Part shown: piece by piece, positions 1-64,000 of the stretch | Layout of the letters: each line of letters opens with the position of its first letter | Position numbering within the stretch: position 1 is the first letter of the stretch | NCBI GenBank assembly: GCA_038049695.1 | Contig: CP142452.1 | Coordinates: 54,208,501 to 54,272,500, forward strand | DNA: 64,000 nt | Reading direction: 5' to 3' | From: Cinnamomum chago | Taxonomy: Eukaryota; Streptophyta; Magnoliopsida; Laurales; Lauraceae | The notes under the pieces: model-generated | Seen by the model: only the letters and a program-made list of their open reading frames with translations | Databases searched by the model: none | Told to the model about the DNA's origin: nothing | Program-made: the position numbers and the translations under genes

Positions 1-1500
1 CTCATGCATCAATCGATTTGCAGGCTACTTTTGTACAAAACCAAAATCTATGTGGCTCTAGGAAATAGTTGACTCTACACTGTCTTTCAGGCAATTCTTG
101 GTCCAAAGATTCCCTCTACAAAAATCTGGGATCGCTTTTTTCTCTTAAAAGAGGTTTCGAGTATCATAGTCTAGTCTTTCGCCTCGAAATCCGTTAGCTG
201 GGATTCTGGGTTGAGATACGCATTTTAGGATATTTCGAGATACTTTTTTGTTTAAACGTGCTTAGGGAAAATATTTGGTTAGTAAAACACTTCAGCGAGT
301 TTGGTGTTGTCAATGGCTAAAACCCGTGCTTCGGGCAGTTCGTAGGCTACTTTTGTACGAAACCACACTCTATGCCGCTCTATGAAATTGTGGACTATAC
401 ACTGTGTTTCATGCAACTCTCGTTCTAAAGACTCCCTCTAGAAAAATCCGGAATCATTTTCTACTCTAAAAGGGGTTTCGGGTATCCAAGCCTAGTGTTT
501 TTCCTCGAAATCCGTTTGAAGGGATTTTGAGTTGAGATACGCATTTTAGATTATGTCGAGATACTTTTCGATTTAAAACGGGTTTCGAACGATTCTTGGC
601 TTAGGAGAACAATACATGGGATTTAGTGTTTTTAAAGGCTGAAATCGGTGCTTCGGGCGGCTTTTGTATTATTCCACAATCTAACCGGTTCTAGGAAACT
701 GTTTACTCGACACTTCGTTTCATGCAACTCTTGGTCCAAAGTCTCTTCTAGAAGAATCTGAGATAACTGTTTACTATAAAAACAATTTCAGGTATCGCAG
801 TCTAGTCTTTCGCGTCGAGATCCGTTTGATGGGATTATGGGTTGAGATATGCATTTTAGGATCCTTGGAGATACTTTTCGGTTTAAAATGGGCTTTGGGC
901 GAATCTTGGGTAAGGATAACACTTGAGGGAGTTTAGTATTTTTAAAGGCTAAAACCCGTGCTTCGATCGGTTTGTAGGCTACTTTTGTATGAAACCACAA
1001 TCTATGCGGCCCGAGGAAATTGTTGACTCTACACTGTGTGTTGTACAACTCTCGATACAAACACACCCCTCTAGAGAAATCTGGGATCACTCTTTAATAC
1101 AAAAGGGGTTTCCATTATCCTTGTCTAGTCTTTCGCCTCGAAATTCGATTAATGGGATTCTGGTTTGAGATTCGCATTTTCGGATATTTCGTGATACTTT
1201 ACGGTTTAAAACGTGCTTCGGGCGAATATTTGGTTATGAAGATACTTGAGTGAGTTCGGTGTTGTTAAAGGCAAAAACCCATGCTTCAATTTTTTCGTAG
1301 GCTACTTTTGTATGAAACCACAATATATGGGCTCTAGGAAATTGTTGACACTACACTATGTTTCATGCAACTCTCCTTCCAAAGACTCCCTCAAGAAAAA
1401 TCAGTGATCATTTTCTACTCCGAAAGGGGTTACGGGTATCCTAGACTAGTCTTTCGCGTCGAAATCCGTTTGAAGGGATTCGGGGTTAACATACGCATCT

Positions 1501-3260
1501 TGAAAGTCCTTGAGGATCCTAACCCTAGAGGGGGGGTGAATAGGGTGAGCTGCACTTATGACCAATTCACATCAATTTTAACTTCTTAAACTAAACTAGT
1601 CACATGTGATGATTAAACAATCAATATGCGGAAGCTAATAAACAATCACCACACAAGCAAGCACCACAACACCAATGTTTATAGTGGTTCGGCCTCAATG
1701 CCTACATCCACTACCGGCTTGTGATCCAATCACCCCACCGGATTTCCACTATGTATGCTTTTTCAAAGGCTAAGCAATAACCTATACAATGTTGTTTTTC
1801 TAGGTTCAACAACAACCTTACAATGTGCTTTTCTAGGCTAAGCAATAACCTTTACAAAATGCTTTTCTTAGGCTAAGCAATAACCTTACAAGATGCTTTT
1901 CTTTAGGCTAAGCAATAACCTTTACAAATCAATATTTCTCTAAGAAAGTGTTTACTCAACACTCTAAGAGATTACAGTTTAAGCTCAAATAAATTGCCTC
2001 TAAATAGGCGGATGTGAAAATGAAAATCCTAACTCACACAAACACTCAATGAATGCAAAGATGTATGCTTATGAAGTGTGTGTGTGATGACTTCAATCAA
2101 GTTTAAAAAGAAAGCTTAATCAAATATATGCTTAAAGCATTTGAAAGTTTAAGACACACAAAAGATTTGATTGAAGTTTGATGCAAATCACATGAATAAT
2201 AAACAACTTGTTAATGACATGAAATTCAAAGAATCACAAGTTGTATGAAAAATAAAGTTTAAGATAACATGTGATTTGATAAGAGTGATTGCAAACTAAT
2301 CTAATTTACCAAGAAAGATATTGAGCTTGCAAATCAACTCTTTAAGGACTTGAAATCATGCATAAATGAAAATACAAAGGATTTGAACATGCATGAATTT
2401 CATTTGTATGGAAATCAAAATAACTTAGAAGATGTACCTTTTAAAAACTCATGAGTTTGATTTCCAAATAGCCCTCTAGCCTTTCCAACTTCTTCCCCTT
2501 TCTTTGGCTCCAAAATGCTCTCAAAAGTTCATGTATCAAGCCTTGAAAAAGGTTGGAAATGAATGGACTTTATAGCCAAAAAGTTGCCAACGGCTAGTCC
2601 TCGGTCGACCGGCAAAGAGGTCTCGGTCGACCGGGAAGGCACAACGGTCATAAAAATGACCGTTGGAGGCTTACAGTTCAAAAACTGTACAGACACCCTG
2701 TAGTGTCCTCGGTCGACCGAGACACAGGTCTCGGTCGACCGGCGACACTGCCGGGCGAGTCCCTGGGCCAAAAAATCCAACTTTTTTCAATTCAAAGTAT
2801 TTCTTTGAGGGATCTTTGGGCCACTCAATCAAGCTTAAATAACATGTTTTAAGACATTCTAAGATGTTTAAAAACATGAAAAACACAAAGCCTAAAATGA
2901 TTCAAAAGTTTAAAACCAAAGGCTAGCTTGATTTGATAAAACTCTTTTCAAATGAAAATGCATACAAAAATGATTCTTTTTGTAATGAATGTATGCAAAG
3001 CTCAAACCTAAATTCACAAGATGATTTTCCAAATATAATGCACAAGGAATTAGGTTTTCAAAAGAGTTTGGGTTTCAAAACTAATGCAACCAAGATTAGA
3101 ACCAAAACATGCATAAGACAAATACTTTTCCAAAACTTAAAAGCTATGCATGTATAAATCAAGATTTCAAGGTTTTCTAAAACAATGCAAGTGTGTGTGA
3201 ATCAAATGATGCTAAAGAGCAAATGCATCCATCAAATTGCAAATTACAAAATCCCTAACA
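1501..3260 (-). mobile_element. Solo LTR, family S (copy 1), inserted in the satellite
   Basis: The element has TG...CA ends (TGAAAGTCC ... CCCTAACA) and is flanked by the 5-bp duplication CATCT at 1496-1500 and 3261-3265. Removing it restores an uninterrupted satellite monomer. It has no coding region and no second LTR, so it is a solo LTR left by LTR-LTR recombination. Read on the minus strand it starts TGTTAGGG and ends with a C-rich CACCCTATTCACCCCCCC stretch, which resembles the 3' end of some plant copia (SIRE-like) LTRs. The family call is tentative. About five ~39-bp direct repeats containing GGCTAAGCAATAACC lie at 1755-1935. A palindrome module lies at 2602-2741. Two more copies are at 50272 and 62651. 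Confidence 0.9.
2602..2741. promoter_or_regulatory. Paired GGTCGACC palindromes flanking a hairpin (S copy 1)
   Basis: Four copies of CGGTCGACCG have centres at 2606.5, 2628.5, 2714.5 and 2736.5, so there are two pairs, each spaced exactly 22 bp. Between the pairs lies an inverted repeat, CAACGGTCAT at 2642-2651 and ATGACCGTTG at 2656-2665, with a 4-base loop. The function is unknown. A protein-binding or silencing-related role is an inference. Confidence 0.6.
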
Positions 3261-6200
3261 CATCTTAGATTGTTTCTAGATACTCTTTGGTTTAAAACGT
3301 GTTTCAGACGATTCTTGGCTTAGGAAAACAGTATAGGGGATTCAGTGTTTGTAAATGATGAAACCCGTCCTTCCGGCGGCTTTTGTATGAATCCTCAATA
3401 TAAACGGTTCTAGGAATTTGTTGAGTCTACACTGTGTTACAGGAAAATCTCGGTCCAAAGTCTCCCTCTAGAAAAATATTGGAAAACTGTTTAATCTAAA
3501 AGCAGTTTTAGGTATCTTAGTCCAGTCTTTCGCCTCGAGTTCCATTTGATGGGATTGTGGTTGAGATACACATTTAGGTATACTTCGAGATAATTTCGAT
3601 TTAAAACGGGCTTCGGGTAAATCTTTGCCTAGGAAAACATTTGAGGGAGCTTGGTGTTTTTAAAGGCTAAAACTCGTGCATCGATCGGTTTGTAGGCTAC
3701 TTTTATACAAAACCACAATCTATGCGGCTCTAGGAAATAATTGACTCTACGATGTCTTTCAGGCAACTCTCGGTCCAAAGACTCCCTGTCAAAAATCCGG
3801 GATCGCTTTTTTCCCTAAGAAGAGGATTCGGGTATCCTAGTCTAGTCTTTCGTCTCTAGATCCGATTGAAGGGATTCTGAGTTGAGATACACATTTTAGG
3901 ATATTTCGAGACACTTTTCGGTTTAAAACGTGCTTTGGGAAGATATTTGGTTAGGAAAACACTTAAGTGAGTTCGGTGTTGTCAAAGGCTAAAACCCGTG
4001 CTTCGAACGATTCGTAGGCTACTTTCGTACAAAACCACAATCTAAGCGGCTCTACAAAATTGTTGACTATACATTTTTGACTACACACTGTGTTTCATGC
4101 AACTCTCGTTCTAAAGACTCCCTCTAGAAAAATCCGGGATCATTTTCTAATCTAAAAGGGGTTTCGGGTATCCTAGGCTTGTCTTTCGCCTAGAAATTCG
4201 TTTAAAGGGATTCCGAGTTAAGATACGCATTTTAGATTATTTCGAGATACGTTTCGTTTTAAAACGGGTTTCAAACGTTTTTTGGCTTAGGAAAACAATA
4301 CATGGGATTCAGTGTTTACAAAGGCTGAAACCAGTGCTTCGGGCGGCTTTTATATTAATCCACAATCTAAGCGGTTCTAGGAAATTGTTGACTTGACACT
4401 TTGTTTCATGCAACTCTCGGTCCAAAGTCTCCTCTAGAAAGATCTGGGATAATTGTTTACTATAAAAACGATTTCAGCTATCCTTGGCTAGTCTTTCCCT
4501 TCGAGATCCGTTTGATAGGATTATGGGTTAAGATACGAATTTTAGGATACTTTGAGATACTTTTCGGTTTAAACGGGCTTTGGGCGAATCTTGGGTAAGG
4601 AAAACACTTAAGGGAGTTCGGTGTTTTTGAAGGCTAAAACCCATGCTTCGATCAGTTTGTAGGCTACTTTTGTACAAAACAACAATCTATGCAGCCCAAG
4701 GAAATTGTTGACTCTATGCTGTGTTTTATGCAACTCTCGGTCCAAAGACTCCCTCTATAGAAATCCGGGAACAATCTTTACGCCAAAAGGGGTTTCCGTT
4801 ATCCATGTCTAGTCTTTCACCTCGAAATCCGTTTGATGGGATTCTGGTTTGCGATTCGGATTTTAGGATATTTCGAGATACTTTTCGATTTACAACATGC
4901 TTCGGGCGAATATTTGGTTTGGAAAACACTTGAGTGAGTTCGGTGTTGTTAAACGCTAATACCCGTGCTTCGGGCGGTTCGTAGGCTACTTTTGTACGAA
5001 ACCACAATCTATGGGCTCTAGGAAATTGTTGACAGCACACTATTTTTATGCAACTCTCGTTCCAAAGACTCCCTCTATAAAAATCTGGGATCATTTTCTA
5101 CTCTAAAAGTGGTTTCGGGTATCCTAGACTAGTCTTTCGCCTCGAAATCCATTTGAAGGGATTCGGGGTTGAGATACGTGTTTTAGATTATTTCGAGATA
5201 CTTTTCGGTTTAAAACAGGTTTCAGACAATTCTTGGCTTTGGAGAACAGTAAAGGGGATTTAATGTTTGTAAACGCTGAAACCTGTGCATCAGGCGGCTT
5301 TTGATTGAATCCACAATATAAGCGGTTCTAGGAAATTGTTGAGTCCACACTGTGTTTCATGCAAATCTCGGTCCAAAGTCTCCCTCTACAGAAATCTGGG
5401 ATAACTGTTTACTCTAAAAGCGGTTTCAGGTATCCTAGTCTAGTCTTTCGCCTCGAGATCCGTTTGATGTGATTGTGGGTTGAGATACGCATTTTAGATT
5501 ACATTGAGATAATTTCGGTTTAAAATGGGCTTCGATTGAATCTTTGCTTAGGAAAACACTTGAGGGAGCTCGGTGTTTTTAAAGGCTAAAACTCGTGCTT
5601 CGATCGATTCGTAGGCTACTTTGGTACGAAACCACATTCTATGCGGCTCAAGAAAATTTTTGACTCTACGCTGTCTTTTAGGAAACTCTCGGTCCAAAGA
5701 CTCCCTGTACAAAAATTCGGGATCGCTTTCTTCTCTGAAAAGAGGTTTTGGGTATCGTAGTCTAATCTTTCGCCTCGAAATCCATTTGGAGTGATTCTAG
5801 GTTGAGATACGCATTTTACAATATTTCGAGATACTGTTCAGTTTAAAACGTGCTTTGGGCAAATATTTGGTTAGGAAAACACATGAGTGAGCTCGGTGTT
5901 GTGAAACGCTAAAACCCGTGCTTCGGGCGGTTCGTAGGCTACTTTTGATAGAAACCACAATCTATGCTGCTTAATGAAATTGTTGACTTATACATTGTGT
6001 TTCATGCAACACTCATTCTAAAGACTCCCTCTAGAAAAATCCTGGCTCATTTTCTACTCTAAAAACGGCTTTGGGTATCCTAGACTAGCCTTTCGCCTTG
6101 AAATCTGTTTGAAGGGATTCGGGGTTGAGATACATATTTCAAATTATTTCGAGATACTTTTCGATTTAAAATAGTTTCGGACGATTCTTGGCTTAGGGTA

Positions 6201-6963
6201 ACAGTACAGGGGATTCAGTGTTTGTAAATGCTGAAACCAGTGCTTCGGGAGGCTTTTGCATAAATCCACAATATAAGTGGTTCTAGGAAATTGTTGTGTC
6301 TACACTGTGTTTGATGCAAATCTTGGTCCAAAGTCTCCCTCTAGAAAAATTTGGGATAACTATTTACTATAAAAAACTATTTCAGGTATCCTAGTCTAGT
6401 CTCTCGCCTCGAATCCCTTTGATGGGACTATGGGTTGAGATACGCATTTTAGGATACTTCAAGATACTTTTCGGTTTAAAACGTGCTTTAGGCAAATCTT
6501 GGGTTAGGGAAACACTTGAGGGAGTTCGGTGTTTTTAATGGCTAAAACTCGTGCTTTGATCGGTTTGTAGGCTACTTTTGTACGAAACCACAATCTATGC
6601 GGCCCGAGGAAATTGTTGACTCTACACGGTGTTTTATGCAACTCTCGGTCCAAAGACTCCCTCTAGAGAAATCCGGGATCACTCTTTACACCAAAAGGGG
6701 TTTCCGTTATCCTTGTCTAGTCTTTCGCCTCGAAATCCGTTTGATGGGATTCTGGTTTGAGATTCGCATTTTACGATATTTCGAGATATTTTTCAGTTGA
6801 AAACGTGCTTTGGGGGAATATTTGGTTAGGAAAACATTTGAGTGACTTTGGTTTTGTTAAAGGCAAAAACCCGTGCTTCGGGTGGTTCGTAGGCTACTTT
6901 TGTACTAAACCACAATCTATGGGCTCTAGGAAATTGTTGACAGTACACTGTGTTTCATGCAAC

Positions 6964-9561
6964 TGATGGGGGCCCGGCCTTTCGTCCTCTCCTTCCGCCC
7001 TAGGGGCTGCCGGGGTCCGGCGGAGGAGGAAAAGCGAGTCATCAACATTTTTTTGTACGAGTATGTCAGATTTTCTATTCTACTTAGAATATGAAGTGGT
7101 GATTCGGAGATCCACCTTCATAAGTAGAAAGGAAATCAATTCTTCTTTCTAACTTTCCATTGCACATATATTTTAAGAAAGAGACAATTTTTTTTAAATG
7201 TCGTGAGAGGCGATTTCATTTTGTTTGCCGTGAAACGCGATTTTTGTTTGCCGTGAAAGGCGGTTTTGTGCCGTGAAAGGCGGTTTGTGTCGTGAAAGGC
7301 GATTTTGTGCCGTAGAAGGCGATTTACAAATCTCATCAATAATGAAAGACAAGAAATGTGTTTTTTTTGTCTCTTTACAAAGAACACAAAATACAATAGA
7401 AAAGTGAGAAAAGGAATCTGACTTCTCAGGAGATTGCGGGGACTCGTTCAGATCGACAGTCGCAAGTCATGTATGGACTTCGCCATCGTCCTTCAGATGA
7501 GAACGCTTGATGCTTTGATTCTTTGGCTTGGCTTGGACCTCAGTTTTTTAGAGGATAAAGACCAAGGGGAGGTCCTATATCCAATAAAAAAAACGAGTAA
7601 ATGGGCTGAAGAGCCTCGTTTAGGCCATGTTGGATAGACGGAGAGAGGACCTCGGCGGGGTGGCCCCCTAAGGGACTTCGATCACTTTGTGATGTTTCTG
7701 CAGCAGAGTAGCAGGATTTCTTCAGATTTTTTTTCTTTCTTGCTTGTGAGTATGGATCTCTCTCTCTCTGTCTGTATATATATGTCTCTCTCTCTCTCTG
7801 TCTGTGTATATATATCTCTCTTGGATGACCCCTTTTTATAGGCTCTTGGTAGCCATGGGGTGATTTATAGGATTGATGACCCATGATGAGAGAATTGATG
7901 GCATTAATGCTCCATGATGGGAGGAGTTACAAGTTTTAATTCTTTGATTTTGTAACTCTTTTTTCCTTGAATATGATTGGCCGATGGAGAATGTTGGGCA
8001 TTTAATTGCCCTTAATCTCCATGATGAGGGGGAGTTTCACTGTTTTAATACCATGATTGCTTGGATTTGTAACTCCCATTTGCTTGATTTTGATTGGGCA
8101 GTCTGAAATAATGGGTTAATGACAGCATTAAGTTGTCATAAAATGGATCAATTAACTACATTAAGTGGTCGCCAGGGCATTTGAAAAGTCGCGGGTCGTG
8201 CTGCGTCTTTTAGAATTCTTCTTGTAACCATCGCGGATGGATCCACATATTGTTTGATGTCGGATGGCGATGCAACTTCAGACATTGGTTGATATTAGTG
8301 GGCCGATGACATCTGTCTTGTCAATTTCTCGATCGTTCGGACATAAAGTGTACTTTCTTGGTCAGTCAGTTGGTGATCTTGGAGCGATCAATGATGATTT
8401 CACGCTCTTGACGGCGGATCCGAGATGGTGATGAAGATCAGTCGATTTCGAGCATAAATAATCAGTTTTTTAGAAAACCAGAGGGGTTGGAACTCCCAAA
8501 ACGCGAAAAGGGTCGGAAAATGGGCCACCCGGCGAAAAATCCGGCGGCCCGGATTTCCAGGGTCGTTGCCTGTGACCATGGGGAATCTTCCCCTTCCGGG
8601 CACCGTTTCTCGGCCGTTTTTCAATCCTTTTTTCTCCTATATTTTTCTTGACATTTCTCCTCATTTACTGGCTTGATTCTCCTGAAGAAAACCTGATGAG
8701 AAGCCGTGCAAATTGGAGCACAAAGTTTCCTATTTTTTGGGAAGGGTGGAGACTTTGTAGTTGATTTCCCGTTAAGAATCAAAACTAGGTCAAACGATAT
8801 CGGAATGACCTGAAATTTGAGGTGAAGCCTCCTGAGCAGTAGATAGGGTCAACCATGGGCTTTTGTTTGAGTTTTGAAGCCGTGTGGGGTCCTGTCGCCA
8901 GTAGACTTGATTTTGCCGCGAGGAAGATGCCGCGCTTCGATGTACGGTCGACCGATGTCCAATTGACTTGAAATTTGACAGGGAGCTATTGGAGTCATTT
9001 TGAGATGATCCATTAGCTCTGATTTGGATGTCATGGTCCCGGGGTGCTCCGCCGCCGGTGGCCTTGATTTTATTTCGGAGCGTCAAAGTCGGGTCAAACG
9101 TTATCGGAATGACCCGAAATTTGACGTGCAGCCCTTTAGAAGTATGTTGAAGCCACCTATGTGCTCTGTTTGATGAGTGATGGTCTCGGGGATTCTCGCC
9201 GCCGAGAGGCTTGATTTTACTACTCGAGGGTTGATGGATGGTCAAACGTTGTCGGTTTGACTTGAAATTTGGCATGGAGCCTTTTAAAGGTATTTTGAGA
9301 CCATCCGTAGGCTCTGATCGAAGTTTTGATATCTTCAATGCCATCGCCGCCAGGAGCGCCTGTTTGGCTGTTGGAGGAGTGAAGTTGGGTCAAATGATGT
9401 TGGAATGCCCCAAAACTTCATGTGAACCCCTCTTTTGGCTGTCTTGAAGGATCTTGCAATTTTTGTTTGATTCTGACAAGATCTGATGATTAAAGTAGCA
9501 TTGCCTGCTTGTAGTGGCTTCTTGATGTTGAAGAGGCAAAGTGACATTTTTTGTGTAAACA
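6964..9561 (-). repeat. 3' LTR of the Tat element
   Basis: It starts TGATGGGGGCC directly against the satellite and ends GTAAACA on the + strand, just before a pyrimidine run that reads as a polypurine tract on the minus strand. The first ~2.5 kb aligns with 57367-59784. Short ~22-bp repeats of the type GCCGTGAAAGGCGATTTTGT occupy about 7199-7325. A CT/TA-rich microsatellite follows at about 7757-7822. The ORFs within it are short, not conserved with the other LTR, and are not genes. Confidence 0.88.
7831..7841 (-). promoter_or_regulatory. Candidate LTR TATA box (3' LTR)
   Basis: CTATAAAAAGG on the minus strand, the sense strand of the Tat element. It is conserved in the other LTR at 58215-58225, which supports it as the LTR core promoter. 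Confidence 0.55.
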
Positions 9562-9562
9562 A

Positions 9563-9576
9563 ATGCCCCCTCGAGG
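9563..9576 (-). other. Candidate polypurine tract of the Tat element
   Basis: On the minus strand this reads CCTCGAGGGGGCAT immediately before the LTR start TGTTTACA. The position, directly upstream of the 3' LTR in element orientation, is what a plus-strand primer site needs. It fixes the inner edge of this LTR at 9561. Confidence 0.55.
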
Positions 9577-9789
9577 TACAACGACGAGTAGCTTTTGGAG
9601 TCGACGTGCCTCGAAGAGAAACTTGAAGGAGAGCTTCTGACTTGACCAAGAGTCTTGGAGCATTTTTTTTAATAGCCTTTTGAGTTTCCAAGGGGATTTT
9701 ATGGTAGTGAGAAGGATCACGTACCATCTCAAGGCAAAGTTTTGAAAATGACATGAGGGAGTCGAATTTGGGTTTTGGATTTTGGGTTT

Positions 9790-10955
9790 TCCTTTTGACC
9801 TTGTGAACCTAAGGGTTGTATGTGGCACATTAGGCAGTCAAGATGTAACGCCCCACCCTTCACGCATGTATGATATTGTCCGCTTTGGCCCACCGGCCTC
9901 GCGGTTTTGCTTCTGATGGGCCTCAACCCATTAAAAGGCCTCATGCAAGGTAAGGGTGTAAGCTCTACATATAACCCCATTCACTTTCCTCTCAATAGTC
10001 GATGTTGGACTCCGGGGCGCCACAATCCACCCCCCTTAAGGCTGCACGTCCCTGTGCAGTAACCTGCCAGCCCTCTTGGCCCACCCACATGGAGACCCGC
10101 CTACTTGCACCGGGCCACGACAGGGGACCCACACTCGAACTAGTCGAGAGTCGGCTCTAATACCATTTGCAGCGCCCCACCCTTAACGCATGCATGATAT
10201 TGTCCGCTTTGGCCCACGGGCCTCACGGTTTTGTTTCTAATGGGCCTCAACCCATCAAAAGGCCTCATGCAAGGTAAGGGTGTAAGCTCTACATATAACC
10301 ACATTCACTTTCCTCTCTATAGTCGATGTGGGACTCCGGGGCATCACAATCCCCCCCTTAAGGCTGCACATCCCTGAGTAGTAGCCTGCCAGTATAGCCT
10401 GCCTGCCCTCTTAGCCCGCCCACATGGAGACCCGCCCACTTGCACTAGACCACGACAGGGGACCCACACTCGAACTAGTCGAGAGTCGACTCTGATACCA
10501 TTTGTAACGCTCCACCATTCCCGCATACATGATATTGTCCGTTTTAGCCCACCGGCCTCACGGTTTTGCTTCTGATGGGCCTCAACCCATCAAAAAAACC
10601 TCATGCAAGGTAAGGGTGTAAGCTCTACATATAAACCCATTCACTTTTCTCTCTATAGTCGATGTGGGACTCCGGGGCATCACACAAGAGGGTTTTTTGG
10701 TTTTTTGTTTTTGACCTTGTGACCTAACAAGCTGTATGTGGCAGGTTAGGGGGTCGGGGTTTGATTTTTTATTTTGACCTTGTGACCCAACAAGCTGTAT
10801 ATGGCAAATTGGGGGATCAGATTTGGTTTTGACCTTGTGACCTAACAAGCTGTATGTGGCGAGTTAGGGGGTCATGATTTGATTTTTTATTTTTTATTTT
10901 GGCCTCATGACCTAACAAACTGTATATGGCAAGTTAAGGGACCAGAGTTTGGTTT
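9790..10955. repeat. ~58-bp tandem repeats (GACCTTGTGACCTAACAAGC type), split by a TRIM
   Basis: Units with a core GACCTTGTGACCTAACAAG followed by CTGTATGTGGC start near 9797, 10716, 10773, 10831 and 10899. The spacing is about 58 bp in the right block. The first unit is separated from the rest by the TRIM at 9844-10684, so the array predates that insertion. It lies in the noncoding region of the Tat element next to its 3' LTR. Confidence 0.75.
9844..10684 (-). mobile_element. TRIM (terminal-repeat retrotransposon in miniature) with three LTRs
   Basis: Three near-identical ~181-bp LTRs lie at 9844-10024, 10168-10348 and 10503-10684, separated by two ~145-155-bp internal segments. The whole is flanked by the 5-bp duplication CAAGA (9839-9843 and 10685-10689). 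On the minus strand the base next to each inner LTR end leads into TGGTATCAGAG, the primer site for initiator tRNA-Met. The other inner edge has the polypurine stretch CCTTAAGGGGGG. There is no coding capacity, as expected for a TRIM. The LTR-int-LTR-int-LTR form is a known product of recombination between TRIM copies. No 5S rRNA-like segment is seen, so it is not Cassandra. Confidence 0.88.
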
Positions 10956-11199
10956 TTTGTGGAATGTCAATTTCAAGATTTTGGCTTAATTTGGTTCATG
11001 GGGTTGGATGGTTTGGATTTTTGGAAACTCATAAGGTTTTTTTTTTTTTTTGAATGTTTCAATCAACTCAAGAGAGGCATGGAACCATTTTGTATTCTCT
11101 TGGTAAAGGAGATTTTTTATAGGAAGCCTCTTTTAGTGCCTAGGTGGTCAAACCTGGCTCATGTGGGCTAACCCATGGGATCTTAAGCTTTAGAAATGG

Positions 11200-11460
11200 C
11201 TTAGATCTCATATGGTGTCATTTTGTAAAGAATATCTAAAAATCTCTCTTGTGGGTAGAGAATATCTAAAAATATCCTTACTTGGAGAGAATTTCTCATG
11301 TTTCCTTAATTTTGGGAGAGGTTTTCTCAAAGTAAATTTCTTTGGGAGAGAATATTTCTCATTCCCTTTCTTTTTGGAGAGAATATCTCAAATCTCCTTT
11401 CTTTTGGGAAAGTTGCTAGGTTTTAGCACTTACCTCCTTGGTTTTCTCCTTGTTTCCTCT
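11200..11460 (+). repeat. Degenerate GGAGAGAATATCTCAAA repeats upstream of the antisense gene
   Basis: Five to six diverged ~45-55-bp units, each with a GAGAGAATATCT-like core, lie just upstream of the TATA box at 11478. They are in the position of a promoter-proximal region for the antisense gene. Whether they have a regulatory role is unknown. Confidence 0.5.
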
Positions 11461-11477
11461 TTTGATTTGCTCTCCTC

Positions 11478-11485
11478 TATAAAAG
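11478..11485 (+). promoter_or_regulatory. TATA box of the antisense gene inside the Tat element
   Basis: TATAAAAG lies in a CT-rich context, about 130 bp before the first ATG (11607), which is followed by a GTAAG donor-like site at 11617. This looks like an ordinary plant promoter with a CT-rich 5' UTR. It faces opposite to the retroelement's own genes. Confidence 0.55.
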
Positions 11486-11606
11486 CAAAGGAGGTTGGAT
11501 CTCTTGCCCTTATTGCTTTCTTTCTGCAAAAGTCTTCAAGAGTACTCCAAGATCAAGAACTTCTCTTCTTCAAGAATCTTCAAGTTCTCTTTCTTCTTCT
11601 CCATCC

Positions 11607-14600
11607 ATGGCTTCAAGTAAGTTTTCTTCCTTCACAAGAAACTCCATGTAGAAGTAACTTTTCTTTTCTTTTCTTTCCTTCTCTTTTTTTTTCTTTCCCT
11701 TTTTTTTTCTTTTTTTTACGTGGTAGTGGGCCACGGCCTGTGAGCCAGCCCATAAATTTTTTTGAAGAGATTTCTCTCTTTTCTCTCTTCTCTTTTTTTT
11801 TTTTTTGGCTTTCCCTCTTTTGCTCACCATGATAATGAGGTTTATGGAATCCAAGATGTTCATACATTGTTTCTTTATTTTGATGCATCAAGATAGAAGG
11901 CTAGAATCTCTAGGTCAAGCAAACGTGATTTTTGACTTGGACAAAGTTTGATTGGTTTTGCCCAAGTTGGGTTGGAATTGGTCAAACTTTGGTTAAAGTT
12001 TTCCTAGCATCTAATGCATGATGATTTTCTTTGATGCATGATTTTTGGTAAATTGATTTGGAAGCATGATGATGCATACCAGGAGATCTTTTGCAAGTTT
12101 TGAGATTTGGAGCTCTCAGCAATGTTTAGCCCTTTCTTAATCTTGCGGGATTTTGAGGAGCTTTGCAAGTTTTGGAGTTTGGAGCTCGCAGCAATGTTGA
12201 GCCCTTCTTTAAGCTTGCGAAGATTTGATAAGACTGGTTTGATCTCGCAGCAATGTTTGAGTTCAAACCTTCTTTGAGAATGCTTCATTGACTATGAGCT
12301 TGCAGTGGTGTTGAGCTCATCTTCAAGCTTCCTATTTCTTTCGGGGTGTTTCCCTTTTCTTCGGAATTGTCCCGGAACCATGCCAAAAATTTTCTAGAAT
12401 TTTTTTTTTAGCAAAATTATGTTGCTTTGGTGGTTGATTTTTTCGTTTCCATCCTTTACTGGTAGTTCCTCTAGAATGAACAAGGGCAAAGAGCCTGTTA
12501 CTGATGCACCTCGTCGGTCTACCAGGTCTCCTAATGTGGATGTACAACAAGCCGATGAGAAGGTCTAGTTTGTGGAGAGAGACTTGGAAGAGTGTGACTC
12601 CCTCAACCATGATGAGATGAGACAACGATTAATTGCTCTCAAGGATGAGTTTTACAGGATTATGGTAAGTAATCGCCCTTGGGTCATGGACGATCAGAGC
12701 GTTGTGCCCAAGCCTACCTTTTTCTTTGGTGACGCGGTCCCTGACGACTTGACATACCAGAGGAGATGTTTTCAGTTCTCTTACACGGCAGATGGTGAGG
12801 AGAGAACTATTTCTACCCGGTCAACCTTTGATCCCACTGTCTCGATCATGAGTCTTTCTCCCACATGCCCCAAGAGGGAAGATCCTCCGAGCTGAGTGAA
12901 GAGGACTAATGTGATCAAGACCAGGGTTTTTATTGGCGGCCCTTCCGGTTATGCAGAAAAGTCGCCTGTCTGCATGGACATGTTGATGCCAGCCAACGGT
13001 TACCAAGGTTCTGATCATCCATCAGTTAATTTGAGACCGGTGGGCCTTAGTATTTTCCAGGGTGACATAGTAATTGGGTGAAGCCTTTTCGACTTCGTGG
13101 TCGTTTCAGCACAGACTCAAGCTGGGAGTCATAGACTGATCATGTCCTGCAGGTTGGTGGGGCCATTTTGAAGGAGGCCGAAATCTTCGACGCAGTTCTT
13201 GCTTTTCAGCAAACTGTGGTTTTCTCCGATGAAGCCTTTATGGCCATGTTGGACTCATTCATTCCACAAACCAACACCTTCATTGTCACGAATGGCGAGA
13301 TTCATTTTACTTTGAAGGAATTGAGCGCCATCACCAGGCTGCCTGTTCTCAGCAAACTTTATGAGGAGTTCATGCCTATTGACAGTGTCCTTGAGGAGCA
13401 GTCTGAGGAGTTCAGGCTTTTGTAATTTCAGCTCATCGCCTTATACGATTTTTTAAGGAGAAGGAGGGCTCGAAAGTCAGGTCCAGCAGTTGGAGGAGTT
13501 TTGGCTCTTTGTTCCCCAACTTCTTTGACAGCAGAGAGTCTTCTGATAGCACAACCCGGGAAGCTAGAGCTAAGACGCCAGGTTCGAAGAAGACTTTTGT
13601 CATGCGAGGAGACTTGAAGGACTTCTTCATGAGCACAGATGCCTTTTATTCTGACATTATGCTGCGGAGGGATCTCGATGTTTACCTCACGTACTGGCCG
13701 AGTGAGGCTGTTTTGCTGGAGGAGATGGAACGCACATCAGGCCGCATTGTATTTTTTCGGCTTGTCAGATGGCATTTGGAGAGCAGCTTGCTTTGGTGCC
13801 TGCTCTTTACTCCTATTTGTGTACCGAACTGCAGGCTACTGCTTTCCTAGTTCGGCTTGGGCTCCCTATGAACATGGTATTTTCAGCCCATATAATCTAT
13901 TCGTGGTATGTGTACCACTGTCCCGGCTTCCATCGATCAGGAGTTGCACAGGATGATGACCCTTTCATGATTAGATTGGCTAGAGGGACAGCCGATTCCG
14001 AATCTCTTTTGTTTGCCCATTTAAGGATCTGACGGTTCAGGGACGTCGAGATTGGGTAATCTTCAGTGAAGCTTTGTCCAAGTTTGCGGAAGAAGGCTTT
14101 TGATTTTGGGGTCTCTCGTGATTCCACCAGGGCAGGGTCGGGAAAACACTAGTCTTTGACAAACACAGAAAAGAGGTGGCTTTTCAACATACGCGTTGGT
14201 ACGATAGTATACAGTGGACATCTTTTTGTTGATATCCAGCCGTATGTCCCCTAGCGTTTTGCGCTGCAGTTGGGCTTCTCTCAAGGCGTTGTTAGAGCGC
14301 CTTCAACCATGGTGAAGTGTTTTGGAGGTTTGCAGGATGGAAGGAATGCATGGGCTTTTTACAGTGCTGATGACACTATCGCCATGATTTCCTATCCTAA
14401 GTTGCCCACTTTCCGGACTGCTGGCTTTACGAAATGGTTCATAGAGAGCTTTTTAGTGTACCGGGGGCTTTCCAAGAAAGAGTTCAATGTCAAGCAATAT
14501 TCTGGGAAGGTTCTTGGTAGATCAGATGGAGTCCGACGAGAGCAAGTTCTGACTTTCCTTTCTGGAGAGAAGCACAAGATAGGCTTTCTCGGTGAACAAG

Positions 14601-16334
14601 ACGTCATCAGATCAGGAGCTGTACAAGAGATACTTGGTGAGGTCTTGAAACAGCTAGAAGAGGAGGACGCCGAGATCGACGCTTGGATGCAAGTGGAATG
14701 AACGAATGCTTCCTTGGAGTCCACTGGGAGGAGCAGACCATCTGGTGAGGAGTCAAGTGAAGGTCCTGACTTTGACGATGGGGCGGGTACTTCAAGCAAA
14801 CCGGCCCATAGAAGCAAGAGGAAGATAGGGCAGCGCCGTAATAAGAGACGACACGATGACTCTCCTGATTCAGAAGTCCCTCCCGCCATTGCTGAAGAGA
14901 TGTCAGGGGACGTTGATGAGCCTCCGGAAAAGAGGAGCCGAGAGGAAGAGATCGTTAATGAAGGTATGATTCCTCCTCTTTCCTTTTCCGTTTCTTTCAT
15001 TGAGATTTTCTTGTTTTTTTATTTTCTTTCTCTCCTTTTTCAGTGGGAGATGACGATTTGGTGATGCCTGAGGTTCCGGGTTATGAAGCAGTGACGGATC
15101 CGATTGCAGCATCTGAAGAACCCAGGGACTCTGGAGTGATTCCAGAATCTTTACCTGGTATGACTTCTTTGTGTTTTCTTTCTTTTTTTTCTTTTGTTTG
15201 TGCTGTCATTTACTAACATGTTGCTTGTTTTCTTGTCACCTAACTTGCCACAGAATTTCGACAATTTCGAGCCATCCTTGGATGCGACCTTTGATGTTGC
15301 TTCGGATGAACTCATGGAGGCAGAAAGTATTCCGCCGATCGTCGAAGAAGGTATTTGTAGCAATACCCCTAATGATATTGATGTTTTTAACAGGATTATA
15401 TTCATACCCCTTTTTCTGTTTTGCTGGCAGGTTGTGAAGTAACAGGAGAAGTTCCTCTGTCTTTTTCAGGGCCAGAGCAGGGGATGCTTGCAGTTGATCC
15501 GAAAGTAAGGACTTCTTCTTCCAGTTTCAATGCAGCAAAGATGAAATCTTCTGAGGAGATTCCTTCGCTAGTGTCTCCGATTAGAAAGAGTCTGATGATC
15601 ACTCCTCCAGCAGGGCATGACACGGGCAGTCGACAAATGGAGAGGGGCGAGCCTTCATCCAGTCCATCTCTTCAGTATGCGAAGAAAGTGTTGAAGAGCG
15701 TTTTGAGCTCATGGGTCGAAACTCTTTCTTCTGGCCATTTGGAAGCTGGTTTTGGCATGATCAAGCATGTACAGGACATTGCTGGTATGAAGGCTTTTGT
15801 TGATGAAGTTATAGCTCTAGGCAACAAGTGAAATGAGACCAAAAGCTTCCCAAGTGGTGACTTTTTCAATGAGATGCTTTTGAAGCCTTCTGGCGAGGTC
15901 AAGTCTGAACTGAACGAGATCTCTCGAACTTGGAAGCAATTCGTTCGAGAGAGGAATGTCACCGAGTAAGCCATCATTGAGCTAACAAAAGACCTGCGCC
16001 GTCTTGATAGGGAGGTCGTTGAGACTAGGCAACATCTCGAGCTATTGGAGGAACAAGCTGCTGCCAAATGGGCCGCCATTGTGGAAGCTCGTGCTAGAGA
16101 AGGGACTCTGATTCGCTAGGTCGAGGAGGCTGAGAGCAATCTCCAGAGGAAGACTCAAGAGTACGAGCAATGGCAGATTCTTTGGGAAGAACTTCCACGT
16201 GTTACAGATAGGTTGCAGCGTTCTGCCGCAGTTTATGAAAAGATTTTGAAGAAGCATGGCCTGGACGCTTTAGAGGCTAAGGCCAAGAGTCTGCTTAAGG
16301 AGTTGAATCTTTGGTTGAATACCATCTTAGACTA
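11607..16334 (+). pseudogene. Antisense plant-mobile-domain (PMD) gene of the Tat element, broken
   Basis: This plus-strand coding region lies opposite to gag-pol, between the integrase end and the 3' LTR. Readable parts include a PMD-like stretch (GYAEKSPVCMD near 12950 and an AFQQTVVFSDEAFMAMLDSF-like stretch near 13210), a middle part to ~14.7 kb, an acidic and basic linker with a nuclear-signal-like KRKIGQRRNKRR near 14815, and a long heptad-rich coiled coil from ~15.8 to 16.33 kb. GT-AG intron-like intervals are visible around 14.96-15.43 kb, so the gene was probably spliced. PMD proteins occur in plant silencing factors (MAIL1/MAIN) and as extra antisense ORFs in Tat elements. The copy is broken in several places and is best read as a fossil. 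Diverged ~75-bp repeats at 12090-12285 lie in its probable first intron. Confidence 0.65.
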
Positions 16335-16529
16335 AGCTCCTGATTTTTGTAACAAACTCTTTTTCTTCTTCTCTTTTTAGTACCTCCATGTAAAAAAACA
16401 TTTTTGGCACTCTATATACTTTTTACTCAAATTCTTTTTGATGAAAATAAGCAAAAGTTGGATGAGAATGTTTGTTTGAAAGTTTGACCAAAAGGTTTTC
16501 ATTTTGTGAAAATCTTTTTGTCAAAGGGT

Positions 16530-17165
16530 TGTTTTAGGCATGAAAGCCAGATTGTGGTGAAAGCCCGGTTTTTTTATAGCTTGAGAGCTGGATTTTGAGG
16601 TGGCGTTGGAGCCAAATTTTGTGGTGTAAGAACCAAAATTTGTTTGTGGCAAGGAAGTCGAAGTTTTTGAGATGGCATGAAAGCTGAATTTTTGAGATGG
16701 CATGAAAGCCGGTTTTTTAGATGGCATGAAAGCCGAATTATGGATTAGCATGAGGGCCAAGTTTGGTGGCATAGGAGCCGATTTTTGAATTGGCATGAGT
16801 GCCAGGTTTTGTAGCATAGGAGCCGATTTTGTTAGTTGGCATGAAAGCCGAAATTTTAGGATGGCATGGAAGCCGAATTTGTTTGTGGCATGGAAGCCAA
16901 AATTTGTTTTTTTTTTTTTTTTTTTGCATTGAAGCCGAAATTTGTTTGTTGGTGTGAAAGCCAGATTTTCTTTTTTTTTTAAACCAAGTTTTTTTTTGTT
17001 GGCATGAAAGCCAAATTTTTCTGATTTTTTGAGTAAAAGCCGGGCTTTTGGATTTTTTGGCATAAAAGACGAAAAAAAAAATTTGGCGTAAAAGTCGATT
17101 TTGGTTTTTTCTTGGCGTAGAAGCCAGGTTTTGGTTTTTGGCGTAGAAGCCAGGTTTTGTGTTTT
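16530..17165. repeat. Short tandem array, GGCATGAAAGCCGAATTTT type
   Basis: About 20-25 diverged units of ~20-35 bp, each with GGCATGAAAGCC or GGCGTAGAAGCC, separated by T-rich runs. It lies between the end of the antisense gene and the integrase end. Tat/Ogre elements are known to carry variable tandem repeats in this region. Long minus-strand reading frames here are a by-product of the repeats. Confidence 0.8.
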
Positions 17166-17167
17166 GG

Positions 17168-17580
17168 TTTTCAAAAATGCAAGTATCGACTAAAAGCCGC
17201 CTCCCTGCTGAATGGTATTGCAAGTATTGATGGAATGTCGCCTCCTAGCGAATTGGGGTGCAAGTATCGATTGAACGTCGCTTCCTTGCCTTTTCAAAAA
17301 AATTGATTTTGTGGGTATCGACTGAAAGTCGTTTCCCCACGAAAAAATTTGGGCTGTGGATATCAACTGCAATGTTGCATCTCCACGATTTTGAAAATTT
17401 TCGAGTTTGGGTTGTGGATATCAGCTGGAATGTTGTGTCTCTACGATTTTAAAATTTCGCAAGTATTGACAAGTCTCGCTTCCTTGCGATTTTGAAATTT
17501 TGGAAGTATCGAATGGGGCTCTCATCCTTTCGATTTTTGGGTTTTGCGAGTATCGACTGAGCGTCGCTTCCCTGCGGTTT
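17168..17580. repeat. Second tandem array, GCAAGTATCGACTGAAAGTCGCTTCC type
   Basis: About seven to eight diverged units of ~50 bp with the core AGTATCGACTGAA.GTCGCTTCC. It directly follows the previous array but has an unrelated unit. Each unit contains a short inverted TCGACT/AGTCG match. It lies in the 3' noncoding region of the Tat element. The stretch from 17580 to 17937 holds nothing further recognisable. Confidence 0.75.
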
Positions 17581-17937
17581 CTAAAAAACCATTTTTGTTT
17601 AAAGACATGAGGGTCATAAATTTTGACTCAAAACCATTTTTTGTTGTAAAAGTCGGGGTGGACTAGGGTGGAAATTCCTGAGTCCTGATTTTTGTTTCAA
17701 ACCATGAATTTTGGGTTCAAGGATCGAAAGTTTTGGTCAAGTCCGGGAAGAGGTTCCTAAACTTGGATTTGATTTTTTTTAACAATGAAACTATGAAAGA
17801 GAGCATTGTTTTGAGTTCTTCTTTTTAGAAATTTCAATATAAGGATGAAAATTTCAAAAGGAGTGGGTTTGACGAGCAAGTACCTGGGAATATGCTTTGA
17901 CCGTGCAGGCATTGCTCTGACCCAGTGGCGTAAGTCT

Positions 17938-19094
17938 TCAAGGGTAGTACCGCTTCAATAATTTGCTGTTGATGGGCAACATACATCTATCACCCTCCAT
18001 GTTTAGGAGAGCATATGCGCCATTGGAGAAGACTTTGTCGATGACGAAGGGTCCCTCCCATTTTGGTTCGAATTTCCCTTTGGATTTTTGGGCAAAAACC
18101 ATTGGTCTTTTTACTACAAGAACCAAGTCACCCTTTTTATAGGTGTGTTGCCTGACCTTCTTGTCGAAAGATCCTGCCATGCGTGCTTGGTAAAGTTCAA
18201 TGCTTAGTAGAGCTTCAAGCCGTCTTTCATCGAGATTATCCAGCTCTTGGAGTCTCAATTTGACATTGCTTTCTTGCGTCATGTCATTTTGCAAAGATAC
18301 CCTTAAGGAAGGAATTTGTGCTTCCAAAGGGACAACAGCTTCGCATCCATAGACCAAAGAGAATGGTGTGTTATGGGTTGGTCCTCGAACAGTGGTTTGA
18401 TAAGCCCACAAAGCTTCAGGTAGTTTGTTGCCCCAGTCTCTTTTGTGACTTAAGACCATTTTCTTGAGAATTTTGCATAGTGTCTTGTTGAAGGCTTCTG
18501 CTAATCCGTTCGCTGCCGAATTGTATGGAGTCGAAGGAAAACTTTGGATTTTGTACTTGTCGCAGAACCTGTAGAATCTGTGATCCCGGAATTGTGGTCC
18601 GTTATCATGGATGAATCTTTTAGGTATGCCGAAGCGACAGATAATGTTGATGCGTAAGAATTGAGGGACTGATGAGGTCTTCATTTCACTGAGCACAAAT
18701 GCTTCTGACCACTTGGAGAAATAATCCGTAGCGGCGAAGATGAAGCGATGACCTTTGCTTCATGGGGGAGAGATAGGACTATGATGTCCATACCCCAGGC
18801 TTCGAAAGGCCATGAGATCGCTGTAGGATGTAGCCATTCTGGAGGCATGTGGACATAATCTCCATGAATTTGGCATTGTTGGCAGCGTTTGGCAAATTGT
18901 ATTGCGTCAGCTACCATGGTAGGCCAATAATAACCTAACCTTTTTATTTGATCATAGAGCTTAGGACTAGCCCGATGAGCTCCACAAAGACCAGCATGTA
19001 CTTTGAGAGTTTCCTCGGCTTCTTGTTGTGACAAGCAGCATAGAAGTACTCCGTTGAAGGATTTTCTGTAAAGAATTTTTGAAGGAATATCCAA
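17938..19094 (-). pseudogene. Tat element integrase region (fossil)
   Basis: Minus-strand coding for the integrase of the Tat element. The zinc-binding part is at the right (HAGLCGAHRASPK and CQQCQIHGD near 18.87-19.02 kb). The catalytic core is seen as FGIPKRFIHDNGPQF and SAANGLAEAFNKTL near 18.45-18.64 kb, followed by GPTHNTPFSLVYGCEAVVP. The C-terminal part ends near 17.94 kb with LLKRYYP, a typical Tat integrase end. It joins viral cDNA to host DNA in intact relatives. It follows the two RNase H domains in element order. This copy is broken. Confidence 0.85.
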
Positions 19095-19109
19095 ATGAAA
19101 GTTTGGGTC

Positions 19110-20403
19110 TCATCTTTGAATGCTTACCCTCTCTTTTGGATCTTCAGGTAGGATTTCGAACATAATGTAATCAATGAACAGATCCCTCCCGTCGCCGATC
19201 GGAGGTTTGAGGATGGACATCCAACTTCCAACCAATTGGTGGCATTCAACAACTACTTGGTGTATGTTAAGAGGAGGGAGAATCCTTCTTTGACACATTG
19301 TGATTTGCATGTTTTCCCCTTCTTGGATTGCCATAGATGTGGCGAGTCCGGCCAGGGCATCTGCACGAATGTTTTCACCTCTGAGGATGTGGGTGATGTA
19401 ACAGATGTCAAGCTTTTGCCGAAGTGATTGTACCTTGTTGTAGTAAGGCAACAGATCAGACTTCCTGACTTCAAACTTCTAATTCATCTGGTCGACGATC
19501 AGTTGAGAGTCCCCAAAACCTTCCAGCAAGGTGATGCTAGATTCGAGGGTGAGTTCCAATCCTACAATCAGGGCTTGGTATTCAGCTGCATTGTTTGAAC
19601 ATGGTTCCAGTAGCGAGAAAGGGCGTGGAATCATGTATTTGTCGGGACTGACAAAGAGGATGCCAATTCCCAATATTTGCTTTCCTTTTTCATTTGTCCT
19701 GGTTGCGCCGTCAAAGTACATGTCCCAGGAAGTATTTGGTAAGGAAGTTTCCACATTGTAGACAGATTCGTCAAGGAGATCATCCCCAGTGGAGAATCTT
19801 TAGGCAATGGGTGCTCTGCAAGAAAGTCTGCTAGAGCTTGGCCTTTGATTACCTTTTGTGGAACATACCTAATATCGAATTGCGACAGAAGGATGGACCA
19901 TTTTACCAATAGGGCATTGAGAGAACCTGCTTTTGTGACAAGGACCTTTAAAAGATTGATCCTTAAAATCAAGTATACTGTGTTGGATAGCATATAGTGA
20001 CGCATCTTTTGTACGGCGAACATCACTGCAAGGCATTTTTTTCGACTGGGAAGTAGCGATGCTCTGCACCAATCAACATGCGGCGGAGGTAATATAGAGC
20101 AGCTTCTTTTCCCTTGTCGTTTTCTTGTGCCAGTAGAGCGCCCAAAGAGTAATCGAGAGCACTTGTGTACAAGATGAATGGTTTTCCAATTGTGGGGGTA
20201 GCCAACACTGGAGGTTTAGTCAGGTATGCCTTGATGTCTTGAAATGCAGTTTCACATTTAGCATCCCAAACAAAGTCCACACCTTTCTTCATTAGGCGAG
20301 AGAATGGATGGCACTTCCTTGACAGATTGGAGATGAACCGTTGAGTGTATGCCAACCTTCCTTGAAGCCCTTTTAGTTCTCTTAGGGTTTTTGGAGATGA
20401 CAT
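19110..20403 (-). pseudogene. Tat element RNase H pair (RH and aRH) and RT thumb, fossil
   Basis: Two RNase H-like parts occur in order on the minus strand. The first follows the RT connection (KPFILYTSALDYSLGALLAQ near 20.15 kb). The second is an archaeal-type RNase H (aRH), seen as WDMYFDGATRTNEKGKQ, NNAAEYQALIVGLEL and GDSQLIVDQ near 19.48-19.75 kb. A double RNase H is diagnostic for the Tat lineage among plant Ty3/gypsy elements. The segment at 19110-19450 is the linker toward integrase. It is part of the broken polyprotein and not a gene on its own. Confidence 0.85.
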
Positions 20404-20436
20404 TTCTAGGATAGCCTTGACTTTGGTGGGGTCAAG

Positions 20437-21064
20437 TTATATTCCGCATTTCCGAACTATGAATCCGAGAAACTTACCCGATGAGACACCGAAGAAGCAC
20501 TTTAGCGGATTCATCCGCAGTTTGTGTTTGCGAAGTCGGAGGAAGACTTCCCAAAGATCTTTGAGATGGTCTTCTTTTCTTCTACTTTTGACGGCGAGGT
20601 CATCAACGTAACATTCGACCGTCTTGTGCTGCATATCTTGGAATATTTTCATCATAGCCATCTGATATGTTGCACCCGCATTTTTCAGACCGAATGGCAT
20701 GACTGTGTAGCAATACATGCCAAATGGAGTCCGAAATGGTGTGTGTCCTTCATCTTTAGGTTGCATCTTTATCTGATTGTAGCCAGAGAAACCATCCATG
20801 AATGTTATTCGCTCAAATCCGTAGGTGTTGTCAATCATCACCTCTAGTATGGGGGGCGGAAATTCATCTTTAGGGCATGCATTATTCAGGTCTCTATAGT
20901 CAATATAGACCCTGATCTGCCCATTTTTCTTTGTCACAGGGATGATGTTGGCTAACCATTCAGGATGCTGTTCCTCGCAGATGAAGCCAACGCTTTTGAG
21001 TTTCTGAACTTCTTGTTCAATTTTGTCCATCACATCAGGACGGAATCTTCTTTGGCCTTGTTTG
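20437..21064 (-). pseudogene. Tat element reverse transcriptase core (fossil)
   Basis: Minus-strand RT fingers and palm: a VYIDYRDLNNACPKDEFP motif near 20.9 kb, FRTPFGMYCYTVMPFGLKNAG, and the catalytic YVDDLAVKS near 20.6 kb. The upstream part of RT is cut off by the T-family solo LTR at 21070 and continues at 25338. The region belongs to the old Tat element and is not functional. Confidence 0.88.
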
Positions 21065-21579
21065 ACAGGTGTGAGAACCCGACCCCTAATCTCTTGGATT
21101 AGTGTTGTTTTATTTGTGGATTAGTTCTTTTAGTGGGATTAGTATTTGTTGGGTTGAGTTTGTGAGCTAGAATGGGTTTTCTTCTAGTTTTGGGCTTTTG
21201 AGTGCTTTGGTAGCTTGTGGGGCCCTTTGGGGGTTCCCTTTTCGGCTTTGCTTTTACTTGTGAGATTTTCCTGATTTGTTTCGTATTGTGTTTTTGGCCC
21301 GTTGCATTCATCTTGAGGAATCCTACAACTTTCATGTTGGCCCCGTATCCATTTGAGAACCCGAAACCCGATTTCTTGGCCTTGAGGGCAAAACAGTCTT
21401 TTCACACCAAATCTGTACCCAAAACTCGATATTCTCGAAATCCGTGAAACATACACTTTTTGGAAACCAGATATTTCGACGATCATTTCTTCCTTCTTCA
21501 TCGAATCCATCCGAGGTCCCGAATTAGATGATTTCAGCCACCCAAGCTCTTTAAGTTGTGGGACCCATTCTCACTTGTT

Positions 21580-21587
21580 TATAAAAG
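21580..21587 (+). promoter_or_regulatory. TATA box in the T-family LTR
   Basis: TATAAAAG, about 510 bp from the LTR start, followed by a CT-rich stretch. It is conserved as TATAAAAG at 61778-61785 in the second T copy at about the same distance from the LTR start. Confidence 0.6.
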
Positions 21588-22448
21588 GAGACCCTTCCCC
21601 TTCCTCTTCCATTTTTCATTGTTCCAGCACAACCCTTTTGAGTCTAGGGTTTTCTTGCTTTCTCCTCTTCTTCTTGCTTCTCCATCTTCAAGCCACACCT
21701 AGAGCTCATCAATCAAACAATAGAGATCATCATCTTCTTCCTCATCTTACAAGCTTTCCATTGGTATCATTTGTGAAGAGAACCCTCCATCACAAGGCTT
21801 CCATTGAGCTTACTCTTTCCATTAGAGGACCTTCCAAGTAAGTGATTCTTCCCATCTCCTAGATTAGTGTTCCTCTAGCTCTTGAGAAGCTCCATTTGTA
21901 TTATTGAAAGCTCTTTCATTTTCATTCTTTGTGTAACCCATTTTAGGGTTGTTTTTAGGGTTTTTTTATTGTAGCTTGGAAGTGAGCTTAAGAAGGGATT
22001 AGGAGCTTGGTTTGTGAGATTGGAACCCAAGGCAAGTGGTTGATTGGATCGTTTTGATTATTAACATGTTTTGTGAGAAAATCTTGATTCATTAATGGTT
22101 TTGGTGATTTTAATAGTTGTCTTTAATATGATTAATATTGATTTCAAGATGTGCTTATTGATGAGTTATTTCTCCCTTGTTAATCTCTTGGAAATGTATG
22201 TATCATAGTGTCAAGATTTCAAATGGTTTCACATGAATGAGTTTTCTCCACTTTTGAGATTTATTGTGAATGGAAAGGATGGAAATGGAGGAACTTGAAA
22301 TGAGGAGCTCTTTAGCTCATTTTAATGTCTTGGAAACATGTGTTTAAGTCTCCTTATGTATAATTCTATGTGATTGATTATTTGTTGGAAGGAAAGGAAA
22401 CAAAAAGGAAAAAAAAATCAAGTTCCCGGACCTGCATTGCGCCTAGGT

Positions 22449-22578
22449 CCGATCGATTGGACCTACAGGCCGATCAATCGGCCTGTCTTTTAACAGTAAG
22501 GCTTTTTGGGCCGATCGATCGGCCGATCGATCGGACCCTGTACATTCCTGGTACAGAAATTTCGACCGATCGATCGGT
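22449..22578. promoter_or_regulatory. CGATCGATCG palindrome cluster in the T LTR
   Basis: There are five palindromes: CCGATCGATTGG at 22449-22460, CCGATCAATCGG at 22470-22481, CCGATCGATCGG at 22511-22522 and again at 22523-22534, and ACCGATCGATCGGT at 22565-22578. The first pair has centres 21 bp apart. The cluster occupies the same part of the LTR as the GGTCGACC cluster in the chromovirus LTR. Confidence 0.6.
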
Positions 22579-24059
22579 CCGAATATTGTGTTTTTTTTTT
22601 GAAACCTTTGGGCCTTCTATGAGTCCTAGGGGTGTATACCTTAGTGTTAAGACCAATTGTACCCTAATCTAAGGTCTCTAAGACTAGGGAACTAAAAGAA
22701 AAGAATGGTGTTGATTAGACACTAATTCTTGGTTTTAGGTCGGACCCTGACTACCCTTTTTGGACCGTTTGGACCAAGTGTGAGAATGTCTTGAGCCGAC
22801 ACGCCTCACGGTTGGTTCGGTGGCATCGAAGTTCAATCCATTTCAATCTCGAACGGGATGGAACGACGCGATATCTTCTTTATATCTAAACACAAGTCTA
22901 TTTCCTTGGTTATCGCTAATTCTATTCCTTTCGATGACTGAATCGGTTACTCGATGTTTCCGGAGTAATGTCATGCCTAGGATGGACCGTTTATAATCTT
23001 GATTCTTGCTATTGTAACATCTAGTACTACCCATAAGCTCATTTTAAGTTTTGAAAGTAGTAAAAGTGCATAAGGAGCCTGGCATGTCTTCAAACTCAAG
23101 GAGTACCAAGTAATTGTTATAATCGACATACGGGACCCCTATTCACTTAAATAGATCTTGAAACCGATATTTTTACCCGAAATTGTTATAGTTCATTGTT
23201 TCACCCCTTTTCCCGAGATTTGCATTACATGACTTGTTTTCCCGAAAGCATTGGAGTTACTCTAGTAACAGTCATTTGTCCCGAAGTGCATTGCATCACA
23301 TGATACGACAGTGTGCCCTTGAGCACCCCGTTTTACCCGTTTATTTATTGTACTTGATTTACTTGTTTCCCCGAAAGCATTGAGGTTACATTAGTAACAG
23401 TTATTTGTCCCGAAATGCATTGCCCGATATGAAGTGACAGTGTGCCCTTGAGCACCCCCGTTTTACCCGCTTATTTACTGCACTTGATTTACTTGCATAT
23501 GTCTCGATTGGTTTTGACCTATGAGTCGGCATCACTAAGCTTGGATACCTTGTCCGTTTGATCCACCGACTTGGAAATCCCTCTCCCGTCCCGCCAGCTG
23601 CAGTTTGGATCCCGATACCCGGTTATTGCCGTGGTCCCGTCCCGATACCCGGTTCGCTACCGTGGTCCCGTTCCCGTATATTTATATTGTATATATGATT
23701 TACGTTGAGTCTCCTCACCTTGTGTGACTGAGACCAACGTCCCGTTATACTCTTGTCACTTTGGTGATAGATGACATAGCTTCTTGTGATTGCCATCTTG
23801 CCAGTTCCCGATTCCTTGGATACCCGACATGTTTTATATTGTTTACTTGCTTTCCGATAAATGATTCGTTTCCTTTATGAAAGTTGTTATTTAAACAAGT
23901 GCTAATATTCTCCAATGTAAATTCAGTTATTATTATATTGCCTTCTGTTCTTTGTACCCGCACATGTTTTAAATGAATGCCGGTTGGGTGAATAACCATG
24001 CTTTTACATATGTTCCATACGATCAATGATTTTGCTAGATTTATATGATTACGCGTGTT

Positions 24060-24700
24060 TTTAAAGGAATACCCGAATTGTTAAATACCCGTGCCTTGTT
24101 TTAAAGGACATTTGGTTTGTCAGATATCTATGTTTATACCTGTTTTTAAATGAATACCCGAATTGTTAAATGACCATGCTTTGAAATATGTTTCAAATGA
24201 CACTTGTTTTGTCAGATCACTATGTTTATACCGGTTTTAAATGAATACCCGAATTGTTAAATGCCCATGCTTTGAAATATGTTTCAAATGACACTTGTTT
24301 TGCCAGATCACTATGTTTATACCGGTTTCAAATGAATATCCGATTTGTTAAATATCCCTGCTTTGAGATATGTTTTAAATGAACATTAGTCTTGTCAGAT
24401 TTCCTTGGTTACACCTGTTTTAAACGAACACCCGGTTTGTTAAATATCCGTATTTTTCACATATGTTTCAAATGGACATTGGTTTTGCCAGACTGCTATG
24501 GATACCTGATTTGTTGTATACTTGTGTTTTACTTAAGTTCCAAATGAACGTTTGTTTTGTCAAACCACTATATTTATACATGTTTTAGACGAATACCCGA
24601 TTGTCAAATATCTATGATTATAGATGATGTAAAGGAATACATGTTTTATTAGATCTTCATGTTTTACCCATGCTCGAAACGAATACAGGTTTTCCCCGAG
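24060..24700 (+). repeat. ~90-bp tandem repeats inside the T LTR
   Basis: Seven diverged units, each with AATACCCGAATTGTTAAAT followed by CATGCTTTGAAATATG-like text, start near 24071, 24157, 24248, 24340, 24431, 24507 and 24596. They are noncoding and help explain the great length of this LTR. Confidence 0.75.
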
Positions 24701-25337
24701 ATTCCCGACTTTTGCACCCGTGTAATTATATGCAGCATTTGATCGATTAGCATGATTTATCATATGTTTTATTCTTCAGTATATTTGTTATCTTTTCATC
24801 CACCTGTCAGACCGTCGTGTCTGACCCACTACTTTTGGTACTCAGGTTCAGATTTCTTCGCCCCGAGTTGAGTGTTTTTGTTGGCTGTGGAGCCATGCCT
24901 TGCAGGTTGTTTTGTCGGCTATGTCATGTAGACATTGAGCTTGACATCGGAGCTACGTCACATTTGGGTAGTAGTTTATAGCTTATTGTTGTATGGCTTT
25001 TATTAGCCTTTTCTTGGGATTCTTAATTAATGTACATTGATAATTGTAACTTGAACATATTTGGGAATGTATTATCCTGTTACCGTCAGCTCTGTAATTT
25101 ATTGTGATGGTGACTCCAGTCTGATATGATTCTTGATATAATAGCTATGTGCTAAAGGTTGAGTGCGACGCGGAATCCGATGGCCACGGACTTCGGGTCG
25201 CAACGCCACAAATGCTTCCGCAAAATATTCAGAATGTGTTGTCTTCACACACGCGGATCCTGGGAGAAGTAAAATATATTTTATGCTTAATCCCATTTCC
25301 CGCCCTCGAGGTTCTGTTTCGGGGGCGTGACAACAGG

Positions 25338-25809
25338 CTTGATGTCTTTTTGTAGATTGAGTTTGTGGACTGCTATTTTGGGGTCTAAGCCAAGCATTTC
25401 AGCGTAAGACCATGCAAAACAATCAACGAACTCACGAAGAAAAGCGATATACATGGGTAACTCATCATCCTTTAAATTCTTACTTATGAATACAAGATGT
25501 GGGTTATCAGGTGTCCCCAAGTCTATCTTTTGAACATGATCTTCTGTTGGAAGGTTTGAAAGTGGTTCCTCCACAATGTTTTCAGAGGCTTCCAACTTAA
25601 CAAGACATTGTGGAGTTCCAAAGGCATTTACAGACCAAGGCTTTACTTTTGTCCATGGGTCTTCTTGATCGGTACTCTTCTCAAGACTTGTAATGAGATA
25701 ATCCCAATCACCTATTGAAACTGGGTCAAAGTAGGCTACTTCTTTTGGAGACAATGGTTCTTCTGGGCCAGAAAACCGCGCGTCTGTTGTTGGAAGTAGG
25801 TGGGCCTCG
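25338..25809 (-). pseudogene. Tat element, linker and N-terminal part of RT (fossil)
   Basis: The minus strand encodes the acidic linker and the start of the Tat RT: MYIAFLREFVDCFAWSYAEM and LGLDPKIAVHKLNL near 25.35-25.45 kb, a hallmark just ahead of the RT core in this lineage. It lies between the T solo LTR on its left and the copia-type solo LTR on its right. It belongs to the same broken element. Confidence 0.85.
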
Positions 25810-26563
25810 TGGATTGATTTTCAAAACTTTTGACCCACTTGACTCAGGGATCAACTATCCGTAAGGCTACAAAACCCAATCCATGATGCAATCCCTCATT
25901 CTCATCAATCATGTACAACAATATAACCTATCTAGAAGATAGAAATCAGCAACTACTTGCAACAAAATAATCTACAACAAGTAGAGAAGTAGATTATACC
26001 TTTGGAGCCCGGTAGTGCACTAATGGAGAATTTGCGTCTTTCTTTGATAATGAAACACTTTCAAGTATCAAACAAGAGTCTCCAAGACCTTTTGATCTTC
26101 CGCGCTATGACCCATATATCAGATCTCTTTTCTCAAGAAGATGGTGGAATCTCTAAGAGAAAACTCTACTAGAAACTCCAAGGAACTAGAAGGGAACTAG
26201 AAGAGAAAGAGGAGAAGAACAATTGTGCAACTCTTGCACTAAGAGGTTTTTGGACGTGGGATACAATTGTAGACGTCCAAGGGGTTATTTCCCCTTATAA
26301 AGCCCTCAAGTAATCTCTTCTCTACCTCTCTTACTAATTGAATTAGAAGTCTCACTTCCACCCTAATTAGTAGCTTACTATTACCACTATTAGAAGTCTC
26401 ACTTCAAATAGAAATAGTACATTTCTAATTCCTTCCTTTTGGAGTTCAAGTATGATTATTATCTAATAACTTGGGCTAGCGTGGGAACCACTAGGGATTC
26501 CTTAGAAAGTTGGCTCCAACTGGGACTCGCGACCCCACATCTCATGTGCAATCCAGGCCCACA

Positions 26564-26870
26564 CACTACATCAAATGGACCAAAAAACGACAGCTCAAAA
26601 CTGTCGTTTTCTTAAAAAAATGACACATCTGTCCGTCGTTGGGTCTATCGTTTATTTCGTAGTCGTTTTTCTAAATCGACAGTTTAAAACTGTCGATAAT
26701 CGTAAAATAAACGACAGTTTTCATATGTCGCTAAATTTGAAATAAACGACAAATCAAAACTGTCGTTAAAAGGGAAGTTGGGTTGGGTAAGTAGTCATAT
26801 AAAACGACAGTTTTAAGCTGTCGTTGTTTTATTTTCGGAAAAAAAAATAATGATAGAATATGAGAATTAA
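26564..26870. repeat. CACTA left subterminal repeats (ACGACAG / CTGTCGT)
   Basis: About a dozen ACGACAG-like heptamers in both orientations, often as inverted pairs such as ACGACAGCTCAAAACTGTCG and AACGACAGTTTTAAGCTGTCG. CACTA transposases bind such subterminal motifs at both ends. The stretch from 26870 to 27139 holds no further feature. Confidence 0.8.
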
Positions 26871-27139
26871 AAAAATTTTAACCTGTTAAAGTCATATAAT
26901 GATCACTCCATACATGTACAACATCCATTCATTTTCATTCAAATACTAATCTACAAACATTAATGTTTCAAACATCCATTAATCATTCAAATTAACACCC
27001 ATCTAAAAACATATCCATTGAAAGACTCTCAACATTCATTTATAACAACACTAGAATAGAATATCCATCCAAAACCCAAAATTCAAAATGTCAGACAAGA
27101 AACAAAAGTCCATACAACTATTTGTCCATCTAATAACAT

Positions 27140-30100
27140 TCAAATAAATACTAGAGTTGAGCAAAAATAGCTCGGAAAGGTCCTAAATGTAGGCCAAACA
27201 AACATATCTCCAGGCACGAGATCTTCCATCTTTCTCACTCCATCCATTAACTCGATGTCACCCTCCACAATCTCATCTAGAACAATTTTATAGTAATCTG
27301 AATTATCCGGTGACACCCCCATCAAACTCCCATAGGCAACAATTGTGTTCTTCCTATAATGCATCAACTTATAAATTCTGGTTCTCGAGTTTGACTGTGA
27401 CTCTTGATGTGTGGATGGCGGCCTCACCTACATTATAATTAAAAAGCACTTGATGTGAGTAATCTATATGATTCAATAATTTAAATAAGCTTAGAAATCT
27501 ATATCTTATATGTAATGATGTGTTTTACTTGAGAAGAACTTCCTTGATCGGTCGAAGACCGCATTTGCGTCCCACTATGAGAAAGGGAAGCAACAATCTT
27601 CTCCATGTCCGCCATCCGTGATTTCAACCCATCCACCTCAGTCTCGAGGGCCACATGCAATTTATGCTCTTCTTCATAGGCTCTCTTATAAGGATTTGAA
27701 TGATGCACGATAGATCTTGAGACACCCAACCCTAAGCCCCTGACACGTCCACGATCATCTTGACCAAACACCTATGGGAAAAATATAAAAGGTCAATATC
27801 TGCTCATGACATATATTCATTGCTAAATATGAAAATCAGATTGATATCTAAATGTAAGCATAAGATGATCCACATACCATTGCAACCCCGTCACTGTCGA
27901 TATCTTGACCTGCAATAGAGGGGTCCCTTTCACACATTCTACGAATCGTTTCCTATAAAATAAGTTGTTAAATAAAACATGTTAGGAAATTACAATATCA
28001 TAATTAGCATGACAAATGGATGGCATGCAGTCAGGATTTAAATGATCTTGTTCTATGTTCATTGTGGATGAGTCCCTACAAAGTCATGTGAATAGTAGAA
28101 TAAAAAGATCCTATGCTTTAGCAAATGAATAGACTGCAGTTGACTTATGGGCCTATTTCCACATGAGTCTGTTATCATTCAGTGACCCATACTGCTCATC
28201 TGATGAGTTGCATTATAAATGGCAGGCACCTCAAATTACAGGAGTGGCAAGCAAGGTGGTCCCCTAAGGGAAAAAAACTCTGGTATCCACCCTTCCTCAA
28301 ATAAATCTTCTGGTATATGCCTTTGAACAAAGAGATGGTTGGTAAAAGAATACACTCGGTCAGTAAAGAAAGAGGTAGAATCATCTTCCAATCTGGGCAA
28401 ATTTCAAGCATCTTTCATCACAGTGACGTCATCAGCCTGATCACTAAATCATGGCCCCGCATTTATATAATTGGGCACCTTAGCAAACTATACATTTGCC
28501 AACATGATCCATACTTCCTCACCCAAATAAAATCCAACTATCCATCAACTGGAAAATTAAAACATAGTCTCCACTTGACACTGCTGAATTAAGTTCTCCA
28601 GATTTTCCAAAACATATAAATAGTAATGATACATAGGAAAGAGGTCCCTAACTACATAGTTTTCTAACAAAGTACATGGGTTCCACTGTTTGATGTTACA
28701 CTGCACATTTCTGTGGGAAAATAAAATCGAAAAGAAGACAAACAGAAGTACATCATGCAACAGAAAGCTCTAGCTAGATAAACATAAAAGACATTTGCAC
28801 CACAACTTTTTTTGAACTTTTTCAATGTGTAACATGACTTGAATCTGCAACTCATGATTGCAATTCTAGTCTCAGAATTGTTAAAATGGTAAGTAATATT
28901 TCTTTCCTGTCTTCTGACAAGCAAAGGGCAACCACTTTGTTTAGAGGCAGTAGTGTTGATTAGAGGCAGTACATGGGTTTTACTGAGGGCTCAGATGAAA
29001 TGAAAAATGCCCTAAAGTTGTTTAGAGGCAGTAGTGTTGAATTGCAGGAGAGATTTGATTGTTTTGTGAGAGCAGGGCTGAAACCAACTGATGTCTCTAA
29101 CATGATCAAAGCTGCTCCACACGTTCTAAATCAATCCAGAGATATGCTGCAGAAGAAGATTGATGTTTTTGTAAATAGCCTTGGCTTTCCCTTGGAGTCA
29201 CTACTGGAATTTCCTAGCTATATGTCATATACCATTGAAAGAGTTAAGCTGAGGTTTTTAATGTATGAGTGGCTCAAGGATCAGGAAAAGGTGATCCCTA
29301 CATTGGCTTTGAGCACTATCCTTGAATATTATGGTAAGGTGTCTGCATGTAATTTACAGTAACATTTTCCTTATAGATGTAAACATTGGTCTCTACAAAT
29401 TTCGTTGGAGAAAGAATGACACAGAAACAAGAGAGAATGCCTATAACTACATGGATGGTTAAAGTTAGTCTTCCATTGATATTTCTCTCTTTTGAATGTT
29501 CTTTAGCACAACAAGGATCTAAATATATGTCAACATCATAAACATTTTATCTTAGCAAGGACCCAAATTCTGTTACATTGATTAGATCGTCCCAACTTAA
29601 GATCCTGCAAACAAATGATGGGAAAAAACATTCACTTTCTACACTATATATTGACAAAAAAGTTTGTTCATGGTGATGATAGGATCAACTTGTTCAATGT
29701 GTTCTCAGATTTCTTAAAACATAAACATTCACTTTCTACACTATATATGGACAGAAAAGTTTGTTCATGGTGATGATAGGATCAACTTGTTCAATGTGTT
29801 CTCAGATTTCTTAAAACATATGAACCCATTTTGATTCTAGAGGGCAATGAACCCCAATTTTTTATTCAGATGATTTTCCCCAACCTAAAAGGCCTCCAGT
29901 TTGTAAGCTAAGTTGAAGATTGTTTTGAGCAACAAAATCACAATTCAGTAATCAGAAATATGAATCTCAAATAAATGACTTGACTTCTTACCGCATGGTG
30001 ATTTGAAGGAGTGCCATCCTTCTTATAATGTGTCTTGATAAAGATCTCGCACCGGGTAACCTCCCTTTCAGGATGTTGTTTCCGCTGAAAATGTTAAAAG

Positions 30101-30880
30101 GAAACATTGGCATTACATAATAAATTAAGTAGGGAACTAAAATGGCTTGCAAGAATCATACTTACCAACTCGTCCGCAACTCTTGCTTGCCCTTTTCTAC
30201 CAGAAGTATGTGGACTCTTCAATGATGCCCTCGCTGCCTTTCCTTTCTTCCTCCTTAATTGTGCCTCATATGTTCCTTTTGCATCCACAAAAGCCTCCCA
30301 ATCCTCTTTTTTCATGTATTCGGGTAACACATTCTTTCTCTCCACATTAGTGTTATATTTATCATATACTTCGCATCGGAGGTGGCACTTCCAATCCCTC
30401 CACACCGCATTCACCCTCTTAAGGACGCATGGACGATGGCATTGAGGAACATCATAAAGTGTCTGCACAGGACATCATTTACATGATAAAAAAGTCATAT
30501 ATAATATGTAGATGAACAAATCCAAAATACATTAAAAATTACCAACTAAAAATGCACAAGCACTTACAAGGACATGCTGCCATACATTCTCCTTAAGCTG
30601 ATTAGGCACAGCTTTCCAACTATTGTAAGTCGGTGGCACATGGGTCCTCACAATTCGACCTATGGAACTGGAAAAGGACGCAGCATTTGGCCCTATAGGC
30701 TGGCCAGCTGGTGTGAATGTCAACTTGGTGCGACCCACTATTACAAATATCATTAATGAATATAAGGAATATTAAGGTTCATGGGTAAAGATGATTCCAC
30801 TCATGATACGTACTCTCAATTGAAGATCCACGAATAGTCGACGTGGATGCCGATGCCGACGATGCCATTTCATTTGACAT
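27140..30880 (-). CDS. CACTA second gene (Transposase_24 / TNPA-like), seven exons, open
   Basis: Exons read from GT-AG borders on the minus strand: 30814-30880, 30568-30737, 30166-30462, 29992-30084, 27878-27952, 27529-27771 and 27140-27427. Together they make 1,233 bp, a 410-residue protein plus stop, with no internal stop. The start ATG is at 30878-30880. Residues ~25-150 match the plant En/Spm Transposase_24 pattern (GRTKLTFTPAGQPIGPNAAS, VRTHVPP, VNAVWRDWKCHLR, HYKKDGTPSNHHA). Exon 6 encodes a coiled coil (LHVALETEVDGLKSRMADM). In CACTA elements this second protein binds subterminal repeats beside TNP2. Its start lies 134 bp downstream of the TNP2 stop. Intron 4 is ~2 kb and contains the mTERF fragment. 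Splicing is predicted from consensus sites only. Confidence 0.8.
28937..29362 (+). pseudogene. Captured mTERF gene fragment inside the CACTA element
   Basis: An open stretch from 28973 encodes about 129 residues with two to three mTERF helical repeats: LFRGSSVELQERFDCFVRAG, LKPTDVSNMIKAAPHVLNQS, KIDVFVNSLGFPLESLLEFP and YTIERVKLRFLMYEWLKDQ. mTERF proteins bind nucleic acid in mitochondria and plastids and are usually 300-600 residues, so this is only a late part of one. It lacks a transit peptide and most repeats. It ends at a GTAAGG donor-like site, suggesting exon plus flanking intron was copied from genomic DNA. The strand is opposite to the surrounding CACTA gene. Just upstream, 28937-28959 exactly repeats 29018-29040 (23 bp), like filler DNA made at a repair junction. 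Confidence 0.8.
29625..29825. repeat. Tandem duplication of ~97 bp in CACTA intron 4
   Basis: The stretch beginning CATTCACTTTCTACACTATA near 29627 is repeated from about 29725, both ending CTCAGATTTCTTAAAACATA, with only a few differences. It is noncoding. The rest of the intron (27955-28930 and 29365-29990) shows no gene. Confidence 0.85.
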
Positions 30881-31013
30881 AGTACCTACAACAAAAAGTA
30901 TTAGATTTAAAATTTTCCATAAGCATTATAAGAGAATCATTTGTGTTAAAAAAGGAATGAGTGAAAGAAAAAAAAAACAAAGAATGAATATGCATATTAA
31001 AAGCCATACATGG

Positions 31014-34000
31014 TTAATCATTATCACTAATGACATCATCTCGTAAATCTTCTGTTAGGACATTTTCATTCATTCTTGGCTCAAATACTAAGGGATCTTC
31101 AAAAGAATCCACATCTTCAGTTAACCTCTTTGGAACATCTGAGACAACATGCCATTCGTCCGCAGGTCTACTATGATCTTTGCAATAGAAGACTTGAGTT
31201 GCTTGAGAAGCAAGAATAAATGGCTCATCATCTTCTTTTATTTTTCTTTTTAACCTCCTCAGATTGACATACATCAAGTTTGTTTCCGGATCAACTCTAC
31301 ATCCATGAGCGTCTTCTATACGCACCCAATCACAATAGAATACTACATGTTTGAAGTCATAATAGTTCAATTCTAGAATTTGTTTGATGATGCCGTAGTA
31401 AGTGGCTTCTTCATGCACAAGATTTTTGTCCTTGGAACTTGACCTGAAACCAGTCAATGCCTTCAGCGAAACTCCGCTGTTCTGCGTTGTTTTATTCATT
31501 TCCGCATCCGCTGTATAAAAAACATAACCATTTATCGCATATGCAGTATATGAGATGGCTTCAAAGCTTGGTCCATCAACAAGTCTTTTGATGATACAGT
31601 TTTCTTCATTTTCTAACTGTTTTCTAAGCCAAGGAATGTAATCCAACGCCTTTTCAGTTTGCATATTCCCTCTGCGATGTCCTGCATTAGAACTATGGCT
31701 TTGAAGGTATACAGCATAATTCTTGTATTCATTTTGTACAATGTGATTTCACTATTGGACAAAAAAAGGAGTACATAGGATATGATCCAAATTATGCTTA
31801 CCTCTCCCATTCGGCATTCTCAATAGAATGAAACAATACCCACTTGCATGCTTGTTCGTACTGTACATTTTGAAGATTATAGACCTTTCCCTTCTTATCG
31901 ACAGGGTAGGCAGATGTACCATGCTCATCCATCCATATCCCCCGTCCTTGCTTATGGATTTTTTTTCCCCGCCAGGCATGTAATTCATGGCGTATAACAT
32001 AGACTCCTCCATAAGGTAGCATTCTGCAATAGAACCCTCCGGATATGTCTGATTGACCACATACCGTTTAAATGTCTTCATCTTCCTAACACAAGATATC
32101 TAAATTAGATTTCGACACAAAGTAGGGATTAAAAAGAACATACTAAAATTAACTAGAGCATTCTCATACCGTTCAAAAGGATACATCCATCGATATCTAA
32201 CAGGTCCGCAAAGTTGCGCCTCCTCCGCCAAATGAACAACAAGGTGTGTCATGGAAACAAAAAATGAAGGTGGGAAGTACCTTTCAAAGACACATAGAGT
32301 TTCTACAATGCTCTCTTTCATCTTCGAAAGTTCTTCACGATTGATAACCTTTGAACATAAGACATTAAAGAATATTGATAGCTTTCGAATAGCAGCACGT
32401 AGTGGCTTATGTGACTCAAATGCGTGCATTAATAGCACCGGTAGTAATTGCTGCATGAGAATGTGATAATCATGTGATTTGAGGTTTTTGAGCTCTCTGC
32501 CCTCCAAGCTCACCTTGTGCTTCCAGCAATCACTATACCCGATGGGAACCTTCAAATGAAATAAGGTTTTACATATCAAATATTTCTCATGTCGGGATAA
32601 AGTGTACGGAGCGTCCGGGTAAGTCAATTTTCCGTTATTTTCCACAGGCCATAGCTTTTTCTTAATTTGCATATCCTTCAGGTCTTTGCGGGCTTTAAGA
32701 TCATCCTTTGTCTTATCCTTTATGTTCATGATTGTTGCAATTAGATTTTCTGCCACGTTTTTCTCTACATGCATCACATCCAGATTATGGCGAATGGGCA
32801 AATCCTACAAAATTATATATTAATGTTAGCATGAAAGTTCATTATATAGTATCACTTAAATAGTAAGAATATATTATAACACACCTGCCAATAAGGCAAC
32901 TCAAAAAGAATTGATCTCTTTGACCACGCGGTGAGCTCATTCTCATCTGTACTTCTCTTCCTTTTCTTTCCTACTATCTTTCCGAAAGTAGTATTAATAG
33001 TTTCCATTTTTCTTAATACCTCGCTTCCACTCAAACGCTTGGGGGGCTTTTCATATTCTTCTTTCCCATTAAATTGTGATTTTTGGCTCCTAAATGGATG
33101 CTTCATATCTTTTAGGTGTTTTCTGTGCCCCATGTAAGCAAACGTCTTTCCATATTTTAGCCGCACTGAATCAGTCCCCTCGCCACAGACAGGACAAGCA
33201 TACTTTCCCGCAGTCCTACACCCCGATAAATGGCCATATGCTGGAAAATCATGTATAGCCCATAACAAAATTGCTTTCATTGAGAACCTACTTTTACTAA
33301 AAGAGTCATATGTTACAACTCCGGTGGACCACAATTCATTCAACTCATCCACCAAGGGCTGCAAGTATACATCAATGTCATGTCCTGGACCCTTCTTCCC
33401 GGGAATCAATAATGTCAACATAATAAATTATTTACGCATGCACAGGGATGGAGGAAGATTGTACGGAACAATCATAACAGGCCAGCAACTATATGAGTTA
33501 TTATTGTTCCCAAAAGGATTGAATCCATCCGTTGCAAGTCCCAAACGAACATTACGCGCTTCTAATGCGAAGTTAGTCCATTTACGATTTACTTGTTTCC
33601 AACATGAGGAATCAATTGGATGACGCATAATTGATTCGTTCGGTACTAAGCTTGCATTTGCATGCCATGTCATACTCTCAGCAATCCAGGGTACACTGTA
33701 CATTCTTTGCAATCGTGGTGCTAATGGAAAATATCTTAACTTCTTCCACGGCTTAGGTTTACTTCTTGGCTTTGATATATTCTCCGGTTTCCACCTGCTT
33801 GCACCACAAGTAGGACAATCATCCCTATTTTCATTCTCTTTCCAATAAAGTATGCAATCATTTTTGCATGCATGGATAATTTTACACTCCATACGTAAAG
33901 AATTGATCATCTTCTTCGCAGTGTAGGTGTTATCAGGTAGGGTGTTCTCACAAGGTAAAACATTTTTGAACAGTTGCAACAACTCAGTTAAACTCTCATT

Positions 34001-34577
34001 AGACCACTTCTGTCTAGCCTTCATGCTCAACAAATCAACCGTCACCGACAACTTTGTATGTTCAATGTGACATGAGGGATATAATGGTTTTATCGCATCA
34101 TCCATCAACTTCTTGTATCGAATATTCTCTGGTGAATCATTTTTGAAATTGAGAAAATTCTTCATCATTAGCTTCATCACAATCTGTAGATGTATTACCC
34201 CCCACTTGAGCTTCAACCCTGTCATTGTCTTACACATGCCCAAATACGTCATTCACCATATCAACCATTCTTGGCAACACAACTTCATTACCGCTACTAT
34301 TTCCTTCATTTACAAGACTATAAGGATTCATTTCTCCATGGTGGAACCATGTCGTGTAAGTCGTATCGATACCGTTACATATTAAATGTGTACGTATATC
34401 TCTTAAAGTCTTTTTCCCTCCTATCAGATTTCGGCATTTGACACAGGGACAACAGTACCAATCAGCACCTCCTAATTTGTGTTTATTAGCTCTTACAAAC
34501 TCAAAGAATGACTCAATGCCTTCTAAGTATTCAACAGAAAGCCTTGGTGCTGTCATCCATTCTTTACTTGGGGCCAT
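31014..34577 (-). pseudogene. TNP2-type CACTA transposase gene, with lesions
   Basis: The start is taken as MAPSKEWM at 34577, which fits the transposase-associated domain (WYCCPCVKCRN, THLICNGIDTTYTTWFHHGE). Next come the Tnp2 core (CILYWKENENRDDCPTCGASRW, LRYFPLAPRLQRMY, ATDGFNPFG, LLIPGKKGPGHDIDVYLQPL, CPVCGEGTDS, LDVMHVEKNVAENL), a DUF4218 part (FFVSMTHLVVHLAEEAQLCGP, YPFERYMKTFKRYV), and a DUF4216 part near 31.2-31.65 kb (NSGVSLKA, YYGIIKQILELNYY). An 80-bp GT-AG intron is clear at 32805-32884. An in-frame TAA at 33428-33430 lies inside the core, and a frame change occurs at an A8 run (31966-31973), so the product is probably dead. The protein would cut and rejoin the CACTA ends. Confidence 0.85.
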
Positions 34578-36928
34578 GTTCTGAAAAGTTAAATACATGG
34601 AGCAAGGCACATAAAATGGTTAAATATGAATATATGACTCAATCCCCACATGACCACTAAGTGATTCGGTCTTGGTAAGGGAAATCAAGTTTAAGTCATT
34701 TAGAACAATGACCTCAATGTCCTCTCAAAACAAAAAAATAAAAATTACAATGGATATAATCAGCAAATTATACCTAAATGTAGAGTTCATATATAATTCT
34801 AAAAGGCAATCTCATTATAATAGTGAAACAAATCTCCAAGTTTTGACAGTAAATGCACAAAATAGCTTCATCACCAAGTGATAGAAAGCCATTTTACAGC
34901 CTAAATAATAGTAACAGTAGTACTTAATAAAGTTACTCAAATGCAACCCACTTGATAATTTTTCTCAAATTAGCATTAAAATATTACATTTGTGGTTTAT
35001 AGACAGGATATGCAAAATTGGATGTAAAAACCACAAGCGTTGATTGACCCCTTAAATCTGGCTTAGAACAGAAGAAATGCCTAAATTGACCCCTTAAATT
35101 TTTCTCTCCTATACAATTTACTGAGGTTACCAATGCATCTAGTAATCCATTCTTAAAAGATTGAAAAAAATAAATGAATAAATCAAAGCTACCATGAATA
35201 TCATGTTCTACATAGAGTAAGCAAATTCAAATAGATTCAGATTCTTTAAAATCAATTCAGCCTAACCAAGCCTAACCCAGAAAGAGAAAAAAAATGTTAA
35301 CAACCAAAGCATCATCACTATCATCAAAGACATATCCAATCCATCTAGGGCTGGCTCTCAAAGATCTAAACCATTCAAGAAGGACAGACAAACATAAACT
35401 CACATAGAAGGAGGAGGCCCAAACCCTCTTCAACGGGGTTCTCTTTGCTCATATAGATATGATCACATGAACCCATTAGTCTTCCATTCAAACCCCAAAA
35501 AGAGATTGAAAAAAAAACATCAAATATAAACATGAGGTATTGAGTGGGCTGAGTCAAATGGATACATGTTGTAATTAAGTCCACCTTCCAAAGATCTGAA
35601 CCATTCAAGGCGGATGAACAATTATATGAATTTTGATTGTTAAGTATTTTTTTCATCATGAAATGGCTAGCTGTCAATCAGACAATAAGACCATCCATTC
35701 AATGTGAATGCTATTTATAAAAAAAAAAAACCTTGTGGATTGTAATTCAATCACATCTAAACCTTATGCACAAACCCTAAAAATAGCAGTTTATTTACCT
35801 TATGCACAACGAAGAAGATAAGAGGTGGTTGGATACCTGATCAGGGTGAGAATCGAGAGGTCTTTGGAAGACTATGACCTTTGGAGGAGCAACATTTCCA
35901 TTTTAACCAATAACCCCAGCAAGCCCATAAGAGACACACAACTGCATATGGGCTCCACTTGATTCATAACATTAATATTATACTATTTTTGCAGACCTCA
36001 ACCAAAAGGACTCGCTGCATCTCATGGGCCATCTCGACACATTCAGTCATAATGAAGGGAAAACAGACCCTTATGATATGGTGGAATTCTACTCCACATC
36101 CATAACAAGGGGGTGATAAAATTCAGAACCGAGAACAGGCCATCAAGCGGACCCTACCCTGAATTGATAAGCTGCAGTGACCAAGTGCAGAACTCTGTGT
36201 GTGTGTGTGTGTTGCATACAGTGCGAGCTGGACAGCATAGATTCTTCTTAATGAAAGCACTTAGAAAGGAAAGACAGCAATTTAGAAAAGATAACATGGA
36301 TAAAACAAGTATGTGATGTAGAGTAAGATGTAGAGGATCTCATTGATGGGTAGATGAAACGCATGGCTCACCATGAAAACAAGTGTGGATTCATGGTTCT
36401 AATGCAGAACATCATTTTCTTCCAAAAAAGCATAGCTATGAGGCATCAAATTGCCACTCATACAAACAAAATCTAGCCCTTGAGAGCTAGTGTCAGTAGC
36501 TTTTGTTATTGTGGAAAAGTGCAAAGGCTAGTCACTTGCAATTGTAGCTATAGCCAATAGGGGGGATCCGGTCACCAAAAGGAAAGAAAAGAATTGGGAC
36601 TGAAGAAGGTAGAAGAAAGCCTTTATTTAGCAGATTTGAAGCATTTTAATCATGTGGAGATCCAGCAATGAGCAATGCCTAGTATCCAATAGATTATTTT
36701 GTTTCTGAGATTAAAAATTTTCATTTCTCTTTAGCAGATTTGAAGCATTTTAATCATGTGAAGATCCAGCAATGAACAATGCCTAGTATCCAATAGATTA
36801 TTTTGTTTCTGAGATCAAAAATTTTATTTTCTGAGAATTTTTCCCAATGAAATTCAGAAAATGCAAAATTCAAAAATATCTCAATATTTTTCTGAGAAGG
36901 TAAATACCCAAAACAAATATTTGTGGCA
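34578..36928. other. CACTA upstream region without genes
   Basis: AT-rich noncoding DNA upstream of the transposase start. A (GT)n microsatellite lies at about 36198-36212. A ~103-bp tandem duplication (TTTAGCAGATTTGAAGCATT and following) spans about 36627-36830. Short plus- and minus-strand ORFs here are not supported by any motif. The promoter of the TNP2 gene should lie here, but no clear TATA box stands out. Confidence 0.7.
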
Positions 36929-36933
36929 ATAAC

Positions 36934-37637
36934 TGTAACATCCCGACCCCTAATGGCCTATTAATTATAATTAATTGTTTGATTAGTTAGTAAGCTAGTT
37001 TAGAGTCTAAATAGTTGGGTTTATCGACGAATCGCGTGTGCGTAGTTTCGCACGATTCGGAGCGCGTTTGGGTAGGATAGAGAGTCGTTTTACTAATTGG
37101 GTAGGGTTTTCAGGGATTATAAGAGATTATGAGTTTTGGTGAGTTTGGGTGCATTGGGTAGGTTTCGTCGTTTCATGAACTTTAGTTTTCGATCGCGTTT
37201 CGATTCGACGCGTCGAAGAGGCCCGAAATACATTAATTATATGCGTGGACCGACCCGGACCTTGACCCATCAACCCATTAACCCAAAGCCCAAGCCCATG
37301 ACCCATTTACTTAAGTATCTTACCAACCCACTTTCATCTTATCTTCTTTCATTCAATTCAACTCAACACAGCACACCACAACCGATTCATCTTCTCCTCT
37401 CTTTCCTTCATCTCTTTCTTCTCCGTTGACGATCATCGGAGCTCCGGCGAAGCAAGCCAATCCACCCATCATCTTCTTCAAGATTCCAAGAGTCTAACCA
37501 TACTCTTTTCTAAGAGTTTCACCCACAACCCATTTAGAGGTAAGCTCTCTAAGCTTGAAAACCATTCTATCTCCTCTCTTCTTGGTTAGAATGGATTAGG
37601 GAGGACCACCTTGACCTTGGCATGCATGTGTAGGAGC
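36934..37637 (+). repeat. Shortened 5' LTR of the chromovirus
   Basis: Matches the first 705 bp of the 3' LTR (41604-42308) with about six differences. The match stops at GTAGGAGC, after which gag coding sequence begins. The rest of the LTR, the primer site and the start of gag are absent from this copy. Confidence 0.9.
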
Positions 37638-40600
37638 CCAGGTTTGGGGCAGTATCAGCAGCAGTATCAGCAGCGTCCACAGCCGTACCCTCGGTACCAC
37701 CAGCGTTCTCAGCAGCAGTACCAGCAACAGCAAGGCAAGAGGCCTAAATTTGATCAGACATTCAAGGTTTATTGCGAGCGTTGTGGTCAGAACTCGCATA
37801 CTACGGTAGCCTGCAGATGGAATACAGGGGGGTCTTTTCAGTGTGGTGCGATGGACCACCAGAGGAAGGATTGCCCTCAAGTACAAGGGCAGGGTGTGAG
37901 GAATACAGCTCCTTGCCCACCATTAGCAGTACAGCCTTTGAGGCAGGCACCTCCGCAGCAACTTAGGGCACCACAGCAGCCACAGCAACCACAGCAGCCT
38001 AGATTGCCAGTACCACAGGCTAGAGGACAGTTCAGACCCCAGGGACCGCAGCGACCCCAGGGCCAGCAGTATGCACAGTATAGACAGCAGGGTCAGCAGC
38101 AGCACCAGAGACCTCAACAGTATGGCAGACTACATGCCCTTGACCTGCAGGAGGGTGAAGAAGCTGGAGGAGTGGTGGAAGGTACACTCTCTATCTCAGA
38201 TGTACCTGCTAGAGTCTTATTTGATTCTGGTTCTACGCATTCTTTCGTATCACCTCTTTTTGCTGCATGTTTGGTGGGAGATATAGCTCCATTGCATTGT
38301 ATATTGTTTGTTAGTACTCCCTTAGGGAAGACTGTGCAGTGTGAGTCCTATTATCTAGCTTGCAAAGTGCAGGTGGGGAGTTTTATCCTTTTAGCAGACT
38401 TAATCATCCTAGGGATGAGGGACTTCGATGAAATCCTAGGTATGGATTGGTTATCTACCTACAGAGCGGTTATGGATTGCTTCAACAAGACAGTTAGATT
38501 GCAAGTGCTAGCAGATAGTGTGGAGATTGTTGGGGAGAGGAAACCCATGTCCACTAGAGTCATCTCAGCTTTGAGAGCTGATCGCTTGATTAGGAGTGGA
38601 TGTGAGGGTTATATAGCCTTCATCACGGAGGATGAAGTGTTCAAGGCGGTGGAGGATATTCCAGTTGTGTGCGAATTCCCGGATGTCTTTCCGGAGGAGA
38701 TACCTGGATTACCACCGGTTAGAGAGATTGACTTCACGATTGAGCTCAAGCCAGGGACAGCACCGATTTCGAAGGCTCCTTATCGCATGGCTCCAGCAGA
38801 GCTAAGAGAGCTGAAAGCTCAATTGCAGGACCTTTTGGATAAAGGGTTTGTGAGACCCAGTTTATCACCATGGGGTGCACCGGTGCTCTTCGTGAAGAAG
38901 AAAGATGGATCAATGCATATGTGCATCAACTACAGGCAGCTGAATCAGGTCACGATCAAGAACAAGTATCCTTTGCCTCGGATAGACGAGTTGTTTGATC
39001 AGTTGCAGGGAGCACAGCACTTTTCCAAGATAGATTTGAGATCTGGTTATCACCAGATACGTGTCAGGGATCAAGACGTGCAGAGAACAGCCTTCAGGAC
39101 TAGATATGGACATTATGAGTTCTTGGTTATGCCATTTGGGCTGACCAACGCGCCAGGAGTATTTATGGCCTTGATGAACAGAGTCTTTGCACCATGCTTA
39201 GATAAGTTCACGGTCGTATTTATAGACGATGTCCTAGTCTATTCGAAGTCCAGAGATGAACATGCGGAACATTTGAGGAGTTCATTGCAGATTTTGAGAG
39301 AGAATCAGCTCTATGCTAAGCTTAGTAAATGTGAGTTTTGGCTGGAGCAAGTGTCCTTTCTAGGACACATCATCTCTAGAGAGGGTTTGGTAGTAGATCC
39401 CGCGAAGATTGAGGCAGTGGTTAGTTGGCAGAGTCCGAAGTCAGTGTCAGAGATCAGGAGTTTTCTCGGCCTAGCAGGATATTACAGGAGATTCGTGAAG
39501 GGATTCTCCAGCATTGCAGCTCCGTTGACTAAATTGACAAGGAAAGATGTTCCTTTTGTTTGGACGGAGCAATGTGAAGAGAACTTCCAGGAGCTGAAGA
39601 CTAGATTGACCACAGCACCTATTCTCTCGTTACCTACGGGAACTGGAGGATTCGTGATTTTTACAGACGCTTCAGGTATTGGATTGGGTTGCGTGCTCAT
39701 GTAGGAGGGAAAGGTCATAGCTTATGGATCTAGGCAGTTGAAAGAGCATGAGAAGAGATACGCTACTCATGACTTGGAGCTAGCAGCAGTGGTGATGGCA
39801 CTGAAGATGTGGAGACACTACTTGTATGGGGAGAAATTCGAGGTTCACTCGGATCACAGGAGTCTCCAGTATCTATTTGGGCAGAAAGATCTGAACATGA
39901 GGCAGACTAGATGGATGGAGTACATCAAAGACTACGACTTTCCGATAAAGTATCATCCCGGGAAAGCGAACGTGGTTGCAGATGCATTGAGCAGGAAGGT
40001 AGTGACTACCGGATGTTTGCAGACAGAGTGGTCTTTGACAGAACTATTCAGAGATTTAGCCATAGAGTTTCAGCCTCAGAATGAGAGAGTCATGGTTGCC
40101 AATATGCATATTTGGGAGCCAGAGATTCTTAGCAGAATCAAGAGCAGTCAGTCAGAGGACCCAGAGTTGGTCAGATTGATAGAGAGCATAGCAGAGAGAC
40201 CAGAGTTCAGACTCATCGATGGGGTGTTGTACTGCCAGGATAGGCTATGTGTGCCGTGTGTACATGATTTAAGGAACGAGATTATGGTTGAGGCACACCA
40301 TTCTCGTTATGCTATTCACCCAGGGAGCACAAAAATGTACCAGAACTTGAAGAGCTTTTACTGGTGGAGCAACATGAAGAAGGACATTGCAGGATTTGTA
40401 TCGAGATGTCTCATGTGTCAACAAGTGAAGATTGAACATCAGAAACCTCCAGGATTACTCCAGCCACTGAAGGTTCCGGAGTGGAAGTGGGAGCACATCA
40501 CCATGGACTTCGTCGCAGGATTGCCACCCATGAGGGACAATGACAGCATTTAGGTGATTGTTGACAGACTTACGAAGTCAGCACACTTCATTCCGATGAA

Positions 40601-41567
40601 GATGAGAGGATCCATGGATGTATTGGCACACAAGTACATTGACAATGTTGTCAAGTTGCATGGGATTCCAGATTCCATTGTTTCAGACAGAGATATGAGG
40701 TTTGTGGGCAGATTTTGGGTTAGTTTGCAAGCAGCATTGGGCACTACATTGAACTTCAGCACAGCGTATCACCCTCAGACCGACGGACAGACAGAGAGGA
40801 CCAATCAGACTATGGAGGATATGTTGCGGGCATGTGTTCTTGATTTCGGGAAGGACTGGGAGAAGAGTCTTCCTTTGTGTGAATTTGCCTACAACAACAG
40901 CTATCACTCCAGTATCGGGATGGCACCGTTCGAGGCATTATACGAACGGAAGTGTAAGACCCCGATCTGTTGGGAGGAGATTGGTGTTCGAAGCTTTCAT
41001 GGACCGTCGATCATCAGTGATACCAGTGAGAAGGTGAAGCAGATCATTGACAGGCTGAAAGTTGCAAGAGACCGTCAGAAGAGCTATGCAGACCTAAAGA
41101 GGAGGGATTTGGAGTTTCAGGTTGGAGATAAAGTGTTTCTCAAAGTCTCACCGACTAGAGGAACTATGAGATTCGGTCAGAAAGGGAAACTGGCTCGGAG
41201 ATACATTGGACCGTTTGAGATAGATATGCGCGTGGGTGAAGTGGCTTACAGATTGATACTACCAGCAGAGTTAGCAGGAGTTCACAGAGTTTTTCACATT
41301 TCGATGCTGAGGAAGTACATTCCAGACCCTTCACACGTGCTACACCACGAGCCTTTGGATGTTCAGCCAGATGTTTCATATGTTGAGAGACCGAAGAAGA
41401 TCATCGATACGAAGGAGCAAGTCCTGAGGACAAGGACCATTCACTGGGTCAAAGTGCAGTGGGAGCATCACAGTCCAAGGGAAGCAACTTGGGAGCTCAG
41501 GGATCAGATTCAGGAGAAGTATCCGGAGTTATTGCCAGATTCAGAGTTTCAGGCAGAGGTGTGTTAG
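37638..41567 (+). pseudogene. Chromovirus gag-pol coding region (fossil, nearly whole)
   Basis: Parts in order: a Q/P-rich gag end with a zinc knuckle ([14 protein letters not shown], 37.77 kb), aspartic protease ([13 protein letters not shown], 38.22 kb), RT ([20 protein letters not shown] near 38.93 kb, FIDDVLVYS near 39.22 kb), RNase H ([11 protein letters not shown] near 39.66 kb, HSDHRSLQYLF near 39.85 kb), integrase (HPGSTKMYQNLKSFYWW near 40.32 kb, core near 40.55-40.93 kb with YHPQTDGQTERTNQTMED), and a C-terminal chromodomain (WVKVQWEHHSPREATWELRD near 41.45 kb). In relatives the chromodomain steers integration to heterochromatin. This copy is broken in about two places and lacks the start of gag. 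Confidence 0.9.
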
Positions 41568-41589
41568 GGATTTGGAGGACCAAATAGCT

Positions 41590-41603
41590 TAAGTGGGGGA
41601 GGA
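41590..41603 (+). other. Polypurine tract of the chromovirus
   Basis: TAAGTGGGGGAGGA lies immediately before the 3' LTR start TGTAACATCCC. The T-family element has a matching AAGGGGGGAGGA just before 61264. Confidence 0.8.
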
Positions 41604-44361
41604 TGTAACATCCCGACCCCTAATGGCCTATTAATTATAATTAATTGTTTGATTAGTTAGTAAGCTAGTTTAGAGTCTAAATAGTTGGGTTTATCGACGA
41701 ATCGCGTGTGCGTAGTTTCGCACGATTCGGAGCGCGTTTGGGTAGGATAGAGAGTCGTTTTACTAATTGGGTAGGGTTTTCAGGGATTATAAGAGATTAT
41801 GAGTTTTGGTGAGTTTGGGTGCATTGGGTAGGTTTCGTCGTTTCATGAACTTTAGTCTTCGATCGCGTTTCGATTCGACGGGTCGAAGAGGCCCGAAATA
41901 CATTAATTATATGCGTGGACCGACCCGGACCTTGACCCATCAACCCATTAACCCAAAGCCCAAGCCCATGACCCATTTACTTAAGTATCTTACCAACCCA
42001 CTTTCATCTTATCTTCTTTCATTCAATTCAACTCAACACAGTACACCACAACCGATTCATCTTCTCCTCTCTTTCCTTCATCTCTTTCTTCTCCGTTGAC
42101 GATCACCGGAGCTCCGGCGAAGCAAGCCAATCCACCCATCATCTTCTTCAAGCTTCCAAGAGTCTAACCATACTCTTTTCTAAGAGTTTCACCCACAACC
42201 CATTTAGAGGTAAGCTCTCTAAGCTTGAAAACCATTCTATCTCCTCTCTTCTTGGTTAGAAATGGATTAGGGAGGACCACCTTGACCTTGGCATGCATGT
42301 GTAGGAGCTATTTGGGATTTGGAAAGTGTTTCACCCCTTTGGAGCTTTCAAAGTGTTTCTTTCCTTCACTTTCTTCTTAGATTTGAGTTCATCACATCAC
42401 TAAGGCAAGTCAATAGCTATATTAATACTTGATATGCTTGCCTACCTTGATTGTTTGATAAAATCATGTTTTAGATTACCTTGGCTCAATTGATACATTA
42501 ATAGTTGAAAAACATGATAATATGACTCATTAGTTGAATGGAATGGATGTAGAGTTTGATGACTTGATTAGTAGTTTTTATAGGTTGTTATTAAGTTATT
42601 TGTATCCCCATATATTGTACTCATCAGGTCTCAGAAGTAGAAAATAGGAAAAGTCCCATTTCAGCTCAGAACAGGGGCTCTGCCCAGTTTTCGCAGGCTT
42701 CTCGGTCGACCGGCCTGCAGGTCTCAGTCGACCGAGACAACAGGGCCCACTCGACCGAGACTCGACCGAGCCTTGTGCAGATTTTGGCCAATTTTCCTTT
42801 TTGAAGGGATTTTTACCCTGTTTTGTAGTGGACCTTGATGGACCTTTGGATACCCATTTGTGGACTCATTTGACATATTATGAGGACGTCTTGAGCCGGC
42901 GTTCGTCATTGTTGATTCGGTTGTATCGAGAGTTAACTTAATTCAATCTTGAATGGTGCGGGACAACGGGATACTCTTCCTTAAATCTATGCACGAAGAT
43001 TGTTTGTCCGAGTATCGCGAACCCTAACCCTTCGTTCACTGAATAAGTTGTGCGATGCTTCAGGGTTGACACTTTACTTAGGATTGGATTGTTTATTTGC
43101 TTTGAATTCAAATGGTACCCTCGGGTACTATCTTCTACATGTGATGAGCATGCTCGTTAGTTCTATTTGCTTTGTTTTATTAGAGGATTGCTTTGAGAAC
43201 TTAGAGGTTGGACTTAGGGTCCCCTTGTATTGTTTCGTTCGTTCGTTATTCGTGTGAAGTGTTGAGGCTAGGGAGCTTTGATTGTCAAGCTTTGAGAGGA
43301 CTACTATTGGTATTGGTTTGGGATTTGATTTGTTTTGGAATAAGTAGTTCTCTATTAATATTGAATCTTGTTCACGCAAGAAACCTAGCCCTTCACCTTT
43401 GTTTAGGATTCTTTGTGTCAGGCACCACTCAGTTGTTAACGTTCAACACAGTTGGGGCACCGACTGTGGGAGAACACGATACCACCTCGAAGCAAGATAG
43501 AGCCAGAGCTTACGGAGCCCGAGCTACTTGAGCTGAGAGTTATTTTATATTCCTCGAGATGTTCTGTTCTGTTCTGTTCTGTTTAGTTCGTCCTCGAAGC
43601 AAGATAGTGCCAGAGCTCTCGGAGCCGGAGCACTTGAGCTACGAGTTGTCTGGATATTGGATACTGGGATTTATCCCAATTAATGATATAGCTTAGCTTA
43701 TGTGGATCGCCTACTTTGATAGTTTGTATATGATTCGAATGCGGTGCATCTCTTACGATCAGAGCGCTATGCATATCTTATGATCATGTTTATCGTTCAT
43801 TCTCTTTAGTACTGCATATCTATGTGATTTCTATATCTATTGCTTTGCCATCCGTCGTGTTGATGATGCTACTCTTGGTGCATAGGTACCGAGCTCTTCT
43901 ACCCCGAGGCGGAGGAAATGACGGAAGAAGTTCAGGCAGATCAGCCTGATGACTTCCTAGAGTATAGTACGGACGACATTGTATAGCCGTGACGACCCCG
44001 TACGCGAGAGCTTCACGATAATCCTCTTAGCTTCATCTTTTGGTTTCTTTATACTTTTGTTTAGGCCTAGTTTTTGTTTGGCCATTTTACTTGTAATTAA
44101 TATTTTGTTATAGTCTTAAACTTCAACCTTAACTTTGATACTCAGTAAATTGCTCTTAAACTATACCTCTATAAGATACCTCTTGTTTTATGAAGCTTCC
44201 GCTATTGTTTAATATATTCGAGGAAAATGTTTATACCTCACAGCGGTCTTCGATCCAGATGGGACACGATTAGGGCAAGTGATATGTAATTATCATTGGA
44301 AAAGTTTTAAATTGACCCTAATCTCACGCATAACCCCGGTTTCACTTTTGGAGGCGTGACA
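41604..44361 (+). repeat. 3' LTR of the chromovirus (2.76 kb)
   Basis: TGTAACATCCC ... GGCGTGACA, followed by the ATAAC duplication. It contains a palindrome cluster at 42703-42769 and no coding region. Near 43480-43640 a segment with CTCGAAGCAAGATAG and GCCAGAGCT is repeated about 119 bp apart. Confidence 0.92.
42703..42769. promoter_or_regulatory. GTCGAC palindrome cluster in the chromovirus LTR
   Basis: CGGTCGACCG and TCAGTCGACCGA have centres 22 bp apart (42707.5 and 42729.5), followed by two ACTCGACCGAG half-like copies at about 42750-42770. This is the same architecture as the S and T LTR modules. The truncated 5' LTR of this element does not reach this region. Confidence 0.6.
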
Positions 44362-44366
44362 ATAAC

Positions 44367-46289
44367 CGTCAAAGGTTAAAGCAGCAAACTTCTGTTTGGA
44401 TAACTATTAGCACTACAAATGGAACCAAGAACCAAAGAGATGTCCCTTTGAAGGCACTTCCAGTAACGGAAAAAGGGTGGACACATACACACACAAAGGG
44501 GAACATAGATACCACAACAGAAACTGCTCCCAAAGTTCTTGAGAACATAGATACCACAACAGAAATTGCTCCCAAAGTTCCTCTTCTTAAAATTTCCGTT
44601 GTAATGACTAGACATTCATTTCCATCTTCCCTTCATCCAATTTCCATTGCTGATGAGGTCATTCGGTGGTCATTTTGGATGTTCACCTTCCATTTTTCAT
44701 TTTTAACCACTTACAGAAATTCTAAATCTTAGAATTCGAAGGAATTGAATTCAACAAACAGGCCCTAAGAGTAAAAAAAGAGAAAAAAAAAAGGAAAAAA
44801 TAAATAAAGAAAAAAAAACCGTTCATCAAAGAGAAAAAAAAAAAATGGCCAACTCTTTAGAGGAATACATTTATTTTTCCCTCTACAAAACCAAGAGTTT
44901 TGCACTACTTGAGCACCCTCTATACAAGTAGATGCATGTGCCACACATTTGAGATCAAAGCCACATCAGGCCTTCACCCCAAAACAGAGGATAATGTAGC
45001 CAGCAAGTGCTACACATACATGTTGAACGTGGATAATTGGCCTCTCCTATTTTGCTATGTCCTAGTATTCATTCACACAAAGACCTTTACATGAGTGACA
45101 GCATGATTATTGGATCAGGGTATCTAAAAAAAAATATTATACTATTTTTGATTTCCTTGTTTGAGAAAATCTGAATATAAGTTGAGTTCATTCTCAATCT
45201 AAAGCAAGTTTTGGTAACCTTGATGGATCACAGGACATTAATGTTTAATTATAAATATGAACAGCCGAACCCTTCTGCCATTCTCAACTAAGCAAATAAG
45301 AAGCCACTATACCTGGTACAAGGAGCGGTGCCTTGAAGAAAATTATTATAAAAGATTATACCACCCCAAATCTTGCTTGCTGCAACTACAAAAAAAAATA
45401 GTATAAGAAAACCCAATTTAATTATATACTATAGGTATAGAAAAACAGAAATCTAAAAACCCTATTTGAAGGGGGCAAAGTATCGATCGAACCTGCAATT
45501 TTTAAAACAGCTGGTTGTACATGGGTCCGGTAGCACACAAGGAGGGGACTAGATCCACAAAATGACACCGGTGGATCCTAGTTTAAACCAATGGGGAGGG
45601 CCATGTCTCATAGTTGCAGACACATCAAACCTGGGCACCATAATGCAGTAAGAGAAAAGAAAAATCAAATAAAGAATGGTTAATGAAGATGAACAAAACC
45701 CAAAAGTTCTGATACCAAAAAGAAATCTATTCAATAATCATAGCATTCCTTTGAATGGGTCTTTTCTTATGCTTCCCATTTACTCTAATCCAACACAGAG
45801 CAAAAACAAAGCCAAAACAGGGGAAAAACTTACCACCCAATTCCCAGGAAGGAGAAAAAAAAATCATATAAATAATTAGGACTCCTCCAAAGACATACAG
45901 TAACATGCAAATGCATTTACTCCTTCTATCCATCATTTCTCTTAAACAAAAAGAAATGACCGATCATTTATTTGCCCTAGAAATACATTGAAGATATATA
46001 TATAAAAAAATAGAAACAACAACAACAATCGTGAGACCCTAAAATCCAAAAAGAAGAAGAGAAAACAAATCAAGAATGAAAAGGCCATGATTTAGGAAAA
46101 GAAAAGTGAAAAGAGGACAACGGAACATACCTAGGCAGTGTCGAAGGCTGTGAAGGAGATGGTCGATGGAGTTGTGAGATGCCGGGCAAAAGAGATGTTA
46201 AGGGCGCGAAAGACCTTGGGTGCAGTAGATATTAAGGGCGCGAAAGTCCTAGTGCGCGAAAATGAAATGGAAGGGGTTTTTGGGTAGTG
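44367..46289. other. CACTA right-side noncoding region
   Basis: AT-rich DNA without a supportable gene. A ~42-bp direct duplication (GAACATAGATACCACAACAG and following) sits at about 44500-44582. A-rich runs are common. Short ORFs have no recognisable motif. Confidence 0.7.
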
Positions 46290-46472
46290 TCGACCGGGTT
46301 TATATTTAAAAACGACGGTACCTGTATGTCGATTTTTAAAATGGTACACCCACACTAATTAGATTGTCGCTCTTTTAGAAACGGCGGAGGGTAAACGTCG
46401 TTATGAACGACAGTTTTTAGGTGTTGTTAAATCCAATAAAAACTGTTGTTTTTAACCCATTTTGAGGTAGTG
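46290..46472. repeat. CACTA right subterminal repeats and terminus
   Basis: Contains ACGACGGTA, ACGTCGTTATGAACGACAG and AACTGTTGTTTTTAA-like motifs, mirroring the left subterminal block more weakly, and ends GAGGTAGTG. Together with 26564-26870 it defines the imperfect terminal inverted repeat. Confidence 0.8.
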
Positions 46473-47352
46473 ACAGTTAATTGCAAATAACACCACTATA
46501 TAAATGCAATTACACTCCAGTCTTAGGAATAAATTACAATGAAGACCCTATACTTCCCAATTACCACAAGTAGGCCCCTCTATCATAATCCACGGATCAA
46601 TTGGAATAAATATGTCCCATCCAATCCTAGATCCACATCTTATTATCCTTGAGCCTCAGTTAATCACAGTGATCATCAGTACCATCCAATTAACTCTTAA
46701 TCGAGATGGGTGCGCACTTAATAATGACAAATCCATTAATTGACACAAGGGGATAATATAGATAGATTTCATCTTGACCATTGGATGTTCCCACAGTCCT
46801 ACTACCACGTACTCAAGACACCGATGTGTTGATCTACAGTTAGCCTCACTCATTGGTGACTCAAAGCAAATGTGTAGATAGAAACTTAAGTTCATCAATG
46901 TCTCAGGATTGAGAGCCTATTGCTAGGGAATTATGAGAGCAGTTCTTAAATCGAGACAGTATTTCATAAGGTGCTTTCATGGTCCTTCAATACATCCAAT
47001 GTACTAGCACTATGATCCAGAATCTTTCGTTCTGATGATCGAGTCAAATCACACTATCTCATAGTGATCAAAGTGTTGCAACCTTACCAGATGAGATGCC
47101 CAATCTCATTAATGGTTGTGAAGATATTTTTAAGTATAAGATTGTGACACATATCTCCCGTATGTGGATCTCATCCATATACATATATCACATTTAATAT
47201 ACTAATGGGACCCGGTTCATCTCATGAACCATTATGTCATATGTATTAGTCATGTGCATTAAGTAATAAATCACCATTCATTTCATGAAAGGAAAGCATG
47301 ATTATATTGATAAATAAAGAAATTAATCAATTTATTACATCAACTGATGGAT

Positions 47353-49427
47353 TGAGTCCATACAATCTAACATCTGTGTCATCGGACAATTCCTCTTCAT
47401 CGTCAGAGAAATCATACCAATTGAGAAAGCTTCTTGGATCCTTGACGGGTGACTCCTCAAAGAGATATCCAGGGAGATCAATGTCTTCATGGACACGTGA
47501 TGTTGAGGCTTGGTCGGCAAAACGACTTTGTAGCCTTTGTGTCAACTATCTCATGGGAGTGTCAGGATCATACCCCAACCCATATGAAGACTTGTCTATG
47601 TGACGACGGAGTTTCCAATTTTTCAGTTGACTTTTGGTCAGGGTGGGTTCCAATGGTGTGAGAATACCACGGCCACCTCCCAAACCATTGGATTCTGAGC
47701 ATCATAGCCCATTTTCTTCATGATAGCTTGTGTCGTTGGACTATACAGGAATAGTTGAGGCATACCTTCATTCTTGAAGGGTTCAAGCAAAGAATTTAGT
47801 GAAGAAGCTTCTGATTTATGGAAGAAGATTGTCTTTTCTTCTGCCGAAGTTGTCGGAACGACAAAGGAAGCAGACGTAGGGTCTTCTACTTCGGCAGGTG
47901 TCTCCAATGGAGTGAAAGCAGACTGAATTTGCTGAGGATCAGCTTGGTTTGACGATGAATCGTCTTCTGCCTTTGAATCCTTGTCCGTGTCTTGCATAAT
48001 GGACACGAAGGAGACAACGAACTTGCCCCTAGTCTTTTGTTTTGTCTTCTTTGCTTTGGTGGTGATTACCAAAGGCTTTGAAGGTTTGAGGGAGACAACG
48101 AAGGGAGAATGAATGCTCTCTTCGGTTTGGCTGGAAGGTTTGTTTTCTTTTGATGATTGTTGAGGAGCCTTGCCGTTATCTTTCTGGATATTTTAGGCAA
48201 AGGGTGTTGTTTCTTCCTCCTTTTCTTCTTATTCATCTTTGTACATCTGAACATCTGCAAAATGGACGTCTTTGCCTTTGAAGGGTTTTTTTTTTCAAAC
48301 ACTCGATGTATTAAGCTGTCGTTGCCAACGAACTTGATGCACTGATGTAGAGTTGAAGGGACGACACCATTCTCATGTATCCAGGGGCGTCCAAGAAGGA
48401 TATTGTAGCATGAAGGGGCTCTTACAGCATATACAGTGACTTCAGAGATGAGATCACCAATTTGCAACTTGAACCTATTTTGCCGATAGGCCTTTGAGCG
48501 CTCCCAACGTATCCAAAGATGGATACGGACGTGTGAGTGTGTGACACAGTTTGCTAGGTGGAATACCAAACTCTTCGAGTGCCAAAGTAGAGATGAGATT
48601 GAGTGCAGAACCTGGGTCGATCTAGACTCTGTGTATTGGCATTTCTTTCACATACCATGTGAAGTACAAGGCTTGGTTGTGCTTTGTCTCGCCTAGCAGG
48701 AGGTCATCCTTATCGAAGGCAATTGTTGCACTCGCTGCTTTTTGAACCGAGAGGCATTCAATACTTGATCTCTCAGTTTTCTTCTTTTCTCCCTTTGAGG
48801 TAGTCCATTTCAATTTGTAGGACTTGTGGGGCATGTTTGTCAACATCCGCATTCAGCCTTTGTAGTTCTGAAATGAGACTATCACGAGTTTGTCGAGACA
48901 TTCGTAATAAGTCAAGGATGTGCAGTGGTACAGGTATGTGCTTAAAGTGCTCAATCAAGTCGTACTTGAAAGCCTCCTTCAGGCCTGCATTTTCATTATT
49001 GTTGCCACTTGGGATGTTTACAACTTGTTTTCCCGAAGGATTTACATAAGATGAAGAAGGTTGGTTATAATTTTTGTCGTAATCCCAGCCAGAGCGGGTA
49101 CCTCTACCAACTTCAAGAGCTTCTAAAGAAGGGTCTTCTTTGTTCAGAAGATTGCCCTCGAGATCAAGGGGTTGATCTTTATCATTTGCTGAAGACGTCT
49201 CTGTAGTAGTATTGCCGTCTTTAGTGATCGCGTTGCTCGGAGTATTTTCCGGGAACAAGTCCTGAACAGTATCCAGCAACTTCTCTTCTTTGTTGAGTAG
49301 TTTATCGGTCTAAACATTGCCTATGAGATCGGGTATCTAGGACCAGTTGACCGGATTTCCATTGAAGAAGACTTCATTAGGAGGAGCTTCTTCGAGATGA
49401 TCAGCCGGAGGAGGCTTGAGTTCCAAC
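47353..49427 (-). pseudogene. Tat element protease region and gag-pol linker (fossil)
   Basis: The minus strand encodes the aspartic-protease part of the Tat polyprotein: IAFDKDDLLLGETKHNQALYF near 48.7 kb precedes the active-site region, and VRAPSCYNILLGRPWIHENG near 48.4 kb is the conserved end of the domain. The left part (47.35-48.07 kb) is an acidic linker toward RT. It lies between the copia-type solo LTR and the hAT element. The element is broken in many places. Confidence 0.75.
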
Positions 49428-50271
49428 GTCACAGTTAGGCCTGTCAATGGGACGGGCCGGGCCTGGGCTTGGGTTGTCCAATCCCGTCCCGAAAATAGGA
49501 CGGGCCTGCCAGGTGTTGTCCAATCCCGACCCTAAATTAAACGGGCTTACATCTAATCCCGTCCTGTACGGGCCCGGGCTGGGACAGGGCTGGGCCTGGG
49601 CTTAGTCCGATCCTGGAGATAAGCAAAAATTCTCTAATTATTCCTACTGTCACCAGACACCGGTGTGAACCCGACTTTAAACCATCCTCTTTTTTCCAGG
49701 ATTGGGACCGGCAATACAATGCAACAAGCAACATGGCGGAGTTAAAAAAAAAAAAAATTTTGCTAGTGACAGTAGGAAATCAGAAAATCAATAGAAATGA
49801 ATGAGTATACTATAGGCTATATGGGTCAAGTAATGTAGGAATGATTAAAACCTTTTTTTTTCCTGTAAAAGTAGAAAATCAGAAAATCAATAGAAATGAA
49901 TGAGGATAAGTATCCTATATGAGTCAAGTTAAAGTAATGTAGCATCAGTTAAATTATTTTTTTTAAGTAGAAAATCAGAAAATCAATAAAATGAATGAGA
50001 ATAAGTATCCTATATGGGTCAAGTAATATAAAAAAGAAATCAACAGAAATTAATTTTCTTTTAATATGTCTAAAATATCAATTAGTGCATTCCCATCATT
50101 ATCTAAATCACCATCACTAGTTGGGTCATGACTAAACCAATCTTGGGCAGAAGAGGCAGAGAGCAGAAGAGGCAGAAGAGCGATTGAGTGTGAGATGTTT
50201 TTAGGGCTTGCAACGTCTTATAAAAGAGATGGACTGATGGAGGGCACAGTTACAAGAATGCCCCTCCTAAC

Positions 50272-52460
50272 TGTAAGTCCATGGGGATCCGAACCCTAGA
50301 GGGGGGGTGAATAGGGTGAGCTCCAATTATGACCAATTTTAACAATTTTAACTTCTTTAAAGCAAACTAGTCACATGTGATGATTTATCATACAAGATGC
50401 GGAAGCTAACAAAAGAATCACCACAAAGCAATCACCATCACACAAGGATTTATAGTGGTTCGGCCTCAATGCCTACATCCACTACCGGCTTGTGATCCAA
50501 CACCCCACCGGATTTCCACTATTTATGCTTTTCAATAGGCTAAGCAATAACCTTTACAATATGCTTTCCAAGGCTAAGCAATAACCTTTACAATGATGTT
50601 TTTCAAGGCTTAACATCAACCTATACAATATGCTTTTATAGGCTAAGCAATAACCTCTTCAACCATAGGTTGGTTATCTCACTAAATTAGTGTCTAACAT
50701 ACACTTGATGGAGATTCAATTAAGCTCATTACAATGCCTCTTAAATAGGCGGATATGGAAGTGAAAAACTAATACACACTCACACTATGGATGCAAAGAT
50801 GAAAGTACATGAAGTGTGTGTGTGTGGTCCTCAATCATTTTGAAAATGAAAGTTCATAAATGTAAGCCTAAGGCTTTTGAAAGTTTTAGCTCATAAAACA
50901 TTTATGATTGAGGATGTAATGCAATCACATGTTAAAAGTAACAACTTGTTAATGATATCAAAGTTACACAAGTTGTATGAAATGGATTAGCTCTAAACAT
51001 GTGATGCATAGGGATGTCAATCAAATCAACATGAAGCTCAAAACATAAAAATAGATTTGATTGAAAATAGGGGACAAATCATATGTAATTATAAATACAA
51101 CTTGAAAGTGATATACCTATCAAAGTAAGGCAAGTTGTGAAACTTTAAAACAATAATACACATATGATTTGTAATGATGTTGAATCCAAAACATAAGATA
51201 CATTTGAAAGAGATTTTCTTATGATGGAAAACAACACCCAAAGATTCAACAAAGTATATGAATCATGTTACATATTTCATTAACATGATCTACTTAGATT
51301 TACCAAAGACAAAGTACTACTTTGATGAATCAATGGTGATGTATCCAAAACAATAGATCTATTCAAAATATAACACATGCTAAGGATACAACACATCATA
51401 GGTTAACATGTTACTAAGATTTACCAATGATAAAACAAAACATGAAAACATATGATTTGTAAAGAAGTTGAGTCCAAAACATAAGATACTTTTGAAAGTG
51501 ATTTTCTTATGATGGAAAACAACAACCAAAGATTCAACCAAGTATAGGAATCATGTTACATATGATTTACCAAGTTTCTTTCATTAACATGATCTACTTA
51601 GATTTACCAAGATTAAGTACTACTTGAATTGAATCATATGGTGTTGTATCCAAAACAATAAATCAACTCAAAACATAACACATGTTAAGGACACAACACA
51701 AACATAGTTTAACATGCTAGAAATGATTTACCAAAAATAAAACAAAAGCATGAAAACATATGATTAAGGAAGGAAGAGCCTACTTGGTGGTTTAACTTCA
51801 TTAATCCAAGCTTTAGCTTTCCTAATCATCCCCTTCATCCCTTGGTTCTTTTCCCTTTTGATATGCCTCAAATCCTCTCAAGGAGGGGCTAAAAATTCCC
51901 AACTTTTGGCAAGGGAAAGAACTCATATTTATAGCAAAAAGTTGCCAACGGCTAGTCCTCGGTCGACCGGCAAACAGGCCTCGGTCGACCGGGAACACAC
52001 AACGGTCAGATTTCTGACCGTTGGGGCGCCAGGCAAAATTTTGCCTGCAGTTGTCTCGGTCGACCGGCGACACTGCCGGGACAACCCCCCTTTTGACAAA
52101 ATTTTCAACTTTTGCCATTTCAAAGTTATTTCTTTGGGGGACCTTTTGGCCACTAAATCAAGCTTGGAAAACATGTTTTAAAGATTCTAATGGTTTTTAA
52201 AACATGACATAAAAAGCCTAAAAAGATTCAAAACTTTTAAAACAAAGGCTTGCTTGATTTCTTGAAAACTCTTTTCTAAAACAAATGCATCCAAGATTTA
52301 AAACCAAATCATGCATAAATCAAAACTTTTGCAACTCTTAAAAACCATGCATGAATAAAACAAGATTTCAAGATTTCTAAATCAATGCAAATGTGTGTGA
52401 ATCAAATGATGCTTGAATGATAATGCATCCATCAAATTGCAATCTATAAAAACCCTAACA
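50272..52460 (-). mobile_element. Solo LTR, family S (copy 2), inside the hAT element
   Basis: TGTAAGTCC ... CCCTAACA with the 5-bp duplication CTAAC at 50267-50271 and 52461-52465. It is homologous to 1501-3260 and in the same orientation, but about 430 bp longer, largely because of a duplicated block (compare 51180-51300 with 51470-51600, which share AAGTTGAGTCC or TGTTGAATCC and CTTATGATGGAAAACAACA). The ~39-bp GGCTAAGCAATAACC repeats are at 50538-50655. No coding region. Confidence 0.9.
51960..52066. promoter_or_regulatory. Paired GGTCGACC palindromes and hairpin (S copy 2)
   Basis: CGGTCGACCG has centres at 51964.5 and 51986.5 (22 bp apart), and a third copy lies at 52057-52066. The hairpin between them, 52000-52023, pairs CAACGGTCAGA with TCTGACCGTTG. 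Compared with copy 1 the inner stem bases changed on both sides, so pairing is kept. AGGCAAAATTTTGCCT at 52031-52046 is a further palindrome. Confidence 0.6.
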
Positions 52461-52740
52461 CTAACTAGCTGTTTTTTTACTGTTAGTGACGGGCAGTTTA
52501 GGTAATATAATTTTTTTATCAAAATTAATTTGGAGCAGGCCGGGCCGGGCCGGGCCTGAACGGGCTGGGCATCCTCTGTCCAGTCCCAGTCCCATTTTGG
52601 CCGGGCTTTAAAATTATTGACCAAGCCCAACCCACTGGGCTCAAAATTTTTTATAAAGTCTTGTATTTCGGGGCTTGGGACGGGCCGGGCCGGGCTTTCT
52701 ACCCGTTTCAACCCGTCCCATTGACAGGCCTAGTCACAAT

Positions 52741-54600
52741 TTCAAAAGACGAAGGCTGAGAAGATGATATCTCTGTGGAAGTCACCTGAGGAGATGTAGC
52801 TCCAGAAGATATGCTACCGAACATAGTCTGAAAATCTGAGGCCTCGGCAAACGAAGCTTCAGAGGCATCATCATCCCGAACTATCGCATTGCAAGCAACG
52901 CACTGTTGAGATTCAGACACATCTTCAGATGTGAGGGGATCATCAATCCAGTAGTTCTCTTCATTTTTCGGGGTTACCGGAAGAGACGTCTGTAAATTTT
53001 TCGGGATTTCCGATTCTGGATTTTGATTATGATGGAGGTCATTGATGCGATCCTGCTCCCGTTTTATGGCAAGACGTTGCAAGATTCTTGCATATTCTTC
53101 GAGATCAAGCATAGGGGCCAAATCTTCTTCATCATCTGCTCCTCGTGGTTCATCAATGTTGGGTTCCACTGGAGCGTTTGCTTGTGCTGGATCAATGACA
53201 TTTTCTTGAACAACGTCTTGGTTTTCTTCATCATCAGACCAGGATCCTTGTGGCTGTAATGGGTTATACTAGATTACTGGCATAAGATGAGATTCGAGAA
53301 TCCATTACTCATCGGAGAGGTATTCTCCTGTTTTGAGGGATTCCTCACAATCATCGGTATCACTGGACTCGTACCCATCCATGGAGAATCCAATTACTGA
53401 GTTGCAAGAGTATGATGCCCCCTGTGTAGTTTCATTTCTTTAATGAGGCGGCATGAAATCACCAAGGGTGAATTTTCTTACCACCTTTGAAGACTTGGGA
53501 AGGAATTCCTTTGTTGCCCTAGTGAAGCAGTGGAAGAGGACTCTGCCTTTTCAGGGACTTCTTGCTTTGATTGAGCTTTCTCCTGCTGCTTGTGCTTGCG
53601 GAGTTGTTTCTTTGCTTGCCTTCGCTGTTGAGCAGTAGGCTTTGTTTTGACGATCTCCCAATTTTCATCTTCTAAGAGATCGGGATGCAGCCATATGGGT
53701 TGTCCGTCTGATGTTGGATAAGGAACCAACTCTTGGGACGTCTGAGTCATTTTTATCACCTTGAAGGAAGTAGTGATTTTCTCCTTTGGTGGCTTGGAAG
53801 TTTGTCCATATGACACCATGTTGACGGAGGCAGACCCATAGTTTTTGTCAAAGGTGATGACTCCGTTTTTCCACATCTTGTTGATCTTCTCTCTTACAAC
53901 GAAGCATTGATTGAGAGGATGTGAGACCATCTGGTGGTATGGACAATACCGGGGATCATTGGTTTTGCCAACGTCTGCTAGTCTTTTGGACTCAAGCAAG
54001 GTGAGTTTACCATTTGCTACGAGAGCCTCAAGAATCTCTTCAACATCTTCATCAAACGGATATTTCTTCTCTATTTGTTCTTTAAAGGCTTCAAAGAGTT
54101 CAGGTTTCTTACCTGCAGTTTTGTTTTCAGTTTTCTTTGGCTACTAAGGAGCTGACTTGGTTTGCACATTAAGAACCTCATTTTTTTTGTTTTGAGGTCG
54201 TAATGGTAGTCGACTCTTTCTTTGATGATTTCTGACTGTTGAGGTCTTTGATCACCGTTTCAGCTTCCATAGCTGCTTCTAGGAGTTCTCCCAAGTTTTT
54301 TGATTTGTTGCCGATAATCATGGAGCGTAAGTTGTTTGGATTTTGCAGGGAACGGAACCGAGTCCATCCATAAGGGATATGGTGGCTTGATCCCATGTTC
54401 CTTCAATGTATCCTCTTCTTTTGCTTTAGCGAGGATATCGTCAATGTCCTTTTTGGTAAGGGCGCGTGACTCATTGTTTTCCTCGTCATCTTGATCACTC
54501 GGAGGAGCTTCATTGTTCGGTGGACGCTGGAAAGTTTGGAGGAGGTTTTCCATTAGAGCCTCAATTCTCTGATGTTCTTACTCCAACTGCTGGATGCGTG
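52741..54600 (-). pseudogene. Tat element gag region (fossil)
   Basis: The minus strand encodes gag-like sequence. DPRYCPYHQMVSHPLNQC near 53.9 kb is a conserved Cys/His motif near the end of Tat gag. A basic, glutamine-rich tail (QQRRQAKKQLRKHKQQEKAQ) follows near 53.6 kb. The part at 54.2-54.55 kb holds an acidic linker and PPYPLWMDSVPFP, typical of the start of this gag. The hAT element cuts the region at its left edge. Broken in several places. Confidence 0.7.
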
Positions 54601-54658
54601 CTATTACGTCATCATGCGGTGGAGGCTACTCAGCATTTATAACCAGGACGTTCATTCT

Positions 54659-55726
54659 TTAAGAATCGAATGAGGATATCGTCTTAGTGACTGAGCGGGA
54701 AATCATTCTTTTGGATGAAGAGTCGGAGGAGTGGTTACTCCGATGTCCTTGGCTTGAAGGAGCAGGAGAATCCTCATGATGTCTTCGTGTCCGGGAGACG
54801 TTGCGAGTCACTGGTCGTCTGTCATGAATTATGGTTACTGACTTCTGGCGCCTTCTGGTTTTGCCAACCATATAGATAGCAACAACTTGGTCGGGTCTTT
54901 CTTTTTCGACCCATTTTTTAGAGACCTGAAGGGTAGAATGCTGGGTTCTTTGCTTCTCTAGTATCTTTTGTCGAGAGGCGACGCATACAACGAGCAATTT
55001 GAGCTTCGGTCAGCTTTGGCTGTGCTATGGCAATGAAGGAGGTAGTCTCAAGTGCGCAGCAGCCGAGCTTGTTTTCTTTGAAGCTAGGCATGGACAAGAT
55101 CCGGACGCGGTCCTTTGCCTGTCGCTACGAGGCTTTGAATTTTGCAAGTTCGGCCCCTGTTGAGATGAAGGGTCGACTTGCAGGAGTGTAGGCCTTAGCA
55201 GGTTCTTACAGTGGCCTGGTGATGGATGACTTGATTTTGGGCTTGTAGGAGCAAACCGGCTCATGCCAAGTTGATTTGTTTGTTTGGTGGAGGGTAGGTT
55301 TCTCCTCTTTCATGTGAGAGAGAGGGTAGAACCGGTTCTCCTTGAGAGGAGCCAGGTATGCTAGCTTTGTAGATGTTCGGGACCTCCTTTGGTTCGGTGA
55401 AGGTCTCAGGGACCAAGTCTTGGGTTAGACCTAGTTTCTTACAGGTTGAGCCTTCGTAGGGTTGCCATGGGCTTCAGACTTTTTGATTGTTGCCCTTGGT
55501 GTCGCAGCAACGACATGTTCAGGGGCGGTTTTCTGCTTCTTGGTAGGTACAATTTCTTCTGTGGGAAGTGAGAATGGTCCCAACGACCCGAAGATGATGG
55601 TCTGGGGAGTAGAGGTTGACCCAGTTTGAGAGTTGCCGAGGGAGATGACACTTCAGCAACTGCTAGAGCGCTAGTGAGTTCGCTTGTTTTGCTTTTCTTA
55701 AAGTAGGAGTTGGTACTTGTTCTCAT
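54659..55726 (-). pseudogene. Tat element N-terminal gag or leader ORF (fossil, unassigned)
   Basis: Minus-strand reading is open in pieces here. It includes a serine/arginine-rich stretch (RRQKSVTIIHDRRPVTRNVSR near 54.8 kb) and a proline/serine-rich stretch further right. I recognise no domain. By position it is either the start of gag or the extra ORF that Ogre-type elements carry upstream of gag. Low confidence. Confidence 0.4.
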
Positions 55727-56149
55727 CGAAAGTGATGGTCAATGAAGCTGCCATTGTTAGTTTAGAAAACTTCTTAAACAAGTCCAAATCCATTAGTAAT
55801 CACGAGAATATGGTAATCATAAATGGAAAATAACTATGGTTTTGTCTTTTCAAATCGCTCGAGGGGACATGGCCAAGCCCAAGCAAGATGAAAGAGGCAA
55901 AAAACCATAGAGGGCACAATTGTTTTAAATGCAAGTATGCTAGGCTCAGGACGAGCGTTCCAGTGACTGCTAAAAGCAATTGTAAACCTTAATTCAAATT
56001 ATCGAGAAGCAAGGATCACTCGAGGTAAGATGATATAAGGTTGGAGATACAAATGTGTCGGTCGCGAATACAGTAGACCCGAAAGGGCGTACTAGCACCG
56101 CTAGGCACAAATGTTGTAAATCGCATCCTCAGAAAGGACATGAGATGGC

Positions 56150-57200
56150 ATTTTTTTAAAGGTCAAGATCGGATTCATAAAGGAGAGCAAATGGTATTCC
56201 AATCCGAACAAGGCTCAAACATTTTTGCGAGCGCTAAGTCCGAAAGGGAGGAAACCAGAGTTTCTCGAATTTGAACCCAAAAGTGATGGAAGTTTTTTTT
56301 TTTTTTTGAAAGGTCAAGATTGAATTCATCAAAGAGATCAAATGGTGTTCCAATCCGAATAAAGGCTCAAACATTTATGCTAGCACTAAATCCGAAAATG
56401 AGAGAACCAAGATTTCTCAAATCTGAATTCAAAAATGACGAAGGGTTTTTTTTTTTTTTAAGGTCAAGATTGAATTCATCAAAGAGAGCAAGTGGTGTTC
56501 CAATCCGAATAAAGGCTCAAACATTTTTGCGAGCACTAAATCCGAAAGGGAGAGAACCAAGATTTCTCAAATCTGAACTCAAATGTGACGATTTTTTTAT
56601 TTTTTTTTTTGAAAAGATTTTTTTGAAGATTTTTTTTAAGAGTACACATAGGTTTCCAATTCGGTCTTATGAAACCTTAGTTGATAGATCAGCCACCAGG
56701 TAAGGGTAAGATTACTTAATGAACCCGTTTGGAGGACCCTTGCCTCGAACAGTCTAGCTGCCTCTACACTTTGGACATGGCTTTTCTTAGATCCACTTTG
56801 GTTAAAGAACGCAATTGGTGCAACCTTAGTGGGTTTTGAATTTTTTTTATTGATTTTTTTTTGGAGATTTCTAATGGATTTATCGAAGAGAGCGAATGGT
56901 CCCTTCAAATTCAGACGCTGGCTACAAGTGATTTCCGCGAGCCATTGTCCGAAAAGGAAGAAACCAAAGTCTAATTTCTCAAATTTAAATCCAAAAGAGA
57001 AAAGAACTAATATTTTTTAAAGATTTTAAATGAGATTTTTTTTTTTGAAAATCCCTATTGGACTCATCAAAAAGAAAAGATGACCCATTCCCCGATACGA
57101 ACAGTAGCTGCGATCATTTCTATGAGCTATTATATTCGAAAAGGAGGGGATCAAAGTTTCTCAAAATTGAATCCAAAAAAGAGAAATCAGTTTCTTTTTT
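56150..57200. repeat. ~150-bp tandem repeats in the Tat leader
   Basis: Units with a poly-T run, AAGGTCAAGATTGAATTCATC, CAATCCGAATAAAGGCTCAAAC and CTAAATCCGAAAGGGAG start near 56150, 56302 and 56452. Two more diverged units are near 56860 and 57035. They lie between the gag side and the PBS, in the untranslated leader of the element. The segment 55727-56149 shows nothing else. Confidence 0.8.
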
Positions 57201-57347
57201 TTTTTAAATGAGAAAGAGTGGAAATAAATTCAAAGATAGAATTTCCAAAAATCTCATCTCATGTTTCTTTTAGATGCAAGATCCAACATAGGCCACCAAC
57301 TAGAAAGGAGCCTAAGAATTAAGCATCGCGTTCTCAAATGAACAAGT

Positions 57348-57365
57348 CCCACAGGGTGTGCCAAC
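57348..57365 (-). other. Candidate primer-binding site of the Tat element
   Basis: Directly inside the 5' LTR, the minus strand reads TTGGCACACCCTGTGGGA. The position and the TGG start fit a tRNA primer site. The exact tRNA is not assigned. Confidence 0.5.
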
Positions 57366-57366
57366 T

Positions 57367-59784
57367 TGATGGGGGGCTAGCCTTTCATCCTCTCCTTCCA
57401 CCCCAGGGGCTGACAGGGTCCGGCAGAGGAGGAAAAGTGAGTCATCAACATGTTTTTGTACGGGTATGCTAGATTTTCTATTCTACTTGGAATTTGAAGT
57501 GGTGATCCGGAGATTCACCTTCACAAGTAGAAAAGAAATCAATTCTTCTTTCTACCATTGCACATATATTTTAAGAAAGAGATACAATTTTTTTTAAATG
57601 TCGTGAGAGGCGATTTCATTTTGTTTGCCGTGAAAGGCAATTTTTGTTTGCCGTGAAAGGCGGTTTTGTGCCGTGAAAGGCGATTTTGTGCTGTAGAAGG
57701 CAATTTACAAATCTCATCAATAATGAAAGACAAGAAATGTGATTTTTTTTTCTCATTACAAATAATACAAAATACAATAGAAAAGTGAGAAAAGGAAACT
57801 GACTTCTCAGGAGATTGCGGGGACTTGTTTAGATCGACGGTCGCAAGTCATGTATGGACTTCGCCATCGTCCTTCAGATGAGAACGCTTGATGCTTTGAA
57901 TCTTTGGCTTGGCTTGAACCTCAGTTTTTTAGAAGATAAAGACAAAGGGGAGGTCCTATATCTAATAAAAAAAACGAGTAAACGGGCTGAACAGCCACAT
58001 TTAGGCCATGTTGGATAGAAGGAGAGAGGAACTTGGGGGGGTGGCCCCCCAAGGGACTTCGATCACCTTGTGGTGTTTCTGCAGTAGAGTAGCAAGATTT
58101 CTTCAGAGTTTTTTTCTTTCTTCCTTGTGAGTATGGATCTCTCCCTCTCTCTGTGTCTGTGTGTATATGTCTATTTCTCTGTGTCTGTGTATATATGTCT
58201 CTCTTGGAATGACCCCTTTTTATAGGCTCTTGGTAGCCATGGGGTGATTTATGGGATTGATACCCATGATGGGAGAATTGATGGCATTGATGCTCCATGA
58301 TGGGAGGAGTTACAAGTTTTAATTTTTTGATTTTGTAACTTCTTTTTCCTTGAATATGATTGGGCGATGGAGAATGATGGGCATTTAATAGCCCTTAATC
58401 TCCATGATGAGAGGAGTTTCATGGTTTTAATACTATGATTGCTTGGATTTGTAACTCCCATTTACTTGATTTTGATTGGGCTGTCTGAAATAATGGGTTA
58501 ATGACCGCATTAAGTTGTCATAAAACGGGTCAATTAACTGCATTAAGTAGTCGCAAGGGCCGTGCCGCGTCTTTTAGAATTCTTCTTGTGACGATCGTCG
58601 ATGGATCCATATATTGTTTGATGTCGGATGGCGAAGCAACTTCAGACATTGGTTGATATCAGTGGGCCAGTGACATCTGTCTTGTTGATTTCTTGATCGT
58701 TCGGATAGAAAGTGTACTTTCTTGGTCAGCCGGTTGGCGATCTTGATCAGTCGATTTCAAGCATAAAAAATCAGATTTTCGAAAAACAACAGAGGCTAGA
58801 ACTCCTGAAACGGGAAAAGGGTCGGAAAACGGGCACCCGACGAAAAATCCGGCAACCCAGATTTCCAGGGTCACCGGCGACAATAGGGATTCTTCCCCTT
58901 CCGGTCGCCGTTTCTCGTCGTTTCTCGACCAAAACTTTCGATCCTTTTTTCTCTTGTATTTTTCTTGACATTTTTCCTCATTTACTGGCTTAATTCTCCG
59001 GAAGAAAACCTGACGAGAAGCCGCGCAAACCGGAGCACAAAGTTTCCTATTTTTTGGGAAGGGCGGAGACTTTGTAGCCAATTTTCAGTCAAGAATCAAA
59101 ACTAGGTCAAACGATGTCGGAATGACCTAAAATTTGAGGTGAAGCCTCCTGAGCAGTAGATAGGACCAACCATAGGCTTTTGTTTGAGTTTTGAAGCCGT
59201 ATGGGGTCCCGTCGCCAGTAGACTTGATTTTGCCGCTAGGAAGATGCCGCACTTTGATGTACGGTCGACCGATGTCCGATTGACTTGAAATTTGACAGGG
59301 AGCCTAGTGGAGTCATTTTCAGACGATCCATTAGCTCCGATTTGGAAGTCATGGTCCCAGGGTGCTCCGCCGCCAGTGGCCTTGATTTTGTTTCAGAGCG
59401 TCAAAGTCAGGTCAAAAGTTATTGGAATGACCTGAAATTTGACATGCAACCCTTTAGAAGTATGTTGAAGCCACATTTGTGCTCTGTTTGACGAGTGATG
59501 GCCTCTGGGAATCTCACCGCCGAGAGGCTTGATTTTACTACTCGAGGGTTGATGGAGGGTCAAACATTGTCGGTTTGACTTGAAATTTGGCATCGAGCCT
59601 TTTGGAGGTATTTTGAGACCATCTGTAGGCTCTAATTGAAGTTTTGATGTCTTCGACACCGTAACCGCTAGGAGCGCCTGTTTGGCTGTTGGACGAGTGA
59701 AGTTGGGTCAAATGATGTTGGAATGGCCCAAAACTTCATGTGAACCCCTCTTTTGGCTGTCTTGAAGGATCTTGCAGTTTTTGT
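57367..59784 (-). repeat. 5' LTR of the Tat element, outer end missing
   Basis: Aligns with 6964-9467 from TGATGGGG to TTTTTGT. The last ~94 bp of the LTR present at 9468-9561 are absent. Immediately after 59784 the sequence turns into unrelated DNA belonging to a T-family element. The ~22-bp GCCGTGAAAGGCGATTTTGT repeats are at about 57599-57710. Confidence 0.88.
58215..58225 (-). promoter_or_regulatory. Candidate LTR TATA box (5' LTR)
   Basis: CTATAAAAAGG on the minus strand, matching 7831-7841. It would drive the Tat element transcript toward lower coordinates. Confidence 0.55.
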
Positions 59785-61263
59785 GGACTTGGCATGTGTT
59801 TCTCGAAGGACATTGGCAGAATTTTTAGCTTTTTTATGTCACAGATGGAGCTAGAGAAGGAATTTGCGAGCAATTGTTCGTCAGCAAGGAATGTGAGCAG
59901 CATATCGAGACCCAATTATAGTTGATCGTGTGCCGTCAGAGGATTCTTCAGGCAAGTAAGTGTGGATTTTTGGTTAAACTTGGATTATTTTCCTAAGTCA
60001 GAAGACTCTATAAGCCGAATAAGTGGTGAACTTTATGAGGTTTGAAGTGATTTTCAGTGGTGCATCTCCAAGAAGATGTGTAAAGTTAGAGATTTCTCGA
60101 GCATTGATGAGCTTGTGACGGAGAATTGTTAGAGGAGGTTTAACAATTGCAGTTATGATGGTGAGTCGACTCAGCAGGATGTGCCAGTGGATGGTTAAAA
60201 GCATAGGAAATTAGTTTTCAGCAGCAGTGTAGAGAGTTTTATGTGGAATTGATTGTTACCTGATCACATGATAGAGGAGATTTTGTGCATTTTACCGACT
60301 TGTAGAACATCGGTTAGGGCAGAGTACAGATAAGAGCAGGAGAATCATCACTTATGGACAATGACAGTTGAAAAACTCAGAGAAGAATGAATTTGACAGA
60401 AGTACACCACATGAAGTTTGGAAGTGTGGAATAGCATGACAGCTAAAGTGTTAACAGGTCTAGTCAAAGCTAGAAACCTACAGAGTTGTGAACCTTGTGT
60501 TTTCAATGAGTAGATAGAGATGAGTGAAGTGTTCAGAGGACCGTTCAAACATTTGATTGCATCAGCCTGACATATAAAGAAGTAACAGATTTCCAAGTCA
60601 TTCACCGCGAAGATTGTACATTGGCAGGAGACCCAATTTCGACAACTTTGACAGAGATGACAGAAGTGTACCGAGGACTAGACGACATTGCCTAAAGTAA
60701 GATAGATCTGTTAGTACTCAGCTTCACCAATTTTCCAAAGCCAAGGGCAGATAGAAGGATAACACTATATTTCAAGGTAAAGGCATGTGGTGGAATTTCA
60801 AGACTGGCAGAGACCGACTGTTGTGCAATGGATCAAGAGCAACGAACAGAAATAATTAGAGCTAGCAAGAGTTCACATTGAAGATTGTGCGTTTGACACA
60901 AGACCCTAGCTTCAACAGTTGTGATGAAGTCGACAGAATTGTTCCAAGAATTTTCTGTATCAGGGTGGCTAGAAGCGAGAGACTTGGTGGAACTTAGAAA
61001 GAGCCAGAGATGACAAATTTCTTGAGCAGTCAGGATGGCAGAATAGTAACAGATTCAAGTTAGTGGTGGAATGTCTGACGACTGTTGATAGTCAACCGAC
61101 GAGTTCTACAACGAGAATGACCCAGCGAGTCCAGATGCTTCCGAGAGAACCGAATTGGAGCAGTCGTTTGAGGTTTTGTTTCCAAAGTGTGGGATTAATG
61201 TCCCCACCTGTTTTTTAGTTTGTTTAGTTCATTTGGAGGACCAAATGTTCTAAGGGGGGAGGA
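59785..61263 (+). mobile_element. Internal remnant of a T-family LTR element
   Basis: This stretch ends in the polypurine tract AAGGGGGGAGGA directly before the T LTR at 61264, so it is the 3' internal part of a T element on the + strand. I find no gag or pol motif. Diverged ~270-bp repeats are visible: GAAGATTGTACATTGGCAGG near 60609 and GAAGATTGTGCGTTTGACAC near 60880. Either this is a non-autonomous member or a decayed 3' noncoding region. Its 5' part is lost at the junction with the Tat LTR. Confidence 0.6.
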
Positions 61264-62650
61264 TGTGAGACCCCGACCCCTAATTTCTTGGATCAGTGTT
61301 GTTTTATTGGTGGATTAGTTTCTTTAAGTGGGATTAGTGTTTGTTTAGTTGAGTTTGTTAGCTAGAATGGTTTTTCACTAGTTTTGGGGAATTTTGAGTG
61401 CATTTGTGATTAGTGGGACCTTTTAGAGGTTCTTTTAGTGACTTTGCGCGTGATTGAGAGATTATTCAAAATTTTCGATAATTCTTGTTTTAGCCTCATT
61501 TGACTTATTTTGTTAATCTCTACAACTTTCATGTTGACTTCGTCCCCGTTCGAGACCCCGAACCCCTACTTTCCTAGTGTTAGGGGCAAAACAGGCTTTT
61601 CACACCAAATCTAAACCCAAATTTTGAGATCTCGGAACCATACAAAAATTATACTTTCTGAAAACTAGATTTTATGAGAAACATTTTTCTCTCCTTCACC
61701 GATCGCATCCGAGTCCCAGAAACTGATGTTTTAATCCTGACAAGTTTAAGTGATGGTGGGGCCCACACCCACCCTTTTATAAAAGGGATCAGCCCCTCTC
61801 TTCCTCTCCCATTCGTTACAGCACACTTGAGGGGGGAGGAGCTTCATCTCCATAGGGCTTTTGCCCATTTCTTCTTCTTCTTCTTGCTTCCTCTTACAAA
61901 ACCCACCTCCAAACCTTGCAAAAATGGAGATTGAAGTTCAACTTCTTCTTCTCCATCCTTCTAGCTTCCCATGGACACCAAAATTGTACAAATCTCAACT
62001 GGGCAGCCCCTATTTCAAGCTCGTTCTTGTTGATTAATGGCCCTAGAGGTAAGGACTTCTTTCCACCTTCTATTGTTGAGCTATGGCTTTCCCTTAGGTT
62101 CTATTTTCTAGTTTGGTTTGGACCCATTCCTTGTTTTCCTTGATTTTCCATTTTAGGGTTTGTAATGGTTTATTTTTGGGGTTTTTGTAGAGATTGTTGA
62201 TCTTGAGCTTAAGAGTGTGATTAGAAGCTTGGTTTGCTAGCTTGGACCCAAGGCAAGTGGATGAATGGATTGTTTTGAAAATTTATATGTTTTATGGAGA
62301 AATCTTGATTTTTCACTAATGATTCTTAATGTGCTTTATCTATTCTTTTTGCAATGGTTTCTATTGCTTTTAAAAATTCATATTGATGAGTTTATTTCTC
62401 TCTTGTTCATATCTTGGAAATGTATGCATTATGTTGTCAAGATTACAAATGGTTTCACATAAATGAGTTTTTCTCTACCTTGAGAATGATTATGAGTGGA
62501 AAGAATGGAAAGGGAGAAATTTGAAATGAGGAGAATGGAAGTGTTGAATGATGCATTTGAGGAGCTTTTTAGCTCATTCAACGTCTTGAAAACATTGGTT
62601 TATACTTTTCATTATTTCTTGTTAATAGCTCAATGGATCCTTGTGATTAG
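61264..62650 (+). mobile_element. 3' LTR of the T-family element (part before the S insertion)
   Basis: Starts TGTGAGACCCCGACCCC and aligns with 21070 onward, including the TATAAAAG box (61778-61785 against 21580-21587) and a GGCAAGTGGATGAATGGAT-like segment. The alignment stops at 62650, where family S copy 3 begins. The rest lies beyond the window. Confidence 0.82.
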
Positions 62651-64000
62651 TGTTAGGGATTTTGTATTTTCAATTTGATGGATGCATTATCATTCTAGCA
62701 TCTTTTGATTTACACACATATGCATTGATTTAGAACAACTTGAAATCTTGATTTATACATGCATTGTTTTTAAGATTTGTAAAAGTATTGATTTATGCAT
62801 GTTTTGTTTTTAAACTTGGAAGCAATTGTTTTAGAAAAAGAATTTCTTAGAAATCAAGCAAGCCATTGGTTTTAAAGTTTCGAATCTTTTTTGGTTTTTT
62901 ATGTTTCACGTTTTAAAACCCTTAGAATGATTTAAAACATGTTTTCAAGCTTGATTTAATGGCCCAAAAATTCCCAACCAAAATTACTTTAAAAAATACA
63001 TTTTTAGGAAAACAGGACTTATACCGGCGGCCAAAACCACTTTTACCGGCGGTCTCTGGCCCCCGCTAAAAGCAGTTTTTCAAACGGTCATTTTTTATAG
63101 CCGTTGTGTGTACCCGGTCGACCGGGCCCTGTCATGGGGTCGACCGGGGACTAGCCGTTGGGCAATTTTGGGATATAAAATGAAGTTCTTTCCTTTGTCA
63201 AATGTGGAGATTTTTAAGCCATCTTTGAGGAGTTTGGAGACAAGACAAAGGGGATGAACTAAGAGAGACCAAAGAGTCATTTGGAGAGCTAAAGCTTGGA
63301 TTAATGAAGTTAAATCTCTAAGTAAGCTCTACCTCTCTTAATCATATGTTATATGCTTTGTTTAAAATATTGGTAAATAATTTTTAGCATGATAACTATG
63401 ATGTGTTGAATCCATTCTTCTCTTAATCTTTGATCTAATTAAGATTGGATTCTTCACTTTGTTTTCAAACCAAGTTTTGATTTAAAATCTTCATTAATCA
63501 TGCTTAGCCTAAATCGTTGATTTCTTTTAGCATGATTTATTTTTCTTGGTTGAAACTCAATTTGTTGTTTTCATTCATTTAAACTTTAGTTAAATTAATT
63601 TGGTTTTGAAAACAACATTGCACATGCATCACATGTTCTAAGTTAGTCATTTTCATACAACTTGTGAGTCTTTGATTTTCATGTCATTAACAAGTTGTTT
63701 CTCATACATGTGATTTGGATTAAACTTCAATCAAATCTTTTATGTGCCTTAAACTTTGAAATGCTTTGAGCATATATTTGAATAAGCCTTCTTTTTAAAC
63801 TTGATTGAAGTTATCACACACACACATCATGAGCATACACATTTGCATTCATATAGTGTTTGTGTGAGTTGATTTACACTTTCATATTAGCCTATTTAAG
63901 AGGCAACATCATTGAGCTTAAATTGTATCTCTTAGAGTGATCTTTTGTGAAGACACCTTCTTAGAGAAATATTTCTTTTATAAAGGTTATTGCTTAGCCT
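62651..64000 (+). mobile_element. LTR, family S (copy 3), cut by the window end
   Basis: Starts TGTTAGGGATTTTG and is the reverse complement of the layout at 1501-3260 and 50272-52460. The last bases are the start of the GGCTAAGCAATAACC repeats in reverse. It is inserted in the T LTR. The second target flank is outside the window, so whether it is solo or part of a full element is unknown. Confidence 0.88.
63022..63145. promoter_or_regulatory. Paired motif module in S copy 3
   Basis: One pair is GGTCGACC, with centres 63119.5 and 63141.5 (22 bp apart). The other pair is TACCGGCGG at 63022-63030 and 63044-63052 (also 22 bp apart), at the place where copy 1 has its second GGTCGACC pair. A weaker hairpin (AACGG ... 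CCGTT) lies between the pairs. Confidence 0.55.

Follow-up and report, generated by a model that had tools for sequence, protein, structure and literature searches.

The closest described counterparts of the sequences analysed here are the RM boxes, palindromes located upstream of the TATA box in the LTRs of Sireviruses (Ty1/copia) (Bousios 2010, BMC Genomics 11:89, PMC2829016). As described there, the boxes are short, mostly possess a CGG-CCG core and occupy the upper half of the LTR, a short way upstream of a TATA box; they are further required to occur in at least eight copies per element and define a CpG island. The Vitis box is given as CGGTCGACCG and that of Tnd-1 as ACAATCGATTGT, which lacks the CGG-CCG core (Table 3). 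They were called Sirevirus-specific after a comparison restricted to Ty1/copia elements and are reported without a common binding factor. The same source gives the PBS- and PPT-side junction signatures of Sireviruses and counts Box I of Tnt1, a tobacco retrotransposon, among symmetric regulatory sequences. In maize, the palindrome clusters of Sirevirus LTRs are hotspots of small-RNA mapping (Bousios 2016, as cited in PMC10760457 and PMC5311732). Another precedent is provided by the VANDAL transposons, in which VANC proteins bind arrays of short motifs (PMC5735166).

The window, a stretch of 64,000 nucleotides (C2:54208501-54272500 of a genome of 1,061,006,199 bases, ~1.06 Gb, in 14 contigs, whose elements point to a plant), contains paired palindromes in the LTRs, presumed in the case of T, of three families, referred to here as S, T and the chromovirus. 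An earlier note on this DNA, made from the sequence alone, knew of no named system for them; this was mistaken, as the boxes are the RM boxes of Sireviruses and the Vitis box is exactly CGGTCGACCG (PMC2829016). The S boxes share with the published ones this identical sequence and the TATA box shortly downstream. They differ in that the available part of the 2010 paper gives neither a spacing rule nor an outer CAGTG, both of which are seen here, and in that boxes published for Sireviruses are found here also in a chromodomain gypsy LTR. The solo LTR S copy 1 has four GGTCGACC boxes. The chromovirus LTR pair, the two-turn spacing and the inverted CAGTG composite go beyond Bousios 2010, and the matches listed in a search of the open-access literature (titles and abstract starts) included no earlier report of chromovirus boxes or of a spacing rule. 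Box I of Tnt1, likened here by description only, is also symmetric and belongs to the regulatory region of an LTR. The VANDAL arrays resemble the boxes as dense short motifs in transposon noncoding DNA, but, as described in the part of PMC5735166 consulted, have one orientation, are often tandem repeats and are read by an element-encoded protein.

Box pairs in the window

The following pairs and additional boxes were located.

2603..2632, minus strand: proximal pair of S copy 1, two GGTCGACC boxes, centres 2606.5/2628.5, 22 bp apart
2711..2740, minus strand: distal pair of S copy 1, two GGTCGACC boxes, centres 2714.5/2736.5, 22 bp apart, one box flanked on its outer side by CAGTG at exactly 5 nt
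51961..51990, minus strand: pair of S copy 2, centres 51964.5/51986.5, 22 bp apart, one extra box at 52058
63116..63145, plus strand: pair of S copy 3 (element on the plus strand), centres 63119.5/63141.5, 22 bp apart
42704..42733, plus strand: pair in the chromovirus 3' LTR, first box perfect (centre 42707.5), second with one base changed, 22 bp apart
22445..22484, plus strand: T pair, two near-palindromes, centres 22454.5/22475.5, 21 bp apart
22512..22576, plus strand: further T boxes, CGATCGATCG at 22512, 22524 and 22567

GGTCGACC starts at positions 2603, 2625, 2711, 2733, 8946, 42704, 51961, 51983, 52058, 59263, 63116 and 63138; two of these, at 8946 and 59263, are without a partner in the surrounding 60 bp and belong to another repeat. 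All four S pairs named in the earlier note were found at the centres it gave and with its 22 bp spacing. The second box of S copy 3 is GGTCGACC, yet it does not form a 10-bp palindrome. For the chromovirus the position and the 22-bp spacing stand, but the second box in the window (centre 42729.5) reads AGTCGACC, one change off the palindrome; both boxes are perfect and 22 bp apart in 11 of the 11 relatives fetched (L067-L077). Likewise, the T pair has the 21-bp spacing claimed for it but consists only of near-palindromes in the window, the perfect CGATCGATCG pair at 21 bp being present in all 11 fetched relatives (L079-L089).

A palindrome with the CGG-CCG core, CGGTCGACCG, is present in the S copies and at 42707.5. 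The T boxes are palindromic with CCGATCGATCGG, i.e. CCG..CGG, in place of this core. In being an ATCGAT-centred palindrome without CGG-CCG, the T box resembles that of Tnd-1 (PMC2829016). T differs in its lack of the Sirevirus signatures in the loci examined (see below) and in a 216-bp stretch, downstream of the boxes, that matches the chromovirus LTR at 69%.

The S family

The solo LTR and the TATA box of S copy 1 were located as follows.

1501..3260, minus strand: S copy 1, a solo LTR, with block limits found in 14 relatives and both ends and the target-site duplication located
2569..2574, minus strand: TATAAA, which follows the centre of the last S copy 1 box by ~32 bp

The duplication, CATCT, occupies 1496-1500 and 3261-3265, and the solo LTR separates two parts of a 321-322 bp tandem array. 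The boxes of S copies 1-3 lie shortly upstream of a TATA box, the last box centre being 31-33 bp from TATAAA.

By its PBS and PPT signatures, S is classed as a Sirevirus-type family, and the S boxes lie in a Sirevirus-type LTR. Among the 14 S relatives L050-L063, TATCAGAGC occurs in six and clusters of AGGGGGAG (5-8 copies) in seven; at least one signature is present in 12 of the 14 and neither in two (L057 and L059). These loci cover only part of an element, and the 5-8 AGGGGGAG copies are seen in those that extend to the side of the 3' LTR. Two longer S stretches, L064 and L065, have both TATCAGAGC and AGGGGGAG. The junction CA-ATTGG-TATCAGAGC is found in L050 and L064 (ATTGG-TATCAGAGC also in L046) and the junction AGGGGGAG-AT-TG in L051 and L064. 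Five loci picked for box matches at an LTR-like distance (L044-L048) all contain TATCAGAGC and four or five copies of AGGGGGAG, and one of these box-bearing elements, L046, encodes a polyprotein in copia order with RVT_2 and gag. The S relative L064 has a single sense ORF of at least 150 residues, 532 residues long, and no pol was found in it. A Pfam search at a threshold of 1e-3 gave no match for this ORF, zinc-knuckle matches being below threshold (E 0.0073). It is similar (46 of 145 residues, E 4e-11) to the stretch of the L046 polyprotein between the gag zinc knuckle and the integrase; we take the ORF to be gag-like and this copy of S to be putatively non-autonomous.

Abundance and spacing in the genome

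The paired-palindrome signal of the earlier note is real and is far stronger across the genome than the window alone shows. The 13-mer CTCGGTCGACCGG occurs 9,080 times on one strand and 9,167 times on the other, compared with three and five times for the reversed word. With the equal-composition palindrome CCAGCTGG as a control, the genome contains 36,705 pairs of GGTCGACC at 10-40 bp versus 62 control pairs, 33,022 versus 19 at 19-23 bp and 10,989 versus 12 at 41-71 bp, a range that includes sums of two steps; all of these counts include copies within families. Of the GGTCGACC pairs in the 10-40 bp range, 90% fall at 19-23 bp, compared with the 16% expected if they were spread evenly. Those among the first 50 in the list are spaced at 16 (two pairs), 19 (three), 20 (12), 21 (seven), 22 (16), 23 (five), 24 (one), 25 (two) and 32 bp (two), so that the spacings form a band centred near 21 bp, the most frequent being 22 bp, and do not take a single value.

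The T-type box CGATCGATCG forms 9,407 pairs in the whole genome, compared with none for its control. Its first 50 listed pairs are spaced at 20 (three), 21 (18), 22 (11), 37 (one), 41 (10) and 42 bp (seven), i.e. 32 at 20-22 bp, 17 at 41-42 bp and one at 37 bp; among these the spacings are mostly about two and about four helical turns. The counts versus controls rule out a chance origin for the pairs of either box.

In the fetched sequences, 70 of the 99 adjacent pairs (no more than 60 bp apart) are spaced by exactly 22 bp. Removal of those with similar flanks reduces the 99 to 20 distinct pairs, some of them from related families, of which 16 are at 19-23 bp. Boxes set one helical turn apart would overlap. 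A pattern scan of viral contigs for the box pattern gave no matches, and 20 stretches in bacterial or MAG records from a scan of genome contigs were taken as chance.

Flanking motifs

The word CAGTG stands outside the boxes in an orientation that gives the inverted composite form CAGTG-N5-box-N11..15-box-N5-CACTG. Beside 43 listed pairs at 19-23 bp, it is found on both outer sides in 13, on one side in 13 and on neither in 17, and never inward; an outward CAGTG on at least one side is thus present in 26 of the 43 sampled pairs. Among the first 100 listed rows, a gap of exactly 5 nt separates 62 of the 80 distinct CAGTG sites from a box, and the remainder are at 6, 7 or 14 nt (four sites) or at 25-27 nt, approximately the distance of the second box (14 sites). 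In 17 distinct pairs, CACTG read outward begins at position 6 on 11 of the 34 sides and at position 8 once, and no CACTG was found in the spacers. Across the genome, the outward order (CAGTG before the box) occurs 17,240 times on the plus strand and 27,900 times on the minus strand, with 573 and 580 for the controls; for the inward order the numbers are 3,470 and 3,432, with 134 and 142 for the controls; as the rows shown contain nested matches on the minus strand, only the rough ratio of outward to inward is used. The outward CAGTG at a fixed 5 nt makes the inverted composite a unit of roughly 45-50 bp. No CAGTG was seen at the chromovirus pair in the window.

A second class of words, CAACGG and AACGG/AACTG, which we take to be MYB-type, lies close to the boxes.

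2642..2665, no strand assigned: two CAACGG sites, inverted, between the two box pairs of S copy 1

In 13 loci, two of which overlap, 25 of 45 AACGG sites are within 70 bp of a box (4.6 expected), as are 24 of 69 AACTG sites (7.0 expected); for the control words the numbers are 1 of 9 for AACGC (0.9 expected) and 5 of 118 for AACTC (11.9 expected). TATAAA shows no enrichment near boxes overall in the 13 loci (8 of 71, 7.2 expected), and no TATA box was noticed shortly downstream of the boxes in the chromovirus and T stretches inspected.

The chromodomain element and other families

The box pair at 42704 and the T pair lie in the following elements.

36934..44361, plus strand: chromodomain Ty3/gypsy element, with LTRs, target-site duplications, RVT_1 and Chromo
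21070..24300, plus strand: presumed LTR region of the T family, left boundary close to 21070, right boundary approximate

The first of these has both a gypsy reverse transcriptase (RVT_1, E 3.1e-36) and a chromodomain, the combination that identifies a chromovirus; the Chromo match is weak (E 9e-5, 22.8 bits, under the curated cut-off of 25.1). Its 3' LTR spans 41604-44361. Similarity of the 5' LTR to the 3' LTR is confined to 36934-37637, and the 5' LTR therefore stops short of the boxes. The duplication ATAAC is present at 36929-36933 and at 44362-44366, and in at least 10 of the 39 pol matches listed from outside the window a match to the box region lies ~2.0 kb beyond pol. This pairing and the matching duplications dispel the doubt that 42707 lies in a chromovirus LTR, and show that the label of chromovirus 3' LTR in the earlier note was correct. 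TATCAGAGC and AGGGGGAG are absent from the chromovirus loci L066-L077, which together with the gypsy RVT_1 and the chromodomain match places the pair outside a Sirevirus LTR. The S and chromovirus LTRs have only stretches of 34-37 bp in common, at the boxes. An identical box pair in a chromodomain Ty3/gypsy LTR goes beyond the Sirevirus elements of Bousios 2010. In 12 T loci, which may not reach the LTR ends, TATCAGAGC and AGGGGGAG are likewise absent.

The C1 loci (23, representing about a dozen distinct places, some overlapping) were compared with nine reference stretches, the LTRs of S, T and the chromovirus among them. Of the 23 loci, L001 together with L029-L031, L004, L006 and L039-L041 gave no BLAST match at E 1e-8, and L008 matches the references over only ~50-65 bp, at the boxes. 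Since several loci are unmatched, further families seem to carry boxes.

Possible function

We consider it probable that the box pairs form an LTR promoter module of the RM-box kind, on which putative host-factor dimers cooperate on one face of the DNA. Each box, being a dyad, would be bound by a homodimer of a sequence-specific host transcription factor; two dimers on boxes about two turns apart would share one side of the helix and could bind cooperatively, with the outward flanks at a fixed distance making the pair one composite site. Together with MYB-type factors, the dimers might switch on transcription from the LTR, the module acting as a promoter-proximal enhancer driven by the host factor, with a TATA box nearby in S. 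Two helical turns and a dimeric DNA-binding protein were the leading suggestion of the earlier note, and this is the best supported reading, given the dyad boxes and the 90% of pairs at 19-23 bp; the T boxes at about two and four turns and the outward CAGTG at 5 nt also favour it. A literature search for a plant factor of the LBD type as a candidate reader yielded nothing usable among the matches listed; inverted GAGACA sites of the ARF type were considered as well.

The regular spacing and the flank rule turn the RM boxes into a testable binding-site grammar, and its occurrence in the LTR of a chromovirus as well points to a grammar that crosses retrotransposon superfamilies. Its presence in copia-type and gypsy-type LTRs would imply either that the module was swapped by recombination or that selection by one and the same factor led to its assembly on two occasions. 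A broader proposal, which we put forward tentatively and regard as somewhat doubtful, is that unrelated Ty1/copia and Ty3/gypsy LTRs share one phased grammar (palindromic dimer sites two turns apart, an outward CAGTG at 5 nt and MYB-type sites nearby) and that one putative host regulator jointly controls the activity of both superfamilies in one plant. If a single host factor does read the boxes, much LTR-driven transcription could hang on one switch, and that regulator would have tens of thousands of ready-made sites.

A hairpin of RNA or single-stranded DNA, in which the first box pairs with the second, CAGTG and CACTG lengthen the stem and the loop is the 11-15 nt spacer, would act at the level of the transcript, for example by giving rise to small RNAs. 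The complementary outer arms at equal distance fit such a structure, as does the coincidence of maize Sirevirus palindrome clusters with small-RNA hotspots noted in the available parts of PMC10760457 and PMC5311732. We nevertheless judge it unlikely: a stem requires the boxes to match each other and not that each be self-palindromic, the 41-42 bp spacing of the T boxes is unexpected for a loop, and CAGTG is on one side only in 13 of the 43 pairs. There is also no clear covariation of the flanks in 18 distinct pairs, a sample of low power (p 0.014 at one of 15 offsets, the next 0.059).

The second box could instead be an inherited tandem duplication of 21-22 bp in an ancestral LTR, the spacing having no function. 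Inheritance within families is evident from the 70 of 99 adjacent pairs at exactly 22 bp, and TRF calls the pair of S copy 2 a 22-bp repeat of 2.2 units with 77% matches. Recurrent local duplication, which the earlier note had also offered, is nonetheless disfavoured, because the outer CAGTG is inverted, as is not expected of a direct duplication, and because the spacers are not clearly closer to the next flank than to the flanks of other loci (identity of 0.38 versus 0.34, p 0.09, and 0.37 versus 0.35, p 0.28, in 17 distinct pairs). As otherwise unrelated LTRs and two box sequences also have the same spacing, this explanation appears improbable. It is very improbable that the boxes are targets of a VANC-like anti-silencing protein encoded by the elements, a reading for which the available part of PMC5735166 provides the precedent of high-copy short motifs in element noncoding DNA that differ by family, but against which stand the gag-like appearance of the sole sense ORF of at least 150 residues in L064, the same boxes in copia and gypsy elements, and the single orientation and frequent tandem repetition of VANC motifs in that source, unlike the arrangement here.

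Scope of the spacing rule

The regular spacing is tied to two box types. The earlier note had held that the palindrome sequence changes while the spacing does not; this is borne out for GGTCGACC and CGATCGATCG, but fails for a third proposed box and for palindromes in general. The third, ACCGGCGG at 63023 and 63045, into which one pair of S copy 3 was thought to have turned, again 22 bp apart, is not a palindrome, and its pair counts on the two strands (216 and 192) are near those of the reversed control (176 and 165). Almost all of the 22-bp cases listed for it are closely similar versions of a single sequence, and ACCGGCGG was rejected as a box type.

A comparison of palindrome spacing with shuffled sequence, of the kind that the earlier note had suggested for LTRs of many plant families, was made on 12 test regions that are partly dependent (two are T and several are S-related). 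Palindromes of at least 8 bp form 19 pairs at 19-23 bp, versus a mean of 2.9 and a maximum of 10 in 40 shuffles. When both box cores are masked, two pairs at 19-23 bp, 11 at 24-39 bp and eight at 40-46 bp remain, the shuffles having been made from unmasked sequence. Masking thereby removes the 19-23 bp excess, which belongs to the two box types and not to palindromes generally; a spacing rule for all palindromes is rejected, with a masked count of 2 against the shuffle mean of 2.9. Before masking, the longer intervals also exceed the shuffles, with 23 pairs versus 8.9 at 24-39 bp and 15 versus 4.6 at 40-46 bp, and this excess is smaller than that at 19-23 bp.

Probable element arrays and box-bearing elements in the host genome

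Among the matches listed for the host genome (G000), series at constant step occur at the following places on contigs C8 and C9:

C8:41501979-41537476, 7 matches, step ~5.86 kb
C8:42579159-42596015, 4 matches, step ~5.46 kb
C9:61926658-61950167, 4 matches, step ~7.74 kb

Scores are equal or nearly equal within each series. This pattern, seen for all three families (Sirevirus-type S, T and chromovirus), would fit elements that lie head to tail in arrays and share LTRs. At the genomic loci L001, L006 and L039 the short palindromic boxes recur at ~98–99 bp, besides forming pairs at 20–23 bp. The Sirevirus-type, box-bearing element L044 has an ORF with a match to Transposase_32 ('putative plant transposon protein'; L044:1168-2445, minus strand), located between the TATCAGAGC and AGGGGGAG sites of the element.

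Other repeats in the window

Further features of the window are as follows:

5-1498 and 3380-6964, diverged 321–322 bp tandem array, 74–75% matches
6960-9466 and 57362-59784, two copies of a ~2.5 kb repeat, 87% identical to each other
9844-10684, tandem repeat, unit ~335 bp, 2.6 copies, 89% matches
31014-34252, minus strand, Transposase_21, DUF4218 and DUF4216 domain matches

The domain set at 31014-34252 suggests the remains of a CACTA-type DNA transposon. The 321–322 bp array flanks the solo LTR of S copy 1 on both sides, and an S copy lies to the left of each copy of the ~2.5 kb repeat.
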